Shown here: one piece after another, positions 1-64,000 of the stretch
Numbering within the stretch: the stretch's first letter is position 1
Layout: the number at the start of each line of letters is the position of its first letter
NCBI GenBank assembly: GCA_958295495.1
Contig: OY282352.1
Span: forward strand, 3,598,548 to 3,662,547
DNA length: 64,000 nt
Direction of reading: 5' to 3'
DNA from: an uncultured Latescibacterota bacterium
GTDB taxonomy: Bacteria > Latescibacterota > UBA2968 > UBA8231
Position numbers and translations under genes: made by a program
Notes under the pieces: model-generated
What the model was told of the DNA's origin: nothing
What the model saw: the letters and a program-made list of their open reading frames with translations, nothing else
Database searches by the model: none

Positions 1-2
1 CC

Positions 3-575
3 TGTCACGATGTGCGCTTGGGCGAGGTGGGGCCGGGCGAGAAGGTGGTGGTGATCGGCGGCGGCCCAATCGGCCTACTCAATGCGCTGGTGGCGCAGAA
101 CGCGGGAGCCGAGGTGCGGATCGCCGAGGTCAATGCCTATCGGCTCAAGGCGGCCCGTGCGCTGGGGCTGGAAACCGTCCATCCGCTCAAGGAGGATTTG
201 GTCGCCCACGTCGCAGCTTGGACCGAGGGCGCGGGAGCCGACGCGGTCTTTGAGGTCTCCGGCTCACAGGCTGGGGCCGAGGTGATGACTCAGCTCGCCA
301 AGGTCCGGGGGCGGATCGTGGTGGTGGCGATTTTCGCTGACGCGCCCAAAATCGATCTCTTTCAGTTCTTCTGGCGAGAGCTGAAGATGTGCGGGGTGCG
401 CGTGTACGAACCCGAGGATTACGACCACGCCATTGAGCTGGCCGCCAGCGGCGCACTGCCGCTAAACGAGCTGATTACCGAGCACCTTCCCTTAGACGCG
501 CTGCCCGACGCCTTGGCCCGGCTGGCGGCGGGCACTGACGCGGTCAAAATTCTAATTGATACGCAAGGGGAATAG
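3..575 (+). CDS. Zinc-type alcohol dehydrogenase, C-terminal part (5' truncated by window edge)
   Basis: This is the C-terminal NAD(P)-binding half of a medium-chain, zinc-dependent alcohol/polyol dehydrogenase. The reading frame is open to the window edge (codons start at base 3), so the catalytic zinc domain lies outside. A Rossmann motif VVVIGGGPIG opens the fragment, followed by an acidic residue region (AEVNAYR) that usually selects NAD(H). It is followed at once by an SDR remnant and, after the inserted cassette, by an intact KduD-like SDR, so the pair probably oxidised sugar acids or polyols. The last residues (LIDTQGE, stop) recur as a decayed copy at 2136-2165. The family call is firm; the substrate is unknown. 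Confidence 0.85.
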   Translation, partial: CHDVRLGEVGPGEKVVVIGGGPIGLLNALVAQNAGAEVRIAEVNAYRLKAARALGLETVHPLKEDLVAHVAAWTEGAGADAVFEVSGSQAGAEVMTQLAKVRGRIVVVAIFADAPKIDLFQFFWRELKMCGVRVYEPEDYDHAIELAASGALPLNELITEHLPLDALPDALARLAAGTDAVKILIDTQGE

Positions 576-576
576 C

Positions 577-632
577 ATGGGGATTTTGGATATGTCGGTC
601 CGGTTGACATCCTCATCAATAATCCAATAATA
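577..632 (+). pseudogene. Remnant of a KduD-like SDR gene (start plus a short internal piece)
   Basis: One base after the dehydrogenase stop, an ATG reads MGILD, matching the MSILD start of the intact SDR at 2167. The sequence then jumps, out of frame, to bases coding VGPVDILINN, matching VGPIDILINN at residues 87-95 of the intact SDR. About 240 bases between the two points are missing. The match ends near 632, where the A+T-rich cassette begins. This is a dead, internally deleted SDR copy marking the left border of the insertion. Confidence 0.75.
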
Positions 633-641
633 GAGGTATGC

Positions 642-1028
642 GTGGAGACATCGGGTTTGCAGGTCAGTCGCAAGGCGGTCTTGGTAGTACTTTTTATACC
701 GAGCGTCGAACGGGACGGGATTACATTGGTAAACCAAGATTACTGGGTAACGGAGGCGCTCAGAACCTTTGGACGCTTATATGGAGGAGCTACTGCATTT
801 CCAAGGGCTAGAGGGGTATGGCGCGATGACGAAATGGGGGCAGTACTAGTCGAGGATGAGCCGGTCATCATTCACTGTTATACGACGCCCGATGATCTCA
901 ATGATCCTGAGCGTCTTGCCCAACTTGGGGGTTTCTGTCGAAGAATGGGACGTGAGGCACGTCAAGGAGAAGTGGGGCTCGTGATTGGAGACGAGTATCT
1001 AGCGTTCCGAAATTTTTCAGAGGAGTAA
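642..1028 (+). CDS. Small conserved protein, first gene of a HEPN-linked cassette
   Basis: This 128-residue soluble protein has no signal peptide or membrane segment. It has a GGATAFPRARGVWRDDE stretch, a central IHCYTTPDDL and a C-terminal RMGREARQGEVGLVIGDEYL block. From memory, proteins of this type occur in many bacteria next to a short partner starting MSTT..RIAKELGAER..K, exactly the N-terminus of the next gene; I know no established function. The likely start is GTG at 642, but an ATG/GTG choice is uncertain because homology to the flanking remnant ends just upstream. It lies 3 bases before the HEPN gene, so the two are probably co-transcribed. The base composition is more A+T-rich than neighbours, which suggests transfer. 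It could be an antitoxin or accessory subunit (inference). Confidence 0.7.
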   Translation: METSGLQVSRKAVLVVLFIPSVERDGITLVNQDYWVTEALRTFGRLYGGATAFPRARGVWRDDEMGAVLVEDEPVIIHCYTTPDDLNDPERLAQLGGFCRRMGREARQGEVGLVIGDEYLAFRNFSEE

Positions 1029-1031
1029 GCC

Positions 1032-2135
1032 ATGAGTACGACGCTGGACATGGAACGCATAGCAAAGGAATTGGGTGCAGAGCGGTGTGAAAAAGTTTCT
1101 GCACATGGGGGGTACTTTGGAGCGCTTCAGCTAGCGGCCGAAGTTGCATCGCGCTCCCGCGTGTCAGAAGGCCCACCATCCCCGAATAAATTATTAAAAA
1201 GAGACAATCTCATGTACGACGATGGAGCGCGGCAAAAGCTATTGGGCAAGTTGGACTATGAGCTTTGGCTGCTCAATCAACTGGCAGAATTCCAGGTGTT
1301 TAACGGAGGCACCGACATCGCGACGTTCAAGATTAGGAGCGGTGAGCTAGAAACAGTCATTCTGGATTCTGGGGCAGAACTCGTTACTTCGTCCCAAGTA
1401 ACCACCGCCATAACCCCTCTTGTGTTTACGGCCTCCTACAAGATGTTAGATATGATCTTCGAATGGATACTTGAAGAGAATTACAACGCGGGGAAAATCA
1501 AGAAGGTTCCTTGGGGTTTTCAGGACAAGTTAAACCTGCTCAAAAGCAACTCCACGCTCCAATATCCTCCTCTATTCACTACCCAAAAATACCTACACTC
1601 TTACTCGGAGGCTCTCTTTTGTCGGCTGCTCCCATATCGCAATGAGGTAGTGCATAACAAGGCCTTCTCCGTCAGCGGAGGCCAATTGATCCTTTCGAGT
1701 TCAAAAAATAAGAACACCAGATTGACCTTGAGCCGCGCACAGATCGGCTGCCTAGTGCGTTTCGTGGTCGCTCTCGCTCTCGCTTTGGCAGGAGTCATTG
1801 AAATCGATGCTCATAGGGACAGGCTGCTTAAATACCACCTCGATTCCCTCACGACAGCGCACGGGCTAACGGCTTTCAAACAGAAAGAGCCACTTCTCGT
1901 AAATGTCGAACTCGAGGTGCCTAAGCGATGTGGTTCCTTTCCAGTAAACCTGAAGCAAATACGGGATAAAGTCAGGACCCAATTTCCAACTCAAGACATA
2001 GGCTTCAATCTTACGGTGCGGGCCGTGGATGGCGAGAATCTAATTGCAAAGTGGTACTTTAAGGAAGAAAAAGTCCCAACTTTGGACGAGGTGATCTTTG
2101 ACGAGGCGTCTTACAAGGCGCATCGCGTAGATTGA
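1032..2135 (+). CDS. HEPN-motif protein with antitoxin-like N-terminal module
   Basis: The protein has 367 residues. Residues 1 to about 45 (MSTTLDMERIAKELGAER..GGYFGALQLAAEV) resemble, from memory, the start of short partner proteins that accompany relatives of the upstream gene. From about residue 50 the sequence is different. It is helical, and RNEVVH at residues 203-208 fits the HEPN superfamily RNase signature R(x4-6)H with the usual polar residue after Arg. A hydrophobic helix follows (about 228-245). The C-terminal 80 residues look like a small alpha/beta domain. HEPN proteins are common toxins or abortive-infection RNases; that role is inferred here. The ATG has only a weak upstream Shine-Dalgarno (gaggagtaagcc). 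The gene is A+T-rich and ends exactly where a duplicated dehydrogenase tail begins. Confidence 0.75.
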   Translation: MSTTLDMERIAKELGAERCEKVSAHGGYFGALQLAAEVASRSRVSEGPPSPNKLLKRDNLMYDDGARQKLLGKLDYELWLLNQLAEFQVFNGGTDIATFKIRSGELETVILDSGAELVTSSQVTTAITPLVFTASYKMLDMIFEWILEENYNAGKIKKVPWGFQDKLNLLKSNSTLQYPPLFTTQKYLHSYSEALFCRLLPYRNEVVHNKAFSVSGGQLILSSSKNKNTRLTLSRAQIGCLVRFVVALALALAGVIEIDAHRDRLLKYHLDSLTTAHGLTAFKQKEPLLVNVELEVPKRCGSFPVNLKQIRDKVRTQFPTQDIGFNLTVRAVDGENLIAKWYFKEEKVPTLDEVIFDEASYKAHRVD

Positions 2136-2165
2136 ACCACTTTAATCGACACTCAAGGGAAATAG
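2136..2165 (+). pseudogene. Duplicated 3' end of the dehydrogenase gene
   Basis: Directly after the HEPN stop codon the sequence reads TTLIDTQGK and stop. This matches the end of the dehydrogenase at 575 (ILIDTQGE, stop), including the following bases up to the SDR start. It is the right-hand border of the inserted cassette and shows that the dehydrogenase-SDR junction exists twice. Confidence 0.75.
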
Positions 2166-2166
2166 A

Positions 2167-2934
2167 ATGAGTATCCTAGATCTTTTTAAGCTCGACGGCC
2201 AGACGGCGCTGGTCACCGGATGTCGCCGAGGCATCGGGCGCGGGTTCGCGCAAGCATTGGCCGAGGCTGGAGCGGATATCGTCGGCGTCAGCGCCTCACT
2301 CGAAGCAGATTCCGAGGTCGGCAAAGACATTGCCGAGCGCGGCAAGCGCTTCAAGGGCTATGCCTGCGATTTCAGCGACCGAGCGGCAGTCCGCGCCTTC
2401 GTCGAGCAGGTCAACGCCGAGGTCGGCCCGATCGACATCCTCATCAACAACGCCGGTACAATCCGGCGCGCCCCGGCCGACGAACACGCAGACGAAGACT
2501 GGGACCACGTCATCGAGGTCAACTTAAACGCGCAATTCGTGCTGGCGCGGGAATTCGGCAAGCAGATGCTATCCCGCGGCCGAGGCAAGATCGTCTTTAC
2601 CGCTTCGGTGCTGACCTTCCAAGGCGGGATCACCGTGCCGGGCTATGCCGCGGCCAAGGGCGGGATCGGGCAGTTGACGATGGCGCTGGCCAACGAATGG
2701 GCCGGTCGCGGGGTCAACGTCAATGCCATTGCCCCCGGATATATCGCCACCGACAACAACCAAGCTCTGCGCGACGATCCGGTGCGCAACGGGCAGCTAC
2801 TGGTGAGGATTCCGGCGGGGCGGTGGGGTACGCCGGACGACTTAAAAGGCGCGGTGGTGTGGCTGTCTTCGCCAGCGGCCGACTACGTGCATGGCGCGCT
2901 TGTAATCGTCGATGGGGGGTGGATGGGCCGCTGA
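2167..2934 (+). CDS. kduD: KduD-like short-chain dehydrogenase (sugar acid oxidoreductase)
   Basis: This is a classical SDR of 255 residues, most like 2-dehydro-3-deoxy-D-gluconate 5-dehydrogenase / gluconate 5-dehydrogenase. The cofactor motif TGCRRGIG lies at residues 17-24, NNAG at 94-97, catalytic Ser147, Tyr160 and Lys164 (YAAAK). The C-terminal IVDGGW ending is typical. It acts in the cytoplasm on keto-sugar acids from uronate or polyol breakdown. It was probably expressed with the dehydrogenase upstream before the HEPN cassette inserted. The start at 2167 matches the usual SILDLF.L.G N-terminus. The exact substrate is inferred from family resemblance only. Confidence 0.85.
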   Translation: MSILDLFKLDGQTALVTGCRRGIGRGFAQALAEAGADIVGVSASLEADSEVGKDIAERGKRFKGYACDFSDRAAVRAFVEQVNAEVGPIDILINNAGTIRRAPADEHADEDWDHVIEVNLNAQFVLAREFGKQMLSRGRGKIVFTASVLTFQGGITVPGYAAAKGGIGQLTMALANEWAGRGVNVNAIAPGYIATDNNQALRDDPVRNGQLLVRIPAGRWGTPDDLKGAVVWLSSPAADYVHGALVIVDGGWMGR

Positions 2935-3197
2935 TATGGAAGCCGCCCACCTTCTGGCGTTTTGGGGCAAGACGCCGCGTGGTTGGTTGCGGGGGCAGTG
3001 TTCTCCACATTTTATAACGGCTTGGTCGCGGTGTGGTCCGAGTTGCCGCGCCAAGCCGCAGTCATCCACAAAATGCCTAGTGACTGGCAGGGTGATTTGG
3101 ACTTTTGGCGCAAACTTTATTTTATTGCAACGTGCATCCCGTCGCTCAACGAAGGCGAATGTCCTTAAAAAACAATGATTTGTTTATTTAAAAGTAA
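2935..3197 (+). other. Intergenic stretch with no recognisable gene
   Basis: Short open frames cross this stretch, but none shows a ribosome binding site, a family motif or consistent codon use. The last part (3160-3200) is A+T-rich. With the cytidylyltransferase remnant that follows and the plain stretch 3346-3488, the whole gap between the SDR and the oxidoreductase looks like decayed DNA. Confidence 0.4.
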
Positions 3198-3345
3198 GTG
3201 CGTGTTACAAAGGTCTTGATTTTTGCGGGCGGCTTGGGCACGCGCCTGTCTGAAGAAAACCGCTGGTCGAAATCGGCGGGCGGCCCCTAAAAACATACCA
3301 GCAGCACGGGGTGTCCGACTTTATTATGTGCGTCGTCGCGCTATA
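3198..3345 (+). pseudogene. Remnant of a glucose-1-phosphate cytidylyltransferase gene (RfbF-like)
   Basis: One frame reads KVLIFAGGLGTRLSEEN, the nucleotide-binding N-terminus of sugar-1-phosphate nucleotidyltransferases. A second frame then reads LVEIGGRPLKTYQQHGVSDF and IMC, matching the RfbF pattern (MVEIGGRPI..H..K.Y..HG..DFIIC). The expected residues between SEE and VEIGGRP, and the WHI after GRP, are missing, so there are at least two small deletions and a frame change. Only about the first 50 codons of a gene of about 255 codons survive. It is certainly non-functional. Confidence 0.7.
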
Positions 3346-3488
3346 ACCGGCACGCGCTTTGAACCGAATGCAGTACCTTATCAAAGCGGCCGATCCCGAG
3401 CATCCCCAATCGGGCTACGTGCCGTTTTGGGCGCGATAGGCCCAAGGCTGCTCGGGTTTTAATTCCACCTTTCCCGCGAGGAGGCCCC

Positions 3489-4484
3489 ATGATCCGCATG
3501 GCCCAGTACGGCACCAAGCACGGCCACGCCGCCGGCAAACTCAAGGCAATGCTCGACAACCCCGAAGTCGAAGTCGTCGGCCTGTACGAACCCGACGCCG
3601 AGCGCCGCCGGCAAGTTGCCGGTGACGAACCCTATCGGCAGGTCCGCTTCTTGGACAGCGAGGAGGACCTGCTCGGCGATAGCTCCATTGTGGCTGTCGC
3701 CTCTGAGGGCCGCAACGACGAGAGCTTGAACCAAACCGAGCGCATCGTCCAAGCTGGCAAGCACGTATGGTACGACAAGCCGGCCGGGGACGATTGGGCG
3801 CAGTGGCAGCGGGTCGTCGCAAAGGCGCGGGCCGCCGACCTGCAAGTGCAGATGGGCTTTATGCTGCGCTACCATCCCGGCTTCAGCCAGATCGCAGAGT
3901 GGGCGCGGTCGGGGTTTTTGGGCCATGTCTATTCGGTGCGCGCCCACATGTCCACCCACATCACCACGGCCGGGCGCGAAGTAATCGCCGCCGGGCACCA
4001 CGGCGGCATCTTCTACGATTTGGCCGGGCACATGCTCGATCAAGTGGTGTGGATTCTGGGGCGGCCGGAGAAGGTGACGACCTTTCTGCGGAACGACACC
4101 GGAGTTGTGCCCGCGTTTCAGGACAACACGCTCGGCGTTTTTGAATACGAGCGAGCCATGGCTTGGGTCGATATTGCGGCGATGGAGCCACAGCCGATGG
4201 CGCGGCGCTTTGAGGTCTATGGCGAGCGAGGCAGTGCGATTTTGCTCGAGCCTTTTGAGCCAGGCCACGCCATCCGGCTCTGCCTGACCGAGGCCGCCGA
4301 CGGTTATGCAGAGGGCGCGCAGATGGTGCCTTTTACAGGGGTTTCGCGGCAGGGACTTTACGAACTCGAATTGGCGTCTTTCCTAAGAGTGCTAAAGGAC
4401 GAACACGGGCCAGACCGCGCACTCGACCACGAGCTTTTGGTGCAGGAGACCTTGCTGCGCGGGACCGGGCTTATTGCGGGTTGA
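3489..4484 (+). CDS. Gfo/Idh/MocA family NAD(P)-dependent oxidoreductase
   Basis: This 331-residue protein has the two-domain shape of the family: an N-terminal Rossmann fold and a C-terminal alpha/beta substrate domain. The usual EKP motif appears as DKPAG (about residue 98). Downstream, the GGIFYDLAGHMLD segment carries the conserved His/Asp pair used in catalysis. The dinucleotide region is atypical (AQYGTKHGHAAGK rather than GxGxxG), as in several family members from planctomycetes and Latescibacterota. It probably oxidises or epimerises a sugar or inositol derivative in the cytoplasm. A good ribosome binding site (gcgaggaggcccc) precedes the ATG. The last 14 bases overlap the end of the convergent glycosidase gene. 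Confidence 0.85.
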   Translation: MIRMAQYGTKHGHAAGKLKAMLDNPEVEVVGLYEPDAERRRQVAGDEPYRQVRFLDSEEDLLGDSSIVAVASEGRNDESLNQTERIVQAGKHVWYDKPAGDDWAQWQRVVAKARAADLQVQMGFMLRYHPGFSQIAEWARSGFLGHVYSVRAHMSTHITTAGREVIAAGHHGGIFYDLAGHMLDQVVWILGRPEKVTTFLRNDTGVVPAFQDNTLGVFEYERAMAWVDIAAMEPQPMARRFEVYGERGSAILLEPFEPGHAIRLCLTEAADGYAEGAQMVPFTGVSRQGLYELELASFLRVLKDEHGPDRALDHELLVQETLLRGTGLIAG

Positions 4485-5466
4485 GCCATGCCTCGACAAG
4501 CACGCGCTTGATCGGTGGAGTCGCTAGCTGGAAGTTGCGGCCGACCGGGCGCGGATGCGGGAACCACTTCCACAGCAAGGCTCCAACGATGCGCGGCTCG
4601 GCGGCGATGGCGGCAAGTGCGGCGCGCATACAGGCCACTTGGACGGGAAGCGCGTCCTCGCCATCCACCGGGTACTTCCACGGCGCGAGCGGAGCCTGAT
4701 GCGACTGGTTGTAGCCCAGTTCGGTGAAGAGGATGTTGCGGTTGTGTCGCTCGCCAAAGGCCCGCAGCTCCCATATCCGCTCCGCCCAGCCGGCGCGGAT
4801 ATCCTCCTCGTCGAACGCGGGATCGTCGGTGAGGGGGAAATAAGCTTGGATGCCAATGACGTCGAGGGCGTCCCAAAAGGGCACTTGGCGGTAGTCGGTC
4901 CAATTGGCCGCGTAGGTCAGGGGGGCGTCGGTGCGCTGGCGCACCTCGGCGATGAGCGCGCGCCATTCCTCCTCAAAGGCCAACATGCGGTCGAGCTCGG
5001 TGCCGACGACGAAGCCATCGGCCTCCCGGCAGACGGTAGCCAACAGCGCGATCCACTCCCGATAGCCCCGCCAAAACCGCTGCCAATCCTCGGCGCGCGT
5101 AAAGGCGATTTCGCCCCGCCAAGAGAAGGGCGAGCGCCAATAGGCGATATGGGGCTTGATGCAGATGCGCAATCCCAAGCGATGGGCCTCGCGGATGGGG
5201 CGCACGATATGGGCCGGCGGATCGGCCGGATCGAGGTCCGACCACCGGAGGGTGCCGTCGGCGCGGATGCTGGCGTAGGGATGGATCGCCACCCAGTTGG
5301 CACCGACGGCGCGAATATCCTCTAGCGTCGGCACGATGGCGTCGGTGCCCCAGTCGCGGCCGATGCCGTGCGTGGAGATGGTGATGCCGCGGACTTGGGT
5401 GTCGCTAGCCAAAGTCGATCCGGCGAGAGCGAGAGCGAGGACGAGGGCGTTGATCGCGTTGGACAT
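4471..5466 (-). CDS. Secreted GH113-like TIM-barrel glycoside hydrolase
   Basis: The 331-residue product begins with a signal peptide (MSNAINALVLALALAGSTLAS), which supports the start at 5466 rather than a longer frame. The mature part resembles GH113-type mannanases/glycosidases: GVNW-like strand (GANWVAIHPYA), GLRICIKPHIA, GTELDR and ILFTELGY. The two glutamates in GTEL and FTELGY are the likely catalytic pair (family knowledge plus position, not proven). It probably cleaves a polysaccharide outside the inner membrane. It is transcribed divergently from the sulfatase, with a 48-base shared promoter region. A sulfatase and a sugar oxidoreductase beside it fit degradation of a sulfated or uronic-acid glycan. 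Confidence 0.75.
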   Translation of the reverse strand: MSNAINALVLALALAGSTLASDTQVRGITISTHGIGRDWGTDAIVPTLEDIRAVGANWVAIHPYASIRADGTLRWSDLDPADPPAHIVRPIREAHRLGLRICIKPHIAYWRSPFSWRGEIAFTRAEDWQRFWRGYREWIALLATVCREADGFVVGTELDRMLAFEEEWRALIAEVRQRTDAPLTYAANWTDYRQVPFWDALDVIGIQAYFPLTDDPAFDEEDIRAGWAERIWELRAFGERHNRNILFTELGYNQSHQAPLAPWKYPVDGEDALPVQVACMRAALAAIAAEPRIVGALLWKWFPHPRPVGRNFQLATPPIKRVLVEAWLNPQ

Positions 5467-5514
5467 CTGGTAAATATACAGAAACCACGCACAGACAGGA
5501 TGGGAGCTAGAACC

Positions 5515-6900
5515 ATGCGTCCGAACATTCTTTGGATCTGCACCGACCAGCAGCGCTACGATACGATTGGCGCGCTGGGCAACGAGCACATCCGCACGCC
5601 GAACATCGACCGCCTAGTCGGCGAGGGCACCGCGTTTACCCACGCCTTCTGCCAAAGCCCGATCTGCACCCCCAGCCGCGCCAGTTTCCTCACTGGCATG
5701 TATCCGAGCAGCGTCCACGGCTGCACCAATGGCAATGCCTACTGGGCGGGCGCGGCCCCGCTGGTCACCAAGCTGCTAACCGATGCCGCGTCCTACGACT
5801 GCGGACTGGCCGGCAAGCTGCACCTAGCCGGCGCACACGGCCGGATCGAGCCGCGCGGCGACGACGGCTATCGCGTCTTCCACTGGAGCCACGACTCGCG
5901 TGACCAGTGGCCCGCAGGCCACGCGTACGCCGATTGGGTGCGCGCCCAAGGCCGCACCTTAGCCGAACTGCGCGAGGATCCAGCCCAGATGCCGCCGGCC
6001 CTGCACCAGACGACTTGGTGTGCGGACCAAGCCATTGAGTTCATGCGCGAGGAGCGCACCACGCCTTGGCTGATGAGCGTCAACATGTTCGACCCACACG
6101 CGCCCTTCGACCCGCCGCACGCGTACTTGGACCGCTACGACCCGGCGGCACTGCCCGAGCCGCTGTGGAGCGCGAAGGATCCCCAAGCCCATGCGAAACT
6201 GGGGCCGGTGGACGGAGCCGCGTCCATTGGCTTGGCTCAGGCCAAGGAGGTCATGGCGGCGTACTACGCGATGATCGAGCTGATCGACGACAATGTGGGG
6301 CGCATGATCCAAGCCCTAAAAGAGAGCGGTCAGCGCGAGAATACCCTAGTGATTTTCACTTCGGATCACGGCGAGCTGTTGGGCGATCACCAACTCGTGG
6401 GCAAGGGGTGCCGGTTTTACGAGTGCTTGGTGCGGGTGCCATTGATCTGCTCTTGGCCGGGGCATGTGCGCGAAGGAAGCGTCTGCGATGCGCTGGTCGA
6501 ACTGATGGACATTGCCCCGACCTTGCTGGAACTGGCCGGGGTCCCCGCGCCCGATAGGATGCAGGGGCGCTCGCTGTGGCCGCTGCTGACCGGCCAAACC
6601 CAGACGCACCGCGCCTACGTCCGCAGCGAGTACTACCGCGCCCTAAATCCCGACGCACCAGGTCGGGAGCATCTTCAGGGCACCTACGGCACGATGATCC
6701 GCAACCGACGCTACAAGCTGGTCTGCTACCACGACCGCGCCCAAGGCGAGCTGTTCGACTTAGAGACAGACCCAAGCGAGTTCGACAACCGCTGGGACGA
6801 CCCAGCCTACGCAGACGTGCGCTTCGCGCTACTGAAACAGAACTTCGACGCGCTGGCCCAAGCTGTGGATATTGGCCCCAAGCAGGTCGTGCAGTTTTAG
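5515..6900 (+). CDS. Type I sulfatase (formylglycine-dependent)
   Basis: The 461-residue protein belongs to the alkaline phosphatase-like sulfatase family. It starts MRPNILWICTDQQR, with metal-ligand Asp11. The sulfatase signature CTPSR at residues 51-55 makes Cys51 the residue expected to be converted to formylglycine by an FGE enzyme. FTSDHGELLGDH supplies further metal ligands. No clear signal peptide is present, so it may act in the cytoplasm or be exported another way. The start at 5515 is chosen because the family motif begins there; a longer frame upstream runs antisense to the glycosidase. The EamA transporter gene follows 11 bases later. The substrate (carbohydrate or choline sulfate type) cannot be told. 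Confidence 0.88.
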   Translation: MRPNILWICTDQQRYDTIGALGNEHIRTPNIDRLVGEGTAFTHAFCQSPICTPSRASFLTGMYPSSVHGCTNGNAYWAGAAPLVTKLLTDAASYDCGLAGKLHLAGAHGRIEPRGDDGYRVFHWSHDSRDQWPAGHAYADWVRAQGRTLAELREDPAQMPPALHQTTWCADQAIEFMREERTTPWLMSVNMFDPHAPFDPPHAYLDRYDPAALPEPLWSAKDPQAHAKLGPVDGAASIGLAQAKEVMAAYYAMIELIDDNVGRMIQALKESGQRENTLVIFTSDHGELLGDHQLVGKGCRFYECLVRVPLICSWPGHVREGSVCDALVELMDIAPTLLELAGVPAPDRMQGRSLWPLLTGQTQTHRAYVRSEYYRALNPDAPGREHLQGTYGTMIRNRRYKLVCYHDRAQGELFDLETDPSEFDNRWDDPAYADVRFALLKQNFDALAQAVDIGPKQVVQF

Positions 6901-6911
6901 CGGAGCACACA

Positions 6912-7814
6912 GTGGCGGTTGCCGACCAGAAAAGGGCTTATCTGTGCGGGTTGGCCGCAGTGTTGCTGTGGTCCACCGTGGCGTCGGCGTTCAAGATCAC
7001 CCTCCGCTACATGGACTACGCCGAGCTGCTGTTCTGGGCTAGCTGCACTTCGACATGGATGCTGGGGGTGCTGGTCGTCGCGCAGGGGAAAGTGGGGCAG
7101 GTGCTCAGGAGCCGGCCGACCGCCTTAGCGCAGTCGCTGGTGCTGGGGGCGTTAAATCCCCTGCTCTATTATCTAATCCTCTTCAAAGCCTACCAGCTTC
7201 TGCCAGCCCAAGAGGCGCAGGCCCTCAACTATACTTGGGCGCTCACCTTGACTTGGCTCTCCATCCCGCTCTTGGGACAGCGAATCGGCCGGCGCGACCT
7301 GACCGCGGGCTTGGTCTGTTATGCCGGCGTGCTAGTCATCGCCACGCGCGGCGAAATCTGGACCTTGCGCTTTTCCGATCCGCTCGGAGTGGCCCTAGCG
7401 CTGGGCAGCACGGTGGTATGGGCCTTCTATTGGCTCTACAATATCCGCGACCGGCGCGATCCCGTGGTGCGACTCTTCCTCAATTTTGCTCTGTCGCTGC
7501 CGCTAGCGCTCGGCTGTGTCCTGCTGATGGGACAGTGGCGGGCACCTGCTTGGCCGGGTTTGTTGGGGGCGGCGTACATCGGCCTCTTTGAAATGGGGAT
7601 CACTTATGTCCTGTGGCAGTGGGCACTGCGCTATGCGGAAAACACCTCCAGAGTAGGCAACCTAATTTTTATTTCCCCGTTCTGCTCCCTAGTGCTGATT
7701 CACTTCGCGCTAGGAGAGGCAATTCGCTGGGCGACCCTAGCGGGACTTGTGCTCATCGTCGTCGGTTTGCTCTACCAACAAAAGGGCGCAAAGGCTCGCC
7801 CTACCAGCCCGTAG
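6912..7814 (+). CDS. EamA/DMT-family transporter
   Basis: This is an inner-membrane protein of 300 residues with about ten predicted hydrophobic helices in two EamA repeats. The first repeat starts YLCGLAAVLLWSTVASAFKI and the second around LGSTVVWAFYWLYN. It probably exports a small metabolite (drug/metabolite transporter superfamily). The GTG at 6912 is chosen because it begins the first helix and lies 11 bases after the sulfatase stop; the frame stays open upstream through the sulfatase gene, but that part is a shadow. Co-transcription with the sulfatase is likely. The substrate is unknown. Confidence 0.82.
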   Translation: MAVADQKRAYLCGLAAVLLWSTVASAFKITLRYMDYAELLFWASCTSTWMLGVLVVAQGKVGQVLRSRPTALAQSLVLGALNPLLYYLILFKAYQLLPAQEAQALNYTWALTLTWLSIPLLGQRIGRRDLTAGLVCYAGVLVIATRGEIWTLRFSDPLGVALALGSTVVWAFYWLYNIRDRRDPVVRLFLNFALSLPLALGCVLLMGQWRAPAWPGLLGAAYIGLFEMGITYVLWQWALRYAENTSRVGNLIFISPFCSLVLIHFALGEAIRWATLAGLVLIVVGLLYQQKGAKARPTSP

Positions 7815-8042
7815 TGGAAGGTTTTCTGAAAATCGGCTAAGGGATATGCCTAGGGCTTTGAATATTATTTGGTTGGACGACCCTGCAAGCAGTACGAGGG
7901 AACTAGTCGCGGCCCAAGGGATTCGCCGGGCGCGTCAGCGGCTGGCAGGGCAACGCTAGGCGAAGGAGCACCGTGCATTTAGATGGTGAGCTTGTGTGGG
8001 TGTTTGCAGAGGAACTGTTTGCCGTGGCGGTCCGATTCCAAA

Positions 8043-8459
8043 CTATTCTTTTCGCAGCTCTTCCGTTGCCAGCGGTATTTTTTCAATCCCCACGCGCTTG
8101 GCCACCTCGAAGAGGTCCAGTAGGTACTTGTGCGGGGTCTCCTGATCGGTCCGCACTACCAGCGTTAGACTCCGGGTACCTTCTTTTTCCCGCAAAAGGA
8201 CCTGCTCCAAATTGTCCAAGGTCACGAGCTGGCGGTTGATCTCCATGCGGCCATCCTCGGTGATCGTCGCCACTAGTTTCTTCTCTTCGACAATCTGCGC
8301 TTGTTGCGCTTCGGGTAATAGGACCTGGAGGCTGTAGGGCTGCTTAAACACTGTAGTTACCATAAAGAAGATCAACAGCAAAAAGACGCAGTCAATAAGC
8401 GGCGTCATGTTCAATTCTTGTTCTTCGTACAGGGATTTGCGCCTAGGCATCGGATTCAT
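8043..8459 (-). CDS. exbD: ExbD/TolR-family motor protein (second copy)
   Basis: The 138-residue protein has one N-terminal membrane helix (NMTPLIDCVFLLLIFFMVTT) with Asp23, the conserved proton-path residue. A periplasmic domain of about 95 residues follows. It works with ExbB/TolQ as an inner-membrane proton-driven motor that energises an outer-membrane process. Its ATG overlaps the stop of the upstream exbD by four bases, so translation is coupled; a downstream ATG at 8450 is a possible alternative. The two tandem ExbD proteins share the membrane helix but differ strongly in the periplasmic part, so they probably contact different partners. Confidence 0.92.
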   Translation of the reverse strand: MNPMPRRKSLYEEQELNMTPLIDCVFLLLIFFMVTTVFKQPYSLQVLLPEAQQAQIVEEKKLVATITEDGRMEINRQLVTLDNLEQVLLREKEGTRSLTLVVRTDQETPHKYLLDLFEVAKRVGIEKIPLATEELRKE

Positions 8460-8872
8460 TCCTCTTGTTCCCGCACAAAAGCGATGCCCTCAACCCCGAC
8501 CTCTTTGGCTTTATCCACCACAAACACTACGTGTTTCTGGGCGCACTCGCCGTCCGCCTGAATAATGATATTCTCGTTGTTGGCCTCTTCCATGGCCGCG
8601 ACTAGCTGGGCTGCCAACGCCGCTGGCACCACGTCCTCTCCCTTGATTTGAATTTTGCCATCGCGGTCCAGCAAGACGTTGATATCTTTTTTCTTTTCTT
8701 CTGTAGCTTCGCTTTTGGCCGGCATGTCCACTTCCAGCCCTTTGGTGTGTATAAACACCGTGGTTACCATAAAAAAGATCAGCAGCAAAAAGACGCAGTC
8801 AATCAGCGGCGTCATATCCGGGCCGCCTTCTGCGAGAAAGCTCTCCGACCGCTGTTTTCGGTGTCTGGCCAT
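8456..8872 (-). CDS. exbD: ExbD/TolR-family motor protein (first copy)
   Basis: The 138-residue protein carries PDMTPLIDCVFLLLIFFMVTT near the N-terminus, with Asp25 as the protonatable residue in the membrane helix. The periplasmic domain contains ANNENIIIQADGECAQKHVV, typical of ExbD. A ribosome binding site (GGAGGAG) precedes the ATG. It follows exbB closely and overlaps the second exbD. Two ExbD paralogues per ExbB is the arrangement found in several FCB-group motors and in the Myxococcus AglRQS gliding motor. Confidence 0.92.
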   Translation of the reverse strand: MARHRKQRSESFLAEGGPDMTPLIDCVFLLLIFFMVTTVFIHTKGLEVDMPAKSEATEEKKKDINVLLDRDGKIQIKGEDVVPAALAAQLVAAMEEANNENIIIQADGECAQKHVVFVVDKAKEVGVEGIAFVREQEE

Positions 8873-8896
8873 TGGGTGAACTCCTCCGAGCAGGAG

Positions 8897-9643
8897 CTAC
8901 TCTGTCGTTCCGTATTGTTGGCGCTGTCCCATAGTGATCAGAGCATTTGCAAAGGCATGTCCGTACATCTCGGCGTCTTCTAGCAGATTGTCCGCTTTGC
9001 GCGCTAGATAGCGGTACAATACAATCGTCGGGATGGCGACGATCAGCCCCGATGCCGTAGTGACCAAGGCTTGGGAAATCCCGCCGGCAACGACTTTCGG
9101 GTCTCCTGCACCAGCTATGGCGATGGACTCAAAGGCGATGATCATCCCCATAATGGTGCCGAGCAATCCCAACAAAGGGGTTATATTGCCGATGGTATTC
9201 AGGATTGCCAAGTTTTTGCCCAGATAGGTCCGGGCGGATTCCTCGGTCTGAATGACCAGCTCTTCTTTGAGATCGGCGAGTTCCCGTTGCATCACCATAA
9301 ACCTGCCCACCTCGCCACCGCCGGCGGCATCAGCGAGGCGGATGATCTCCTCGTTCGTCTCTTTGAATTCTCGCTGTTCGATCATCAGCGTATGGTATCG
9401 TTTCAGCAGCGAAGCAAATACATAATTGAGTAGGCCCTTGCCGCGGTTGCACTCTTCCACGACCGCCTGTTCCCCGCCGTTGCGCAGCGCGGTTTCGAGC
9501 TTGTCCAACTCATTTTGGGCCTCTTCAGGCGTGGGCAATTGCTTGAAGATCCACAGGCGTTCAATAGAGTAGGCAATGGCTAGAATAGCACAGGCGATTA
9601 GGGGGACCATCATCGGACCGCCACTTTGAATTATATCCCACAT
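8897..9643 (-). CDS. exbB: ExbB/TolQ/MotA-family proton channel protein
   Basis: The 248-residue protein has three membrane helices (about residues 10-27, 140-165 and 185-205) and a long cytoplasmic loop. The conserved block VAGGISQALVTTASGLIVAIPTIV marks the family. It forms the proton channel of a TonB/Tol-like motor with ExbD. AAGGAG lies nine bases upstream of the ATG. The gene lies between a CsgG-like periplasmic protein and two exbD genes, a motor cluster without TonB, TolA or Pal nearby. A decayed fragment of a second copy lies at 28319-28433, which helps show that the envelope operon was once continuous. Confidence 0.92.
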   Translation of the reverse strand: MWDIIQSGGPMMVPLIACAILAIAYSIERLWIFKQLPTPEEAQNELDKLETALRNGGEQAVVEECNRGKGLLNYVFASLLKRYHTLMIEQREFKETNEEIIRLADAAGGGEVGRFMVMQRELADLKEELVIQTEESARTYLGKNLAILNTIGNITPLLGLLGTIMGMIIAFESIAIAGAGDPKVVAGGISQALVTTASGLIVAIPTIVLYRYLARKADNLLEDAEMYGHAFANALITMGQRQQYGTTE

Positions 9644-9675
9644 TGCTATTGCTCCTTTTTGGCAAGAGAAGAGTT

Positions 9676-10614
9676 CTAGTCGTCTTCTTTGGCGTTTCTA
9701 GATAAGCGCTGCCCTATGCGCAAACCGGCATCGATGACACCGAATTTCTCAACGACCTCGGCCTTGCACAAGTGCGGCCCGATAATCTGATGCACCCGGA
9801 CCAGAGCGATTCGGATCTCTTTATCATACAACGGTAGGACATCGCCGTACTCGACGCGATCCAAAATACCGATGCCTAGATACACCTCGTCGGCTTCGAC
9901 CGCCAAGACCTGGGCCTGCGCGCCGGAAAGGTCGATGGGGGGGCGCTCCGTCAGACTCGTAATCATTTGGCTGCTGAGGTCTCTGAAGGCGACATCGACG
10001 AGCTTGCCAAAAGCCAATTCAAAAAAACGCTCGGAACCGAAGTCAACCTTGAAGAGTTCGCGGAATACCCGATCCTGTTTGCGCGGTCGGCCGAACAGGT
10101 CTAGGCCGTACGACTTTTCCGTGGAGTCCCTGAGCGTTTCAAAGGTCTCGACTATTTCTCCGGTCGCTACTCTGATTAGCTGCACTTGGCTGAGGTGGAT
10201 CACTGAATTGTAAGATTTATAGCCGGCCAGATTGGGGTTTCCCACTGTCACGCGACGCATCCCCAACTGCTCCACCACACCGGTAATGACCAAGTCGGCA
10301 CCCAAGCGTTGCCCCAGCCGCACAGCCTGGTCAATGCCGTAGTATTTTTTTACTTGTTTGTTTAATTGAACGGCCTCGACTTCCCGTGGCGGAATAACAA
10401 AGACCGCATCGTCTGCATCCAGATATCGACCTAGCAAATCGGGTACATCCCTAGATAAGTGCCATTCCGCCTGAAAACCGGCTCGGTCCTCAAAATCGAG
10501 CAGGGCAAGGCGCAGGGTCGGCAGCGGTCCCTCGGCCGCGACCGCCATGTCGAGTGTTAGGGGGTCGGCCCCTGCCCAGATATAAAGGAATGAAATGGTT
10601 AGAAGCGGTTTCAT
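9676..10614 (-). CDS. Exported CsgG/TolB-N-like protein linked to the ExbBD motor
   Basis: The 312-residue product starts with a likely signal peptide (MKPLLTISFLYIWAGA). The next part, LALLDFEDRAGF..., then VPDLLGRYLDADDAVFVI and LGADLVITGVVEQL, has the alternating pattern of CsgG / TolB N-terminal-type domains, which are periplasmic or outer-membrane associated. The C-terminal third (LAVEADEVYLGIGILDRVEYGDVLPL) resembles a small beta domain. The start at 10614 is preferred because the longer frame upstream runs into a decayed lipoprotein remnant. It precedes exbB by 32 bases. A broken copy of its N-terminal region lies at 28440-28600. The precise role is unknown; a structural link between motor and outer membrane is inferred. 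Confidence 0.7.
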   Translation of the reverse strand: MKPLLTISFLYIWAGADPLTLDMAVAAEGPLPTLRLALLDFEDRAGFQAEWHLSRDVPDLLGRYLDADDAVFVIPPREVEAVQLNKQVKKYYGIDQAVRLGQRLGADLVITGVVEQLGMRRVTVGNPNLAGYKSYNSVIHLSQVQLIRVATGEIVETFETLRDSTEKSYGLDLFGRPRKQDRVFRELFKVDFGSERFFELAFGKLVDVAFRDLSSQMITSLTERPPIDLSGAQAQVLAVEADEVYLGIGILDRVEYGDVLPLYDKEIRIALVRVHQIIGPHLCKAEVVEKFGVIDAGLRIGQRLSRNAKEDD

Positions 10615-10714
10615 AACGGTCTTCGTATCTAAAGGCGCGGTGAACCCCCCGCACCCCACTACACAGCACCCACAAAATATCTTCAAACACGGGCGATTGG
10701 CAAGGGGCTTGCTG

Positions 10715-10830
10715 CACTTCTTAGGTTGCGATCTTTTGGTCGAATTCGAGGGCGATATCCACCATTTCCAGCGGCTGCCCGGAAGCGTCAAATTTCAGGA
10801 CAAAGTCTTTGAAGAGTATAGGAGGGCACT
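10715..10830 (-). pseudogene. Decayed 3' end of the envelope lipoprotein gene
   Basis: The minus strand reads KDFVLKFDASGQPLEMVDI and ALEFDQKIAT before a stop. This matches the C-terminus of the intact lipoprotein at 28664-29425 (KDFVLKFDASEQPIETVDI, VEFDQQIERK). Only about 35 codons remain. It lies just upstream of the CsgG-like gene, the position that the intact lipoprotein holds relative to the CsgG-like remnant at the other locus. The rest of the gap 10831-10924 shows nothing recognisable. Confidence 0.8.
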
Positions 10831-10924
10831 TGGGTGGGCGGTTCTAAGATCCGGTCGGGCCACTCGGAGGCCGCCGACCAAGTGGCTATGAACAAAAAAC
10901 AGAAGCTTGTTCGCGTCGCGGCCT

Positions 10925-13009
10925 TCACACCTCGACGTTCAACGCGCTGACCACGCCCGACACGCCCATGTTATTCAAGGCGCGCATCTCTAGCACGTTT
11001 AGTCCTTTGTGTAGGGACCAGTCAATTTGGGCCGGCCGCTCCTGCCATGGCTGCCCATCGATCCGCACCTCGAAGGTCAGAAAACCGGGCGTTTCCGTGT
11101 CCAGATAAATGCGTAGCTGGCGTTCGTCAATGGCCTCGGCGACATACCGCGTTTGATTGAGCGTCGGATAGAAATCCGCCCGCCGGTTAGTGTGCTGGGT
11201 AAAGTGGGGTAGCGGCGGGACCTGATCGTCGGCCCAGTTGAGATAGCCGTTCCACGACCACACTTCAGTACCTTGGCTCACCGGCAGGGGACGGGGCCGG
11301 CTGAACACGTCAAAACGCGGCACGATGCGGAAGTGGCAAAACGAGCGGAACAAAAAGAGCGCGCCCTCCGCGGTGGAATGTTCGTAGTCCCCATCGTAGA
11401 AGGCGATGGGCAGGTCTTTTACCACCGCCTCCAAGTCTTGGTGAAAAAGATAAGGGCGATCCCAGCGTTCGGGACGCTCTAGCCGTGCGGCCAGCACTTG
11501 GTGGATTTCTTGGGTGTCCAGCGGCACCAAGGTTTTGGGGTCGTACCAGTAATAATCGCGGGTGGCGTCTTGGTGCATCCACTTGCCGTAGTCATTGGAC
11601 CAGACCTCGGCGATTTCGTGGCCGGTCATGCCCTCGCTGTGGAAATTGAGGTGGCGGGCGGGGATGCCCATGCTCAGACAGGCGGCCACCAGAACCACAT
11701 TGGGATAAAGGCACATCTGGTCGCGCCGCCGCTGCTTGTACTGGTTCATCCGAATGGCGCCGTTCTCGTCCCGTTCAAGACAAACCCAGGCGAGTGGATC
11801 CCACGGAAAATGGCTGCACTCGCTCAGGGGGATGTGATACGCCCAACGGTGCAGCCGCGCGATTTTATCGAATTCAGTCTGTGCCCCAGCCACTACCGCG
11901 TCCAATTCGCATTGCTGGCGCAAATCCCGCAGTATCTGGGCGCGATAGTCTTCATAAGGCATGGGGATAGACGGCCTTAGAATTTGGGCGTTCTTGGTGC
12001 TGACTAAACGACCTGTAAACCGCTCCCCTTGCTGGAAGTCGGCGTTGATCTGGACACTTTTGAGCACCGGGGATTGCAACCCGTCCGCGACTGAAAAATC
12101 GACTTTCCACTGGAGATAACGGCCTCTGACTGTTGCCGGTTGTCCGTCATAGACCTGCCAGCCGCTCCAGTGGTCTGTATCCCAGACAGGACGAGAGCCG
12201 GTTCGCAAGGCCCAAGCAAGCTGGGTGCCCTCGGGGATATCCGCGTCCCAGTCTAGGGTTATGCGCTGCAGACTACGCTCGCTTTTAACAGCGTCTTCCG
12301 CTTCGCCAGCCGCGTCGATTACCTTAGAGACCAGCTCGCCATTGCTGCGAAAGCGGTCGAGGACCAAGCGCAGTACGTATTCCCCGCGCTCTGCTTTCGA
12401 GGTTTGGCCGCTGTCGATACTATGGCGGCTGGCGTAGGGAAGCGTTACTGGATCGTCCATGCCCTTGTAAAAGTCGCGGTAGTCCGCCACCATTAGCTGC
12501 CAGCCAGCCAAGCCTTCTACTGCGGCCACTTCAATCACATTTTCGCCTAGCCGTAGCGTCTCCGGCGGAATATCCACATAGTACCAGCGGCTCCAACTCC
12601 ACTGCCCCACCATCAACCCCCAGTATTGGTTGGCTTGGGGCGCGGCTTGGCGCGAGGGGGGGCGCAGGACTGGTTGTCCGTTTATTGTAAACCGGAGGGT
12701 GGACTGGTTGTCTTGGCGTTCCTTGGCTATAAACGCTAGCTGGGCCCCAAGTGCAGCCGGATCATCCAAATGCAGGGTTTTGCGGCACGCCGTCTGGCCG
12801 CTCACCTCGACAAAAGGCTCGATGTGTTCTTGGTCTGAACGGCCCGAGCCGGGCGCGTCGTTTTCGACCACTTGGCCGTCAAACAGGCGGATGCCCTCGT
12901 CCTGCCGACCCATCCACAAATCCGTCGTCTTGGCGGCACTAGTATAGACCTCTTCGGCTTGCATAAAAATGGTAACGCGTTGCTCTTTGAGGGCAGTAGA
13001 GACAGTCAT
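10925..13009 (-). CDS. Transglutaminase-like protease-fold protein
   Basis: The product has 694 residues. A transglutaminase-like core lies at about residues 380-490: Cys433 (QMCLYPN) leading to SMGIPARHLN, His464 (TGHEIAEVW) and Asp481 (WMHQDATRD), the expected Cys-His-Asp triad. N-terminal and C-terminal parts look like beta-sandwich carbohydrate- or cell-wall-binding modules (for example LRLGENVIEVAAVEG and LNVLEMRALNNMG). No signal peptide is visible. The start at 13009 is chosen because GGAAGG lies seven bases upstream; an in-frame alternative is six codons longer. It is divergent from the DUF6785 membrane gene. Similar pairs occur in gene clusters for glycan use; hydrolase versus cross-linking activity cannot be told. 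Confidence 0.72.
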   Translation of the reverse strand: MTVSTALKEQRVTIFMQAEEVYTSAAKTTDLWMGRQDEGIRLFDGQVVENDAPGSGRSDQEHIEPFVEVSGQTACRKTLHLDDPAALGAQLAFIAKERQDNQSTLRFTINGQPVLRPPSRQAAPQANQYWGLMVGQWSWSRWYYVDIPPETLRLGENVIEVAAVEGLAGWQLMVADYRDFYKGMDDPVTLPYASRHSIDSGQTSKAERGEYVLRLVLDRFRSNGELVSKVIDAAGEAEDAVKSERSLQRITLDWDADIPEGTQLAWALRTGSRPVWDTDHWSGWQVYDGQPATVRGRYLQWKVDFSVADGLQSPVLKSVQINADFQQGERFTGRLVSTKNAQILRPSIPMPYEDYRAQILRDLRQQCELDAVVAGAQTEFDKIARLHRWAYHIPLSECSHFPWDPLAWVCLERDENGAIRMNQYKQRRRDQMCLYPNVVLVAACLSMGIPARHLNFHSEGMTGHEIAEVWSNDYGKWMHQDATRDYYWYDPKTLVPLDTQEIHQVLAARLERPERWDRPYLFHQDLEAVVKDLPIAFYDGDYEHSTAEGALFLFRSFCHFRIVPRFDVFSRPRPLPVSQGTEVWSWNGYLNWADDQVPPLPHFTQHTNRRADFYPTLNQTRYVAEAIDERQLRIYLDTETPGFLTFEVRIDGQPWQERPAQIDWSLHKGLNVLEMRALNNMGVSGVVSALNVEV

Positions 13010-13151
13010 TGCACTTCCTTCCGTCAATGGGGCTTACTGGCAAATGCAGAGAACGATCTATAGTATATATGGCCTGACAGCACAAGAGGCTTTTCATCCC
13101 TTGCGGAGGTTGCGCATCCGATCCATCCCTTGCAAGCATTGGAGTTAGCGG

Positions 13152-15113
13152 ATGCAAGTTCCAAAAAAGAAGAATCAGGACGCGGCTTCTGCAGCGGGCG
13201 TTACGGTGCGCTCTCTGCTGGTCGGGTCTCTGATGACTCTGGGTATCAGCACCATAGCACCCTACAGCAACATGATCCTGCGCGGCTCGAATTTTGCCCT
13301 CGATTTCAGTACGGCCGGTGCTATTTTTTTATTTTTTCTCTTTGTGTTCTTTATTCAAACCGGGCTCAAGGCCCTGCATCCCCGCTTGAGCCTGCGGCGT
13401 CAGGAACTGGTGGTCATCTATATCATGGCCATCGTGGGCTGCGCCATCCCCAGTATGGGGCTCACCGAATACCTCTTGCCCATCACTAGCGGCGTGCTCT
13501 ACTACGCCACTCCAGAAAACGAGTGGGCGGAGCTGATTCATCCTTTTGTTCGCCCTTGGCTCGTACCGCAAGACTACGATGCAGCCCGGTATTTCTACGA
13601 AGGTCTGCCCGAGGGGATGCCCATACCGTGGTCCGCTTGGTTGGTGCCTCTGTTGGCTTGGATCCCCCTCATTCTGTGCGTGTATGTGGCCATGATTTGC
13701 ATTGCGGTCATCTTGCGGCGTCCTTGGATCCAGGACGAACGCCTGAATTTTCCGCTCATTCAGGTGCCCATCGCCATGATTGCCGAGGGCGGGCCAACGG
13801 ACCGACTCAGTCCCTTTTTTAAGAATCCGATCATGTGGGCCGGCTTTGCCATTCCCTTCTTCATCGGCTCCATCCGCGCCCTGCACAACTACTACGATTT
13901 TGTCCCTGACATCGTTCTGGTCACCAGCATCCCGCTTTTCCGCAATACCACCAACCTACAGATCGCCCTGAGCTTCCCCATGGTGGGTTTCGCCTTTCTG
14001 GTCAATCTCGATATCGCTTTTAGTATCTGGTTTTTTAACTTAGTCGGCCGCGTCCAAGAAGGGACCCTTGGCATTCTGGGTGTGGCGAGTACGGAAAAGC
14101 TCAATTTCGCCACCATCCCGATCTTCGCCCACCAAGGCATGGGTGCCATGATCGTGCTGGTATTCTTCAGCCTGTGGATGGCCCGCCGGCATCTGGTGCG
14201 GGTTTTTCGCAAGGCGTTTACAGGGCTCCCGGATGTCGATGATTCGGACGAGATGCTCTCCTACCGGACCGCTGTTTTCGGCCTTATAGGCACGAGTCTT
14301 TTTATCGGGGTTTGGCTGGCACTGGCGGGTTTGGCGTGGTGGGTGGTGCCCATCTATTTGTTCGCCATGTTCACGCTGTTCGTCGGCATTACCCGGGTTG
14401 TGGCCGAAGGCGGTATTGCCGCCACCCGGGCGCCGCTGATCGCCGCGGATTTTGTCACCTCGGGTCTGGGCTCTGCAGTGCTCGGAGGCCAGACCCTCAC
14501 AACGCTAAGTTTCACCTATGTTTGGGCCGCTGACATCCGCACCTTTGTCCTAGCCTCCTGCGCCAATGGCCTCAAATTGGCCGAAGAGTATTTGCGCGGG
14601 AGCAAACGGGCACTTTTTGCCGCTATCATGCTGGCCATCTGCATTAGTCTGGGGGCTTCGATCTGGATCGTACTCTATCTGAGCTATACCTACGGAGGTG
14701 TTAATCTAGAGCCTTGGTTTTTCATCAGCGGCCCCCAAGTGCCCTTCAAATTTGTGGCGCACGAGCTCCATAGGCTAGACGGTCCCGATCTGGTAGGCTG
14801 GATCTCAACCCTAGTCGGCGGCGGGGTCATGGCCCTGTTGATGATTGCGCGTCAGCACCTGTTCTGGTGGCCCCTGCACCCTCTTGGGTATGCCGTCAGC
14901 GCCAGCACCTACCTGACCAACTACATTTCTTTCAGTGTCTTTTTGGCTTGGCTAATCAAAGCCATCATTCTCAAGTACGGAGGCCCGGCCTATTTTCGGC
15001 AGGCCTGTCCTTTTTTTTTGGGATTGATTCTGGGCCAATTTTCCGTGGCCGGGGCGTGGCTGGTTATCGACTACTTTACGGGCATGACCGGCAATTCCAT
15101 TTACTGGGTCTAG
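13152..15113 (+). CDS. DUF6785/DUF6784-type multi-pass membrane protein
   Basis: This is a 653-residue inner-membrane protein with about 12-14 hydrophobic helices. Recognisable segments include LRRQELVVIYIMAIVGCAIPS, IGSIRALHNYYDFVP, GITRVVAEGGIAATRAPL and the C-terminal IIDYFTGMTG-like ending. It matches, from memory, the DUF6785 plus DUF6784 family, common in Latescibacterota, planctomycetes and Poribacteria and somewhat like oligopeptide transporters. A transporter role for sugars or peptides is inferred; no substrate is known. GGAG precedes the ATG at seven bases. A decayed paralogue lies at 25020-26084. Confidence 0.75.
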   Translation: MQVPKKKNQDAASAAGVTVRSLLVGSLMTLGISTIAPYSNMILRGSNFALDFSTAGAIFLFFLFVFFIQTGLKALHPRLSLRRQELVVIYIMAIVGCAIPSMGLTEYLLPITSGVLYYATPENEWAELIHPFVRPWLVPQDYDAARYFYEGLPEGMPIPWSAWLVPLLAWIPLILCVYVAMICIAVILRRPWIQDERLNFPLIQVPIAMIAEGGPTDRLSPFFKNPIMWAGFAIPFFIGSIRALHNYYDFVPDIVLVTSIPLFRNTTNLQIALSFPMVGFAFLVNLDIAFSIWFFNLVGRVQEGTLGILGVASTEKLNFATIPIFAHQGMGAMIVLVFFSLWMARRHLVRVFRKAFTGLPDVDDSDEMLSYRTAVFGLIGTSLFIGVWLALAGLAWWVVPIYLFAMFTLFVGITRVVAEGGIAATRAPLIAADFVTSGLGSAVLGGQTLTTLSFTYVWAADIRTFVLASCANGLKLAEEYLRGSKRALFAAIMLAICISLGASIWIVLYLSYTYGGVNLEPWFFISGPQVPFKFVAHELHRLDGPDLVGWISTLVGGGVMALLMIARQHLFWWPLHPLGYAVSASTYLTNYISFSVFLAWLIKAIILKYGGPAYFRQACPFFLGLILGQFSVAGAWLVIDYFTGMTGNSIYWV

Positions 15114-15119
15114 ACTCCC

Positions 15120-15845
15120 TCAGCCTTCGTCGTATCCCTTTACGGGCCGCGCCCAGATATTGCGATAGCGCACGAGGTCGCCGTGGTCTTGCAAGCGGAG
15201 CGGGCCGGTGGGGGGATGCGCTTCGTAGCGATAGACGCCGCGATGGCCTGTGGGGCCTAAGACCTCGACGTGGTGGTGGACTAAGACGCCGTTGTGGGCC
15301 AAAGTGAGATAGGCCGGGCTGACTAGTTCAGTGCCATTGAAGCGCGGGGCCTTCCAGAATATGTCGTAGGTCTGCCATTCGCCGGGCGGGCGGCAGGCGT
15401 TGACTAGCGGCGGGTACTCGCCATAGACGGCGGCCGTGGTGCCGTCGGCATACGTGGGGTTGTCGTATCCGTCGAGGACTTGGATCTCGTATAGGCTCAT
15501 GAGAAAGACGCCGCTGTTGCCGCGCCCTTGGCTCTCGCCTTTGATCTCGCTGGGGCAGGCGAATTCGAGGTGGTACTGGACATCGCCAAAGCGCGCCGTG
15601 CTCACGATGTCGCCGGAACGGGGCGCGACCTCCATGTATCCGTCGGCCACCTGCCAAGGGGCGTCGCCGCCGTTTGCGCTCTGCCAGCTGTCGAGGCTAG
15701 TCCCGTCGAAAAGGACGACCGCGTCTGAGGGGGGGCTGTTGTGGCTGCCGGGGGTCACAACCGCCGGAGCGGGCCGCTGGTGATCGTGGACGCAATAGGA
15801 AGAATTGGGTAGTAGAGGGGTATCGTCGTAGCCTGATTTGCCCAT
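15120..15845 (-). CDS. DUF1080 (3-keto-disaccharide hydrolase-like) domain protein
   Basis: This 241-residue protein is built almost entirely of the concanavalin-like DUF1080 domain. VVLFDGTSLDSWQSANG opens the domain at about residue 43. GRGNSGVFLMSLYEIQVLDGYDN and the ending PLRLQDHGDLVRYRNIWARP are hallmark blocks. The family includes 3-keto-glucoside hydrolases and lectin-like domains acting on sugars. No clear signal peptide was found. AAGGAGC lies nine bases before the ATG. It is convergent with the DUF6785 gene, with only six bases between stops. Gfo/Idh/MocA oxidoreductases often act with such enzymes by making the 3-keto sugar. Confidence 0.85.
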   Translation of the reverse strand: MGKSGYDDTPLLPNSSYCVHDHQRPAPAVVTPGSHNSPPSDAVVLFDGTSLDSWQSANGGDAPWQVADGYMEVAPRSGDIVSTARFGDVQYHLEFACPSEIKGESQGRGNSGVFLMSLYEIQVLDGYDNPTYADGTTAAVYGEYPPLVNACRPPGEWQTYDIFWKAPRFNGTELVSPAYLTLAHNGVLVHHHVEVLGPTGHRGVYRYEAHPPTGPLRLQDHGDLVRYRNIWARPVKGYDEG

Positions 15846-15966
15846 TTGGAAAAGCTCCTTGTTGGGGTGAGATAGGTTGGGATATAAAGGGAGTAGGACG
15901 CGCTCGCGTCAATGGCCCGCTCTTGAGCACCACATTATATTGAATGCCATTCAACGGGAAGGCGCG

Positions 15967-17961
15967 ATGGTACGCACACCGATGTACAGAGTTGCTCTGA
16001 TCGCGCTGGCGCTATGCTCCTCGGCGGAAGCGCAAATATCGCTGTGGCAAATCGGCGGGGCCGGGCTGGCGTGGGACGGAAGCGACACCACGCGGATCAT
16101 CATGGACATCAACGCCGATCGCATCCGGCCCGTGTACTTTGCCGATGGCGACAACATGTTCCTGTCGGTAGCGGGTTGGTCCGAGCTGATCGCCCCGCGC
16201 GAGTTGGGGTACCTCGACGGGCATCAGCCGCGGCTGTGGTATGGCGACGGCACGAATGTCAACCAGACCTCGTACTACGACAGCCCGCTCTACGTGGATG
16301 GAAAGCGGAGCACGTACAACACGGCCCGCGACGGCTGGTGGACCATCGACATCGGCGTACCTGTGCCGGCCACGCGCTTTGGGTTTGCCACGCCGACTGA
16401 GGGAATCCGCTCCGACGGCGTGCCGCTCAACCAAGACCCGGTGCCGGCTTTTGAGGTGAGCATTGCCGCCGAGGCGAGCGACATCCTCGCGCAAAAGGGC
16501 TATCGCCGCTTGAACACCCTCATCGCCGATGTGCCAGTCAACTTCGCCCCAGAGGTCGAGATCGAGTTCCCCCAGCAATACGTGCGCTTTGTGCGCTACC
16601 AGCGCAAAGCATCCGCGCTCGACGAGCAGCGCACCACCGACAGCAACACAGTGCGCGGCACTATCGCCGAGTTTGTGCTCACCGGTCGCGGCGTACCCAA
16701 GCGGGCCATCTATCGCAGCAAAATCCTCGACTTGGGGGCCGAGGTGAACTTTGGCCGCTTGGCGTGGGCAGCGCGCACCATGCGGATGGTCGGCGCAGAG
16801 GCCGTAGCCGCACCAGATGCCGAGGCGTGGGTGGAGGTGGAGGTGCGAACCGGCCGCGACGGCGATCCCAACATCTACCGAGAATACACGGACTCGGGCC
16901 GGGAATTTGCGGTGACGCGCCAGCGCTACGAAGGCCAATTGCGCCTGCCCGAGACCGAGGGAATCCTGCAAATCGACCGCCAGCCCGGCATCCGCGCCTC
17001 CATTGGCTACGACAGCGAGAATTGGTCTTTTTGGTCCAGCCCCATCGCGGCCTCCGGCGCGCAGCTCGACCTGCGCAACGGCTCGCATTTGCAGGTCCAA
17101 ATCACCCTGCAAAGCCGGGCTTTCAGCACTTGGGTCGCGCTCGACTCGCTATGGATTGAGACCTCGCCGCCGCTGGCCAATCAGGTCGTGGGCGAGGTCG
17201 CACGCGCAGCCGACATGCAGCCTGCCCCGGGTTTTGTCCAAGTTGATTTGGGGGCGCGGGAAACGTTTGTGTACGACGTGCGCGCCTCGTTTGCCAACGC
17301 CGCCGAGGGGGGCTTTGACCGGGTGCGGATCCACACGGGTATTGCGCCCGAGTTTGCGCGCTTGGAAATGGGCCAGCCGCTCGCGGCTGTCGAGCCGCTG
17401 GCCGTGGTCGAAGGCCGCGAGAGCTTGGAGGTGCTCCTGCCGCGCAAGGTGACCGCCGAGTCCAACGAGCCGCTGCGGGTGGTCTTTGCTGCGGAGGTCT
17501 TTGCGCGCGCGACGACCTTTACCGGCGAGGTGTTGACCGAGGACGAGAGCCTGCTGCCGCAGCCGATTGAGCCGGGCGACGCCAGCGCAACCGTCTCCAC
17601 CAATAGCCTGCGAGTGCTCGGGGCCGCGGACCCGGCCGCGGAGATCGTCCAGCGCGTGCGCTTGTCGAGCGGGGCCGTCACGCCCAATGGCGACGGAGTG
17701 AACGACCGCTTAGCTATAGAGTATGCGCTCTTCCTCCTGCCCGCGCCCGTGCCGGTGGTGCTCGATGTGTACGACTTAGCGGGTCGCCGCCGCGCCCGCG
17801 TGGAGGTCGGCGCACAGGGCACCGGCCCGCAGCGGGCCTTTTGGGATGGCCGCGACGCCCAAGGTGCGCTCCTGCCCCCGGGCTTGTACGTATTGGACTT
17901 GGCGCTGGTGACCGAGGCCAAGCGCGGGCGGGCACTGCGGCACGTCGGTTTGGTCTATTGA
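15967..17961 (+). CDS. Secreted discoidin-like protein with TPNGDG / FlgD-Ig C-terminal module
   Basis: The product has 664 residues. The start at 15967 is chosen because it begins a signal peptide (MYRVALIALALCSSAEAQ). The N-terminal half has beta-sandwich regions resembling F5/8-type (discoidin) domains that bind sugars. The last about 95 residues, from VTPNGDGVND through VYDLAGRRRA to WDGRDAQGALLPPGLYVLDL, form the FlgD-Ig/gliding-motility-type C-terminal module seen in secreted FCB-group proteins. It is probably exported and surface attached. It lies 11 bases before a paralogue with the same domain order; a third paralogue is at 43599-45728 in the envelope operon. It has no recognisable catalytic site. 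Confidence 0.78.
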   Translation: MVRTPMYRVALIALALCSSAEAQISLWQIGGAGLAWDGSDTTRIIMDINADRIRPVYFADGDNMFLSVAGWSELIAPRELGYLDGHQPRLWYGDGTNVNQTSYYDSPLYVDGKRSTYNTARDGWWTIDIGVPVPATRFGFATPTEGIRSDGVPLNQDPVPAFEVSIAAEASDILAQKGYRRLNTLIADVPVNFAPEVEIEFPQQYVRFVRYQRKASALDEQRTTDSNTVRGTIAEFVLTGRGVPKRAIYRSKILDLGAEVNFGRLAWAARTMRMVGAEAVAAPDAEAWVEVEVRTGRDGDPNIYREYTDSGREFAVTRQRYEGQLRLPETEGILQIDRQPGIRASIGYDSENWSFWSSPIAASGAQLDLRNGSHLQVQITLQSRAFSTWVALDSLWIETSPPLANQVVGEVARAADMQPAPGFVQVDLGARETFVYDVRASFANAAEGGFDRVRIHTGIAPEFARLEMGQPLAAVEPLAVVEGRESLEVLLPRKVTAESNEPLRVVFAAEVFARATTFTGEVLTEDESLLPQPIEPGDASATVSTNSLRVLGAADPAAEIVQRVRLSSGAVTPNGDGVNDRLAIEYALFLLPAPVPVVLDVYDLAGRRRARVEVGAQGTGPQRAFWDGRDAQGALLPPGLYVLDLALVTEAKRGRALRHVGLVY

Positions 17962-17972
17962 GAGAGCAACGC

Positions 17973-20306
17973 ATGGCGATCTTGTTCTTGTGCGCTGGTC
18001 TCGGCCTGTGGGCCGGCCCCCTCGCCGCCGAGGTCTTTACCTTTGACAGCGCCGAAAAGTGGCAGACTTGGCAACTGGGGCTAGTGCAGTTTGGCGCGTC
18101 CGGGCACCTAGAACTGGTCAAGTTCCGCAAGGACATCGACCCAGTGCGCGATGCGGGCGACTTTTTCCACGATACGATGGAGCGAGAAGCCGTGCAGGGC
18201 GGCATCTTTCGGGCCGGGTCCAATCCGGGCGACGCCTTCAAGATCATCGACGGCAACGCCAATACCTTCTGGCAGCCCGACCCGGCCGATCCGCTGGCCA
18301 AATGGGAAGTCGAGATTGACCTCGGCCGGGCGGTGTTGGCCCAAGAGTTGCGCTTGCACTTCCCCGACCAAGAGGGCGCACGCCCCTTGCGGCAGTTTAC
18401 GGTCTATGTGGCCACCGGGGCGACGATCGACCCCCGCAAGGACCTCTTCCGCTTCGAGTCGGTGTATCAGACGACCTTGCCCAACCAAGAGACCCAGCTC
18501 CGCATCGGGCTGAGCGGGCGCAACGACACCACGCGGGTCTTAGACCCCGGCCTCGATGTGGTGCTGGAGGACGCGGCGCGTTTCCGGGTCATCCAGTACA
18601 TTCGCATCGGCGTCGATGAGCAGAACGCGGACGCAGCCCTCGCCGAGGTCGAGGTGCGCGCTGTTGGCGACAACCTCAGCCTCGGTGTCCTAGAGCGCGG
18701 CGGGGCCTTCGCCACCGGCTTGGTAGTCCGCGACGTGGTGGGCTTGGTTGACGGCGACATGAATACCTATGCCAACAAGTTCACTACCTATCGAGCCACC
18801 TCTGGCTGGCGCAACGAAGGGCTGTGGTGGGAGCTAGATCTAGGGGCCCAGTTCTGGATCGACGAGATCTTCCTCTACTTCAACGACCGGGGCGAGGGGG
18901 CTTCCGGCTCTTCGGTGCGCAACGGGGGCACGGGATTCGCCTTTTTGGTCTCGGACGGTCGGCGCACGACCTCGGGCGAGGTGGACTACGATCGACTGGT
19001 CGGCCACGGCAACGAGCAGGACCCCGCTGCCACTCCAGAGCGGCACTATCGCTACCTGTTTGAGCCGCGCAAAGTGCGCTACCTATTCTGGCACGGCTTT
19101 CTCACCGCGCAAGAGTGGCACGCGCGCACGGCCGAGTTGATGCTTTTTTCGCCCGGCTACCCCGCCCAAGTAGTGCTGCGTTCGGGCTTTATCGACTTGG
19201 GCCAGATCGTCGGCGACGGCCGCCCCAAGGCCATCAAGCACCTGTCGTGGGATGCGGATTTGCCGGTGGGAACGCGGATGCAGCTGCGTTCTCGCTCGGG
19301 CGTGGTGCTCAGCGAGGAGTACGCGTTTTACAACAAGATCGGCGAAGAGGTCACCGAAGAGAAGTGGCTCAGCTCGCCGAAGGTGCTGCGCGGTCGGGTG
19401 GATACCGCGCTGGTCGTAGGCGAAGATTGGGGCGAGTGGAGCAATGTTTATCAGCTTTCGGGCGAAGCCTTCCAGTCGGATAACCCGCGCCGCTTCGTCC
19501 AGCTAGAGGTCCTGCTTTCGACCGAGGATCCGCGGGTCGCGCCCGCGTTGCGCTCGCTGTCGATTGAGTTTGAGGACGCCTTGGTGACCGAGGCCAAAGG
19601 GCAGATCTGGCCGCGCCAAGCCCAGCCTAACGAGGACACGCGCTTTACCTATACGCTGTGGCCGGCAGTTGCCGGAGACGACCGGGGCTTCGACCGGCTG
19701 CGGCTCATCGCCCCCGGCGGCTGGCTGGAAGCCGGAGAGGTGGAGGTGAACCTCGCCGGCGAGGCCATTTCCCCAGAGGAGGTCGCGCTGCGGGGCGACT
19801 CCCTATTCGTGACCTTGGGCCAGCGCGTTGGCGGCGACTCGCTGGAAGTCCACTTTACTGCGCGTTTGTGGCGCAATGCCACGGTCTTCAGCGCGGAGCT
19901 TGGCCACGGAGACCGGCCGGGCCTTTGGCAGTCCGTGGAGGCCGCTTTCCGGCGCGCCAACGTGGTGCTTCTGCCGGCCCTGACCGGTAGCGACCAACTC
20001 ATCGGCGACTTGGAGGTGTCTCCCGTCGCCTTCACGCCCAACGGCGACGGCATCAACGATCAACTGCATATCCGGTTCGTGGTTTTTAAGGTCGAGGAAG
20101 CCATGCCGCAAGTGCGTATCCTCGACTTGGCGGGGCGGGTGGTGGCCGAGTTGGCCGGAATGAGCGGGGACTTTGCCTCCTACACGTGGTCCGGGCGCGA
20201 TGCCCAAGGAGTGCCGGTGCCCCCGGGGCTGTATTTGTGTCACGTCGATCTCGGTGCCGCAGCCGGCGAGGACGTGGCTGTGCGCTCCGTCGCGGTCATC
20301 TACTAA
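17973..20306 (+). CDS. Secreted discoidin-like protein with FlgD-Ig C-terminal module (paralogue)
   Basis: The product has 777 residues with a signal peptide (MAILFLCAGLGLWAGPLAAE), which fixes the start at 17973, 11 bases after the previous gene. Two discoidin-like regions are visible: residues about 95-220 (IIDGNANTFWQPDPADPLAKW) and about 240-370 (VDGDMNTYANKF..). A central beta-rich region follows, then FTPNGDGINDQLHIRF and WSGRDAQGVPVPPGLYLC, the FlgD-Ig-like ending. It probably binds glycans on the cell surface or outside the cell. It forms a two-gene unit with the upstream paralogue. The exact function is unknown. Confidence 0.78.
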   Translation: MAILFLCAGLGLWAGPLAAEVFTFDSAEKWQTWQLGLVQFGASGHLELVKFRKDIDPVRDAGDFFHDTMEREAVQGGIFRAGSNPGDAFKIIDGNANTFWQPDPADPLAKWEVEIDLGRAVLAQELRLHFPDQEGARPLRQFTVYVATGATIDPRKDLFRFESVYQTTLPNQETQLRIGLSGRNDTTRVLDPGLDVVLEDAARFRVIQYIRIGVDEQNADAALAEVEVRAVGDNLSLGVLERGGAFATGLVVRDVVGLVDGDMNTYANKFTTYRATSGWRNEGLWWELDLGAQFWIDEIFLYFNDRGEGASGSSVRNGGTGFAFLVSDGRRTTSGEVDYDRLVGHGNEQDPAATPERHYRYLFEPRKVRYLFWHGFLTAQEWHARTAELMLFSPGYPAQVVLRSGFIDLGQIVGDGRPKAIKHLSWDADLPVGTRMQLRSRSGVVLSEEYAFYNKIGEEVTEEKWLSSPKVLRGRVDTALVVGEDWGEWSNVYQLSGEAFQSDNPRRFVQLEVLLSTEDPRVAPALRSLSIEFEDALVTEAKGQIWPRQAQPNEDTRFTYTLWPAVAGDDRGFDRLRLIAPGGWLEAGEVEVNLAGEAISPEEVALRGDSLFVTLGQRVGGDSLEVHFTARLWRNATVFSAELGHGDRPGLWQSVEAAFRRANVVLLPALTGSDQLIGDLEVSPVAFTPNGDGINDQLHIRFVVFKVEEAMPQVRILDLAGRVVAELAGMSGDFASYTWSGRDAQGVPVPPGLYLCHVDLGAAAGEDVAVRSVAVIY

Positions 20307-20325
20307 TTCTTGCCCAAGAAGTTCC

Positions 20326-20364
20326 ATGCCCCGTCCCAATATCCTCTTCATTATGACGACTCCT
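20326..20364 (+). pseudogene. Remnant of a sulfatase gene start
   Basis: The bases code MPRPNILFIMT, the standard N-terminus of sulfatases, and then leave the family pattern (a frame change at ATGACGACT). Only about a dozen codons survive. Bases 20365-20525 hold a short open frame (DDSYQNRAAGAKAAK... to a stop at 20525) that I do not recognise and that may be the tail of another dead gene. Confidence 0.5.
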
Positions 20365-20561
20365 ACCAGAATCGGGCGGCAGGAGCTAAGGCCGCCAAAA
20401 CGCGGATTGACCGCGCTGTACTACCGCTACTAGATGCACTTGGCGCATCATCCGCGCCCGCTACCGAAATAGTTGGGATGCTCCAGAACCCATCGCATGT
20501 GGTTTTGCCCATTCTTGAGCACTAAGCGAGCTCACAAACGCACAAGTGAAAAGTCCGCTGC

Positions 20562-21569
20562 TCACAAACGCATTCCCTGCTCTTTGAACCAATCGAAGGC
20601 GTCGCGGATCGACTCTTCAAGTGGCCGAGATTCGTAGCCCAATAGTTCCCTTGCTGAGGATTCATCAACGGACACCGGGCAGTCGCGCAAGAGTTTGAGC
20701 CAGTTGCGGGAGTAAAGAGGCGATGGGTTGCGCCGCGCGGCATATTTAATCAGGGGCAAACCTGCCCGAGCCAGAGAATAGGGTATGACAGGGCACGTCG
20801 CCTTATGCCCTAAGATCCGGGAACACATACGCGCCAGTGCAGCGGTCTTTGCGTATCGCCCCGCAGTAAAATGGACCTCGCCTCCGTATTCGTTGGTCCC
20901 CACCGCATTCGCTACGGCATGCGCCACGTCGCACACGTCGCTCCACCAAAATCCCCCGTTGACCAGACACGGAAGCCGCTTGTGCGCTATGGCGAGCAAC
21001 ATGCTGCCGACGAGGGTCGCCTCGCTGTCGCCGGGACCTATGAGGGCCGAAGGACAGACGATAGATGCATTGAGCCAACCACCTCTCGTCGCGTCAAGCA
21101 CACTTGTATGCGCTTCGGCTTTTGTGGCCTTGTAGGGAATTTTGGAATGCTGATCCAGTTTTGAACTGACACTTAGAGTCGTTCCACGCAGCGGGCTAAA
21201 TGCGTGGATGGAACTGATATATACCAGTTTGCGGACGCCGTTGCCGATACATGCTTGAATCACATTGCGGGTGCCCGTCAGGTTGACTGCATCCGCCAAA
21301 CCTGTGGGATCAGCGTCGATTGTCACAACCTCGGCACTGTGGACGACGGCGTGAGCATTTTGGAGTGCTTGATTCAACGACTCAGGATTGCGGACATCGG
21401 CAGTCCGCAATTCAATCTGTTCGCTCAGGTCCTCGGGAAGTTTGCGATTGCGGCCCTCGCACGTAACAGCGCACACCGCATACCCGCAGCGCAACAAGGC
21501 GCGGCATATATGGCTGCCGAGAAAGTCCGCAGCACCGGTCACCGCCACTGTGCTATCTGTGTCTCCCAT
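20562..21569 (-). CDS. NAD(P)-dependent extended SDR (epimerase/reductase family)
   Basis: The 335-residue protein is an extended short-chain dehydrogenase. The cofactor motif reads TGAADFLGSH, so the usual second glycine of GxxGxxG is replaced by Asp, which is unusual and may weaken cofactor binding. The catalytic motif YKATK and the SSIHAF strand are kept. The pattern is like dihydroflavonol-reductase / sugar-epimerase proteins acting on a small hydroxy or keto compound. The ATG at 21569 is preferred over a TTG at 21599 that would overlap the GH4 gene. It follows the GH4 gene by 20 bases and is probably in one unit with it. Confidence 0.75.
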   Translation of the reverse strand: MGDTDSTVAVTGAADFLGSHICRALLRCGYAVCAVTCEGRNRKLPEDLSEQIELRTADVRNPESLNQALQNAHAVVHSAEVVTIDADPTGLADAVNLTGTRNVIQACIGNGVRKLVYISSIHAFSPLRGTTLSVSSKLDQHSKIPYKATKAEAHTSVLDATRGGWLNASIVCPSALIGPGDSEATLVGSMLLAIAHKRLPCLVNGGFWWSDVCDVAHAVANAVGTNEYGGEVHFTAGRYAKTAALARMCSRILGHKATCPVIPYSLARAGLPLIKYAARRNPSPLYSRNWLKLLRDCPVSVDESSARELLGYESRPLEESIRDAFDWFKEQGMRL

Positions 21570-21589
21570 GATCGCTATTCGGCCTTTCC

Positions 21590-22963
21590 CTACGACCAAT
21601 TCTTTGGCCAGGAAAAATGTGCGTTGATATCTTCCACGTACTTCATCGGTGCATTGGGCTCGATATTAAACAGCGCGTCCAGCGTCTCCAATCCATGCTG
21701 ATAAGATTTTGTCTCTTTGCTTTCGAGTACGCCAAATAGCATCATCGATTTATCGCCGGACAAGACCGCTTCGAGGGTGCGCTCCATGTCGAGCCAATCG
21801 GGATAGATGCATTCCAGCATAATTTTCTTAGGCAATGGCGGTACGCGCAAAGGCTGAATGCCCTTCTTATTGACAATCGCGGGAACTTCCACTGCCACGT
21901 CGTCGGGAATGCCCGGCAGGGCACCGCAATTGGGCACATTCACCTGAAACTGGCCTTCCACGTTGTTGACCAGTCCGTTCATAATGGGAATATGCTGCTC
22001 GGGCGTCATCTGATCGCCAAACAGATCAATCGGGCGGATTTTCTCGTCATAGGCCGCCGCCTTCATCTGCTCGTATTTTTTTGCCTTGCCCGCTAGTACC
22101 GCATCGCGGCCGGCTGGCGTGTCTTTGCCGCCATTGGGGTCATACCAGTATTGCCGCGCCTCCAAATCCGTGTGATACCACCAGCCGCCGCGCCGAGGCG
22201 TATCGCCAATGGGCATCAGGCCATACATCTTGTATTGATGAATCGCCGCACGCGACATCTGCGTGGGGATTGCCTTGCCGGCGCGGATCATCCTCTCCCA
22301 ATACGCCTCGCTCTCCTCGGCAATCCACTGATCTAGCCTTGGATACATGTCTTCGTTTTCATAGATGAAATCCGTCAGCCAGATATTGTGATTCAACCCC
22401 GGCGCCTGCCAAGTCACCGCAGCGGGATTTAATTTTAGTGTGTGCGCCACACCTGCGTAGCCGTAATGCCCGTGACACAACCCACACACCTTAATCCCCG
22501 TCTCCCGCGTCATCAATGTCGTTCCGGCAAAGACCGGATTGCCCGCCAGCAAAATCCACGCAGCGGGACACAGCTTCTCCATGTCCTTTGCCACATTTAG
22601 CATCAGTTGCAGATTGTGATATTCGGGCATCCCGGTTCTGTCGTAAAAATAGCCGAGTTGGGCCGTCATTTTGCGCCGGTGCTGCATGAAGTACTCATTG
22701 TGCGTCACCGTTGCCGTATTGATCACAAAATCGGCGTCTTTTAGCGCAGCTTCCCGATCCGTGGTTTTCGCAAACGTCATATCTGCACCCAAGTCCTCGG
22801 CATAGTGCCGCCCGAGTGCGTAAATGACATCGAGCACTTCCTCGTTGATGTCCATAAAACAAACGTGGCTGCCGTTCAACTCCTTTGTCAGACACAAATC
22901 CTTCACTAGGCCGAGCGAAAACACCACGCTGCCCGCGCCAAAAATCGTCACCTTATTGTTCAT
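21590..22963 (-). CDS. GH4-family NAD- and metal-dependent glycosidase
   Basis: The 457-residue protein belongs to glycoside hydrolase family 4 (alpha-galactosidase, alpha-glucosidase, alpha-galacturonidase types). The NAD-binding start VTIFGAGSVVFSLGL is at residues 5-19, GNP at 141-143, the metal-ligand motif CHG at 163-165 and LNHNIW about 25 residues later. GH4 enzymes cleave glycosides by an oxidation-elimination mechanism using NAD and Mn. GGAGGG lies a few bases before the ATG at 22963, so a nine-residue longer start is rejected. It is cytoplasmic. Tandem 11-base repeats about 105-125 bases upstream may be an operator. The substrate is unknown. Confidence 0.88.
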   Translation of the reverse strand: MNNKVTIFGAGSVVFSLGLVKDLCLTKELNGSHVCFMDINEEVLDVIYALGRHYAEDLGADMTFAKTTDREAALKDADFVINTATVTHNEYFMQHRRKMTAQLGYFYDRTGMPEYHNLQLMLNVAKDMEKLCPAAWILLAGNPVFAGTTLMTRETGIKVCGLCHGHYGYAGVAHTLKLNPAAVTWQAPGLNHNIWLTDFIYENEDMYPRLDQWIAEESEAYWERMIRAGKAIPTQMSRAAIHQYKMYGLMPIGDTPRRGGWWYHTDLEARQYWYDPNGGKDTPAGRDAVLAGKAKKYEQMKAAAYDEKIRPIDLFGDQMTPEQHIPIMNGLVNNVEGQFQVNVPNCGALPGIPDDVAVEVPAIVNKKGIQPLRVPPLPKKIMLECIYPDWLDMERTLEAVLSGDKSMMLFGVLESKETKSYQHGLETLDALFNIEPNAPMKYVEDINAHFSWPKNWS

Positions 22964-23066
22964 TGCACCCTCCTCGATGAAAAATTCCAATAGTGATCTA
23001 AAAGGAAAGGAATCATTCTCATTATACGCAAATCCATCCTAGGCCTTCACTGGCCTTTCACACAAA

Positions 23067-23088
23067 ATTCGGTAGTAATTCGGTAGTA
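23067..23088. repeat. Tandem 11-base direct repeat upstream of the GH4 gene
   Basis: ATTCGGTAGTA occurs twice in perfect tandem. The spacing equals about one helical turn, so two protein molecules could bind on the same face. It lies upstream of the GH4/epimerase unit, next to an AGGCC-ttcact-GGCCT inverted repeat (about 23040-23057). It is either an operator or the edge of the neighbouring IS remnant. Confidence 0.45.
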
Positions 23089-23111
23089 TCAAAAAATTCA
23101 TCTTGACATCT

Positions 23112-23390
23112 ACACTACAGGATGTCGCTGCATATAGATCAACGAGGCCACCGACGAAATGGTCGCGCAGACCTTGACCCCCAATAGCCAAGATGACTCA
23201 GGGCAGGTGGAACCGCTGCTGGGACACGTCGAAGTGCCCGTGGACCGGTTGGGCGGCGATGGGGCTAGGACCAACGCAAGGTCTTCGACGCCTTGGCCGC
23301 GCCCGAGCGGGGCCGCCCATTTGGCCGATTATTGGTACTTAAACCATCGGCGGCAGGGGCCAAAAAGCTCGGCCGGTTTTCATGCAACAT
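23112..23390 (+). mobile_element. Remnant of an IS5-type transposase
   Basis: Three reading frames together give LHI, INEATDEMVAQTLTPNS, DDSGQVEPLLGHVEVPVDRL, GGDGA and KVFDALAAPERGRPFGR. This is the middle of an IS5-family DDE transposase, where GGDGAYD carries the second catalytic Asp. At least two frameshifts and the loss of both ends show that it is dead. No inverted repeats could be found. It abuts the 5'-truncated FlgD-Ig pseudogene, so it may have caused that truncation. Confidence 0.75.
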
Positions 23391-24899
23391 AGTCCCCCCA
23401 CAACCTTGGTAATCCGGGAGCTTTCAGATATCGCGGATTATGCGTTTGACGGCTCGGATCTGGAGATTCCCTTCACGCTTGAGGGCACTGGAGCCACGGT
23501 GTTTCTGGTTATCTACACCGTTGATCAGCACCCCCCGCTGACCGTAGAGGGCGAAGGACCCGGACCGTATAACGATCCCGAGCACGCGGCGGCTGGCATG
23601 TGTTTGAGGATGTGGATTGGCTGGTCTTCAAGTCCGACGGTGTGCGCTTAGAAGAGGGTGCCAATACCATCGTGTGGAACGGCCGCGACCTGAACGGCGA
23701 GATCGTACCTGCGGGCAGCTACGATCTCTTCCTAGCCGCCTTTGACGACGAGGCGACCCCGCATATAGTCGGAACGATTCGTCCCAACTTTGGAGGGGTT
23801 CACCAGCTAATCGTCGATACGGATCGGGGGCTCATGTTTGGCCCTTCCGAATACGTGCATACTATGGAGAACGACTGGATTGAGAACCTGACGGGCAGAG
23901 ACGAAGTCAACCGGCAGGAGGTGGAAGCCGCGTGCGGTGATAATTGTTCCAGCAACATCCACAATGGAACCCCGTTGAACGACGATTACACCGAGTGGAT
24001 CGGCAATATAAACGGCGGCGGTGGTTGGCTCGTGCGCTACAATTTTGATTGGGATGCACTCCAGGTTATTCCCCAGAGCGATTGGGCTCTGGACGCGGGT
24101 GCCGTAGATGGAATCCTCAGTTGCGGCGACGCGCTTCCGGGTCGCCAGTACGCCAGCATCACCAATCCGGAAAAAACGATCGTCTGGGCTGGCGGTGGGG
24201 TATCCGGCACCGTGGCCAAACTCACCGGCTGGGATGTGGAGACCGGCGAATTGGTCCCCGACCAAGTGGGGCTGGACCGTGTATCCCGCAGGGGGAGCAG
24301 ATGTCGTCAATTACGGATACGTGCTGGGGGAAGATGGCTCGGGCCTATTCAAATTCCAGCCCAAGGCCATCCCGGCGACCTTTCCGGACCATCTAATGAT
24401 AGTTGACGAGGGTGAGAGCGATTGGGACGGCGTCTACCTCAACATAGGTGCGGGCGAAGGGGGAGCAGCGACCAATGACTGGATTAGTCAATTGGGAGAT
24501 GATCCAAATCCGTTGGTACCTCTCCTCTTTCCCATCGTGCACATGCCGTACGACCAGAAGCGGGTGAGCTTGGGTGGGACGGCTACCGCAGTGAGCCAAA
24601 TGGAGACGGAGGCCCTGCCTACCTCTTACGAGTTGGGCAATGCCTATCCCAACCCGTTCAATCCGGAGACCACCATCCGCTTCTCCCTGCCGTGGGAGGC
24701 CGACATAACGGTCAAGATCTTCAACGAGCAGGGGCAATTCGTGCGCGACTTGGTCAACGACCGCATGGGGCCCGGAGAGTTCAGGGTGACTTGGGATGGC
24801 ACGGATGCCAACGGTGCTCAAGTGGCCAGCGGCGTGTACATCTACAAGATTCAAGGTCCCGACTTGCGGATGAGTAAGAAGGTTACGTTGCTCAAATAG
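23391..24899 (+). pseudogene. Pseudogene: paralogue of the secreted FlgD-Ig protein at 26356-28266
   Basis: The sequence follows the intact paralogue almost from end to end: LSDIADYAFDGSDLEI, NTIVWNGRDLNGE, GLGEDGSGLF-type blocks and the C-terminal YPNPFNPETTIRFSLPW with VASGVYIYKI. It lacks the signal peptide and first about 45 residues, has a frameshift near 23600 and another near 24270, and has lost about 95 codons in the middle (between VETGEL and VNYGYVLGED). The C-terminal FlgD-Ig module is intact. A good hairpin terminator follows the stop. The 5' end is replaced by the IS remnant. Confidence 0.88.
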
Positions 24900-24957
24900 A
24901 CAATGTGGTAGGGATCACAAGACAAAGAAGTTAGGTCGCGTACTGGAGTGCGTGGAG

Positions 24958-24993
24958 AAACAGAGGATTTAATCGTCCTCTGTTTTTCTTTTT
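24958..24993 (+). terminator. Rho-independent terminator
   Basis: AAACAGAGGA and TCCTCTGTTT form a perfect ten-base stem with an eight-base loop, followed by TTCTTTTT. It lies about 60 bases after the pseudogene stop and matches its orientation. Confidence 0.85.
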
Positions 24994-25019
24994 AGGCTAA
25001 CGGTGCAACCGGATTGGTA

Positions 25020-26084
25020 GTATGTCCAATATTCAACATGCCGCCGCTCTTGCGCTCGGCCTTATTCTGGTTTGGAGCGGGCATTCCCTTCACCATTGGC
25101 AGTATCACGGCTTTGCACGCCTATTATCCTGTCTTTCCGAAGATCGAACTCTATACGCTCCTGCCAATTTTCCGCCGCAGCACTCTACTTCGACCCGGCC
25201 TCTACTTTACAACCATCAGTTTTACTTATTTTCTGAGTCGGGACATCTCCCTGGGGATCTGGTTTTTTAACCTGCTGGCCAAGCTTCAGGAAGGGTCGTT
25301 CAATCTTCTGGGGGTTTCCAGCACCGAATATATGGAGTGGGTTACGGTGCCTATCCTGGCGCATCAGAATATCGGGGCCATGATTGTCTTCGTGCTCTTC
25401 GGTCTATGGATGGGCCGCTCCCATCTGAGGGCGGTGGTGTGCAAGGCGTTCAGGGGTGACGCGTCGGTGCAAGATGCGGACGAGGTGATGTCGTACCGGA
25501 CCGCGGTCGCGCGTCTTCGTCATGGCCGCCTGTGCCAATGCGCTCATGATGGCGGAGAAGATCCGCGGCAGACGGAGGATATTGCTGTGGGCTATGCTGG
25601 TCGCGATTCTGGTCAGTGCGCTAGGTTCTATCTGGGTTGAGATGGCACTGAGGTATCGCTATGGGGGCATTAACCTGAGCGGGTTTTTCACGGGACTGGT
25701 GCACTATCCATTCAGATTCATCGCGCGCAATTTGTCAAATCCCACGGGCCCTCAGTGGGGCGGGTGGTTGTGGACAGCGTACGGCGGCGTCTTGATGGGG
25801 GGCTGATGTTGGCCCGGCAACGCTTGTCGTGGTGGCCCATCCACCCCATGAGTCTGCCGATCAGTTCAATGTGGATGACGGACTCCATTATGCTGAGCGT
25901 CTTTCTATCCTGGTTGATCAAAGGGGTTATCTTGAAGTACGGGGGACGACGACTCTACGACCGAGGCAAGCCATTTTTCATCGGCTTGGTCATCGGCCAG
26001 TTTGCCTGCATGGGGTGCTGGCTGATTATAGATTATTTTACCGGTATGACAGGTAATGTGGTGTACCGGTTGAGTGGAGATTGA
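25020..26084 (+). pseudogene. Pseudogene: DUF6785-type membrane protein
   Basis: It is a broken paralogue of the gene at 13152-15113. The first about 215 codons are missing. The segment from FGAGIPFTIGSITALHAYYP to DEVMSYRTAV matches, then about 130 codons are lost, and matching resumes at MAACANALMMAEKIRGRRR. A further frame change near 25800 precedes the C-terminal WWPIHPMSLPIS to IIDYFTGMTGN part. A functional protein cannot be made. The segment 26085-26284 downstream contains no recognisable gene. Confidence 0.88.
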
Positions 26085-26284
26085 CTCATGACAAATATGT
26101 CCTTACTCGGGTAGTGCTCCCGTCGATCAACTAGGCCAATACGGTGGCACCTAGCACGGAATGATCACCACCGCCTGCGCCAAGGGCCTGCCGGAAATAC
26201 GCCGTGCGCGTGTCCATCAACCTCACCGCGTTGTACTGCCACCCACCTGAACCGCACGAGATCGGCGACAATCACCTCTTTGAG

Positions 26285-26319
26285 CAAAAAAAGCGCCGCC
26301 GGCAAAACCGGCGACGCTT
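26285..26319 (-). terminator. Rho-independent terminator for the FlgD-Ig gene
   Basis: On the minus strand, AAGCGTCGCCGG-TTTTG-CCGGCGGCGCTT forms a long stem with one mismatch and is followed by a run of T. It lies about 40 bases past the stop at 26356. Confidence 0.85.
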
Positions 26320-26355
26320 GGTGTAGGCCCATCTAGGCGATTGGCCGCGAGAACC

Positions 26356-28266
26356 TCATTTGAGGAAAGTCACCTTCTTGCTCAAACTCAGGTTCGGCGC
26401 ATTGATCTTATAGATGTACACTCCGCTGGCGACCTGATGGCCCGCGTTGTCCGTGCCGTCCCAAGTCACCTCGAACTGCCCCGCGTTCAACGTCTCGTCA
26501 ACCAGTGTGCGGACGAGCTGACCTTGGTCGTTGAAGACGTCGATCTTGACGTCAACGCTCCAAGGCAGGGAGAAGCGAATGGTCGTCTCGGGGTTGAACG
26601 GGTTGGGATAGGCATTGCCCAACTCGTAGGCGTCCGGCGTGTTCCCTTCCTGCTCGGTAACCGCCGTCATCATCGTACCTAGGTTGACCCTCTTCTGATC
26701 ATAGGGCCAGTGCGCGATGGGATAGGTATTGGGAAAAGGCGTATCAGCGGGTATCCAGTCGTTGGTGGCGGCTTCGTCCTGAATGCCGCCCACGGCTAAG
26801 TACACGCCGTCCCAGTTGGTGTCGTCGTTGACGATGATGGTAAACTGCGGCCAAGTCAGGGGGGCTTGCTTGGGTTGGAAATTGAACAGACCCGAGCCGT
26901 CCTGGCCCAGGACGTATCCGAAGTTGACATTGTCGAGACCGTTGGCCGGCAGCGAGACCCAGCCCCAGTCGGTGACATAGACCGAGTACTTGAAGTTGGG
27001 TGCCTCGGTGTGGCCGTAGATCAAGTCGGCAAAGCCGGCCTCCGCGCTCCAGGGCTTCTGGTCGCCAAAGCCGTCGCCGTTGCGGTTGATCCACTTCAAG
27101 TTGCCGTCCCAGTCGTGGCGCGTTATCAACGAGGTGTGGTGGCTAGTGGCGGCAATGCCAAAGGGATCGGGCTCGCCGTTGTACTGCTTGGCCACCCAAC
27201 CGGGGCCGCTGCTGCGGTCGCTGCCCTTGTTGTCGTAGAGCCACAGATCTGACTGATCCCACTCGAAGAGCTTTTCGCCGGTCTCGACCGACCAGCCGAC
27301 CATGGAACTCTGGGTGCCGGAGACCCCGCCAGTAGTCAGCAGGATGGTCTTGTCCGGATTGAGGTATGAGCCGTAGGAACGGCCGGGCATGCCGTTCTCG
27401 ATGACGCCGTTTTCGGCACCGGCGTCCAAGCCCCAGTCCTCGTCGGCGATGAGTTGGTTGGAATCCCAGTCGATGGAACCGCGCAGCATAAAACCCGTCC
27501 CAGACTGGATATTACCGATCCAGTCATTGCCACTGAGCAGGTTGATGGTCCTGAGGGCCTCGCCGTTGCAGCGCTCGCCGCAGGCATCGCTCAGGGAGGT
27601 AGCATCAAAGGCGTCGAGTGACTCCGTCTGGGCGGCCCAGTCGTGCTCAATCCAGTCGTCGGTCATAGTCGCCTTGTACAGGGCACCGTACAGCAGGTCG
27701 CGGCTCGGGTCGATGGCGACAAAGCGATACGAACCCGTGGTCCGCTTCACCGGACCGACGAGATGGGGCGTGGCCTCGTCGTCATAGGCGGCCAGGTACA
27801 GGTGGTACGCGCCGGCCTCCACGACATTGCCTTCCATGTCGCGGCCGTTCCACACGATGGTGTTGGAGCCCTCTTCAAAGCGCTGGCCCTCGGACTTGAA
27901 GACCAAGAAATCGACGCCGTCGTACACGTGCCAACCCGGAGCGCCGTGCTCGGCGTCTTGGTACGGGGGCGGCCCTTCGCCCTCAATGGTCAGGGGTGGA
28001 TTCTGGCCCACGGTGTAGATAATGAGCCACACGGTGGCACCGGCACCATCGAGGGTGAAATTGATCTCCAGATCCGAACCATCAAAGGCGTAGTCTTCGA
28101 TGTCGCTTAGCCCTTCGATGGTGAGGATGGTGGGAGCTATGCCGCCGCTGGTCATATCGGCCAAGCCGACGTCGGCGCTACCGGCGTGCAGAAAAGCGCT
28201 GGCAGACCCCACAGAGAGGAATAGAGCCATGACGGCCATTCCCAAAATTTGCAATACTTTCATCAC
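26356..28266 (-). CDS. Secreted protein with C-terminal FlgD-Ig / T9SS-type module
   Basis: The product has 636 residues. A signal peptide (MMKVLQILGMAVMALFLSVG to ASA) is followed by a FlgD-like domain at about 45-160 (SDIEDYAFDGSDLEI, NTIVWNGRDMEG). The central region (about 170-520) is rich in W, D, N and G and lacks motifs I know. The last about 80 residues, AYPNPFNPETTIRFSLPW to VASGVYIYKI and SKKVTFLK, are the type A sorting / FlgD-Ig module. It is probably exported and attached to the cell surface. GAGGAAG precedes the ATG. A strong terminator follows. A damaged paralogue lies at 23391-24899. Confidence 0.82.
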   Translation of the reverse strand: MMKVLQILGMAVMALFLSVGSASAFLHAGSADVGLADMTSGGIAPTILTIEGLSDIEDYAFDGSDLEINFTLDGAGATVWLIIYTVGQNPPLTIEGEGPPPYQDAEHGAPGWHVYDGVDFLVFKSEGQRFEEGSNTIVWNGRDMEGNVVEAGAYHLYLAAYDDEATPHLVGPVKRTTGSYRFVAIDPSRDLLYGALYKATMTDDWIEHDWAAQTESLDAFDATSLSDACGERCNGEALRTINLLSGNDWIGNIQSGTGFMLRGSIDWDSNQLIADEDWGLDAGAENGVIENGMPGRSYGSYLNPDKTILLTTGGVSGTQSSMVGWSVETGEKLFEWDQSDLWLYDNKGSDRSSGPGWVAKQYNGEPDPFGIAATSHHTSLITRHDWDGNLKWINRNGDGFGDQKPWSAEAGFADLIYGHTEAPNFKYSVYVTDWGWVSLPANGLDNVNFGYVLGQDGSGLFNFQPKQAPLTWPQFTIIVNDDTNWDGVYLAVGGIQDEAATNDWIPADTPFPNTYPIAHWPYDQKRVNLGTMMTAVTEQEGNTPDAYELGNAYPNPFNPETTIRFSLPWSVDVKIDVFNDQGQLVRTLVDETLNAGQFEVTWDGTDNAGHQVASGVYIYKINAPNLSLSKKVTFLK

Positions 28267-28277
28267 ACTTCCTCGCT

Positions 28278-28298
28278 TTTTAAGTTTTAAGTTTTAAG
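28278..28298. repeat. Three tandem copies of TTTTAAG
   Basis: The heptamer TTTTAAG is repeated three times directly upstream of the FlgD-Ig gene start, 12-32 bases before it. It could be a slippage-prone promoter element or part of the leader, and copy-number change could vary expression. Confidence 0.6.
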
Positions 28299-28318
28299 TT
28301 GTGCATGGATTTTTCGGT

Positions 28319-28433
28319 TGCCATGTTGCTCAATCTTGGCATCCTTGCGGGGCGGAATGATCGGCCGAATGGGTGGCCCCCGCGCCGACTCCTCGGTCTG
28401 AATCACCAGTTCCTGTTGCAGCATCATGCCTCC
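28319..28433 (-). pseudogene. Decayed fragment of exbB
   Basis: The minus strand reads MLQQELVIQTEESAR, matching MQRELADLKEELVIQTEESAR in the cytoplasmic loop of the intact ExbB (8897-9643). It is followed by a weaker match to the GKNLAILNTIGN region. Only this internal part survives. Confidence 0.72.
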
Positions 28434-28439
28434 TCTACG

Positions 28440-28600
28440 CTGTCCCTAGACACTGCGGCAATGGCCTCGTCCGCCGCGAGGTATTTTCCCAGAAGCGCGG
28501 GAACGTCCCCGGCCAATTTCCACTTTCCCTAAAAGCCTGCCTTGTCTTCAAAGTCGAGAACGGCGACGCACACGATAAAATCCGCACTCTCTTGCCGCCC
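28440..28600 (-). pseudogene. Decayed fragment of the CsgG-like gene
   Basis: The minus strand reads VLDFEDKAGF, then a stop codon, then GKWKLAGDVPALLGKYLAAD. This matches LLDFEDRAGFQAEWHLSRD and VPDLLGRYLDADDAVF of the intact CsgG-like protein at 9676-10614. It sits just after the intact lipoprotein gene, in the order and direction expected of the unbroken operon. Bases 28601-28663 show nothing else. Confidence 0.8.
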
Positions 28601-28663
28601 CCGGGTCGCTCCAGCGGCGAAGATGCAGAGGAGCGCCCCTCGGCGTGCCCCTCGGACCTATCC

Positions 28664-29425
28664 CTAGGGCGCGGCGGTCGCCTGTTGCACTGCCTTCCTT
28701 TCGATTTGTTGATCGAATTCGACAATGATGTCCACTGTTTCTATGGGCTGTTCGGAAGCGTCGAATTTCAGGACGAAATCCTTGAGTACCAAGCGCACCT
28801 GCCGCACTTCCTCGTCGAGCCGTTCAAAGGCTAGCAGACCAGTGTAGTTTTCTCCCTTGAACACTTTCTGGTCCTCTATATAAGCGGTGCTGCGTACATT
28901 GCCCATGCGCAGGTCGAAACGGTAGAACTCGTTGCCGCTCTGGCCCCGGATGGCCCGGTAGTAGCGCTCGAAACTATTGTGCGGCGAGAAAGACGGCAGG
29001 CCAAAGGAATGTAGCACCTCGCCCCGATCAGTGTAGAGCAGGGCCTTGATGGGGTCCAGCATGACCTTGGCGTACACATCGTTGGTGACGCTGATGCGGA
29101 ATACAGTGAAGCGCTTGGGCGTATGGCCCACGAGCGGGTCGATCCAGTCCCCGTATGTATAGGGGTTGGTGGAGAAGAAACCCCGGTGCGAGTCCTCGGG
29201 GAATATAGCGTTTAATTCCGCGTCGGTCATGGACTCGACTTTGACGCGCAAGCCTTCGACGGCGTAGGTGATGGCTCCAGCCTCCTCCACATAGTCCTTC
29301 GGGCTGGCCTGCTGGGCACTGGGGATCAGGTCGTTATTGTACAGAATACTAGGCGGCGTGAAGAAACTGCACCCGCTGAAAACCAGCAGTAAGGCGGCAA
29401 AAAAACGCATGATCGCGTACCTCAT
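28664..29425 (-). CDS. Envelope lipoprotein of the ExbBD-linked operon
   Basis: The 253-residue product has a lipoprotein signal (MRYAIMRFFAALLLVFSGC) with the acylated Cys at residue 19. The mature part has no domain I can name. It contains PYTYGDWIDPLVGHTPKRF and DFVLKFDASEQPIETVDI, and seems mostly beta-strand. It is probably anchored to the outer membrane. Its ATG overlaps the stop of the DUF4159 gene (ATGA), so the two are translationally coupled. The 3' end was duplicated at 10715-10830. A part in a surface machine is inferred from operon context only. Confidence 0.72.
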   Translation of the reverse strand: MRYAIMRFFAALLLVFSGCSFFTPPSILYNNDLIPSAQQASPKDYVEEAGAITYAVEGLRVKVESMTDAELNAIFPEDSHRGFFSTNPYTYGDWIDPLVGHTPKRFTVFRISVTNDVYAKVMLDPIKALLYTDRGEVLHSFGLPSFSPHNSFERYYRAIRGQSGNEFYRFDLRMGNVRSTAYIEDQKVFKGENYTGLLAFERLDEEVRQVRLVLKDFVLKFDASEQPIETVDIIVEFDQQIERKAVQQATAAP

Positions 29426-30657
29426 TGACTACTGACCTGACTGTAAAAGTCGATTTGCTGCTGGGCGATGGAGCCCTCTTGGGTGAGGGCGAAAATAACG
29501 GCATTGATGCCAAAGCGCAATTGCGGCTCGTTGCCGTACAACTGAGCCCAGTTGTGCACATATCCCTTGTCCGAATAAATTCCCACCAAGCGGTTGTCCA
29601 AGAAAATCCCCTCGAGGTTGTACACCGACTCGGCAATAGTCTGGAAATTCTGGCCTCGCTGATCGGCAAAGGAGCCGACCTGCAATTCCGAACCGACGGG
29701 CGGACCGTCGAAATCGTAGAACGTGTGGTAAATGGGATGCGTATTGTGGATGGGCCGCAGGGTCCCTTGGGCACCCAAGGCATCGCGGAAAATCTGCCGC
29801 AGCGAGGCCTCGGCTTGGCTGAATTCGAGCGTGGGGGTGGCGTTGTCGACAAAGATAAAACCCCCGTTGTGCAGGTAAGCGCCCAAGTTGTGCATTTCGC
29901 GCTCGGTCAGCTCAAAAGCTTCGTTCGCGGTGATGTACACAAAAGGCGTGCGGAAGAGTTCCTGCGAATCGAGGAAGAGGTGCTCGTCGACTTTGGCGGT
30001 GATGCCCGTCTGCTCATTGAGCGCATCGACCAGATTGGGCACGGCCTTGGCGGCACTGTCAAAGATCGGCTCTAGGTCCGTGGCCCAGGCCGTGCCCAGA
30101 TAGACGAAGCCCTTGACGTTCTTCTTGTCCGTCGGGTCTTGGATGATTAGGCCCTTGTACTTGCCCGTGTCCAGCGCATCGAGGTCGAGCAATTCTTCGC
30201 GCATGGCAATGCGCTTCTCCGGCTCCTTGGTACCCTTGACCCGGGCGGCCGACAGCTCGATGGAAGTGGTCTGCAAATCAATCTGCACGTCGGCTTCCGC
30301 GGCGTATTCAAAAGTCTCAATGCGGCCGAACACCGAGGCACCGGGCAGGCGACGGGCCGTGGGCGCAGCCTGCCGGGGTTTCATGGTGGTCACCTGCTTG
30401 GTCATGGCCCGGGGGCGCAGGCGATGGCGTTTGAGGGCAAACGGCTTAGTCGATTTGGGCTTGCGGATGATGAGCCGGGTGACCGCCGGCGGAGGCGCGG
30501 CCCGCTCCTTGGCCACCACGATGAAATAGGCTATCCCCCCCGACGATAACACTAAGGCGATGGCCAATCCCCAGATGGTGGCGCGATAGGTCTTGAGCAG
30601 GCGACTCAAGCGCAGCTCGTCGCTCGGCACCCTGAAACGAGTTCGGTCTAGCGGCAT
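29422..30657 (-). CDS. DUF4159-domain protein with one membrane anchor
   Basis: The 411-residue product has a short cytoplasmic N-terminus, one membrane helix (about 27-48), a basic/proline-rich linker (about 50-105) and a periplasmic domain. From about residue 190 the GLIIQDPTD.., FRTPFVYITANEAFELTE and GAYLHNGGFIFVDNA blocks match DUF4159, a glutamine-amidotransferase-like fold with no known activity. The topology (single helix, K/P-rich linker, periplasmic domain) resembles TonB/TolA-type couplers, which would suit an ExbBD partner; this is inference. It overlaps the next lipoprotein gene. Confidence 0.78.
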   Translation of the reverse strand: MPLDRTRFRVPSDELRLSRLLKTYRATIWGLAIALVLSSGGIAYFIVVAKERAAPPPAVTRLIIRKPKSTKPFALKRHRLRPRAMTKQVTTMKPRQAAPTARRLPGASVFGRIETFEYAAEADVQIDLQTTSIELSAARVKGTKEPEKRIAMREELLDLDALDTGKYKGLIIQDPTDKKNVKGFVYLGTAWATDLEPIFDSAAKAVPNLVDALNEQTGITAKVDEHLFLDSQELFRTPFVYITANEAFELTEREMHNLGAYLHNGGFIFVDNATPTLEFSQAEASLRQIFRDALGAQGTLRPIHNTHPIYHTFYDFDGPPVGSELQVGSFADQRGQNFQTIAESVYNLEGIFLDNRLVGIYSDKGYVHNWAQLYGNEPQLRFGINAVIFALTQEGSIAQQQIDFYSQVSSQ

Positions 30658-30674
30658 GGGATCCTATCCCTCTT

Positions 30675-31058
30675 CTAGGGCACTTCTAAGATAAAGGGCT
30701 CGGATTGCGGCCCGAAAAAATCGCGGGCGTTGACCGCCCACACGCGAATCTGCCAAACGGTCCCCGATTCGGTACTCAACGATCCATCGTCGGCAAAGGC
30801 GCGGGCTTCCGGGTCTGGTACTGCCTTGGTCTCCATGCCGCCGCTGGCGTCCGTGAAGCTGACGACGAAACCGGCGACATTCTCCGCGGTGGCCATCTGC
30901 CAAGACACGCTCACGACCCCTCCCTCTACCCCCGCCTGCACATCGGTGGGTTGGGCGAGGAGACCTCGATGGTACTGGGAAGGCATCTCCGTGTCGTTGC
31001 TGCAGGCGACTAGGGCCACTAGCGCCGTTCCTGCAAAAAGGCATATCGCTCTATACAT
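30675..31058 (-). CDS. Small lipoprotein with a fibronectin type III-like domain
   Basis: The 127-residue protein carries a lipoprotein signal (MYRAICLFAGTALVALVAC) with Cys19 as the lipidated residue. The rest is one FN3-like beta-sandwich: PTDVQAGVEGGVVSVSWQMA, then GFVVSFTDASGG and WQIRVWAVNARDFFGP, the usual strand pattern. AGGGAG lies eight bases before the ATG. It sits between DUF5683-like and DUF4159 genes in the envelope operon and may be a scaffold on the periplasmic face of a membrane. Confidence 0.8.
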   Translation of the reverse strand: MYRAICLFAGTALVALVACSNDTEMPSQYHRGLLAQPTDVQAGVEGGVVSVSWQMATAENVAGFVVSFTDASGGMETKAVPDPEARAFADDGSLSTESGTVWQIRVWAVNARDFFGPQSEPFILEVP

Positions 31059-31083
31059 GCCCGAACTCCCTACGAGGATGCTG

Positions 31084-31635
31084 TTAAAAACGGGCCACTA
31101 AGCCCATGCCCAAGGCGTTGGCAGCGGCCATGGGCACCAAATTGACGGCTTTGCCCACCACGGGTGCGCCGCCGTAGAACAGCACATCCAGCACATTGTA
31201 GCTGTACGTCGCCAAGCTCAGGACGCCAAAGATGCGGCGCAACAGATGGGACCGGTCGAGATCGTCTTTCTTGTCCGCCAGTCGTTGCCAACTCTCCTCG
31301 GCTTGGGCAAAAGTGCCGGCATCCCGCAACGCTTGGTAGCGCTCCTTTTCCAGTTTGAATTGCACTTCCTGGGTATTGAAGTCCTCGTGCGACGTCAACC
31401 AGATCACCAGACAGCCCATCTCGGCTACCATCAGGGTCGTGCCCTTGGGCTTGTGGCCGGTGGCCAACTGGCCCAATCCGGGAAAGATCAGGGATAGACC
31501 AATAGCCTGCAGGCGCGAGACACCGCTCTGACGCACCTCAAAGCGCTTTGCCGGTGCCTCTTGGGCCCAAAGCCCTTGGCTGGCGAGGAGCAACACGGCG
31601 CTGCCCAAAATGATCGTCAAGGGTCGTATCAACAT
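31084..31635 (-). CDS. DUF5683-like membrane protein
   Basis: The 183-residue protein has an N-terminal signal-like helix (MLIRPLTIILGSAVLLLASQG) and further hydrophobic stretches near IGLSLIFPGLGQLATGH, the hallmark of DUF5683-type proteins. Two more membrane segments lie at MVAEMGCLVIWL and in the last 50 residues, with a charged helix between them (about 90-130). Such proteins often lie in FCB-group envelope operons; the function is not known. The ATG at 31635 has GAGGA eight bases upstream and is preferred to the TTG two codons earlier. Confidence 0.75.
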   Translation of the reverse strand: MLIRPLTIILGSAVLLLASQGLWAQEAPAKRFEVRQSGVSRLQAIGLSLIFPGLGQLATGHKPKGTTLMVAEMGCLVIWLTSHEDFNTQEVQFKLEKERYQALRDAGTFAQAEESWQRLADKKDDLDRSHLLRRIFGVLSLATYSYNVLDVLFYGGAPVVGKAVNLVPMAAANALGMGLVARF

Positions 31636-31683
31636 AGCCAAATCCTCATTTGTTGTCTCTACCTCCGGCGGTGCAAAGCAAAT

Positions 31684-34600
31684 TCACAAGCGCGTACTGA
31701 CGATCCAATCCCGGTGCGACTTGGCAAATTGGAAGGCTTCTCGCGAAGCCCGTTTGTCCTCGTACAGGCCGATGACTTGGTCGTATACTTCGACGGCGTC
31801 TTTCCACTTGTTCAGTCCCTCCAGACACACGCCCAAGTTGCTGAGAGCTCCCAAGGCACTCTCAGTCTCGGGGTAGCGCTCCATCACCTCCTCGAAAACC
31901 TCTATCGCCTCCTCGAAATAGCGCTGATCTTTGGTCACATCGGCCGAATCCATCAAGGCCACGCCCCGCTCGTAGAATTCGTAGGCCACCGACTCCTCCA
32001 ACTCGGCGATCAAGCGGGGGACCTGCTCGGCCACCGGCGCGTCGGCGTAGCGCTCCCGCACCTTATTGTACGCGTCTATGGCCTCCTGATATGCCCGGCG
32101 GTTGTACGCGTAATCGCCCAGCGTAAACTGTGCCGAGGCGGCAAATTCGCTCTCGGGATAGCGGCGCAGCAATTCGGCCATGGCCTCCATGGCCTCTTCA
32201 TCGCGCTTTAACTCGATGAGGCACCAGGCTTTGTTGTACTGGGAGTTGTCCGCCGCTGTCTCGGCGGGGAACTCGGCGAGGATGCGGTCGTACAGATCGA
32301 GCGCTGGGGCGAACTCCCCGAGCTGATAATAACTTTCGGCCGCGCCAAAGAGCATATCCGGCAATTCGCTCGCCCGCGGGTAATCGCTCAACAGCCCGAG
32401 AAACTCGCGCTGGGCGTCCTCGAATTCGCGCATGCTGTAGTGCGTGTTGGCCAAGTAGAAGCGCACCAGTAGGTCCTGACTCAGCTCGAGGCCAGCTTGG
32501 CGCAGGGCACCAAAGACCTCCTTGGCCCGGTTGAGCTGGTCCCGGTCGAAGTAGTGGATGCCCAGCGCCAAGCGCATATCCGTGGCGAATTCCGATTCGG
32601 GATACTGGTCTAAGGCTCGGCCAAATACCTCGACCGCTTCATCCCCCCGCCCCAAACGCGACAGGGCATCCCCCAAAACAAAGTACGTACGCTCCCTGAG
32701 TAGGATGGTCTGACCGGGGGCCAATTCGTCGGCAAAGGACAAACGGAGTACTCGCCGGGCAAAGCGGACGGTCTGCCCGTAGTCATCGCGCTCGTAGTGC
32801 AGATCCATCATGCGGCCCAAAATTTCGGCCTGCTCCTCCAAGCTCTTGGCATTAGTCACCATATCTTCAAGGACCTGTATGGCCTCGCCGCCCCGGTCCT
32901 GCTTCAGGTAGGACAGGGACAGAGCGTTTTCCGCCGAGCGCACTTTCTCTGGGTCTTCGACATGGTCAATGATCCATCTGAAGTCCTCCTCGGCTAGGGC
33001 GTAGTTTTCCATGACAAAGGCCGCATTCCCCCGGCTGAAGCGCAACGCTTCTTCCAGCCTGCTGCCGCCCTCGACATGCTCGAGGGCCTGCGAAAAGTGG
33101 TCGATGGACCGCTGGTACGCCCCCTCTCCGTTATGCGCCTGTCCTATCAAATAGTGGAAACTAGCGCACTGGTCAGCGTCGGCCCGCTCCAGACCCGCTA
33201 TTAGGACTGGAATGGCCTCGGTTAACTGGCCTTGGGTCACTAGGGTGTGGCCGCTGCCCAGCCGCGCTCGGGCAAAATGGGGCGACTCTGGGGCGACGGC
33301 CAAAAAAGCCTGGATAGCTCCATCTGGATCGCCCAAAGTTTGGCGAGCCAAGGCCAAGCGCATATAGGCGTCGTCGGCGTAATTGCTTTCCGGGAAGCGG
33401 TCCAACAATTGTCGCGCCCGCTGTGCCGACGCCTCGTATTCGCCGCGCCCGTAGTGCAGTTCGCCCAATTGCACCAAGGCGCGCTGCACATAGCCCCAGT
33501 TGCGCCCTTCCCCGACAATGACTTCAAAAGTGCTCTGGGCCCGGTCGAGAGCCTCTTGTCCGCCCTGCGACTGGTGCGCCAGGGCGCGGTTGAAACGAGC
33601 GTCCAAGCCATAGGGCGAGCCTTCATCGCTCAGCACGGTATCGTATTGGGCGATGGCCCGCTCGAGCAAGTCGTTGGCACCGGCCCGGTCGTCCTCGCCC
33701 AGCCGCGCCTGGGCCATCTGCTGGTACGCGCTGCCGATGCGATAGCGCACCCGTTCGAGCGAAAAACCCGCGGCGGCGGCAATATCGCCATAGCCCCGGA
33801 GATAGATGCGGTATTCTCGGATCGCCTGCTCATATTGGCCGTGGGCGAAGAGGCGCTCGGCCAAGGCATATTGAATGCGAGCCCTCAGAGTGCGATCGGC
33901 CGATTGGTCAATGGCCTCGCGGTACGTCTGCAGGGACGTCGCCAAATCGCCCTGCTCTTGGTAGAGATCGGCCATGCGCAAATAGGCCTCTTCGACTAGC
34001 CGGCGCTCCGTGCTAAAGAGGACGATCACCCGCCGATAGGCTGCCACCCCCTCGTCGTACCGCCCCAGCTTGGTGAAACAATTACCCACGCGAATCTCGG
34101 CCTTGGCCGCCAGCTCCAGCGCGGTTTCGTCGACCAGACCGGCCAGTTTCTCCCGCCGCATCTGATTGAGTTGCTCTTCGGTGAGTTTCTCGATGCGCTG
34201 GCGTTTGACTAGGCGGCGGTAGTGTTCAATGGCCTGTAAGTACTCGCCTTGTTCCTGATAGGATTCACCTATTTGAAAGAGGCTGCGGTCGGCTTGGTAA
34301 CCCGTGGGATAGAGTTCGAGCAACTCTTTGAAGGCGGCAATCGCCCGGGTGTAATTCTGCACTTCGTAAAAGGCCCAGCCTCGGTTATAATAGCCGCCCA
34401 CGGCTCGCGGATCGCCCGGATAGGCCGCGATCATGGCGTCGGCGGCCTCAATCACCTCGAAGTAGCGCCCGGCTTCAAAGTACAGATCGACCAGCCGACC
34501 AAAGGCCTGGACGCGCAACACCTCGTTGGCGGCCATTTCGCTGATCTGGCGAAAGGCCCTCACCGAGCGGGCAAAAGCGCTGTCGGCCTGCGCCTGAAAG

Positions 34601-34932
34601 CCCTCTCGGCGCTCCCGATCGCGCGCCTCCCCGGCAAAGCGGGAAAAATCGGTGAAGAGCTTGCTGTACGCATTGCCAATCTGGTAATTGGCGGCTTCCA
34701 GCACGGGAAAACTCTCCGATCCCACGCTCACCGAGATCTTCTGTGTATCGAGCAAGCGGCTGCGCACCTGCAGGATTTCCTCATAGCGGACAATGGCCTG
34801 ATCATACGCGCCTTCGGCGTAAAATGCCTGGGCGTCGCGGAAGGAAGCCACCAAATCGTCCCGGTTCGGGGTGCGCCCGGCAAACTGCGTCCCGAGGACC
34901 GTGACCAGAGCCAAGACAAGGACGAGATTCAT
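31684..34932 (-). CDS. Large periplasmic TPR-repeat protein
   Basis: The protein has 1082 residues. A signal peptide (MNLVLVLALVTVLGTQFAG) and AGGAGG nine bases upstream fix the start at 34932. Nearly all the rest is TPR-like repeats: many copies of a pattern such as AFYAEGAYDQAIVRYEEIL, YPGDPRAVGGYYNRGWAFYE and YPESEFAASAQFTLGDYAYN, about 25 or more helical pairs. They resemble YbgF/BamD-type repeats that bind peptides or lipoproteins in the periplasm. It lies between the barrel-like trio and the small membrane genes. It probably scaffolds the envelope machine, comparable to the TPR proteins of gliding or secretion systems (inference). Confidence 0.85.
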   Translation of the reverse strand: MNLVLVLALVTVLGTQFAGRTPNRDDLVASFRDAQAFYAEGAYDQAIVRYEEILQVRSRLLDTQKISVSVGSESFPVLEAANYQIGNAYSKLFTDFSRFAGEARDRERREGFQAQADSAFARSVRAFRQISEMAANEVLRVQAFGRLVDLYFEAGRYFEVIEAADAMIAAYPGDPRAVGGYYNRGWAFYEVQNYTRAIAAFKELLELYPTGYQADRSLFQIGESYQEQGEYLQAIEHYRRLVKRQRIEKLTEEQLNQMRREKLAGLVDETALELAAKAEIRVGNCFTKLGRYDEGVAAYRRVIVLFSTERRLVEEAYLRMADLYQEQGDLATSLQTYREAIDQSADRTLRARIQYALAERLFAHGQYEQAIREYRIYLRGYGDIAAAAGFSLERVRYRIGSAYQQMAQARLGEDDRAGANDLLERAIAQYDTVLSDEGSPYGLDARFNRALAHQSQGGQEALDRAQSTFEVIVGEGRNWGYVQRALVQLGELHYGRGEYEASAQRARQLLDRFPESNYADDAYMRLALARQTLGDPDGAIQAFLAVAPESPHFARARLGSGHTLVTQGQLTEAIPVLIAGLERADADQCASFHYLIGQAHNGEGAYQRSIDHFSQALEHVEGGSRLEEALRFSRGNAAFVMENYALAEEDFRWIIDHVEDPEKVRSAENALSLSYLKQDRGGEAIQVLEDMVTNAKSLEEQAEILGRMMDLHYERDDYGQTVRFARRVLRLSFADELAPGQTILLRERTYFVLGDALSRLGRGDEAVEVFGRALDQYPESEFATDMRLALGIHYFDRDQLNRAKEVFGALRQAGLELSQDLLVRFYLANTHYSMREFEDAQREFLGLLSDYPRASELPDMLFGAAESYYQLGEFAPALDLYDRILAEFPAETAADNSQYNKAWCLIELKRDEEAMEAMAELLRRYPESEFAASAQFTLGDYAYNRRAYQEAIDAYNKVRERYADAPVAEQVPRLIAELEESVAYEFYERGVALMDSADVTKDQRYFEEAIEVFEEVMERYPETESALGALSNLGVCLEGLNKWKDAVEVYDQVIGLYEDKRASREAFQFAKSHRDWIVSTRL

Positions 34933-34966
34933 GTGCCGACGCCTCCTGTGGAAAAGTAAAAGCTCA

Positions 34967-37900
34967 TCACTCGTATTCAAATCCCAGAATCACATTTATA
35001 TAGGCGGCGATAAATTCCACATTGGCCTCGCCAGCCACATCCAGATCGTCGAACTCCTTGACGCGGCGGCGGAGACCCATATTGGTCGAGATCAGATAGC
35101 CGAAGTACTTTGAATCGTTGGTCAGCATAAACACAATATCGCTCTGTTCGAAGTCCCGGCGCACGTCGGCCAGATCGTTCACGCTGTAGGGGAGCAGCGA
35201 CCCCAGTCCTTGGACGCCGAGTTGGAAGCGGGTTCGGCTGGTCAGGCGGTACTCCAGCTTGGTCAGCGGGATCAGATTGCGCTCGTGCAGGGTGGGCAAC
35301 TTTAGGCTGCGTCGCCACTCCTTGAGGTAGCGGAATTTGAAACCGGCGAAAAGGGTCAACTGATCGGCCAGCGGCCAAGTGTAGTCGATCTTATGCACCA
35401 TGGCCCAGCGGCTCAGACGGTCGCTCTCCTGAAAGGTGCCGTCGAAGAGTTCGCCCTCGCGCTGGGCATTGATCTCGTACTTGACTTTATTGCGCATATT
35501 GAGCCGGGGGATCGCATTCCAACGGGCATCGGTGAAAAAGCGCAAATATCTGCTGTCCTTGAAAAGCAGTGGATCATCGCGCTCCTCTTCGATAAAGGGG
35601 GCGAGTTGGATATTGCGCTGGAAGCCCGGGAAATCGAGTTCGAATAGTTCGGCCGTGGTCAGCACCCGGTCGCTGTACACACTCAGCGGATCCTCCACCC
35701 CGTCCTCCACTTCCTCCAGCGAGGCAACGGCAAAAAACTGGCCCACCGCCGGTACTTTGCGCCAGTAGGTCAAGCGGGTGTAGAGTACGTTGCTGGGGGC
35801 CCCGCCGGCATTCTGTTCGGCATCCATCAAGCCTACTGACCAAGTCAGACCAAGCGCTGGGTTGAACTGGCCGTACACGTGCAGCCCGCGCAAGTCGGGA
35901 TCGTACGGATAATCCGGGTCGGTGTCGTTCTCGCGCGCGTCGAGGAAGTCGTTGTGGTTCATGTCGAGGTCGTAGTCGTAGACTTGGGCGTCGACATCGT
36001 ACATGAGGAAGGGCTCGACGTCGTCCGGCGTGCCGTTGATGTTCTTGTTCTGGTCTGGATAGCCGTCGTTGTCCTCGTCCAGGCCCGGGAAAATGCCGTC
36101 GATGTCAGACTGGCCCAAGAAGAACATGCCCGGACTAGCGTGGTTGGTGTACCAGCTATCGGGGAAGCGATCGTTGTCGTCGTTGTCCTCGACCAACCGG
36201 TGGATGAGGGCGTCGTTCTGGGTGATCAGACTCCCCGTACAGCAACCTTCGTCGCGGCCGATAAAAGAGCGCAGCTCAGTATTGTAGTGCGGCCCCATGG
36301 AAAAGTATTCGCCGCCGAAGCCCCATAGCGGAAAGTCGCGCTTCACCGTGACGTAGAAGGCGTTGTCGCTGATGGTGCCGCGCTTGCCGGGACGCGCCTC
36401 GCGGTCGAGGGCGTTGATGCTGAGCGCGTCCCCGGGCACCCGCACCCCGGGAGGACCGCTCACGTAGTGGGAATAGCTGTTGCTGCGGGCGAATTCAGCG
36501 TTGATCTCAAAATCCTTGAGCACACCGTACACATTGGCGCTGTACAGGCGCACCCCTGTGGGCGTGCCGGCCCTGACCCGCACCCGCTCGACCGGCCCCT
36601 GCGGCGATGGCGTACCGTCGGCCCGCGCCACCGTGCGGAAGAAGGAGGCATAACGGTACTTATCGCGGTAATTCGACTCGGGCTCGTTGGGCTGTATGCC
36701 CCCGATATCGATCTCCGACAGTTCGATGTGGTAATCGCCCGAGATGAACAGGTCGACGTCGACCGACTCGATCCACTCGCCAAAGGGCTCCAAATCGACG
36801 TAGAGAATGCCGTACTCCCGGCCGTCAAAGGCCTGCGGCAGATCGGCCCGGGTGTGCAGACCGAGAAACTGTCCGTCGGGGTTTTCCGCGCTGCGCTCGG
36901 CCGCTTCGTGGGCGAACTCCTCGTGTACGGTGATGGGATCTTCGTCCTCGCGGTCGGCGTTGATCGCGTAATCCGGGCCGAACAACTTGAAGTCGCGGTA
37001 GTAGAGATGGCCGATCCAGAAGGGGAACTCATAGCCCCGGTAATAGACATTCGCGTCAAAGGCCGCGTAATTAATGTACGGGTCGTACGTGCTGGCGATG
37101 GCACCCCGGTTGATCGACTGGTAGTCGTTGCCGGTGCGGGGAAGGGGCTTGCGCTCGCCCGAACGGAGCAGATCTTGGGCGTAGGGCTGGCGTGCGGCCC
37201 CGCGCGTATCCAAGCGGACGATAAAGGGCTCGAGTTCCGGCTGTAACTCGCCGTTGACATATACGTCCACTCGGTGCAGCACCGCCCCGGTTACCCCTAG
37301 GCCGGGGGCGTCGTCGGCAATGCGGATGGCCAGCAGGGCCGGGGCGTTCTGGGCCGCCCCAGCTACCCCTTTGAAGGACAGGTCGTTGCTCGACATCAGC
37401 GGCTCGAATTGGTGGGCGTTGACAAAAGTACCGCCAAAGTGGAGAAAACCCACTTGGCGCTCGTAGTGCGCCCCGCCGATGAGAGCACCGGGGATGACTC
37501 CGCCGCCCGTGTGGCGGTTTCTCGAAATCAGGGCCGAGAAACTGTCCCGCTCGGTGCCCATGTCGAACCGCAAACCGTCGAGATTGGCCATCTTGAAGGT
37601 CAGGGGCGTAAACTTGGTGCGAATCTCATTGGCCCAGATGACCTTGGCCTGCCAAGCGTCGGTGCCGTCCGTGCCCACGATGACATTGTTGAACAGCCGT
37701 TCAAAGGCGACCCCGGCCTGACCGTGGCCCCCCCGTTCGCCTATGGAGGAGAAGCCGCGCTGGGCGCCCAGTCCCCGGCGCTCCCGCCAGTTGACCGAGT
37801 TCGAGCCGTAGATGAGGAAATCTCCTAAATCGCTGTAATAGGGCCGCAGCGTATTAGTAAAGGGCGGCAGCCGGGGGTATTCGGCAAAGCCGTAATTCTG

Positions 37901-38092
37901 GTAGAGCGTCTCGCCGTAGCGCCCCACAAAGCTCTGGTAGGGCATGAGCCGCTGCGGGCCCAAGGTGGGCTGCTCTGGAGTGTCTTCTGCCGACTGGGCC
38001 TTCAAACTCCCGGCCAGCAGCAGGGCCGCCCCCAGCCACACCCAAGCGAGCCTGGCCAATTGGTCAATGCCGATGATCACTTGCCGTATCAT
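34967..38092 (-). CDS. Putative outer-membrane beta-barrel surface protein (paralogue 1)
   Basis: The 1041-residue product has a signal peptide ending LLLAGSLKAQ. A conserved block NEIRTKFTPLTF (about residues 150-170) is shared with the two next paralogues. The middle holds an Asp/Asn-rich run (EDNDDNDRFPDSW, GLDEDNDGYPDQ and similar to about 740) like thrombospondin type 3 or EF-hand calcium sites. The C-terminal third is amphipathic beta-strand and ends in an aromatic-rich strand (YINVILGFEYE), typical of outer-membrane barrels. I know no exact family; SprA-like proteins have similar features but are much longer. The start sits one base after the upstream paralogue's stop (TGA-t-ATG). Confidence 0.75.
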   Translation of the reverse strand: MIRQVIIGIDQLARLAWVWLGAALLLAGSLKAQSAEDTPEQPTLGPQRLMPYQSFVGRYGETLYQNYGFAEYPRLPPFTNTLRPYYSDLGDFLIYGSNSVNWRERRGLGAQRGFSSIGERGGHGQAGVAFERLFNNVIVGTDGTDAWQAKVIWANEIRTKFTPLTFKMANLDGLRFDMGTERDSFSALISRNRHTGGGVIPGALIGGAHYERQVGFLHFGGTFVNAHQFEPLMSSNDLSFKGVAGAAQNAPALLAIRIADDAPGLGVTGAVLHRVDVYVNGELQPELEPFIVRLDTRGAARQPYAQDLLRSGERKPLPRTGNDYQSINRGAIASTYDPYINYAAFDANVYYRGYEFPFWIGHLYYRDFKLFGPDYAINADREDEDPITVHEEFAHEAAERSAENPDGQFLGLHTRADLPQAFDGREYGILYVDLEPFGEWIESVDVDLFISGDYHIELSEIDIGGIQPNEPESNYRDKYRYASFFRTVARADGTPSPQGPVERVRVRAGTPTGVRLYSANVYGVLKDFEINAEFARSNSYSHYVSGPPGVRVPGDALSINALDREARPGKRGTISDNAFYVTVKRDFPLWGFGGEYFSMGPHYNTELRSFIGRDEGCCTGSLITQNDALIHRLVEDNDDNDRFPDSWYTNHASPGMFFLGQSDIDGIFPGLDEDNDGYPDQNKNINGTPDDVEPFLMYDVDAQVYDYDLDMNHNDFLDARENDTDPDYPYDPDLRGLHVYGQFNPALGLTWSVGLMDAEQNAGGAPSNVLYTRLTYWRKVPAVGQFFAVASLEEVEDGVEDPLSVYSDRVLTTAELFELDFPGFQRNIQLAPFIEEERDDPLLFKDSRYLRFFTDARWNAIPRLNMRNKVKYEINAQREGELFDGTFQESDRLSRWAMVHKIDYTWPLADQLTLFAGFKFRYLKEWRRSLKLPTLHERNLIPLTKLEYRLTSRTRFQLGVQGLGSLLPYSVNDLADVRRDFEQSDIVFMLTNDSKYFGYLISTNMGLRRRVKEFDDLDVAGEANVEFIAAYINVILGFEYE

Positions 38093-38093
38093 A

Positions 38094-40886
38094 TCAAAAC
38101 AGGGGACTCAGGCCGGCGATCATGCGCAGGAAAACGCGCGAAAAGTCGATATCTTGGTCGTAGCGCGACCGGTCCTTGAACTTGCGTGTGCTCCTCTGAT
38201 AACCCGCTTCGACATTGATCTGGTAGCCTGTGTACGAGGATTTGTTGGTCACCAAGGCCACATAGTCCTCCCCGTCGAAATCCGCTCCCGGAGCCGCATT
38301 GTTGCGGTACAGGCTCTTGAGGAAGGGCAAACCCTGGGCGCCCACCTTCACGGCGGTGCGGTTCGAAATCGGGTACTCCATCCGCAAGATGGGATAGACG
38401 AAGTCCTCTTCAATCGGCAGTACTTGGCCCTCGTCGTTGAGGCGCTGGCGCAACCACTTGAACTGCAGCATCACCCGCGACTGCTTCCACGGCATCCACA
38501 GATAATCGGCCTTGAAGACCGTGGCCAGATCGGCGATGCGGTTGTCCGGCTGGAGGGGCGTGCGGCGCTGGAAGTTATTTTCCGACTTCAGGCTCACCTC
38601 GACATTGAGATTGGGCACGCGGATAAAGCGGGTGCGCATATAGAAGGTATTGACCCAACTATTGCGCATCAGCAGTGGATCGACCAGCAGCCGCGATGTG
38701 CCCAGCGGATGGCGCAATTCCTCCTCGGTGGGTAGGCGCAAGGGGATTATATCCGGGGTGAAGTATATGGGATCGCGCCCCAAGCCAAAGACTTCGTCCC
38801 CAATCTCGTCCTGCACTCTCTTGAGCCGCTCGACGGCGTAGAGCTCAACCAAGAAGGGCAGGCGGCGTTCGTACTCGTAGCGGCCGTAGTACACTTCGGC
38901 TTGGTCGCCTCCAAAGGGTGCCCAGGTCCGGTGGTAGCCCAGGGTCACTTTCATGTCCGAACGCGGCCGGTAGCTGCCAAAGCCGTGCAGCCCTCGTCGG
39001 TCCTGGTCGTACGGGTAATCGGGCTTCAAATCGTCTTCGCGATCGTCGATGACGCCGTTGTTATTGGTATCTTCGCCGTAGTCGTACGCGTCGGGATTGA
39101 CCTCGTAGAGCAGGAAGGCTTCGTAGTAGTCTGGGATGCGGTTGTTGTTCTCGTTGATATCGGGCCGGCCATTCAAATCGGCGTCGAGTCCAGGGAAGAT
39201 GCCGTCGGGATCCTCGATGAAACGCCCGCCCTCCAGACTGGTGGTTTTACGCAGGAAAAAGGTGTCGGGGAAGGGGTCTTTGTCGTCGTTGTCGTCCACT
39301 GTATCAAATTCGAGGGTGCGGGTGGCGTCGGCCCGGTTGGGGCCGAGGAAATCCGGCAGTCTGGGCTCTTGGAAATTGGTGGGGAACTGGAAGGGGCTGT
39401 TAATCAACTGGAAATAGGTCTGGTACGAGTCATCCTGCACGGACAGGCGGGTGGTGTACTCTGCGTCTATGTTAAAGGCTTCGCCGCCCCAACTGAAGTG
39501 CCCGAGATCTCGCCGCAGTACGGCGAACCAAGCCTGGCTCTGATCGAGCTGGTGCTGGCCCAAGGTGCCCAGCAGGGCCGGATAGGCGCGATACGAGAAA
39601 TTGCGCACGTACTCAGTCCGCAGCGAGTACCCCTTGACGTCTATATTGGCATGCACACTGGCTAGGGTGCGCCCGGTCTCCCGGCCGTAGCGCACTCGCA
39701 CTCGGCGGAAATTGTCGAGGTTGTCGGGCTTGCCCCGCGCCTGCCCGGCGGTATAGAAATATGTCGCTGGGTTAAAAGAGGCCCCATCGAATATCTCCGA
39801 CAATTCGAGCAGATAATCCCCGGCCACGTCGATCTCTATATCGGCTTTGTTGACGATGAGGGTATCGAGCCCATGGACAAAGGAGGAAGGCACCTGGAAC
39901 CAGAACAGTAGCGACCCCTCGCCCCGAGTTTCATAAACTCCCTGCGGGGTCGGTTCAATGTGTGGGAAGTTGATGGCTAGGTCGTTGCTCGAATCGCGAA
40001 AAATAGGCGGAATGATGGTGCGGTCCGGGTGTTCGGTGACCGTGAGCCGCAAGGCGACCGCGTCGAGTTTGTTGTAGGGCCCGGGCATGTGCACCAAGCG
40101 GCGGCCGTTGAGCACGACAGCGGCCCTGCGGACCCGCACACCGATGGCGTCGTTGGGGTCCTGGTCGGCCACGCGCAACACTAGCCACAGAGGGGGAGCC
40201 CCGGTGGTGGGCAGGGTCCCTTTGAAGCTGTTCTCGCCGAGAGTCTTAAAACTGTCGGTGCGGTACTGGTTGACCCAGCTCACGCCCAAGTCTAGGCCCG
40301 GCCGCTTGGTGCGCAGGTCGGTGCCCAGCAAATAGGTACTCCACGACGGCCTGAACTGCGACCCCTCGCGGCCGTGGACCACGAAGTCGGCATTTCTGAT
40401 GGCCTCGAAAATGGGTCGATCGACGCGTGATACAGCCAGCACCAGCGAGGCGTCCCTGAAGTTGCTGTCCACCCGGAGCCCGTTCATAGCCGCCAAGTCG
40501 AGGGTCAGCGGAGTGAATTTGGTGCGGATGCGATCGCCGACAATCAGGCGGGTATCCACGCCTTTGTACGAGTCGTTGGCAATGACCAAGCGATTGAGAA
40601 AATCACCGTACTGCCGCTCCTTGCCGATGATGCTTCCGGGCGTGGTCTGCAAGGAGCGGAATTCCTGCAGTTCAAAGACATTGACCCCGTTCATCACGAA
40701 CTGCCCCATATTGTCGAACTGCGGTGTGCGATCGCGGCCGAATACCAGACTCTCATACGGCCGGTATCCCTCGTACGCATAGTTGCGGTACGGCTCGGTG
40801 TTGCGAATGATCAACTGGGCATCCACTGCCGCGCCGCATGCGAGGGCCAAGGCCAGGAAGGATAGATGTCGGTTCGCGCCGCGCAT
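38094..40886 (-). CDS. Putative outer-membrane beta-barrel surface protein (paralogue 2)
   Basis: The 930-residue product has a signal peptide (MRGANRHLSFLALALACGAAV, DAQ). It shares GDRIRTKFTPLTLDLAAMNG with the neighbouring paralogues, an Asp-rich middle (DNDDKDPFPDTFF, FPGLDADLNGRPDINENNN) and a beta-rich C-terminus ending in FSRVFLRMIAGLSPLF. The ATG at 40886 follows the previous stop by one base (TGA-t-ATG) and is preferred to a TTG three codons earlier. An outer-membrane location with calcium-binding repeats is inferred. Loss of any one of the three would test whether they act as a set. Confidence 0.75.
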   Translation of the reverse strand: MRGANRHLSFLALALACGAAVDAQLIIRNTEPYRNYAYEGYRPYESLVFGRDRTPQFDNMGQFVMNGVNVFELQEFRSLQTTPGSIIGKERQYGDFLNRLVIANDSYKGVDTRLIVGDRIRTKFTPLTLDLAAMNGLRVDSNFRDASLVLAVSRVDRPIFEAIRNADFVVHGREGSQFRPSWSTYLLGTDLRTKRPGLDLGVSWVNQYRTDSFKTLGENSFKGTLPTTGAPPLWLVLRVADQDPNDAIGVRVRRAAVVLNGRRLVHMPGPYNKLDAVALRLTVTEHPDRTIIPPIFRDSSNDLAINFPHIEPTPQGVYETRGEGSLLFWFQVPSSFVHGLDTLIVNKADIEIDVAGDYLLELSEIFDGASFNPATYFYTAGQARGKPDNLDNFRRVRVRYGRETGRTLASVHANIDVKGYSLRTEYVRNFSYRAYPALLGTLGQHQLDQSQAWFAVLRRDLGHFSWGGEAFNIDAEYTTRLSVQDDSYQTYFQLINSPFQFPTNFQEPRLPDFLGPNRADATRTLEFDTVDDNDDKDPFPDTFFLRKTTSLEGGRFIEDPDGIFPGLDADLNGRPDINENNNRIPDYYEAFLLYEVNPDAYDYGEDTNNNGVIDDREDDLKPDYPYDQDRRGLHGFGSYRPRSDMKVTLGYHRTWAPFGGDQAEVYYGRYEYERRLPFLVELYAVERLKRVQDEIGDEVFGLGRDPIYFTPDIIPLRLPTEEELRHPLGTSRLLVDPLLMRNSWVNTFYMRTRFIRVPNLNVEVSLKSENNFQRRTPLQPDNRIADLATVFKADYLWMPWKQSRVMLQFKWLRQRLNDEGQVLPIEEDFVYPILRMEYPISNRTAVKVGAQGLPFLKSLYRNNAAPGADFDGEDYVALVTNKSSYTGYQINVEAGYQRSTRKFKDRSRYDQDIDFSRVFLRMIAGLSPLF

Positions 40887-40887
40887 A

Positions 40888-43542
40888 TCAACCAATATAC
40901 ACCTTGAAAAAGTACTCTATATAGCCCGTCGGCGGACGCAACGAGCCGGAGAATTCGGTAAAAGTCCGAAAAAATCCAATGAGAATGGTGAGGTCATAGC
41001 CGCTGTAATTACTCCTGTTCTGTAGAAAACCAGTATAGGTATTTCTGTGGAAATCGCGTTCGGGGTTGGCCGGATCAATAGAGCGCTCGGGCAGCAAGGG
41101 GAAGCCCTGGACGCCCGTCTTGAGGACGGTATTGGGCGTTATATTGTAGTCGACTTGCAAAATCGGGATCAACTGGCGCGTCTGTCTGTCGGGGATCTGG
41201 CGATCGGGAAATTTGCTGCGTCGGTACGTGTGCTTAAAGCGCGGCACAATTTCAAAGCGCTGCCAGTTATAGGTGTAGTCTATCTTGTTGGCCATGGCAA
41301 AGTGTGTAATGGTCCCCGGCGCTGCCAGCAGGGGATCGGCCGCAGCTCTGTCGCTCAGATCGACATGCTTGAAGGTGGCGATAGTGCGGATGTTCATCCC
41401 GGGCACGGTCCACAGGCCCCACTCGACATAGGTCAGATTGTCGATTGCGTCGCGGTTCTCGAGCAGATCCTGCTGCAGCGAACTCTGGCTGCCAAAGTTG
41501 AAAACCGTATTGGGGATGCCGTCTTTCACCCACTTGATCCGGTGGTTGGCGCGCACATAACCCAGATCCTGCCAGTCGCGCTGGTACTGGCCCTCGATGT
41601 ATTCGGCGTCGCTGTCCAATCCGAGGATGGGCTGTTCCATCCGGTACGCGCCCAAGCGCAATTGGGCGCGTGAGATGGGATTGTACCTGAGAAAAGCGTG
41701 GAAACCGCGGTGGTCAAGCGGGTACATATAGTCTGCGAGATTGTCGTTCTCCCTGAGGTCGGGCATGCCGTTGTTGTTGAAGTCGTCGCCAAAGGATAGA
41801 TCGGGTGAGTCCACGTGGTACTGCAGGAAAGGCGAGTTTGAACCCGTGGCCGCAAAATCGAGAATGCCGTCGCCGTCGAGATCCAGGCCCGGAAAAACGC
41901 CGTGGCCCACGCCTTGGGAATCGAAGTAGGGATCAAAGGGATCGTCGTGCTCCAACTCGTCGGGCCAATCGTCGAGATCGTCGTTGTCTTCGACTAGGTT
42001 AAAAGGCTGGTACAGCCTGCCGCCCACAGTCGGCCCCACGCCCGAACTCTGGAAGATGGGGAATTCCGTATTGTAGTCGTCCGGAATGTCGAACCACTCA
42101 CCGCCGACGTCGACCCGGTCGTGCAGGGACTTGAGCACATTGAAGTAAAAGACCGCAGAGTCGTGCGCTCGGCGCTTGCCCCGATCGGTGGGCATTTTGA
42201 GGTAGTTCGTGCTGCGGGCAAATTCGCCCTTGATCTCAAAGCCGAGGATCTGAGCATCGAAATCTAGACCCATGATGCTCAAACCCGTAGGAAAACCGTA
42301 GCCGAAGCGCACCTGGTGCAGATTTGACCTGTTGCGCGGATGACCCTCCGCCCGCAGAGCGTGGTGCCAATCGTAGTAGAAGTCCTCCTCACCCGAGGCC
42401 AAGAAGGGCACCTGCACAGCACCGACCACATCGACGCTGTAGTCGTCGGCTAGGAGGGCCTCAAATTCGATGTCAGAGACCGTATCCGGCACAGCGAATT
42501 GGTAAAAGACCACATCGGTACCGCTGGCCCGCAGCGGTGCATTTCGGGCGGGCGGGAGCACCTCTCGGGCTATGTTTTCAAACACAGCGGAGAAAAAGGG
42601 CCGATTGCTGGCCTCAACCACGGGTTGCAGCCAAGACTGGTTGCGCCGCAGATAGTGGATTTCGTTGGGCTTGATCTGGATCGTGCTGGTCAGGTCCGGC
42701 GTTATGGTGAGCTTGTCAGTGAGCTTGTCGATACGCCCCACCCTCAGCGGCTCGACCAAGACGCCGTCGGCCCGCATGACCACTTGGTGGATCTCCGCCC
42801 CTTCAAAAGAATCGTTGGGCGCGTCGTCGGTAAAGAAGACGAATACGGTTTTCAAGCCGCCTTGGACCAGCCTAGGGACCGCGCCTTTCAAGCCGTTGAT
42901 CTTGTCCGAAGCTTCCGAATCAAAGCGGTGCGTATTGACAAAGGTCGTGCCCAAGCGCAGAAAATCGCCTATGCGGCTCTGCCAATGTCCGCCAAAGAGC
43001 GAAGTGCCGAAAACGCGGAAATTCTGCACGGCGGCGTCGGGGGCCAAGGCACCGGTGCGAAATTCGAGGGGATTGGTCAGGTGGGCGGCGACCATGCTAA
43101 AGCTGCTCTTGCGCGACGAGCCATCCCAGCGAATGCCGTTAAAGCGAGGCAGGTTCAGAGTCATGGGCGTGAAATATGTCCGCACGTGGTCGCCGATGAT
43201 CAGGCGCGTCGACCAGCGGCCAAAGCCCTCTTCGGCTATGACGAGCTTGTTGAAAAAGCCGTCGTACCGACCGTGGCGCGATTCAAAGCTGCCCCTGACC
43301 CCAGGTGCGTCGCGTCGCACTTCGCTGAATTCGAGGATATCGACGCCGTCGATGAGCAAATCGCCAAAGAGATCAAAGCGGCGGTTCTCCTCTTCGAGGT
43401 CGTAATCTCGGTACCCGGCTCCGCCGTAGTTTTCAAATACCTCGTTGGCCCATAGCGCGCGAAAATCCCGCGACAGAAACTGGCCGCGGGCCTCCTCAAC
43501 GCTCAGGGTCAGGCAGACCAGAAAGACAGAGAAAGTACGCAT
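40888..43542 (-). CDS. Putative outer-membrane beta-barrel surface protein (paralogue 3)
   Basis: The 884-residue product has a signal peptide (MRTFSVFLVCLTLSVEEARGQ). It shares GDHVRTYFTPMTLNLPRFNG with the two downstream paralogues and an Asp-rich middle (EDNDDLDDWPDELEHDD, FPGLDLDGDGILD). The C-terminal third has alternating amphipathic strands, ending in FFKVYIG. It is the first of the three tandem barrel-like genes, 56 bases after the discoidin/FlgD-Ig gene. No family assignment was possible. Outer-membrane localisation is inferred from the strand pattern. Confidence 0.75.
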   Translation of the reverse strand: MRTFSVFLVCLTLSVEEARGQFLSRDFRALWANEVFENYGGAGYRDYDLEEENRRFDLFGDLLIDGVDILEFSEVRRDAPGVRGSFESRHGRYDGFFNKLVIAEEGFGRWSTRLIIGDHVRTYFTPMTLNLPRFNGIRWDGSSRKSSFSMVAAHLTNPLEFRTGALAPDAAVQNFRVFGTSLFGGHWQSRIGDFLRLGTTFVNTHRFDSEASDKINGLKGAVPRLVQGGLKTVFVFFTDDAPNDSFEGAEIHQVVMRADGVLVEPLRVGRIDKLTDKLTITPDLTSTIQIKPNEIHYLRRNQSWLQPVVEASNRPFFSAVFENIAREVLPPARNAPLRASGTDVVFYQFAVPDTVSDIEFEALLADDYSVDVVGAVQVPFLASGEEDFYYDWHHALRAEGHPRNRSNLHQVRFGYGFPTGLSIMGLDFDAQILGFEIKGEFARSTNYLKMPTDRGKRRAHDSAVFYFNVLKSLHDRVDVGGEWFDIPDDYNTEFPIFQSSGVGPTVGGRLYQPFNLVEDNDDLDDWPDELEHDDPFDPYFDSQGVGHGVFPGLDLDGDGILDFAATGSNSPFLQYHVDSPDLSFGDDFNNNGMPDLRENDNLADYMYPLDHRGFHAFLRYNPISRAQLRLGAYRMEQPILGLDSDAEYIEGQYQRDWQDLGYVRANHRIKWVKDGIPNTVFNFGSQSSLQQDLLENRDAIDNLTYVEWGLWTVPGMNIRTIATFKHVDLSDRAAADPLLAAPGTITHFAMANKIDYTYNWQRFEIVPRFKHTYRRSKFPDRQIPDRQTRQLIPILQVDYNITPNTVLKTGVQGFPLLPERSIDPANPERDFHRNTYTGFLQNRSNYSGYDLTILIGFFRTFTEFSGSLRPPTGYIEYFFKVYIG

Positions 43543-43598
43543 AGGCTCGACGAATCTCTCAGTTGCGGCACTAATAGCTGTTGTACCAAACGCATCCG

Positions 43599-45728
43599 CT
43601 AATAGGCCAATCCCACCACTCCGGTGACAATTTCATCGTCGGGGTCCAGATCGACGATGACGCGGTAGAGGTACAGCCCTGGCGGCAACAATTCCCCGCT
43701 GTCCGAGCGCCCATCCCAGCGGCCCGGCAACGACCTCCTCCCACCCTCAATCGGGGCGTACAGGCCGGCGTCCAATGACTGGCCGGGTAGGGTGCGCACC
43801 AACCTGCCGCCCAAATCGTACAATTCGATGTCAACTCGGCCCCCCTTGACGCGCGCCAAGGTGAAGCCCAGCACCACCGCGTCATTGATTCCATCGCTGT
43901 TGGGGGTGAATACCTTGGGATGGGCCTCGACATCGGCGAGAATGGGCAATTTGAAGTCAGTAGTCACCGCGGTCAGCGAATATTCGCGTTCAGTGTCGGG
44001 ATCAACGCCCTCGAGTGGCTGCACCAAAAAGGGCGAAGTGGACTCCGGGGCGAAAACCAGTCCCTGGAAATTGTGGGTAGCAGCCAACATGCGGGTGGTG
44101 AAGGGAATGAGTAGATCAGCATCGGCACCGATGGGCGGGTCAAAGGCTATGATCAGGGAATCGTTAGTCGCGTACGTATTGGCCGCGTCAATGGCGGCTC
44201 TGTCCACCCCCTCTATGCCGTCCACATCCAAGCGCGCCGGCCACGGCGTCAGGATGGCCAGACGCGACACTCCCGCATCGCCATTGCCAAAGCGGAGCAC
44301 GAGCGAATAGGTGAAGGTCGTATCTACGCCAATGGGCACTTCCAGCGGCACCACTGCGGCCAAGGCCTCGGCTGCAGCCAAATTGCCCGTATTGAAAGAC
44401 ACCCCTAGGCTGTCGAGGCGCGGACCGCTAGCCAGTTCGCCGGTCGCCATGCGCACCTGGTACTGGAAGAAGCGCCGCGGTTCGGGGACATTGGGCAGAA
44501 TTTCCCGCTCCCGGCTCCAAGGCGACCAATCGCTCCAAGCCTCCCCGTCGCTGCCGCTGCGGAAGCGCAGATCCATCTCGGCTCTGGGCGGGACATCCCC
44601 GTACCAGCGCACTCGCCCGAAGTCCTTGTTGTCCTCTAGGCCAAAATCCAGCGGCGGCGATAGGTACGTCCCCTGCTCAACCACGCCTTCGCCGAAGACT
44701 TCGATCTCGCCTACCCGGGGGTTTGAGTTGCGGTTGGCAAACTCGGTCACCACTAGGCGTACAAAGCGCGTCGGCGTGGTGGGAAAGAGGACCGCGGTCT
44801 CTTGGAATTCGGCGATCTGGTTGCGCGCCGCCACATCGAGGAAGCTGACCCCATCCTTGCTCACCAAGATGCTGTACCCGCGCAACGAGTGTTCCTCCCA
44901 AGTCAGCCGCGACGGCGGCTGGGTGAGCACTCGCACCCGGTTGACCGGGAAGAGGCGACCCATATCGATCTCGACTCTCTGCAGCAGGGCGCTGACCCCT
45001 TTGCGGAAAGTCACCGGGGTGTTGACATTTCCGTCGACGAGCTTGGGTTCGTCCGAGAAGGTGTTGAAGGCGAGATTCTCGCCCTCCAGCGAGCGCAGTT
45101 GCAAACCGCCTCTGCTGGGATCTATATCGCCGGGAAAGCCGGCTAGACTCTGGGCCCGCGTCTGATCGAGGTCGGCAAATTCGGCGAAATCGCTCGGGTC
45201 GAGACTGCCGGCTTGGGAGGGCAACCACCTCACCTCCAGACCGTCCTCCTCGTGTTGGGCCAGTTTGTTCTGCTTGATCTCGGTCCAATCGGCTCCTTCT
45301 TCGTTGGGCAGCGGGAAACCCGTCCAGAACCAAGGCGTTATGCGATCCGTGGGCGAACTGACGAACTGCACGTCCTCTGCATCGATCACTAGAAAAAAAC
45401 CGTATTCGGGCCGTGTGCCGCTGTACTCCACCGCCACCGCAATGATATTGGCCCGCCGCTTAAAAGAAGCCTCCCACGTCTCCACGGTCGTCGGATCGTC
45501 GTCGGTGCCCACCAGGTCGCCATTGAGATACAGGGCGTACTTACCGCCGGCAGCAATGCGAATCTCGCCATCTGTCTTGGCGGCGAATTCAGCGTAGCCC
45601 AGATAATAAGAAGTAGCGGGAAAAGTACTGATGGTAGTGCGTTCTTGCGCGGCGAGATGTCCTGGCAGCATCAACAAGGCCACTCTGGCTACGAGCCACT
45701 TTAAGCTCTTCGCTTGTGTTATGCCCAC
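43599..45728 (-). CDS. Secreted discoidin-like protein with TPNSDG / FlgD-Ig ending, first gene of the envelope operon
   Basis: The product has 709 residues. A GTG at 45728 with AGGTGG upstream starts a signal peptide (LKWLVARVALLMLPGHLAAQ); the frame is open further upstream, but without signal features. A discoidin-like region (about 210-390, with DGNVNTPVTFRKG and RVRVLTQPP) and a beta-rich middle precede FTPNSDGINDAVVLGF to WDGRSDSGELLPPGLYLYRV. It is a paralogue of the pair at 15967-20306. As the first gene of the long minus-strand run it may display ligand-binding domains on the surface. The stretch 45729-45998 upstream has no recognisable gene. Confidence 0.78.
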   Translation of the reverse strand: MGITQAKSLKWLVARVALLMLPGHLAAQERTTISTFPATSYYLGYAEFAAKTDGEIRIAAGGKYALYLNGDLVGTDDDPTTVETWEASFKRRANIIAVAVEYSGTRPEYGFFLVIDAEDVQFVSSPTDRITPWFWTGFPLPNEEGADWTEIKQNKLAQHEEDGLEVRWLPSQAGSLDPSDFAEFADLDQTRAQSLAGFPGDIDPSRGGLQLRSLEGENLAFNTFSDEPKLVDGNVNTPVTFRKGVSALLQRVEIDMGRLFPVNRVRVLTQPPSRLTWEEHSLRGYSILVSKDGVSFLDVAARNQIAEFQETAVLFPTTPTRFVRLVVTEFANRNSNPRVGEIEVFGEGVVEQGTYLSPPLDFGLEDNKDFGRVRWYGDVPPRAEMDLRFRSGSDGEAWSDWSPWSREREILPNVPEPRRFFQYQVRMATGELASGPRLDSLGVSFNTGNLAAAEALAAVVPLEVPIGVDTTFTYSLVLRFGNGDAGVSRLAILTPWPARLDVDGIEGVDRAAIDAANTYATNDSLIIAFDPPIGADADLLIPFTTRMLAATHNFQGLVFAPESTSPFLVQPLEGVDPDTEREYSLTAVTTDFKLPILADVEAHPKVFTPNSDGINDAVVLGFTLARVKGGRVDIELYDLGGRLVRTLPGQSLDAGLYAPIEGGRRSLPGRWDGRSDSGELLPPGLYLYRVIVDLDPDDEIVTGVVGLAY

Positions 45729-45998
45729 GTTGGACCACCTCGTTTTTTCGGGTGAATACAGGCGGACGCCGACTTTAATCGCGACAATACCGCCCGCAAT
45801 AATGCACCCTCTCGATGAGGGCCTCAAGTTACGCTCTCAAGAAGTAGATGTCAAACAAATTTGAGGGAAATGACCTAAGTACACGACAGTAATCTAAGTC
45901 GTGGTACAGCCCCGATTTAGGCTTAGTTGTAATTCTCACCTACCACCGTATCGACCCAATCAGTCGCTTGGTGTGTGCGCTGATCCAAGTTCGCTCCG

Positions 45999-46300
45999 TC
46001 AATATGAAGAAACTGGCGTGTAGCCTGTCGGGCAGGACCCAAATTGAAAGTCAGTATCGACGCCTACAGCGTTTTCCCGTTTACACGGGAACAAGACTTG
46101 ATCCTCGCCGAAAAGAATCTCGCCGTGCCCCGGAACCAAAATGTCGATTTCAAGCGTCGCGAGTTTGTAGAGGGAGCGTTCTAGCACCTCGCTGTTACGC
46201 CGCCCGCTTCCCGATCACAATGCCTTTCTTGCCATCGACGAAGCGGCTGTCAACGCTGAAAACGCCCGGGGCGAGTTCGCAGATAGCGTCTCCCGTTTTT
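45999..46300 (-). pseudogene. Remnant of a metallo-beta-lactamase-fold hydrolase
   Basis: The minus strand gives an N-terminal piece, ICELAPGVFSVDSRFVDGKK and GIVIGKRAA, then after a frame break VLERSLYKLATLEIDILVPGHGE. These are the start and a late segment (LVPGHGE strand with a metal-ligand His) of an MBL-fold protein. The middle, with the HxHxDH motif, has been deleted. It is non-functional. Confidence 0.68.
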
Positions 46301-46301
46301 C

Positions 46302-46536
46302 CTAAAGCCACTTGTATTCGTCCCCGTCGATACCGAGCCGCTGTGCCGTCTTTCGCATGTCTGCTAGCGTCACGCGATTGAGCGGGATTCCCTTCACGCG
46401 GTATTCGGCGGGGACCAAGCGAATCGGCCAGCAGGGCGGCGTCCGCTTGCGACATGCCGCACCGCTCGAAAACGGCGATCACCAACTCTAGTAGCTCTTC
46501 TGCGTCCACGCGGATTTCGCCGTCGAATTCGCTCAT
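46302..46536 (-). pseudogene. Remnant of a malate/L-lactate dehydrogenase (Ldh2 family) gene
   Basis: The start (MSEFDGEIRVDAEELLELVI to SQADAALLADSL) is the typical N-terminus of the Ldh2/ureidoglycolate dehydrogenase family. After a frame change the sequence reads EYRVKGIPLNRVTLADMRKT and AQRLGID, the typical C-terminus, and stops. About 260 codons between them are missing. Its start is one base after the stop of the upstream epimerase, so it was once in that operon. Confidence 0.7.
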
Positions 46537-46537
46537 C

Positions 46538-47371
46538 CTATCCGTCTCGCGCCGCCCGCGTGATCGCCGCGATTTTGTCGGCAAAGCGCACTTGGCTGTC
46601 GTCTTGGGGCGCGTAGCCAATTACTCGCCGGGCATTGGCCAAGCTCCAGAAGTTGTGCGCGTTGCCGCTGATGCCGTAAAAAATCTGGAAGGGTACGCCG
46701 TTGGCGTCGCGGATATCCTCGGCCTCAATGCTCTTGACCATTAGCTGCACTTGGTCGCGCACGCTCAGATAGGCCCCCAAGCCGCGGTGCATTTGCTGTA
46801 GATCGTTGCCGCAGCCGTCGATGTCGGTCTCGCGGGGACCGCCGATGCGCAATTGCACGTTTTCGAGGGCCGGCCCCTCCTCACCGCAGGCGAACATGAA
46901 GCCCAGCAGTTCGTACGATGCCTTGGCCCAGCCGTAGAAATTGTCCGATAGCGGTAGCATGTCGGGCGCGACAAAGTCCATGCGTCCCGACCAGATCAAA
47001 TTTTCGTAGTAATCGGCTGCGTGATTGGAACTGACGATCACGGCCCGCCGGACGCCCTCGTCTTGGCAGACCCGGTACACATTGTGGGCCATGGCGATGT
47101 TGTTGGCCTCGTTCCAGAAGCGCTGTTCGCCCTGCCCGGTTGAGATAAAGCCGCAGTGGACCACCGCGGCGGCACCCTCGAAGTGTTCCCGGTAGGCGTC
47201 GCGGTCCTTCTCCAGCAGATCGGCAATGCGGATTCCTGCGACCTCTTCGCCTTGGCGATTGGTCGTTTTCACATCCAGCAGAACGGTTTCGTAGCGTTCC
47301 TTTAGTGCTGGCAACATGCGACCGGCGACGTACCCGGCGGCACCGGTGACGACGATTTTGCGTTTGGTCAT
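46538..47371 (-). CDS. NAD-dependent epimerase/dehydratase family protein
   Basis: The 277-residue protein is an extended SDR. VTGAAGYVAGRML at residues 8-20 binds the cofactor, and YGWAK (about residue 145) holds the catalytic Tyr and Lys. The substrate part contains LRIGGPRETDIDG. It is a little shorter than most sugar epimerases. A uronate or sugar-lactone dehydrogenase type is possible, given the enolase-superfamily and dioxygenase genes upstream in the same direction. It follows the dioxygenase gene by about 80 bases. No signal peptide is present, so it acts in the cytoplasm. Confidence 0.82.
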   Translation of the reverse strand: MTKRKIVVTGAAGYVAGRMLPALKERYETVLLDVKTTNRQGEEVAGIRIADLLEKDRDAYREHFEGAAAVVHCGFISTGQGEQRFWNEANNIAMAHNVYRVCQDEGVRRAVIVSSNHAADYYENLIWSGRMDFVAPDMLPLSDNFYGWAKASYELLGFMFACGEEGPALENVQLRIGGPRETDIDGCGNDLQQMHRGLGAYLSVRDQVQLMVKSIEAEDIRDANGVPFQIFYGISGNAHNFWSLANARRVIGYAPQDDSQVRFADKIAAITRAARDG

Positions 47372-47451
47372 TGGAGTCTGCCTAAGCTTTGGGTTTTGGT
47401 GAAGGTTCTGGTCAATTGAGGCCGGGGCGGCGGGTGTTCAAGCGGACGCGG

Positions 47452-48261
47452 CTACACTTCCAACGCGGGGCGGTCCAGCCGTGAGTGATAGGGCGGTTCG
47501 AGGACTTTGCGCTGCTCGTCGGTCATTAGGGCGAGCATGTCTTCGGACCAGTTGTGGGCCACATAGGCGAGGTTGCCCGGTGAGAAGCGGAAGAGTGCGG
47601 TGCGGCGGTCGTGGGCGGCGGTCCAAGGCAGGGTGCCGTGGGTGGTGGCCTCGGTGAATATGATGCAGTCGCCGGCGTTACAAGTAATCTGCTTGATGAA
47701 CTCGCAGTGCGCCTCGCCGCGCCGGAGTGCCATCGGGCAGGGATAGTTGCCCTTGTGGCTGCCTGGGATCAAACACAAGCCCCCGTCGCCCTCGCGGACA
47801 TCCGCGAGCTGATAGGCGGCCACCGTTAGGCCATTGTGCATTTTGCCGTCTTTGAAAATGTAGTACTGGTGGCGGTCAAAGCCGGGGCCAGACGACCCGT
47901 GCAGGAGGTGGCCCTCGGCCCCTTTGCGCATGGTGATGATGCCGAGATTGTGGTCGAGGCGGAAGCCTGGGCCCAAAATCTCGTGCAGATAGGGCACCAC
48001 CTTGGGGTTGACCAGCATGTCGCGGAAAGGGCGGCCGGCCGGGTCGGGCCATGAGAGCGCGCCGCCGAGGTCCCCACGCCCGGTGCTCCCTTCAAGTGCT
48101 TTGGAGCCAGCCGACAGCGACAGTTCGCCGATGCGCTCGCGGATCTGATCGGCATGGCGGTCAATGGCCTCGTTGGCCAGCGCGATGTCCTCGGCCGACA
48201 AGACGTTGCGCACGACGATGTAGCCGTTGAGATCGAAGAAATACTTTTCGTCTTCGTTCAT
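47452..48261 (-). CDS. Phytanoyl-CoA dioxygenase (PhyH) family protein
   Basis: The 269-residue protein is an Fe(II)/2-oxoglutarate dioxygenase. It has DLNGYIVVRNVLSAEDI at the start, the LADVREGDGGLCLIPGSHKGN block and a distal THGTLPW His with an Arg (DRRTALFRF) that would hold 2-oxoglutarate. The usual HxD is not clear; LLHGSSGPG lies at the place, as in several family members from this group of bacteria, so the metal site may differ. It starts one base after the enolase-superfamily gene's stop, so the two are coupled. Substrate unknown. Confidence 0.83.
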   Translation of the reverse strand: MNEDEKYFFDLNGYIVVRNVLSAEDIALANEAIDRHADQIRERIGELSLSAGSKALEGSTGRGDLGGALSWPDPAGRPFRDMLVNPKVVPYLHEILGPGFRLDHNLGIITMRKGAEGHLLHGSSGPGFDRHQYYIFKDGKMHNGLTVAAYQLADVREGDGGLCLIPGSHKGNYPCPMALRRGEAHCEFIKQITCNAGDCIIFTEATTHGTLPWTAAHDRRTALFRFSPGNLAYVAHNWSEDMLALMTDEQRKVLEPPYHSRLDRPALEV

Positions 48262-49530
48262 CTACAATTCCTCTTTCCACAAAGGGCCGTCGGCCGTAGC
48301 CTGCCACAGTTCCTCAAAGTGCTCGGGGTCTTTGTCCGCATCCCAGAATTCGGTGGTGAGCGGGTTGGCGTACGAAGGTGGCCGCCCGGGGATGCCTTGG
48401 CGGTGCAGGCGGTCGTGGAAGCGCAGATTGTCGGTAGAGCCGGCCGGCTCGGGATCGTGGCGCATATACGCGGTGAGGCCACCTGCGGAGCGGATGCGGA
48501 CCAAGAAGCGGCCTTTATCGACCGGGGCCGCGCTGGCCAATTTTTCCAATTGTGCATAGTCGAGTTCGATCCCCAAGCCCGGCCCTTGGGGCACGGCGAC
48601 GCTGCCGTCGATTACCGGCATCGGCTCTGTGACGACATCCTCCTGCCATAGGTGGCAGACATTGACGTGGTCGATGGTGGCCATTTTGAACACCGCGACT
48701 TCGTGGGCCAAGAAGGCTTGGTTGATGGTGCCGCCGCTTTGTTGGTACATGAGGGGCATGTTGAGCCGCTCGGCAATGGCGGCTGCTTTGACCGCACTGC
48801 CGATGGGAGCGTGCCCAGCCATGATCCCGTCAACGTAGCGCTTAGTCATGGCTTCGGCCGGGACGTGGTGGCCGATGATGGGCAGCGGGCACTGCTCGCG
48901 CAACATGCGGTAGGCATCTTCGTCCGTGCCTTGGACTACGTCTTCAAAGCGACCGGCAACCCGGAATTTGACCAGCTCGGCGAGAATGGCCCGCATGGTG
49001 TAGTAGTTGCTGTTGGCGTTGAAGTCGTAGTGGACCTTGAAATAGGGCGGGGCTGCCTCCTGCATGGCCTCGGTTTGGGCGATGACGTCCTGCATTTCAT
49101 CGACGTGGTACTTGATCCAGTGATAGCCTCGGGCGGCGGCTTGGCGCACTTCTTCGGCCATGGCATCCGCCGCCTGTGCCACAGTCCAGGCGGCGACCGG
49201 GATCCACGAGCGGACCTTGGGGCCGATCAGCTTCCACGCCGGGATGCCGAGGTGCTTGCCCATTAGGTCGTAGCAGGCCATGTTCATGCCGAGGTCCTGC
49301 TCGGCATTGATCCAGTCAAAGGGCGAGGTGCCGATGTATCTTGCGCGCAAGGCGTCGCCATCGGGTGCGTCGCCGATGTTCTCGCCGAGGCCCTCTAAGC
49401 CGTTGTCCGTGTGGACGACGACGATGGCGCGGCGTTGGATGTGCGCGCCGTGGTAGCGGGCCAGCGACAGGGCATTGAAGTCGCAATACGGCGGGCAGAT
49501 GGTGTGGATTTCGATGTCTGTGATGTGCAT
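48262..49530 (-). CDS. Mandelate racemase/muconate-lactonizing enzyme (enolase superfamily)
   Basis: The 422-residue protein has the two-domain enolase-superfamily layout: an N-terminal capping domain (MHITDIEIHTICPPYCDF to GENIGD) and a TIM-barrel with Lys/Asp positions in WIKYHVDEM and FKVHYDFNAN. PIIGHHVPAE and QSGGTINQAF follow. These enzymes abstract a proton next to a carboxylate, for example in acid-sugar dehydration. The usual second and third acidic ligands are not obvious, so the subgroup is uncertain. It heads a minus-strand unit with PhyH and an epimerase, divergent from another PhyH gene with 96 bases between them. Confidence 0.82.
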   Translation of the reverse strand: MHITDIEIHTICPPYCDFNALSLARYHGAHIQRRAIVVVHTDNGLEGLGENIGDAPDGDALRARYIGTSPFDWINAEQDLGMNMACYDLMGKHLGIPAWKLIGPKVRSWIPVAAWTVAQAADAMAEEVRQAAARGYHWIKYHVDEMQDVIAQTEAMQEAAPPYFKVHYDFNANSNYYTMRAILAELVKFRVAGRFEDVVQGTDEDAYRMLREQCPLPIIGHHVPAEAMTKRYVDGIMAGHAPIGSAVKAAAIAERLNMPLMYQQSGGTINQAFLAHEVAVFKMATIDHVNVCHLWQEDVVTEPMPVIDGSVAVPQGPGLGIELDYAQLEKLASAAPVDKGRFLVRIRSAGGLTAYMRHDPEPAGSTDNLRFHDRLHRQGIPGRPPSYANPLTTEFWDADKDPEHFEELWQATADGPLWKEEL

Positions 49531-49626
49531 GAGAAGGGCCGGAGAAAGGGTGGGTGGGGTCCATTCGCAAGTGGGTCTAGTATAGCACTACGCAATTGCT
49601 TAGGCAACTGAGAAATGGGAGGTCTT

Positions 49627-50469
49627 ATGGACGCTGGTATAGACGAGAAAGTGGATCAATTGCGCCGCGAGGGTTGGTGCGTCTTGGAGCGGATTATTCC
49701 GGCGGACGCCATAGATCGGGTGCGGGCGCACGTGCAAGAAGCGCACGAACAGGCGCGGCAGGACTACGAGGCCATGGGCGGGCATATTGGGCGGCAGACC
49801 GGCCCTAACGGCGAGCCGGGCGTTTGCCTGATCGCGTATTTGCCGGAGTTTGCTCCGTATCTAGGGGACGAGCGTTTGTTGGGGGTGGCGCGGGCGGTTT
49901 TTGGGGGGCATGTGCGGATCGCGCAGACCGAGTTTAAGACGCAAGTGCCCAACCGCGAGGACTTGGACTGGCGCGGCTTTCACTCGGATTGGCCGCACGA
50001 CCTGACCGACAGGGACTTTGCCGGCCGGGTGGCGCAGCCCTTCCCGGACGCGACCATGCAGCTATCGGTATTGTGGATGCTGTCGCCGTTTGGTCCAGAG
50101 ACGGGCGGGACGTGGGTGGTGCCGCGCAGCCACCGCGACCCGCTCAACCCGCGGATGCACCAGACGCCCGAAGGACTAAAAGAGCGGATCGACCAATTCG
50201 AGCCGATTCGCGGGGAGATTCAGGTCGCTGGCCCGGCGGGCAGTGCGCTGGTGATGGACAGCCGGATCTGGCATTCGACCGCGGCAAACCCCAGCCCAGA
50301 GCCGCGCGTGGCAATCATCACGCGCTATTGTCCGTGGTGGTTGAGCGTGGAATTTGGCGGGCGCAACAATGCGATTGTGCCGCGGGCGACTTACGAGGCC
50401 CTGCCGGAGGCGGTCAAGCCGCTGTATCGGCATCGGGCCACAGGGGAGGGGGATGCGTTTCGGGGGTGA
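49627..50469 (+). CDS. Phytanoyl-CoA dioxygenase (PhyH) family protein, HxD type
   Basis: The 280-residue protein has the complete 2-oxoglutarate oxygenase site. FHSDWPHD gives the HxD pair, and IWHSTAANPSPEPRVAII gives the distal His and the Arg for 2-oxoglutarate. MLSPFGPETGGTWVVPRSHR is the family core strand. GGGAGG six bases before the ATG supports 49627 over a start four codons earlier. It is divergent from the enolase-superfamily gene and may share its promoter region. The hydroxylated substrate is unknown. Confidence 0.85.
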   Translation: MDAGIDEKVDQLRREGWCVLERIIPADAIDRVRAHVQEAHEQARQDYEAMGGHIGRQTGPNGEPGVCLIAYLPEFAPYLGDERLLGVARAVFGGHVRIAQTEFKTQVPNREDLDWRGFHSDWPHDLTDRDFAGRVAQPFPDATMQLSVLWMLSPFGPETGGTWVVPRSHRDPLNPRMHQTPEGLKERIDQFEPIRGEIQVAGPAGSALVMDSRIWHSTAANPSPEPRVAIITRYCPWWLSVEFGGRNNAIVPRATYEALPEAVKPLYRHRATGEGDAFRG

Positions 50470-50527
50470 GGGGTATTTCCCAATCCGGCGTTAGAATAAA
50501 GTACCTGTTCCTAATTATATAGCAGTA

Positions 50528-50669
50528 TATAGCAGTCCTAAATGACTTGAAAGCATGGCATGTTCATCGGCACGGTCTTTTCTGCCTATAAGAAGTCATT
50601 CCCGCGAAAGCGGGCTTCACCGCGCCTTTAGGCGTGACATCCAGTCTTGAATGATCTAGGATTGCTATA
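50528..50669. mobile_element. Miniature inverted-repeat element (MITE), about 142 bases
   Basis: The left end TATAGCAGTCCTAAATGACTT is an imperfect inverted copy of the right end (reverse complement TATAGCAATCCTAGATCATTC). TA dinucleotides flank it, as for IS630/Tc1-mariner-type elements. An internal palindrome CCCGCGAAAGCGGG lies at about 50602-50616. The element has no coding capacity. A second TATATAGCAG copy directly outside the left end may be a nested or partial insertion. The rest of the gap 50470-50784 shows nothing. Confidence 0.68.
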
Positions 50670-50784
50670 TGTCATCGTCCGCTCAAGGGAGCACGCATCT
50701 TTTGGGCGACCAACCGAACCGATTTCGACTCCGTGGTTTCGTCGTATAAACAGCGGTGGGCAGTGGAAACCGCAGACCGCGCCC

Positions 50785-52917
50785 TCACGGCAGTCTCGTC
50801 GTCTTCTTGGCTTGTATCTGCCCATCCATCTCAACCTTATAGACATACACGCCCGCGGCCACTTCCTTGCCCTCCTCGTCGCGGCCATCCCAAGTAAAAC
50901 GATGCGGCCCCGCCTCCAGCGGCCCGTCCCACACCTGCCGCACCCGACGACCCAACACATCGTACACCGTCAGCGACACCCCCGCCGCGTCTGTCGCCAA
51001 ATCGAGGGGAATTACCACTTGGGGATTGAATGGATTGGGATAGCTGTCGCCCAGCCGATGTTGCACCGGCCGCGCATCCGCTGGCGTCAGCACAGCCGTC
51101 ATCTGCTCGCCCAGCGAACTCTTGAGCAGATGCACCCCACCCAAGATCGGATCCAACACGACCAAGTCCACATCGCCGTCCCCATCCATATCCCCCGACA
51201 GCACGGTGGTCGCCCGGCCCTCCAGCCGATACCGCTCCCCGGCTTGGGTAGGACGGACACTGCCGCCCCATTCGACGAACACCCCAAAGCCCGAAGCGCG
51301 ATCCCCGCCGATAAACACCCAGTCTTCTACCCCATCGGCGTTGAGGTCGCGCATCGCCACGGGCGAGAGCCGAAACAGCCGCTCATCGTACAGCACCGCC
51401 GCTTCTACCCGATCCCCGGTGCTCTTTTGCTGCAAGGCCAGCCCCTTGCTGCCTACCAGCGCTTCAAAGATGAGCTCCGTGAGAAAATCCACCTGCCCAT
51501 CGCCATCAAAATCGCCCACCCCCAATCGCTGCTTCCGCTCATCGAATTCAAAGACCTCGCCTTTTTGCGGATCCTCGCCCAAGGTTCCCAGAATCCACGT
51601 GTTCGCCTGACCAGCGATTGGGAGCCACAACATGTCGAGTGCGCCATCGCCGGTAAAGTCGCCGATGGTGCCGGGCGAATGCCTTTCGGCCCTCCCTACC
51701 TCCTCGGCGGTCCACACGCCCTGTGCTACATCCCAGACCTCTAACAGGCTGCCCTCCAACGTCGTCCTCCCGACAAATAATTCGACCCGGCCATCCCCAT
51801 CCCAATCCGCCACATCCCCGAGCCATCTATCTTTAATCTGCACAAGCACCTCGACTTGGAGTTCCGCATCGATAGACCAAACCTCTGTTACATTCTTCCC
51901 ATTATTGCTTATAGATAGCACGATTTCGTCTTGCCCATCACCCGTCAAATCAGCACCCAGCATCTCTGCGCCCACCCATGAGAGGGTTGTGCGGCCAGAT
52001 GCCGCATCGGTACCAACGAGCTCCTCTAGGCGCCTCAGTTCCAAGGCCCCTTGCCCGTCATTGAGACCCATGAGCCAGCCCGACGTAAAAACCCTCCCCT
52101 GATGGGACCTCCAGAGAGCGAACAGGTCTAAGTCGCCATCGCCATCCAAGTCCGTCAACACGCCCACGCCGGGCGTCCCCCTTACTTGAGGCTCTCCTAT
52201 GCCCGACGCCATCGGATAGAACACCGGCGGGGCAAAAACGCCAGCCTCAGTCCAGCGCAAATAGTCCACGTCAGGAGGGGCTAATTCCCCCTGTAATTGC
52301 TCTTCCACGCCGGTCAACTCGATCCAGTCGATCTCAAACCACTTGACTAGCTCGCCCGCCCGAGAGGCTTCCGCTCCCTCCAAGACAAAACTGAGCTGAA
52401 TATCTTTTAACAGACCGTCCCATATCGTCTCGTCTTGAGGCCCCAAGTCAATCACCACTTCCTGCCACTCGGTGGTATAGACCATGGGTTGGTAGGGAAG
52501 GACAAACTGGGCTTCAGAAAAATCTTCTATATTCAACCCAGTGTTGTGCTCGTTGGTCCAAGCGAGCGAAAAACTACCTTCCGTAGGGTGGTCATGGACG
52601 GTGCGGAACCGGATGCGGACGTGGTCGAACAGACCCGAATCGTACCCGATAGTAGGAGAAACCAATTCGGCAGAAGAAGTCACGGAGATACTCGCCGAGC
52701 TATAATAGCTTTTGGTGACATAGGGATCGACCGTGATTCTCCACACCCCGTCTTCGACCACACTTGGAAACAGGTACAATTCACGCGTACCTCCCCATAT
52801 AGCAGCTTCTTTGGCGGACCACCCTTGTGTCGTCCCGTCGTCAAAATCCCACTGGATCGCCGCGGCGGAACTGCCCAATAGCACGACGCCTGCAACAACG
52901 GCCAATAGCAACATCAT
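50785..52917 (-). CDS. Secreted FG-GAP/VCBS-repeat protein with C-terminal FlgD-Ig module
   Basis: The product has 710 residues. A signal peptide (LLLAVVAGVVLLGSSAAA) is followed by a lectin-like region (about 20-200) and many FG-GAP/VCBS-type repeats with DxDxDG calcium loops: DLDGDGDLDLF, DLTGDGQDEIV, DWDGDGRVELF, DFTGDGALDML, DFDGDGQVDF and DMDGDGDVDLV, a propeller of about six blades. The end is DSYPNPFNPQVVIPLDL to AAGVYVYKVEMDG, a FlgD-Ig module. It is probably surface-exposed or released and calcium dependent. AGGAGA precedes the ATG. The small Cys-rich gene is the next upstream on this strand. Confidence 0.82.
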   Translation of the reverse strand: MMLLLAVVAGVVLLGSSAAAIQWDFDDGTTQGWSAKEAAIWGGTRELYLFPSVVEDGVWRITVDPYVTKSYYSSASISVTSSAELVSPTIGYDSGLFDHVRIRFRTVHDHPTEGSFSLAWTNEHNTGLNIEDFSEAQFVLPYQPMVYTTEWQEVVIDLGPQDETIWDGLLKDIQLSFVLEGAEASRAGELVKWFEIDWIELTGVEEQLQGELAPPDVDYLRWTEAGVFAPPVFYPMASGIGEPQVRGTPGVGVLTDLDGDGDLDLFALWRSHQGRVFTSGWLMGLNDGQGALELRRLEELVGTDAASGRTTLSWVGAEMLGADLTGDGQDEIVLSISNNGKNVTEVWSIDAELQVEVLVQIKDRWLGDVADWDGDGRVELFVGRTTLEGSLLEVWDVAQGVWTAEEVGRAERHSPGTIGDFTGDGALDMLWLPIAGQANTWILGTLGEDPQKGEVFEFDERKQRLGVGDFDGDGQVDFLTELIFEALVGSKGLALQQKSTGDRVEAAVLYDERLFRLSPVAMRDLNADGVEDWVFIGGDRASGFGVFVEWGGSVRPTQAGERYRLEGRATTVLSGDMDGDGDVDLVVLDPILGGVHLLKSSLGEQMTAVLTPADARPVQHRLGDSYPNPFNPQVVIPLDLATDAAGVSLTVYDVLGRRVRQVWDGPLEAGPHRFTWDGRDEEGKEVAAGVYVYKVEMDGQIQAKKTTRLP

Positions 52918-52968
52918 AGTCCATCTCCTTTCCGAAATTCCGACTGATAACCTCTCTAGGCAGTTGAG

Positions 52969-53009
52969 AAGAGGGCTAGCTCGATCGCTACAATTAAGCT
53001 AGCCCTCTT
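52969..53009. repeat. 13-base perfect inverted repeat between the Cys-rich and FG-GAP genes
   Basis: AAGAGGGCTAGCT and AGCTAGCCCTCTT are separated by 15 bases. On the minus strand it lies after the stop of the Cys-rich gene and 52 bases before the FG-GAP start. There is no T-run after it, so an attenuator, RNA-stability hairpin or operator is more likely than a simple terminator. Confidence 0.6.
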
Positions 53010-53061
53010 AGCACCTTAGCCGGAGAAATAGCCTCATAGCTATGTCAGTAGCTAATGGCTC

Positions 53062-53346
53062 TTAGGGGGTGTAAAAACAATATTCTGGCGAAGAACTGCG
53101 CTTGCACTCACGGTCCAGCTCATACACGCAGCACCGGGTCGGATAATATTTCGTGCAGTGTGTGGGATACATGTAGGCGCACTCAGTCACAGTACCCGGA
53201 CAATTAGGGGGTGCAGCTTCCGCTTCCTCTGCCCCGATCAGAATGGCGACCCCCGTGAGGGCGCTGATGACCCACCCCAGCCCCAACCCCTGCCGAGCCG
53301 GCACCAACCCGCTCGACGACGTGAAGAATTCCCGCAAGCTCTGCAT
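53062..53346 (-). CDS. Small secreted cysteine-rich protein
   Basis: The 94-residue product has a polar start, a hydrophobic helix (LGWVISALTGVAILIG) and a possible cleavage after AEEAEAA. The mature part, about 45 residues from PPNC, has seven cysteines (C, C, C, CC, C, C) with many Tyr and Pro residues, suggesting disulfide bonds outside the cytoplasm. GGAGAAG lies upstream of the ATG. I do not recognise a family. It precedes the FG-GAP/FlgD-Ig gene on the same strand, separated by a hairpin. Possible roles are a toxin-like peptide, a small surface protein or a modified-peptide precursor; none is shown. Confidence 0.6.
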   Translation of the reverse strand: MQSLREFFTSSSGLVPARQGLGLGWVISALTGVAILIGAEEAEAAPPNCPGTVTECAYMYPTHCTKYYPTRCCVYELDRECKRSSSPEYCFYTP

Positions 53347-53524
53347 GATTCTCTTCTCCTAAGTAAGTCCAGTACGTCCGCGACCCACTGCCGCTACGCG
53401 ACTGGAAGTGAGGGTTGAAAAACGACCGAGACGAGTTCGTATCCCCTCCTTTCTTTCTCATTGGCCTCGGTTCTACGGATTATATATGTAGGCAAGTTGC
53501 GTGCCAAAAAGCAGGACACGCACA

Positions 53525-53555
53525 AAAAAATCCTTTAGGATTACCCTAAAGGATT
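53525..53555 (-). terminator. Rho-independent terminator for the minus strand
   Basis: AATCCTTTAGG and CCTAAAGGATT form a perfect 11-base stem with a five-base loop. On the minus strand the stem is followed by seven T. It would end transcripts from the truncated oxidase and glycosyltransferase genes at higher coordinates. Confidence 0.82.
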
Positions 53556-53638
53556 GAGAAATATAGGAGTTATAAAAGTGTAATTTCTCTTTTATAGGCC
53601 TTGCATTTGCTCTGGGTTCAATGGGGGAACATGTTTTT

Positions 53639-53694
53639 TCGTATTAAATACGACTTTTTTCGTATTAAATACGATTAAATACGACTTTATACGA
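53639..53694. repeat. Twin TCGTATTAAATACGA palindromes and decayed copies
   Basis: The 15-base palindrome occurs at 53639-53653 and 53660-53674, 21 bases apart (two helical turns). Shorter pieces (TTAAATACGACTTT, TATACGACTTTT) follow. It reads like two protein-binding sites or a short tandem repeat and replaces the 3' part of the oxidase gene beside it. Confidence 0.6.
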
Positions 53695-53994
53695 CTTTTC
53701 ATCCACGGCGCGGGCGTCGGTGGGCCGCGTCAGCACTTGGTCCGACCGCCCCAACTCCGCGATGAGCGTCATCACATGGACGTCGTTGGTGAACCAGTAG
53801 TGGTAGAACTTCTCGAGCCGCGTGCCGCCGGCGGGAAAGCTGCCGGCGAGGCCGCCGATTTCGGCGTCGCACTCCAGCACCGTGGCGCGGACGCCGCGCC
53901 GGCCCAGTTCGTAGGCTGCGACCAAGCCGCAGAAGCCGCCGCCGATCACCACGACGTGGGGCCGGGAGACGCCGGCCATCGTCCGGCTACTCAT
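53665..53994 (-). pseudogene. Truncated FAD-dependent oxidase (amine oxidase/protoporphyrinogen oxidase type)
   Basis: The fragment has the FAD-binding N-terminus VVVIGGGFCGLVAAYELGRRG, then LECDAEIGGLAGSFPAG and FYHYWFTNDVHVMTLIAELG. A normal protein has over 400 residues; here the frame runs for 109 codons and the last ten come from the palindrome repeat. The missing part is not found in the window. The start overlaps the glycosyltransferase stop by eight bases. Such flavin oxidases often accompany glycosyltransferases in polysaccharide loci. Confidence 0.75.
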
Positions 53995-55930
53995 CGAAGC
54001 GAATTCCCCCTTCCCAGAGGTTTGTGTAGGAGCCGTCCTCGTTGCCGAGGTACTGGCCGGTGCGGATGCTGGCGATGGCGTAGTCGGGAAGTTTTCGCCG
54101 AGCGCCGCACCCCTCGTTCGACGAAAAGCTGTAGTTACGGAAGCGGAAGTCGAGGTTGTCGAAGCCGTTCCGCTTGCGATGGTCGGGGAGGTCGTTCACG
54201 TCAACAGGGATGATGTACAGGAAGAAGGTTTTCTGCACGTCCTCTGCGCCGCACGGCTCCTTGACATAGATCAGCATGTTCTCGCTGAGATAGACGTCGA
54301 AGGTGGAGCGGATTGACGGCTTACGAGGTAAGATTGCCTTGGTAGCGTAGCGATCTATCAAGGGTTCCGTATCTTCAATCAGATAAACGTCGTGGGATCC
54401 GCCAGACACGACCTGCTCAACCGAAAGCCCGGACATATCCGGTGCCCAAGAAGTAACAAACCAGATTCTTCCGTTTACGATACCGAGCAGGTAGGCCAAG
54501 TCAGCCATCTCACGGAGACACGAATTGGAGGAGGAGCGCCCGCACCAACCAGAGGTCCCATAGTGGTAATTGGCCGGTCTTTCTTCATTTCCTTGATAGA
54601 ACTGCATGGCCGGGACTGACCCCCAGCCTGCGTAAACCATGTCCTCTTCCTGCACCCGTTCTTCCAGTACGGCAAGAACGGATTTGATGTTTTCAAGTGT
54701 CTGGTACGGACTGTCCTGCCGCATCGCGCTCACCCCGGCAAGCACCGTCGTGCCGGCTATCGCAACGAGCAAGGCTGGCATCGTCCCCCCCCCCCGCGTG
54801 AGCGAGGACAGACAACTGGCGGTCCAATGAAACGCGACGCCGACCGCTAGGAAAACAATCGGACCTATATAGATACTTTGGCGAATGCCCCCAAGCGGAT
54901 ATATGCCCAGCACGGCCGCACCGATGGAAACTGCAATGCAAAAGGAAAATAAAACTGCGATGGCACTGGCTTGAAACTTTCTGAGGAATGCTACGACCAA
55001 GAAGATCGCGAATGCGGGAAGCGCCGCTATCGCCACAACCTCCGGCAAATGATACGTCAATAAACTCCAAATCCCATCAATCGAAAACTCAAAGATTGAG
55101 GGCGCATCCCAATTTCCCTGATAGTAATACGCCGATAAATAGCCATCCGAGGCGAAGTCCGGGTGAGACCATTGAGGGCGTGCAGTCACCAGCCAACTAA
55201 CGGTACTCCCCGCCAGGAAGAACCCACAAGGCGCGGCCAAGTTTAGGCGTCGTTTCAGCCAATCCCCAATCCGGCCAGGGTAGGCACTCCGCCTTTCCTG
55301 TGCAGAGACGCGTGGGGCGACGGCGGCGGCACCAATGACAGCAACGCCGAACAGCACTAGGCCGTACTGCACCAACGGGGCGACGAACAGGGCCGCGCAG
55401 AGCAAGGCTTTCTTGCTATCCCGCAGATACCACAGCAGTCCCGCGATCATCAGCACGGCCACCAGCGCGTCGATGGAGTATTCCCGCGCATCCTGCGCGT
55501 GCCGGATTGCTTCGACGGAAAGCGTGGCGAGCAACCCCGCCAGAAACGCGGCTTCCCGAGCAACCTCGAGGCGCGGCAGCAGAAAGAGCAGAGCCGCCAC
55601 GGTCAGAACGCTGGCCGTCGCCGGAAGAACGCGGACGCTGAAGGGTGTGCTCTCGACTTGCTGGACTGCCCACAGTGCCAAGGGGTACAGGATCGGAGAG
55701 GAGTTACCGTAACGAGTACCGGTGATGACCTTCCGGAGCGCCTCTCTCGTCGAAATATTGGCCGCTGCCGCTTCGTCATGCCGTAGAGACTTCTCCGACA
55801 GGTCATGGAAGCGCAGCCCCGCCGCGACGACGAGCAAGACGACGCAGGCCGCGTAGTACAGACGCGCCTTGCGGTCGCGGCTGAAACGGACGATGCGCCG
55901 GGCTACGGTGCGCATTTCCATGGCTTGCAT
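53987..55930 (-). CDS. Membrane glycosyltransferase (GT-C, GT39/ArnT-like) with C-terminal shared domain
   Basis: The product has 647 residues. GAGGGAA upstream supports the start at 55930. About ten or eleven hydrophobic helices form the N-terminal 450 residues. The first periplasmic loop holds SEKSLRHDEAA, the acidic motif of dolichyl- or undecaprenyl-phosphate-sugar transferases. The last about 110 residues (FDVYLSENMLIYVKEPC, GFDNLDFRFRNYSF, AIASIRTGQY) form an extracytoplasmic domain also present in the next gene and as a fragment between them. It probably adds a sugar to a lipid, protein or polymer outside the membrane. The truncated oxidase overlaps its end. Confidence 0.78.
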   Translation of the reverse strand: MQAMEMRTVARRIVRFSRDRKARLYYAACVVLLVVAAGLRFHDLSEKSLRHDEAAAANISTREALRKVITGTRYGNSSPILYPLALWAVQQVESTPFSVRVLPATASVLTVAALLFLLPRLEVAREAAFLAGLLATLSVEAIRHAQDAREYSIDALVAVLMIAGLLWYLRDSKKALLCAALFVAPLVQYGLVLFGVAVIGAAAVAPRVSAQERRSAYPGRIGDWLKRRLNLAAPCGFFLAGSTVSWLVTARPQWSHPDFASDGYLSAYYYQGNWDAPSIFEFSIDGIWSLLTYHLPEVVAIAALPAFAIFLVVAFLRKFQASAIAVLFSFCIAVSIGAAVLGIYPLGGIRQSIYIGPIVFLAVGVAFHWTASCLSSLTRGGGTMPALLVAIAGTTVLAGVSAMRQDSPYQTLENIKSVLAVLEERVQEEDMVYAGWGSVPAMQFYQGNEERPANYHYGTSGWCGRSSSNSCLREMADLAYLLGIVNGRIWFVTSWAPDMSGLSVEQVVSGGSHDVYLIEDTEPLIDRYATKAILPRKPSIRSTFDVYLSENMLIYVKEPCGAEDVQKTFFLYIIPVDVNDLPDHRKRNGFDNLDFRFRNYSFSSNEGCGARRKLPDYAIASIRTGQYLGNEDGSYTNLWEGGIRFDE

Positions 55931-55940
55931 GGGGATTCCC

Positions 55941-56104
55941 TCAAGAGTCGCTCGGATTGGTCGCGTCGCGGAAGTGCGGGTGCGGCGGGCGGCTCGTAGA
56001 GAGAGCCGGTCTCTCGCCGCGCCCGTCGAAATCGAAGTCCAAGTTGTCAAAGCCGTATTGCTTGCGATGGCCGGGGAGGTACACAGCGTACCTGGAACGA
56101 ATGC
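55941..56104 (-). pseudogene. Fragment of the shared C-terminal GT domain
   Basis: The minus strand reads VYLPGHRKQYGFDNLDFDFD, matching LPDHRKRNGFDNLDFRF of the downstream glycosyltransferase, then drifts to a stop at 55941. It is a short, isolated third copy of the domain, left between the two glycosyltransferase genes, and implies that another gene of the same type was lost here. Confidence 0.65.
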
Positions 56105-56194
56105 TGCGGTCCGCTTCGGAAGCGCCCGCCGCGCCCCTTCCGTTGCCCGGCGTCGCGAGCGTGGGGTACTTGGCCCGGCAGAGGCGGGCCACCA

Positions 56195-58084
56195 TCACTC
56201 CCGATTCACCCTGATCATGCGACCGGCCTCGTCGAACAGTATCTCCACCATCCAGCCCTCCTCGCCTTGCCGCCGCTGGCCGGTCCTGATTGCGGCGACG
56301 GCACCTCCCGGCAGCCCGCGAAGCGCACCGCAGGCGTCTCCCATGCTGCGCATTTCAACCACGCTCTCCTCGGCAGGAGCATCGGACCGGATCACTTCCA
56401 GAACTACCGATTCAAGATCGTCCCGACGACAGTGTTCCTTGACATAGACGAGCTGCCTCTCCTTCCCGTTCAGATACACATCGAAGCCGGCGCGGACGAC
56501 GGGTTCGGCCTTCTCGCGGCGCGGGCCGGCATCGGCCTTCCGCAGCAGCCATCGGAGCAGATCGGGGATCTCGGGCGCGAGGATCTCGGGCTGTATACGG
56601 ATCGGCAATGCGAACGTCGTGTACCCGGAGCGTTCGTACCGGAACGCAATATCGTCCCTGATGGCCCGCGCCAATTCAATGTATGGGGTGAGTGCGCCGA
56701 CGCACAACACTATGATCACGCCCGCGAGGGCGAAACGGCGGAAATTCGGCCCGGCGCGCGCAATCTCCCGTCCATCCCGTGCGATGATGTCCGCGCAGTA
56801 GTAGCAGAGCACCAGGAGGGCGGGCATCCCTCCCCGCATCAGGAGGTCGTTATACTGCGAGAAAAACACATAGGGAAGCAACAACAGCGTCGCCACACCG
56901 GCCACGAAGAAGGGCTCCCGGCGCAGCTCGGGCCGCAGCACCCGCAGCAGCAAGGCCAGCGCCCCGAACTCGGTCAGGCAGAACACCAGGATCTTCAGCG
57001 CCAGCAGGACTGCGTTGTGCCGCTGCCACATCCAACCCCGAGGGAAGTCCAGCGAGCCGGACATCAGATAGAGCGCGACCAGAGCGGCCAGCGGCCCCGC
57101 CAGACACAGATTGGGCCAACACAGAAAGGGGCGCGGGCCGTTTTCCCACAGCAGGATCGCGACCAGAGGCAGTAGGCCGATGGCGACGAACGCGGACCAG
57201 AAGGGCGCCGCCGCCAGTACGCCGCCGCTCACGGCCAGAAACCGGGGCCGACGGCGCAGATGCAGCAACAGCAAGGTGTACAGGCCAGCGGGAATGAAGT
57301 GCTGCGGCACCCACATCAGGCCGGTCATGTGCGACGACAACTGGATCGCGATCGACGAGTGGCGATCCCATTCGATGTGGCTGCACCTTATGGTCTCATC
57401 AAAGAAGCACACCCAATTGCCACGCAGGAAGTCCATGCCGCTGAAAAAGACGAAGATCGTCGCACCAGTCAACAACGCGCTCGGGCCGCGGAATCGCCGA
57501 ACGAACAGGAGCAGGACAAGCGCCACCCCGAGCCACGTCCAGAGCGGCACCGCCCAGTTCAACGCCGCCGGCCCTCCCACACGGGCGGCCAACCCCGGCA
57601 CCATGTACCAGCCGAGGTAGTAGCGCAGCAGAGGGCGCGCGACCGGATTGAACTCCGAAGGTAGATAATCCGAGAGCACGTCGGGGAGGAACACGGGCCA
57701 TGGTTGACGGCCCAGATCGAGCAACGTCGTGCGATGCTTGAGCCAACCGGCGTTCCACCCGTCGAACACCCCGCCGTTAGCCGTCAGCATCACCCAGCCC
57801 AACGCCAGCAGCGCGCAAGCGAAAACGGCTGGCCAGCGGGCCGCACCACGCCAGGAACCCGCCAGCGCCGGCCACAAGCCCGCCCCCAGCAAAGCGACCG
57901 CCGGCAGGCCGAGCCACCATTCGAACCACCCTGCCAGCCAGATGCAAACCGGCAGCATCAGGTAGAGGATGGCGAGCCGATGCGGCAGCGGAAGCCTGTC
58001 GCTCACCGGCGTTTCGGTTTGGAATGATGGATCACCGCCTCGGGCCAGCGGCCATATCCTCGCGCCTACTGAACTTTTTACCAT
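56195..58084 (-). CDS. Multi-pass membrane protein, GT-C-like, with C-terminal shared domain
   Basis: The product has about 629 residues with ten or more hydrophobic helices, beginning with LAILYLMLPVCIWLAGW. The extracytoplasmic loops contain NWVCFFDETIRCSHIEWDRH and WVPQHFIPAGLYTLLLLHL. The last about 100 residues (FDVYLNGKERQLVYVKEHC to AAIRTGQRRQGEEG) match the C-terminal domain of the neighbouring glycosyltransferase. A role in making cell-surface polysaccharide is inferred. The start is uncertain; an ATG at 58084 is used, though the frame is open to 58171. It is divergent from the exporter operon. Confidence 0.7.
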   Translation of the reverse strand: MVKSSVGARIWPLARGGDPSFQTETPVSDRLPLPHRLAILYLMLPVCIWLAGWFEWWLGLPAVALLGAGLWPALAGSWRGAARWPAVFACALLALGWVMLTANGGVFDGWNAGWLKHRTTLLDLGRQPWPVFLPDVLSDYLPSEFNPVARPLLRYYLGWYMVPGLAARVGGPAALNWAVPLWTWLGVALVLLLFVRRFRGPSALLTGATIFVFFSGMDFLRGNWVCFFDETIRCSHIEWDRHSSIAIQLSSHMTGLMWVPQHFIPAGLYTLLLLHLRRRPRFLAVSGGVLAAAPFWSAFVAIGLLPLVAILLWENGPRPFLCWPNLCLAGPLAALVALYLMSGSLDFPRGWMWQRHNAVLLALKILVFCLTEFGALALLLRVLRPELRREPFFVAGVATLLLLPYVFFSQYNDLLMRGGMPALLVLCYYCADIIARDGREIARAGPNFRRFALAGVIIVLCVGALTPYIELARAIRDDIAFRYERSGYTTFALPIRIQPEILAPEIPDLLRWLLRKADAGPRREKAEPVVRAGFDVYLNGKERQLVYVKEHCRRDDLESVVLEVIRSDAPAEESVVEMRSMGDACGALRGLPGGAVAAIRTGQRRQGEEGWMVEILFDEAGRMIRVNRE

Positions 58085-58195
58085 TTTCCCGTCCGTTCTC
58101 AAAAAGGCAAAACCCACTGCTCCGCGGCATGGCGACACCGAGCCCCTCTGCACGTCTTGACAAGGATACACTGCTACGTTTTTGTACCCAACGCC

Positions 58196-58861
58196 ATGTT
58201 AGCCGCCCGCACCCTCAAGACGGTGCTCGCGCCCGTCCTCGTCTTGCTTCCCTCCCCCAACCCAAGTGTTGTGCGCGATGTGGCCCGCGACATCGACGGC
58301 TTGCAACGCGCCGAGTGCGAATACCGGGGCATTGTGGCCCGCTTCGACGAACTCACCCGCGCCTATATCCTGCAAGTGTACGAAGGCGGCCAATTGCTCC
58401 GCTGGCAGGCCCAACCCAGCCCCTACAACCCCGAGACCGAGACCTTGGTCACCGCAGTCTTTACCGCAGCCGGCCCCAAGGCATCCGCTCCGGTGCCCGA
58501 GTTGGCCCACCTCCGCGCCCAGAGCGGGGCCGGCACTGGGGTCACTTGGCGTTACAGCAAGCTAGCCGTTGTGCGGGTCGCGCCCCACGGCGACTTGGCC
58601 CGCGACGCCATGGCCGTGTTTAGAGCCACGGTTGACGGCTTTGTCGAGCGCATGGTGTACGCGCCCGCCGGCGGCGTGCTGTACGCCGCTCCCGCTCCCA
58701 GCGCCCCGGTGCTGGCTCGCGTCGAGGCCGGCGCGGTCCTGCTCGTCGAGGAAGAGCGAGCAGGCTACGTGCGCGTGCGCCAGCCGCCCGCGGCTGCGGC
58801 CGGGTGGCTGGCGCGGGAGGAAGTGCGAGCGGTTGAGAAGGCCGATGGACGCAATCATTGA
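58196..58861 (+). CDS. Hypothetical exported protein with SH3-like C-terminus
   Basis: The 221-residue product starts at 58196 with a hydrophobic stretch ([14 protein letters not shown]) that may be a signal peptide or anchor. The middle (about 30-135) is a beta-rich region with [20 protein letters not shown]. The last about 60 residues ([42 protein letters not shown]) look like a bacterial SH3 domain. It overlaps the ABC transporter gene start by 17 bases and is the first gene of this unit, so it may be a periplasmic part of the exporter. No family name is known to me. Confidence 0.65.
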
Positions 58862-59543
58862 AATACGCAACCTGACCAAGACCTACGACATGGGAGCCAC
58901 TGCGGTCCACGCTCTAAGCGGGGTGGACCTCTGCGTGGCCGCGGGCGAATACGTGGCCATCATGGGGCCATCCGGGTCGGGCAAGAGCACCCTACTCAAC
59001 ATCCTCGGCTGCCTCGACGTGCCCACCTCGGGCCACTACGCGCTCGGCAACGTCCTCGTCAGCGAGATGGCAGACGACGACTTAGCGCGGATCCGCAATC
59101 GGGAAATCGGCTTTGTCTTCCAAACCTTTAATCTCCTGCCTCGCGCCAATGCCTTGGGCAATGTCGAGTTGCCGCTGATTTACAGCGGCCTGCCGGCGCA
59201 CCAACGCCGCGAGCTAGCCGCCCGAGCCCTCGCGTCCGTGGGCTTGGCCGAGCGCATTGAGCACCGGCCCAATGAGCTGTCCGGCGGCCAGCGGCAGCGC
59301 GTGGCCATTGCTCGCGCCCTCGTCAACGAGCCCTCCATCATCCTCGCCGACGAGCCGACCGGTGCTCTCGACTCCCGCACCGGCGACGAAATCATGGACC
59401 TCTTCGACCAAATGCACACTGCGGGCAACACCATCCTCCTCGTGACGCACGAAGAGCACCTCGCCCGCCGCAGCCGCCGCATCGTCCGCTTCCGCGATGG
59501 CCGCATCGAAAGCGATGGCCCAACCGAGGAGGTCGTCCGGTGA
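58845..59543 (+). CDS. ABC transporter ATP-binding protein (MacB/LolD type)
   Basis: The 232-residue protein has all motifs of an ABC ATPase: Walker [10 protein letters not shown] (41-49), Q-loop VFQTFNLLP (91-99), signature LSGGQ (145-149), Walker B IILADEP (165-171), D-loop ALD and H-loop VTHE. It is closest to the LolD/MacB nucleotide-binding family. The ATG at 58845 matches the usual start (EIRNLTKTY); a longer frame is a shadow. The adaptor gene overlaps its stop. With the permease at 62106 it forms a tripartite exporter. Confidence 0.93.
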
Positions 59544-60724
59544 AAGCCGTCTTTTGCACCCTAGTCCTGTGCGCCTGTCAGGGTGCGCCGCCCGACCTGC
59601 CCACCGCCGAGGTCGGGCGCGGCGATTTTGCGGTGACGCATTTTGAGGGGGGCGAGGTGCGTGCGGCCAGCGGCGAAGTCGTAATGTCGCCGCGGATCGG
59701 CGGCCGGCTCAAGATCGTCCACCTCTGGCCCGAAGGAGAGCAAGTAGATGTCGGCGATTTGATCCTCCAGTTCGACCCGGCCGAGTTTGAACGGGAGATG
59801 CTCGACCGCGAGGGCCAGCTCGAACAGGCCCACTCGGACTTCGCCAAGGCCAAGGCTTGGCACGGGCAACGCCTCGCCGACATCAAGCGCAAGATCCAGC
59901 AGCAGCAGGCCGAGCTCGAACTCGCCGCGCTCAATCGAGAACGCCAGCAGTTCTCCTCGATCATTGACCAAGAGCAAGGGCGCATCAATTTGGCGAAGGC
60001 CCGACGCGCCGTGGCGGAAGCGCGGCAGGAGTCCGTGGCCCAAGAGGTGGTCAATCGCGTGGATTTTCGCAAGCACGAGCTGAGCATTGCCCGCCGGCAG
60101 GAACGCTACGAAAGGGCGCGGCGCGACTACGAACGCACCAGCATCCGCGCCGAAAAGCCGGGTATCGTAGTCTATCGCAAAATCTGGAAACCAGGCACCG
60201 ACGAGGAGGGCAAAGTCGCGGTCGGCGACCAAGTTTGGGGAGGCCGCGCCCTGCTCGACATCCCGGACATGAGCGAAATGCAGGTGCTGTGCCTCATCGG
60301 CGAAATGGACATTGAGCGCCTGCGCGTTGGCCAGCGGGCCTTCATCCGCCTCGAAGCCTTCCCCGGGCCGGTTTTCAACGGCACCGTGGCCGACATCGCG
60401 CCCATGGCCTCCCCCCAGCCCGGCGCACCGGACATCCACGTCTTTGAGCTCGTCATCGACATTGACGAGCAGGACGAGCGGCTCAAGCCGGGCATGTCTG
60501 CCGCAGTCGAAATCGTCCTCCACGCCATCCCCAACGTCCTATCCGTGCCCCTGAACGCCGTCTTCGCCCGCGCCGACCGCTGGGTTGCCTATCGGCTCGA
60601 AGGCGGCGATTTCGCGGAAGTTGAGGTAGAATTGTCCGCAAAGAACGCCACCGCGGTCGTGGTCGCCGCCGGCCTAACCGAAGGCGATGTCGTCGCCCTC
60701 AAAGACCCCACTGCCCTCCGATGA
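59540..60724 (+). CDS. Periplasmic adaptor (HlyD/MacA-type) lipoprotein
   Basis: The 394-residue product starts with GTG and a lipoprotein-like signal ([15 protein letters not shown]). It has a lipoyl-like domain split by a long coiled coil (about 90-210, with [20 protein letters not shown] and the [14 protein letters not shown] turn), then a beta-barrel domain and [14 protein letters not shown] near the end. This is the adaptor of a MacAB-type exporter. It overlaps the ATPase stop by four bases (GTGA) and is followed by a second adaptor. No TolC-like gene is in the window. Confidence 0.88.
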
Positions 60725-60731
60725 GGTTGTC

Positions 60732-62102
60732 TTGACCCACGTTCCGAGTGCCAACAGCCGCCGCAAGTGGTGGATCGCCGGGCTTTGCGCGGTCGCGGTT
60801 TTGGCCGCGGCGTTTATCGCCTCACAGCAGATGCTCGACGAAGCCGCGTCCTCCATCCCCTCCTACCCAGTCCAGCAGGGCGAATTCGTCATTTCCTTGC
60901 AGCTCAAAGGCGGCGAACTCGAAGCCGTGGAGGCGGAAAACATCGTCGCACCCCGCGTCCGCGGCCAGCTCAAGATCGTCGAGCTGTTTCCCGAGGGCGA
61001 GCAAGTCGCCGTTGGGGATCTGCTCGTCCAGTTTGAGCAAACGGACTTTCAGAAGCGGGTCATGGATGCCGAGCAACAAGTCGAGTCGGCGCGGGCCGAC
61101 ATGGAGAAAACGCGGGCCACCCAGCAAGCCGAGATCGTCAAGCTCGAAGCCGACGTCCAAAACCAAGAGGCCAACTTGCGCCTTGCCGAACTCCAAGTCG
61201 AACGCATGGTCTTTGAAGCCACCGTGCAAAAAGAGGAGGCCCAAATCGAGGCCCACAAAGCGAAACTGAACTACCAGCAAGCCGTCGAGAAACTAGCGTC
61301 GCAACAGGTGGTCAACAACGCCGAGGTCAGGAAGCGCCAGCTCGAAATCGAGCGCAACGAGCGCGAGCTAGACAAGGCCCGCAAGGAATTGGCAAGTACG
61401 ACCATTAAGGCCGAAAAGCCCGGCTTGGTGGTGTACGGCAAGGTGTGGAAGGGCGAGCGGCCGGAAAAAGTGCGCGTTGGCGACGAAATTTGGGGCGGGG
61501 TCAACGTCATCTCCCTGCCCGACCTCTCCCAGATGCAGGTCAAGACCTACGTCAACGAGGTCGAGGTCGATAAGCTAGACACCGGCCAAGTGGCCCTCAT
61601 CAAGCTCGACGCCCTGCCCGAACCCACCTTCCACGGCCGCATCAAGAGCATTGCCTCGCTCGGCCGCGAGAAGGAGGGCGAGAAAAACGTCAAGGTCTTT
61701 GACTTGGTGCTGGCAATAGAGGAAGAAGACGCCCGGCTCAAGCCCGGCATGACCGCGACCGCAGAAATCATGGTCGAGACCATCCCACCCAAGCCAGCGG
61801 CCAAGCCGGACTCCGTGCAAGCCGAGGCCAGCGCCGAGGTCGCCGCCGCCGCGCCCCTGCCCTTGTACATCCCCTTAGACGCGGTTTTTGAAAAGGATGG
61901 GCGCGCGCTCGTCTATTGCCTCGTCGATGGCCAGCCCGAAGAGCGGGCCGTGACGCTGGGCAAGAAAAACGAGGACTTCGTCATCGTCGAGCACGGGCTG
62001 GCACCCGACGACCGCGTCGCCCTGCGCGACCCGACCCAAGCGGCTGATCCCATCGGCGGCATGGACGCGACCTCCGAGGCACCCGCGCCCGCAATGCGGT
62101 AA
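60732..62102 (+). CDS. Periplasmic adaptor (HlyD/MacA-type) with membrane anchor, second copy
   Basis: The product has about 456 residues. The likely start is TTG at 60732, which has GAGG five bases upstream; an ATG at 60687 would overlap the previous adaptor. A membrane helix (WWIAGLCAVAVLAAAFIASQ) is followed by a lipoyl-like part and a long coiled coil (about 100-230, with ESARADMEKTRATQQAEIVK). The ending includes RLKPGMTATAEIMVETIPPK and a Pro/Ala-rich linker. It differs from the first adaptor in anchor (helix instead of lipid) and has the same coiled-coil length, so the two may form mixed rings. The permease follows after three bases. Confidence 0.87.
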   Translation: MTHVPSANSRRKWWIAGLCAVAVLAAAFIASQQMLDEAASSIPSYPVQQGEFVISLQLKGGELEAVEAENIVAPRVRGQLKIVELFPEGEQVAVGDLLVQFEQTDFQKRVMDAEQQVESARADMEKTRATQQAEIVKLEADVQNQEANLRLAELQVERMVFEATVQKEEAQIEAHKAKLNYQQAVEKLASQQVVNNAEVRKRQLEIERNERELDKARKELASTTIKAEKPGLVVYGKVWKGERPEKVRVGDEIWGGVNVISLPDLSQMQVKTYVNEVEVDKLDTGQVALIKLDALPEPTFHGRIKSIASLGREKEGEKNVKVFDLVLAIEEEDARLKPGMTATAEIMVETIPPKPAAKPDSVQAEASAEVAAAAPLPLYIPLDAVFEKDGRALVYCLVDGQPEERAVTLGKKNEDFVIVEHGLAPDDRVALRDPTQAADPIGGMDATSEAPAPAMR

Positions 62103-62105
62103 TCC

Positions 62106-63353
62106 ATGCAACTGCGCGAAACCGCCGCCTTGAGCTGGGTCGGGCTGCTCTCGCACAGGCTGCGGACCCTGCTGACCATGCTCGGCATCGTCTTTGGCGT
62201 GGCCGCGGTCATCGCCATGCTGTCCATCGGCGAGGGCGCCAAACAGGAATCCCTCGAACAGATCCGCCAGATGGGCATTAGCAACATCATCGTCCAGCAC
62301 TGGGAAAAAGACGAGGGCGAAGCGGGCGACGCCACCGACGCCGACCACAACCGCTCGGCCGGCCTGACGTGGGACGACGCTCGCTCGATCGCCGCGATAT
62401 GCCTTTTGGCCGATTACGCAACCCCGCAGCGCGAGATCAAGGTCAAGGCCCAAGCCCAAGGCAACACCTTTCACACCATGGCGGTGGGCACGACGCCCTC
62501 CTATCTGACCGTGCTCGACGCCCGCATGAAAAGCGGCGCGTTTTTCTCGGCCGCAGACGTGCGCGACGCCAAGCGCGTTTGCGTGTTGGGCGCGGATGCC
62601 AAGCGCGCGCTGTTCTTTTTGGACGATCCCCTCGGTGGCCGGGTCAAAATCCGCAACCAGTGGTTTACGGTCATCGGCGTACTCGAAGACAAGGGCGCGG
62701 CCGGCGGCAAAATTGGCGGCGTGCTCGAAGTGCGCAACACCGACGAGGACATCTACGTCCCGCTGACGGCCCTGCTCAACCGCTTCCACTCGGAGCCGGG
62801 CGAGCCCGAACTGACCCAAATCACCGTCAAGATCCCCAACTCCGACCAATTGCCAGAGGCCGCGGCCATCGTCCGCACCATCCTCAACCGGCGGCATCGC
62901 GGCGTTGAGGACTTCAAGATCGCCATTCCCGAAGAGCTGTTGCGCCAGAGCCAGAAAACCCAGCAGATCTTCAACATCGTCATGGGCTGCATCGCCGGCA
63001 TCTCCCTGTTAGTCGGCGGCATCGGCATCATGAATATCATGTTGGCCTCAGTGCTCGAGCGCACGCGCGAAATCGGCATCCGCCGCGCCTTGGGCGCGCG
63101 GCGGCGCGACATCCTCTCGCAGTTTTTGGTCGAATCGCTGCTGGTCAGCCTAATCGGCGGCCTGATTGGGGTGGTGCTGGGCTACGCCATCCCGGAAGTG
63201 ATCACCCTGTACGCGGGCTGGCGCACCATCGTCCAGCCTTGGACGATTGCCCTCGCCTTTGGGGTCTCGGCCGCGGTCGGCATTGGCTTTGGCATCTACC
63301 CGGCCCGCCAAGCCGCCCTCCTCAACCCCATAGACGCCCTGCGCTACGAATAG
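62106..63353 (+). CDS. MacB-type ABC transporter permease (FtsX-like)
   Basis: The 415-residue protein has one N-terminal helix (LLTMLGIVFGVAAVIAMLSIG), a large periplasmic domain (about 45-270, MacB-PCD type) and three C-terminal helices. The conserved motif GGIGIMNIMLASVLERTREIGIRRALGARRRDI follows the second helix; only its start and ALGAR are diagnostic here. Unlike Escherichia coli MacB, the ATPase is a separate gene. With the two adaptors it would drive export of a peptide, lipid or macrolide-like compound. The substrate is unknown. Confidence 0.92.
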   Translation: MQLRETAALSWVGLLSHRLRTLLTMLGIVFGVAAVIAMLSIGEGAKQESLEQIRQMGISNIIVQHWEKDEGEAGDATDADHNRSAGLTWDDARSIAAICLLADYATPQREIKVKAQAQGNTFHTMAVGTTPSYLTVLDARMKSGAFFSAADVRDAKRVCVLGADAKRALFFLDDPLGGRVKIRNQWFTVIGVLEDKGAAGGKIGGVLEVRNTDEDIYVPLTALLNRFHSEPGEPELTQITVKIPNSDQLPEAAAIVRTILNRRHRGVEDFKIAIPEELLRQSQKTQQIFNIVMGCIAGISLLVGGIGIMNIMLASVLERTREIGIRRALGARRRDILSQFLVESLLVSLIGGLIGVVLGYAIPEVITLYAGWRTIVQPWTIALAFGVSAAVGIGFGIYPARQAALLNPIDALRYE

Positions 63354-63416
63354 CCTTTTGACGAGGGCCGTCGCGTGGCCTTACTTACTCATTCCACCCG
63401 CAAGCGAGGAGGTCGC

Positions 63417-63605
63417 ATGATCCGCTTTAAGAGAGAAGCGATCGAACAGATGCTCGAAGAGCGCAAACCCGAAATCAACCTGACCACCTATCAGCACATC
63501 AAAAAGGCCATCGACCAAGGCACGGAGGACATGGACCCGTACACCCTGTCCAATATATGCCGCGACCTCAAGTGCCTGCCCACCGACATCGTCGAATATG
63601 TCTAA
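63417..63605 (+). CDS. Small HTH (Cro/C1-type, HTH_26-like) protein
   Basis: The 62-residue protein starts at 63417 after a good ribosome binding site (GAGGAGG). The second half, MDPYTLSNICRDLKCLPTDIVEYV, fits the end of small Cro/C1-type regulators (HTH_26), where this part follows the recognition helix. The first half, with LTTYQHIKKAIDQGTED, is shorter and less typical. It probably binds DNA. It lies 63 bases after the permease and may regulate the exporter or be a short orphan protein. Confidence 0.62.
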   Translation: MIRFKREAIEQMLEERKPEINLTTYQHIKKAIDQGTEDMDPYTLSNICRDLKCLPTDIVEYV

Positions 63606-63644
63606 GGGCCTCGTTGCTCTGCACAACCGCTCGGGCGCGCCCCA

Positions 63645-64000
63645 ATGCAGGCCCTAGGTCGTCATCTGCTCGTCGATCTCTACGGCTGCGACCGCGAGCG
63701 GCTCGACGACCCAGACTATATCGCAGCCGAGCTACAGGCCGCCGCTACAGCGGCCGGCACCTGCGTCTTGGGCACGGCGTTTCATCGCTTTAGTCCGGGT
63801 GGCGTCACCGGCGTACTCATCGTCCAAGAGAGCCACTTGGCCGTCCACACGTGGCCCGAGCGCGGTTATGCCGCCCTCGACCTCTTTACCTGCGGCCACC
63901 AGACCGACCCGTGGGCAGCCTATCAACGGCTCAAGCGCACCTTAGGCGCAACGCGGGACAATGTAGTGGAAGTCAGCCGAGGGTTGCACGCTGTTCCAGC
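63645..64000 (+). CDS. speD: S-adenosylmethionine decarboxylase proenzyme (3' end outside window)
   Basis: The visible 118 residues are a typical SpeD of the short bacterial type. Autocleavage Ser63 in QESH yields the pyruvoyl group, and His68 in HTWPE and Cys83 in FTCGH are the other active-site residues. The start MQALGRHLLVDLYGCD is characteristic. It makes decarboxylated SAM for spermidine synthesis. The frame is open at the window end (VSRGLHAVP), where short SpeD proteins are nearly complete, so it either ends just outside or is fused to another domain. Confidence 0.88.
   Translation, partial: MQALGRHLLVDLYGCDRERLDDPDYIAAELQAAATAAGTCVLGTAFHRFSPGGVTGVLIVQESHLAVHTWPERGYAALDLFTCGHQTDPWAAYQRLKRTLGATRDNVVEVSRGLHAVP

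Follow-up and report, generated by a model that had tools for sequence, protein, structure and literature searches.

To our knowledge, the proton-motor systems extending to the outer membrane that are understood belong to a small number of types (Ton, Tol, Agl-Glt, and GldLM). According to a survey from 2025, further systems of this kind are still to be discovered, and published examples include vWA force transducers of unknown function, which are tethered to the inner membrane and accompanied by a TPR protein, tolQ, and two tolR genes (PMC12204202). The Agl-Glt gliding machinery has a conserved core complex of aglRQS and gltC, D, E, and G, and its barrels GltH, GltA, and GltB comprise 209–275 aa (PMC3169522). 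Ton operons, too, commonly combine one ExbB with two ExbD proteins (PMC4446302).

The 64-kb stretch of DNA analyzed here (the window) comes from the Latescibacterota, an uncultured phylum represented by metagenome-assembled genomes, and encodes a conserved set of some ten genes that has apparently not been described before. We read this set as a variant of the proton-driven trans-envelope force transducers and infer its function, as well as the terms "motor-driven" and "machine", from the sequences.

Gene blocks of the window and their order in relatives

Gene starts were assigned by a simple codon-usage caller and N-termini are approximate. All genes in the region of the main block (28664–45728) lie on the minus strand with intergenic gaps of 1–56 bp. 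Every part listed in the original prediction was present, namely two ExbDs, a DUF4159 and a DUF5683-like protein, two lipoproteins, a TPR protein of ~1,080 residues, a trio of barrel-like proteins, and a discoidin/FlgD-Ig protein. The genes exbB-exbD-exbD (8043–9643) and a 'CsgG-like' gene (9676–10548), likewise on the minus strand, are located ~18 kb from the main block, with plus-strand genes in between. Their membership in the same operon, claimed from the window alone, was confirmed in Latescibacterota relatives. In L123, L124, and L125, the two halves are contiguous and collinear, and the relatives' order within one co-directional operon is BARR-BARR-TPR-DUF5683-small lipoprotein-DUF4159-LIPO-CsgG-like-ExbB-ExbD-ExbD. 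Since relatives carry the halves in this arrangement, the two blocks of the window apparently constitute one dispersed operon, split by an ~18-kb insert. The intervening segment (10817–28663, ~17.8 kb) is missing at the same junction in these three relatives and encodes a transglutaminase, DUF6785, a 3-keto-disaccharide hydrolase, a discoidin/FlgD-Ig protein, an epimerase, and a GH4 enzyme; by its absence there and its gene content we place it outside the machine.

On the exb side of the break, a remnant of the LIPO gene persists (10706–10816, minus strand), which corresponds to its 3' end (residues 210–245), matches the LIPO profile (E = 9e-7, with a stop), and shares 86% of its nucleotides with the LIPO tail of L123. 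The LIPO gene of the main block (28664–29410) encodes a 248-aa lipoprotein with a predicted Ig-like fold (AlphaFold2, pLDDT 87). The 'CsgG-like' protein is 88% identical to the product of the syntenic L123 gene (its ORF opens at 10791); the name itself found no backing in Pfam or NCBIfam. The DUF5683-like protein (31084–31635) gave a weak Pfam match (E = 3.8e-4, under Pfam's cut-off) and has syntenic homologues, as has the small lipoprotein SMALL (30675–31058; ~127 aa, lipobox-like LVALVAC).

The distribution of the genes was explored by sensitive profile scans of 64 Latescibacterota genomes from 10 families. The presence of BARR and LIPO was concordant in 63 of the 64 genomes and in all 10 families. 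The conserved synteny that the original prediction proposed as a check was found: motor, DUF4159, and partner genes share one strand within an operon at no fewer than eight independent loci in three families, so the genes do co-occur in other genomes. The contiguous one-strand form is seen in L123–L125 and L085–L087, and a second layout in L127, L131, L132, and L134. In the distant families f6 and f7 (L089, L097, L101), the core is reordered to (BARR-)TPR-DUF5683-SMALL-ExbB-ExbD-ExbD-DUF4159-LIPO; no BARR was seen in L089, where the TPR ORF begins at the edge of the stretch examined. The same genome as the window holds two paralogous operons, LIPO-PorV-like-TPR-ExbB-ExbD-DUF4159 (L023) and TPR-ExbB-ExbD-ExbD-LIPO (L024). 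As points against the proposed machine, related clusters L139–L141 have no exbBD nearby, L142 has only distant ExbB/ExbD-like genes 8 kb off, and the window's genus also contains the second operon type minus exbB-exbD-exbD (L128, L130). ExbB, the two ExbDs, the membrane-anchored DUF4159 and TPR (~1,080 residues) proteins, the two lipoproteins, the CsgG-like protein, and the large barrels are co-inherited, and judged by their sequences they probably belong to one motor-driven machine.

The 18 kb between the blocks, together with the 20 Plug-bearing receptors of the genome that require a motor, would also suit an ordinary Ton-type exbB-exbD-exbD set that just happens to neighbor a surface-protein operon to which it is unrelated. 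This reading is contradicted by the synteny in relatives, where several genera and three families have the genes collinear within a single operon, and by the LIPO relic at the break. Moreover, the genome is served by a separate canonical exbB-exbD-exbD-tonB operon (C1:3.412 Mb), and the ExbDs of the window fall apart from those of the tonB operon in the tree. We consider it very improbable.

Motor and proposed transducer proteins

ExbB (8897–9643) was recognized by Pfam MotA_ExbB (E = 1.8e-28) and is 89% identical to its L123 counterpart. The first (8456–8872; Pfam ExbD, E = 1.8e-28) and second ExbD (8043–8450; E = 8e-30) form two separate clades, which indicates that they are anciently distinct; both have the proton-carrying transmembrane aspartate within the motif MTPLIDCVF. 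The best NCBIfam equivalog scores of ExbB and the ExbDs were obtained against TolQ/TolR, though far under the cut-off. A further likeness to Tol-Pal is the match of the TPR protein to TPRs of the YbgF/CpoB type, whereas TolA, TolB, and Pal are absent from the operon (Pfam). The TPR protein itself (31684–34932; 1,082 aa; Pfam TPR_6, E = 9e-53) has an N-terminal hydrophobic anchor according to its hydropathy.

The DUF4159 protein (29422–30657; Pfam E = 1.4e-28) consists of a transmembrane helix, a Pro/Lys/Arg-rich linker, and the DUF4159 domain, a relative of PDB 4i66, and is the proposed force transducer. Its homologues share this TonB-like layout. In TonB and TolA, a Ser and a His of the transmembrane helix are the residues that bind the motor. 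A corresponding SxxxH motif is found in the DUF4159 homologues L028, L064, L100, L138–L142, and L148, and the helix of the L023 homologue reads LSVTIH, compared with LSVCIH of TonB. The helix of the window copy (ATIWGLAIALVLSSGGIAYFIVV) contains no His and no SxxxH; that it and its closest relatives are devoid of the transmembrane Ser/His counts against TonB-like coupling. Pfam found no TonB_C and only DUF4159 in the window protein, and a profile comparison with the TonB of the genome (hhalign) gave no match. For the DUF4159 family at large, 13 matches were found in the window's genome, some of them unrelated to the module (e.g., L027), and among plasmid relatives the sole match was a weak one in Corynebacterium. 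The DUF4159 subfamily occurs only in BARR-positive genomes (26/39, vs. 0/25 BARR-negative genomes).

Among the described systems, the vWA force transducers share with the locus a TPR protein, ExbB/TolQ, and two different ExbD/TolR proteins, a combination found beside a TonB-like transmembrane protein in the relatives' operons, as well as the TonB/TolA-like layout of helix, linker, and a globular C-terminal domain of another fold. As for differences, this domain in the window matches DUF4159 and PDB 4i66 and gave no vWA match in Pfam, and the operon adds giant barrels, LIPO, SMALL, and the DUF5683-like and CsgG-like proteins. Likenesses to Ton/SusCD systems are the ExbB/ExbD motor with its transmembrane Asp, the many outer-membrane units per motor, the TonB-like topology of the DUF4159 protein, and the SxxxH motif of some relatives. 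However, TonB_C is lacking on the transducer, and no Plug or SusD domain was found at the locus (neither BARR nor LIPO matched a Pfam family). A replacement for TonB-dependent receptors was rejected as a role, as Plug domains are present in all 64 genomes, and so was a Zorya-like defence system, for which PADLOC gave no match.

Predicted barrels, lipoproteins, and surface clusters

The three BARR paralogues are 26–30% identical to each other, in agreement with the predicted trio. Paralogue 2 (38094–40886; 930 aa), the only one modelled (AlphaFold2, pLDDT 70.7), has ~26 long strands, and its Foldseek matches are outer-membrane barrels. Paralogue 1 (40888–43542; 884 aa), by paralogy, a profile match, and the prediction for its paralogue, is a putative large outer-membrane barrel with an Asp-rich loop, and paralogue 3 (34967–38092; 1,041 aa) is 60% identical to its L123 counterpart and was assigned by paralogy. 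BARR is thus predicted to be a large outer-membrane barrel of roughly 26 strands. It carries no Pfam Plug domain and no recognizable coupling box, which counts against the mechanism proposed below. In-frame stops were flagged in some BARR profile matches; the one case compared, in the window's genome, was the terminal stop. The surface protein DISC (43599–45683, start uncertain, ORF opening at 45827) combines a discoidin domain (Pfam F5_F8_type_C, E = 3.6e-7) with a C-terminus of the CHU_C/FlgD-Ig type (CHU_C, E = 2e-4).

Many copies of LIPO, which has 16 family members in the window's genome, sit in further BARR/discoidin clusters, and the DISC proteins of these clusters carry CHU_C/FlgD-Ig tails. 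All eight long LIPO homologues tested (8/8) have a C-terminal TonB_C-like AgmX/PglI domain (GltJ/GltG), which by its sequence is a domain-level link to the Myxococcus gliding proteins. An Agl-Glt-type machine, in which the motor drags LIPO and BARR laterally and the discoidin proteins serve as surface-gripping adhesins, would explain this domain, the discoidin/FlgD-Ig proteins in the clusters, and the likeness to the Glt core complex (PMC3169522) in having one ExbB, two ExbDs, TPR proteins, and outer-membrane parts. Yet the domain sits on a lipoprotein and is missing from the window LIPO, the inner-membrane transducer has DUF4159 instead of the FHA and TonB_C of GltG, and instead of the small Glt barrels (209–275 aa) there are barrels of 884–1,041 aa. 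Additionally, 16 LIPO copies per genome fit a transport repertoire better than a single motility engine. One ExbB with two ExbDs, on which the predicted resemblance to Agl-Glt was partly founded, is no pointer by itself, because the same set is ordinary in Ton operons, including that of this genome; the AgmX/PglI domain gives the resemblance one real link at the sequence level. We regard this explanation as rather unlikely.

Similarly, the set might power SprA-type secretion in a phylum without GldLM, exporting the CTD-bearing discoidin/FlgD-Ig proteins. Such surface proteins and the PorV/PorQ-like gene within L023 recall type IX secretion and Bacteroidota gliding, the window's genome encodes SprA (618 bits), and GldM gave no match in a search run without a positive control. 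Nevertheless, SprA is located elsewhere, unlinked to the machine operons, and is distributed independently of them: it occurs in 63/64 genomes vs. 38–39/64 for the machine, and families f2, f3, f4, and f10 have SprA and neither BARR nor LIPO. The suggested kinship to SprA-type systems is therefore not supported, and a SprA motor is improbable. The predicted absence of TonB, TolA, TolB, Pal, and T9SS genes holds locally, but genome-wide the exbB-exbD-exbD-tonB operon, SprA, and a PorV/PorQ-like protein are present.

None of the feature sets marking Ton, Tol, Glt, or T9SS membership was found in full. As anticipated, the operon could not be assigned to a known machine: LIPO, BARR, and the 'CsgG-like' protein had no match in Pfam or NCBIfam, no significant relatives of LIPO or BARR were found in the PDB, and DUF4159 was not mentioned in the literature searched.

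Proposed mechanism and significance

In the proposed mechanism, protons passing through an ExbB pentamer would rotate or displace an axle composed of both ExbD-1 and ExbD-2, and the DUF4159 protein may be held to this motor by its transmembrane helix in the manner of TonB. The DUF4159 and TPR proteins would pass the force across the periplasm to LIPO and the barrels, and pulling cycles might cause the barrels, together with their discoidin-type surface partners, to open or to move. Most likely, polymers bound at the surface would be transported through the barrels with energy from the motor, a logic like that of Ton/SusCD built from other parts, in which few motors could serve many BARR-DISC-LIPO clusters. 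That the two blocks form one dispersed operon for a PMF-driven trans-envelope machine working in this way is, in our estimate, evenly balanced.

The probable role of the machine is to power transport or motion at the surface of the cell. A hint of transport is the enrichment of DUF6785 membrane proteins, for which we know of no substrate, near LIPO genes: they lie within 10 kb of 7/14 LIPO genes in G000 (1.8 expected, p ~0.001) and, as a weak enrichment, near 5/15 in G050 (2.0 expected, p ~0.05). On the other hand, discoidin and FlgD-Ig domains fit adhesion as well as uptake, which counts against transport. We give a transport role about an even chance, and import rather than export a somewhat smaller one. 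It is possible, if somewhat short of even chances, that a separate class of machine stands beside Ton, Tol, and Agl-Glt, in which an ExbB/ExbD-1/ExbD-2 motor, with DUF4159 as its transducer and the TPR protein as a tether, would act via a lipoprotein (with an AgmX/PglI coupling domain in some lineages) on barrels of roughly 26 strands, in up to ~16 surface modules per genome.

The operon now has a defined and conserved parts list, in which force transduction is proposed as a specific role of DUF4159 that can be tested, and a coupling domain of the gliding type is seen on a lipoprotein. Furthermore, the BARR-DISC-LIPO loci point to a large unnamed family of surface clusters, which may explain how these bacteria, which degrade polymers, deal with material on the cell surface.

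Gene order and the split operon

The window (C1:3598548-3662547) lies in a 5.97-Mb, single-contig genome whose GenBank-named relatives are Candidatus Latescibacterota (FCB group). A nine-gene operon with intergenic gaps of 1–56 bp runs on its minus strand from 45683 to 28664: a discoidin/CHU_C protein (DISC), three barrel-like paralogues (BARR), a 1082-aa TPR protein, a DUF5683-like gene (weak match), a small lipoprotein (SMALL), a DUF4159 protein anchored by a TM, and lastly a lipoprotein of 248 aa (LIPO). The minus-strand genes exbB-exbD-exbD (9643-8043) and "CsgG-like" (10548-9676) were originally predicted to form one operon with this set. In the window the two blocks are not contiguous, being 18 kb apart with plus-strand genes between them, but in relatives they are collinear.

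The copy closest to the window, L123 (RKRN01000058.1, Latescibacterota PNGco_C_bin1), reads on one strand BARR-BARR-TPR-DUF5683-SMALL-DUF4159-LIPO-CsgG-like-ExbB-ExbD-ExbD. The same order was found in L124, L125, L085, L086, and L087, within the limits of contig ends (L083/L124 and L085/L125 each appear to be one contig). Compared with L123, the CsgG-like protein, ExbB, and both ExbDs of the window are 88–95% identical, and the remaining proteins 48–74%. Furthermore, a relic of the LIPO 3'-end with a stop adjoins the CsgG-like gene at 10706-10816 (profile E=9e-7), with 86% nucleotide identity to the LIPO tail of L123 and 75% to the window's intact LIPO. The single operon in relatives and this relic confirm that the blocks belong together; the simplest reading of the sequences is that a segment of ~17.8 kb now sits at the LIPO/CsgG-like junction. 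Signs of local rearrangement in the insert lie within 23600-28266: a DUF6785 transporter gene has decayed to fragments, and the C-terminal part of the FlgD-Ig protein 26356-28263 is present in a second, truncated copy (60% amino acid identity; inverted 73% DNA match). Beside the split point, 10925-13009 encodes a transglutaminase-like protein, a 36% identical paralogue of one in operons of a second type.

This second layout (L127, L131, L132, L134) reads BARR x3-DUF5683-SMALL-DUF4159-ExbB-ExbD-ExbD-DUF4340-TPR-TPR-LIPO-CsgG-like; L127 stops after the ExbDs, and SMALL is uncalled in L132. In the window's genus (L128, L129, L130, L026), it lacks exbB-exbD-exbD, and an opposite-strand transglutaminase-like gene occupies their position. 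The window's genome has this type likewise broken up: L154 (C1:5524001-5544000, at 5.53 Mb) holds DISC, BARR x3, and the DUF5683-like gene, and L063/L026 (C1:3505001-3525000, at 3.505 Mb) SMALL-DUF4159-(transglutaminase, opposite strand)-DUF4340-TPR-TPR-LIPO-CsgG-like. In the distant families f6 (L089) and f7 (L097, L101), the order is TPR-DUF5683-SMALL-ExbB-ExbD-ExbD-DUF4159-LIPO, preceded by BARR in f7. Further layouts are LIPO-PorV-like-TPR-ExbB-ExbD-DUF4159 (L023) and TPR-ExbB-ExbD-ExbD-LIPO (L024) in the window's genome, and, in the congener G050, DISC-PorV-like-BARR-TPR-ExbB-ExbD-ExbD-LIPO (L075) and ExbB-ExbD-ExbD divergent from TPR-DUF4159-LIPO-small gene-DISC-BARR-BARR (L078).

Motor and proposed DUF4159 transducer

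Both ExbDs contain the TM Asp within MTPLIDCVF, and the Thr-bearing TM2/TM3 stretches of ExbB are kept. A maximum-likelihood tree separated the ExbDs by their position in each operon, the first copies in one group and the second copies in another (16 rows per group; supports 90/82 and 96/93); those of the genome's TonB operon were a long-branched pair apart from both.

The DUF4159 protein starts with a TM and a linker of ~15% Pro and 28% Lys+Arg, and its domain (residues 200-391) matches PDB 4i66 (Hoch_4089; E=5e-14). A motif scan located Ser-x3-His in the TM of the homologues L028, L064, L100, L138-L142, and L148 and not in that of the window's protein; by eye, L023 has LSVTIH. As the TM His is lost in the window's subfamily, its motor binding may differ from that of TonB. 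A literature search found no mention of DUF4159 or DUF6785.

A family of ~710-aa FlgD-Ig-tailed proteins (57–70% identical; several copies, in L028, L029, and window 50785-52917) recurs near a DUF4159 protein, in one case with a TonB-like SxxxH TM and basic/Pro-rich linker, and may represent another use of these transducers. At G006:C790:4501-5415, a SprA profile match (positions 591-654, E=2.8e-10) lies just 3' of a DUF4159 match, apparently in one 418-aa frame; other genomes have similar short SprA-like matches. Matches to the DUF4159 transducer number ~10 per genome in two members of f7 (G007, G008; L149, L151), some of them three in a row.

Barrels, lipoproteins, and distribution

The AlphaFold2 model of BARR (pLDDT 70.7, ~26 long strands) retrieved outer-membrane barrels in Foldseek with low TM-scores (best SlpA, E 4.8e-10, then MtrB, LptD, and TonB-dependent receptors), supporting a predicted large outer-membrane barrel with no closer family assignable. 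An Asp-rich DDND/DNDD motif is present in 64/67 BARRs. LIPO is modeled as Ig-like (pLDDT 87; nearest YjhA 3cfu, TMt 0.6, E 0.003).

Profile searches detected LIPO in 38/64 and BARR in 39/64 genomes of the phylum, G006 being the sole mismatch (Fisher p=6e-17 without kinship correction; 10/10 families concordant). The DUF4159 subfamily (E<=1e-60) occurs in 26 genomes, all BARR-positive. SprA (63/64) and Plug (64/64) track neither. Two short, narrow DUF4159 peptide patterns searched against 84,980 genomes returned 26 loci, all labeled as or plausibly in Latescibacterota, with the labels Nitrospinota and Aminicenantes also among them.

The window's genome has 14 clear LIPO copies and two fragments, and G050 has 15. 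Out of 60 LIPO genes, many in neighborhoods cut by contig ends, the numbers with a given partner inside 10 kb were BARR 32, DISC 32, FG-GAP/UnbV 28, TPR 24, a 300-aa family 23 (CBM9 match in one member), DUF4159 16, PpiC-type PPIase 15, ExbB 13, and DUF6785 membrane proteins 10. DUF6785 lies near 7/14 LIPOs in the window's genome (1.8 expected; p ~0.001), an enrichment that is weak in G050. Two adjacent nucleotidyltransferase-type genes at L030:2156-3961, with 93% identical products, reflect a recent tandem duplication.

Known systems and proposed mechanism

The operon set belongs to none of the named systems tested. The nearest published idea, force transducers of the vWA type accompanied by TPR, tolQ, and a tolR pair (PMC12204202), shares the ground plan but differs in the C-terminal domain; one ExbB with two ExbDs is also normal in Ton systems (PMC4446302). 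The predicted likeness to Agl-Glt (PMC3169522, PMC5349195) extends to the motor plan and one domain: longer LIPO homologues (375–419 aa) end in AgmX/PglI (NF033768, above the curated cut-off in 8/8 tested), and GltG or GltJ models hit this stretch in most of the eight. Defining features of Agl-Glt are missing here.

Judged by sequence, the parts of the putative machine are co-inherited and its motor residues intact; the topology of the parts is predicted. ExbB, with ExbD-1/ExbD-2 as its axle, would drive the TPR protein, the DUF4159 protein, or both, and these would act on LIPO and BARR, with discoidin proteins as putative surface partners. Ton systems combine few motors with many outer-membrane units, and the LIPO/BARR clusters are likewise arranged. 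Because of this multiplicity and the transporter neighbors, we tentatively favor energised transport over the less likely adhesin movement, with about an even chance that transport is what the machine performs.
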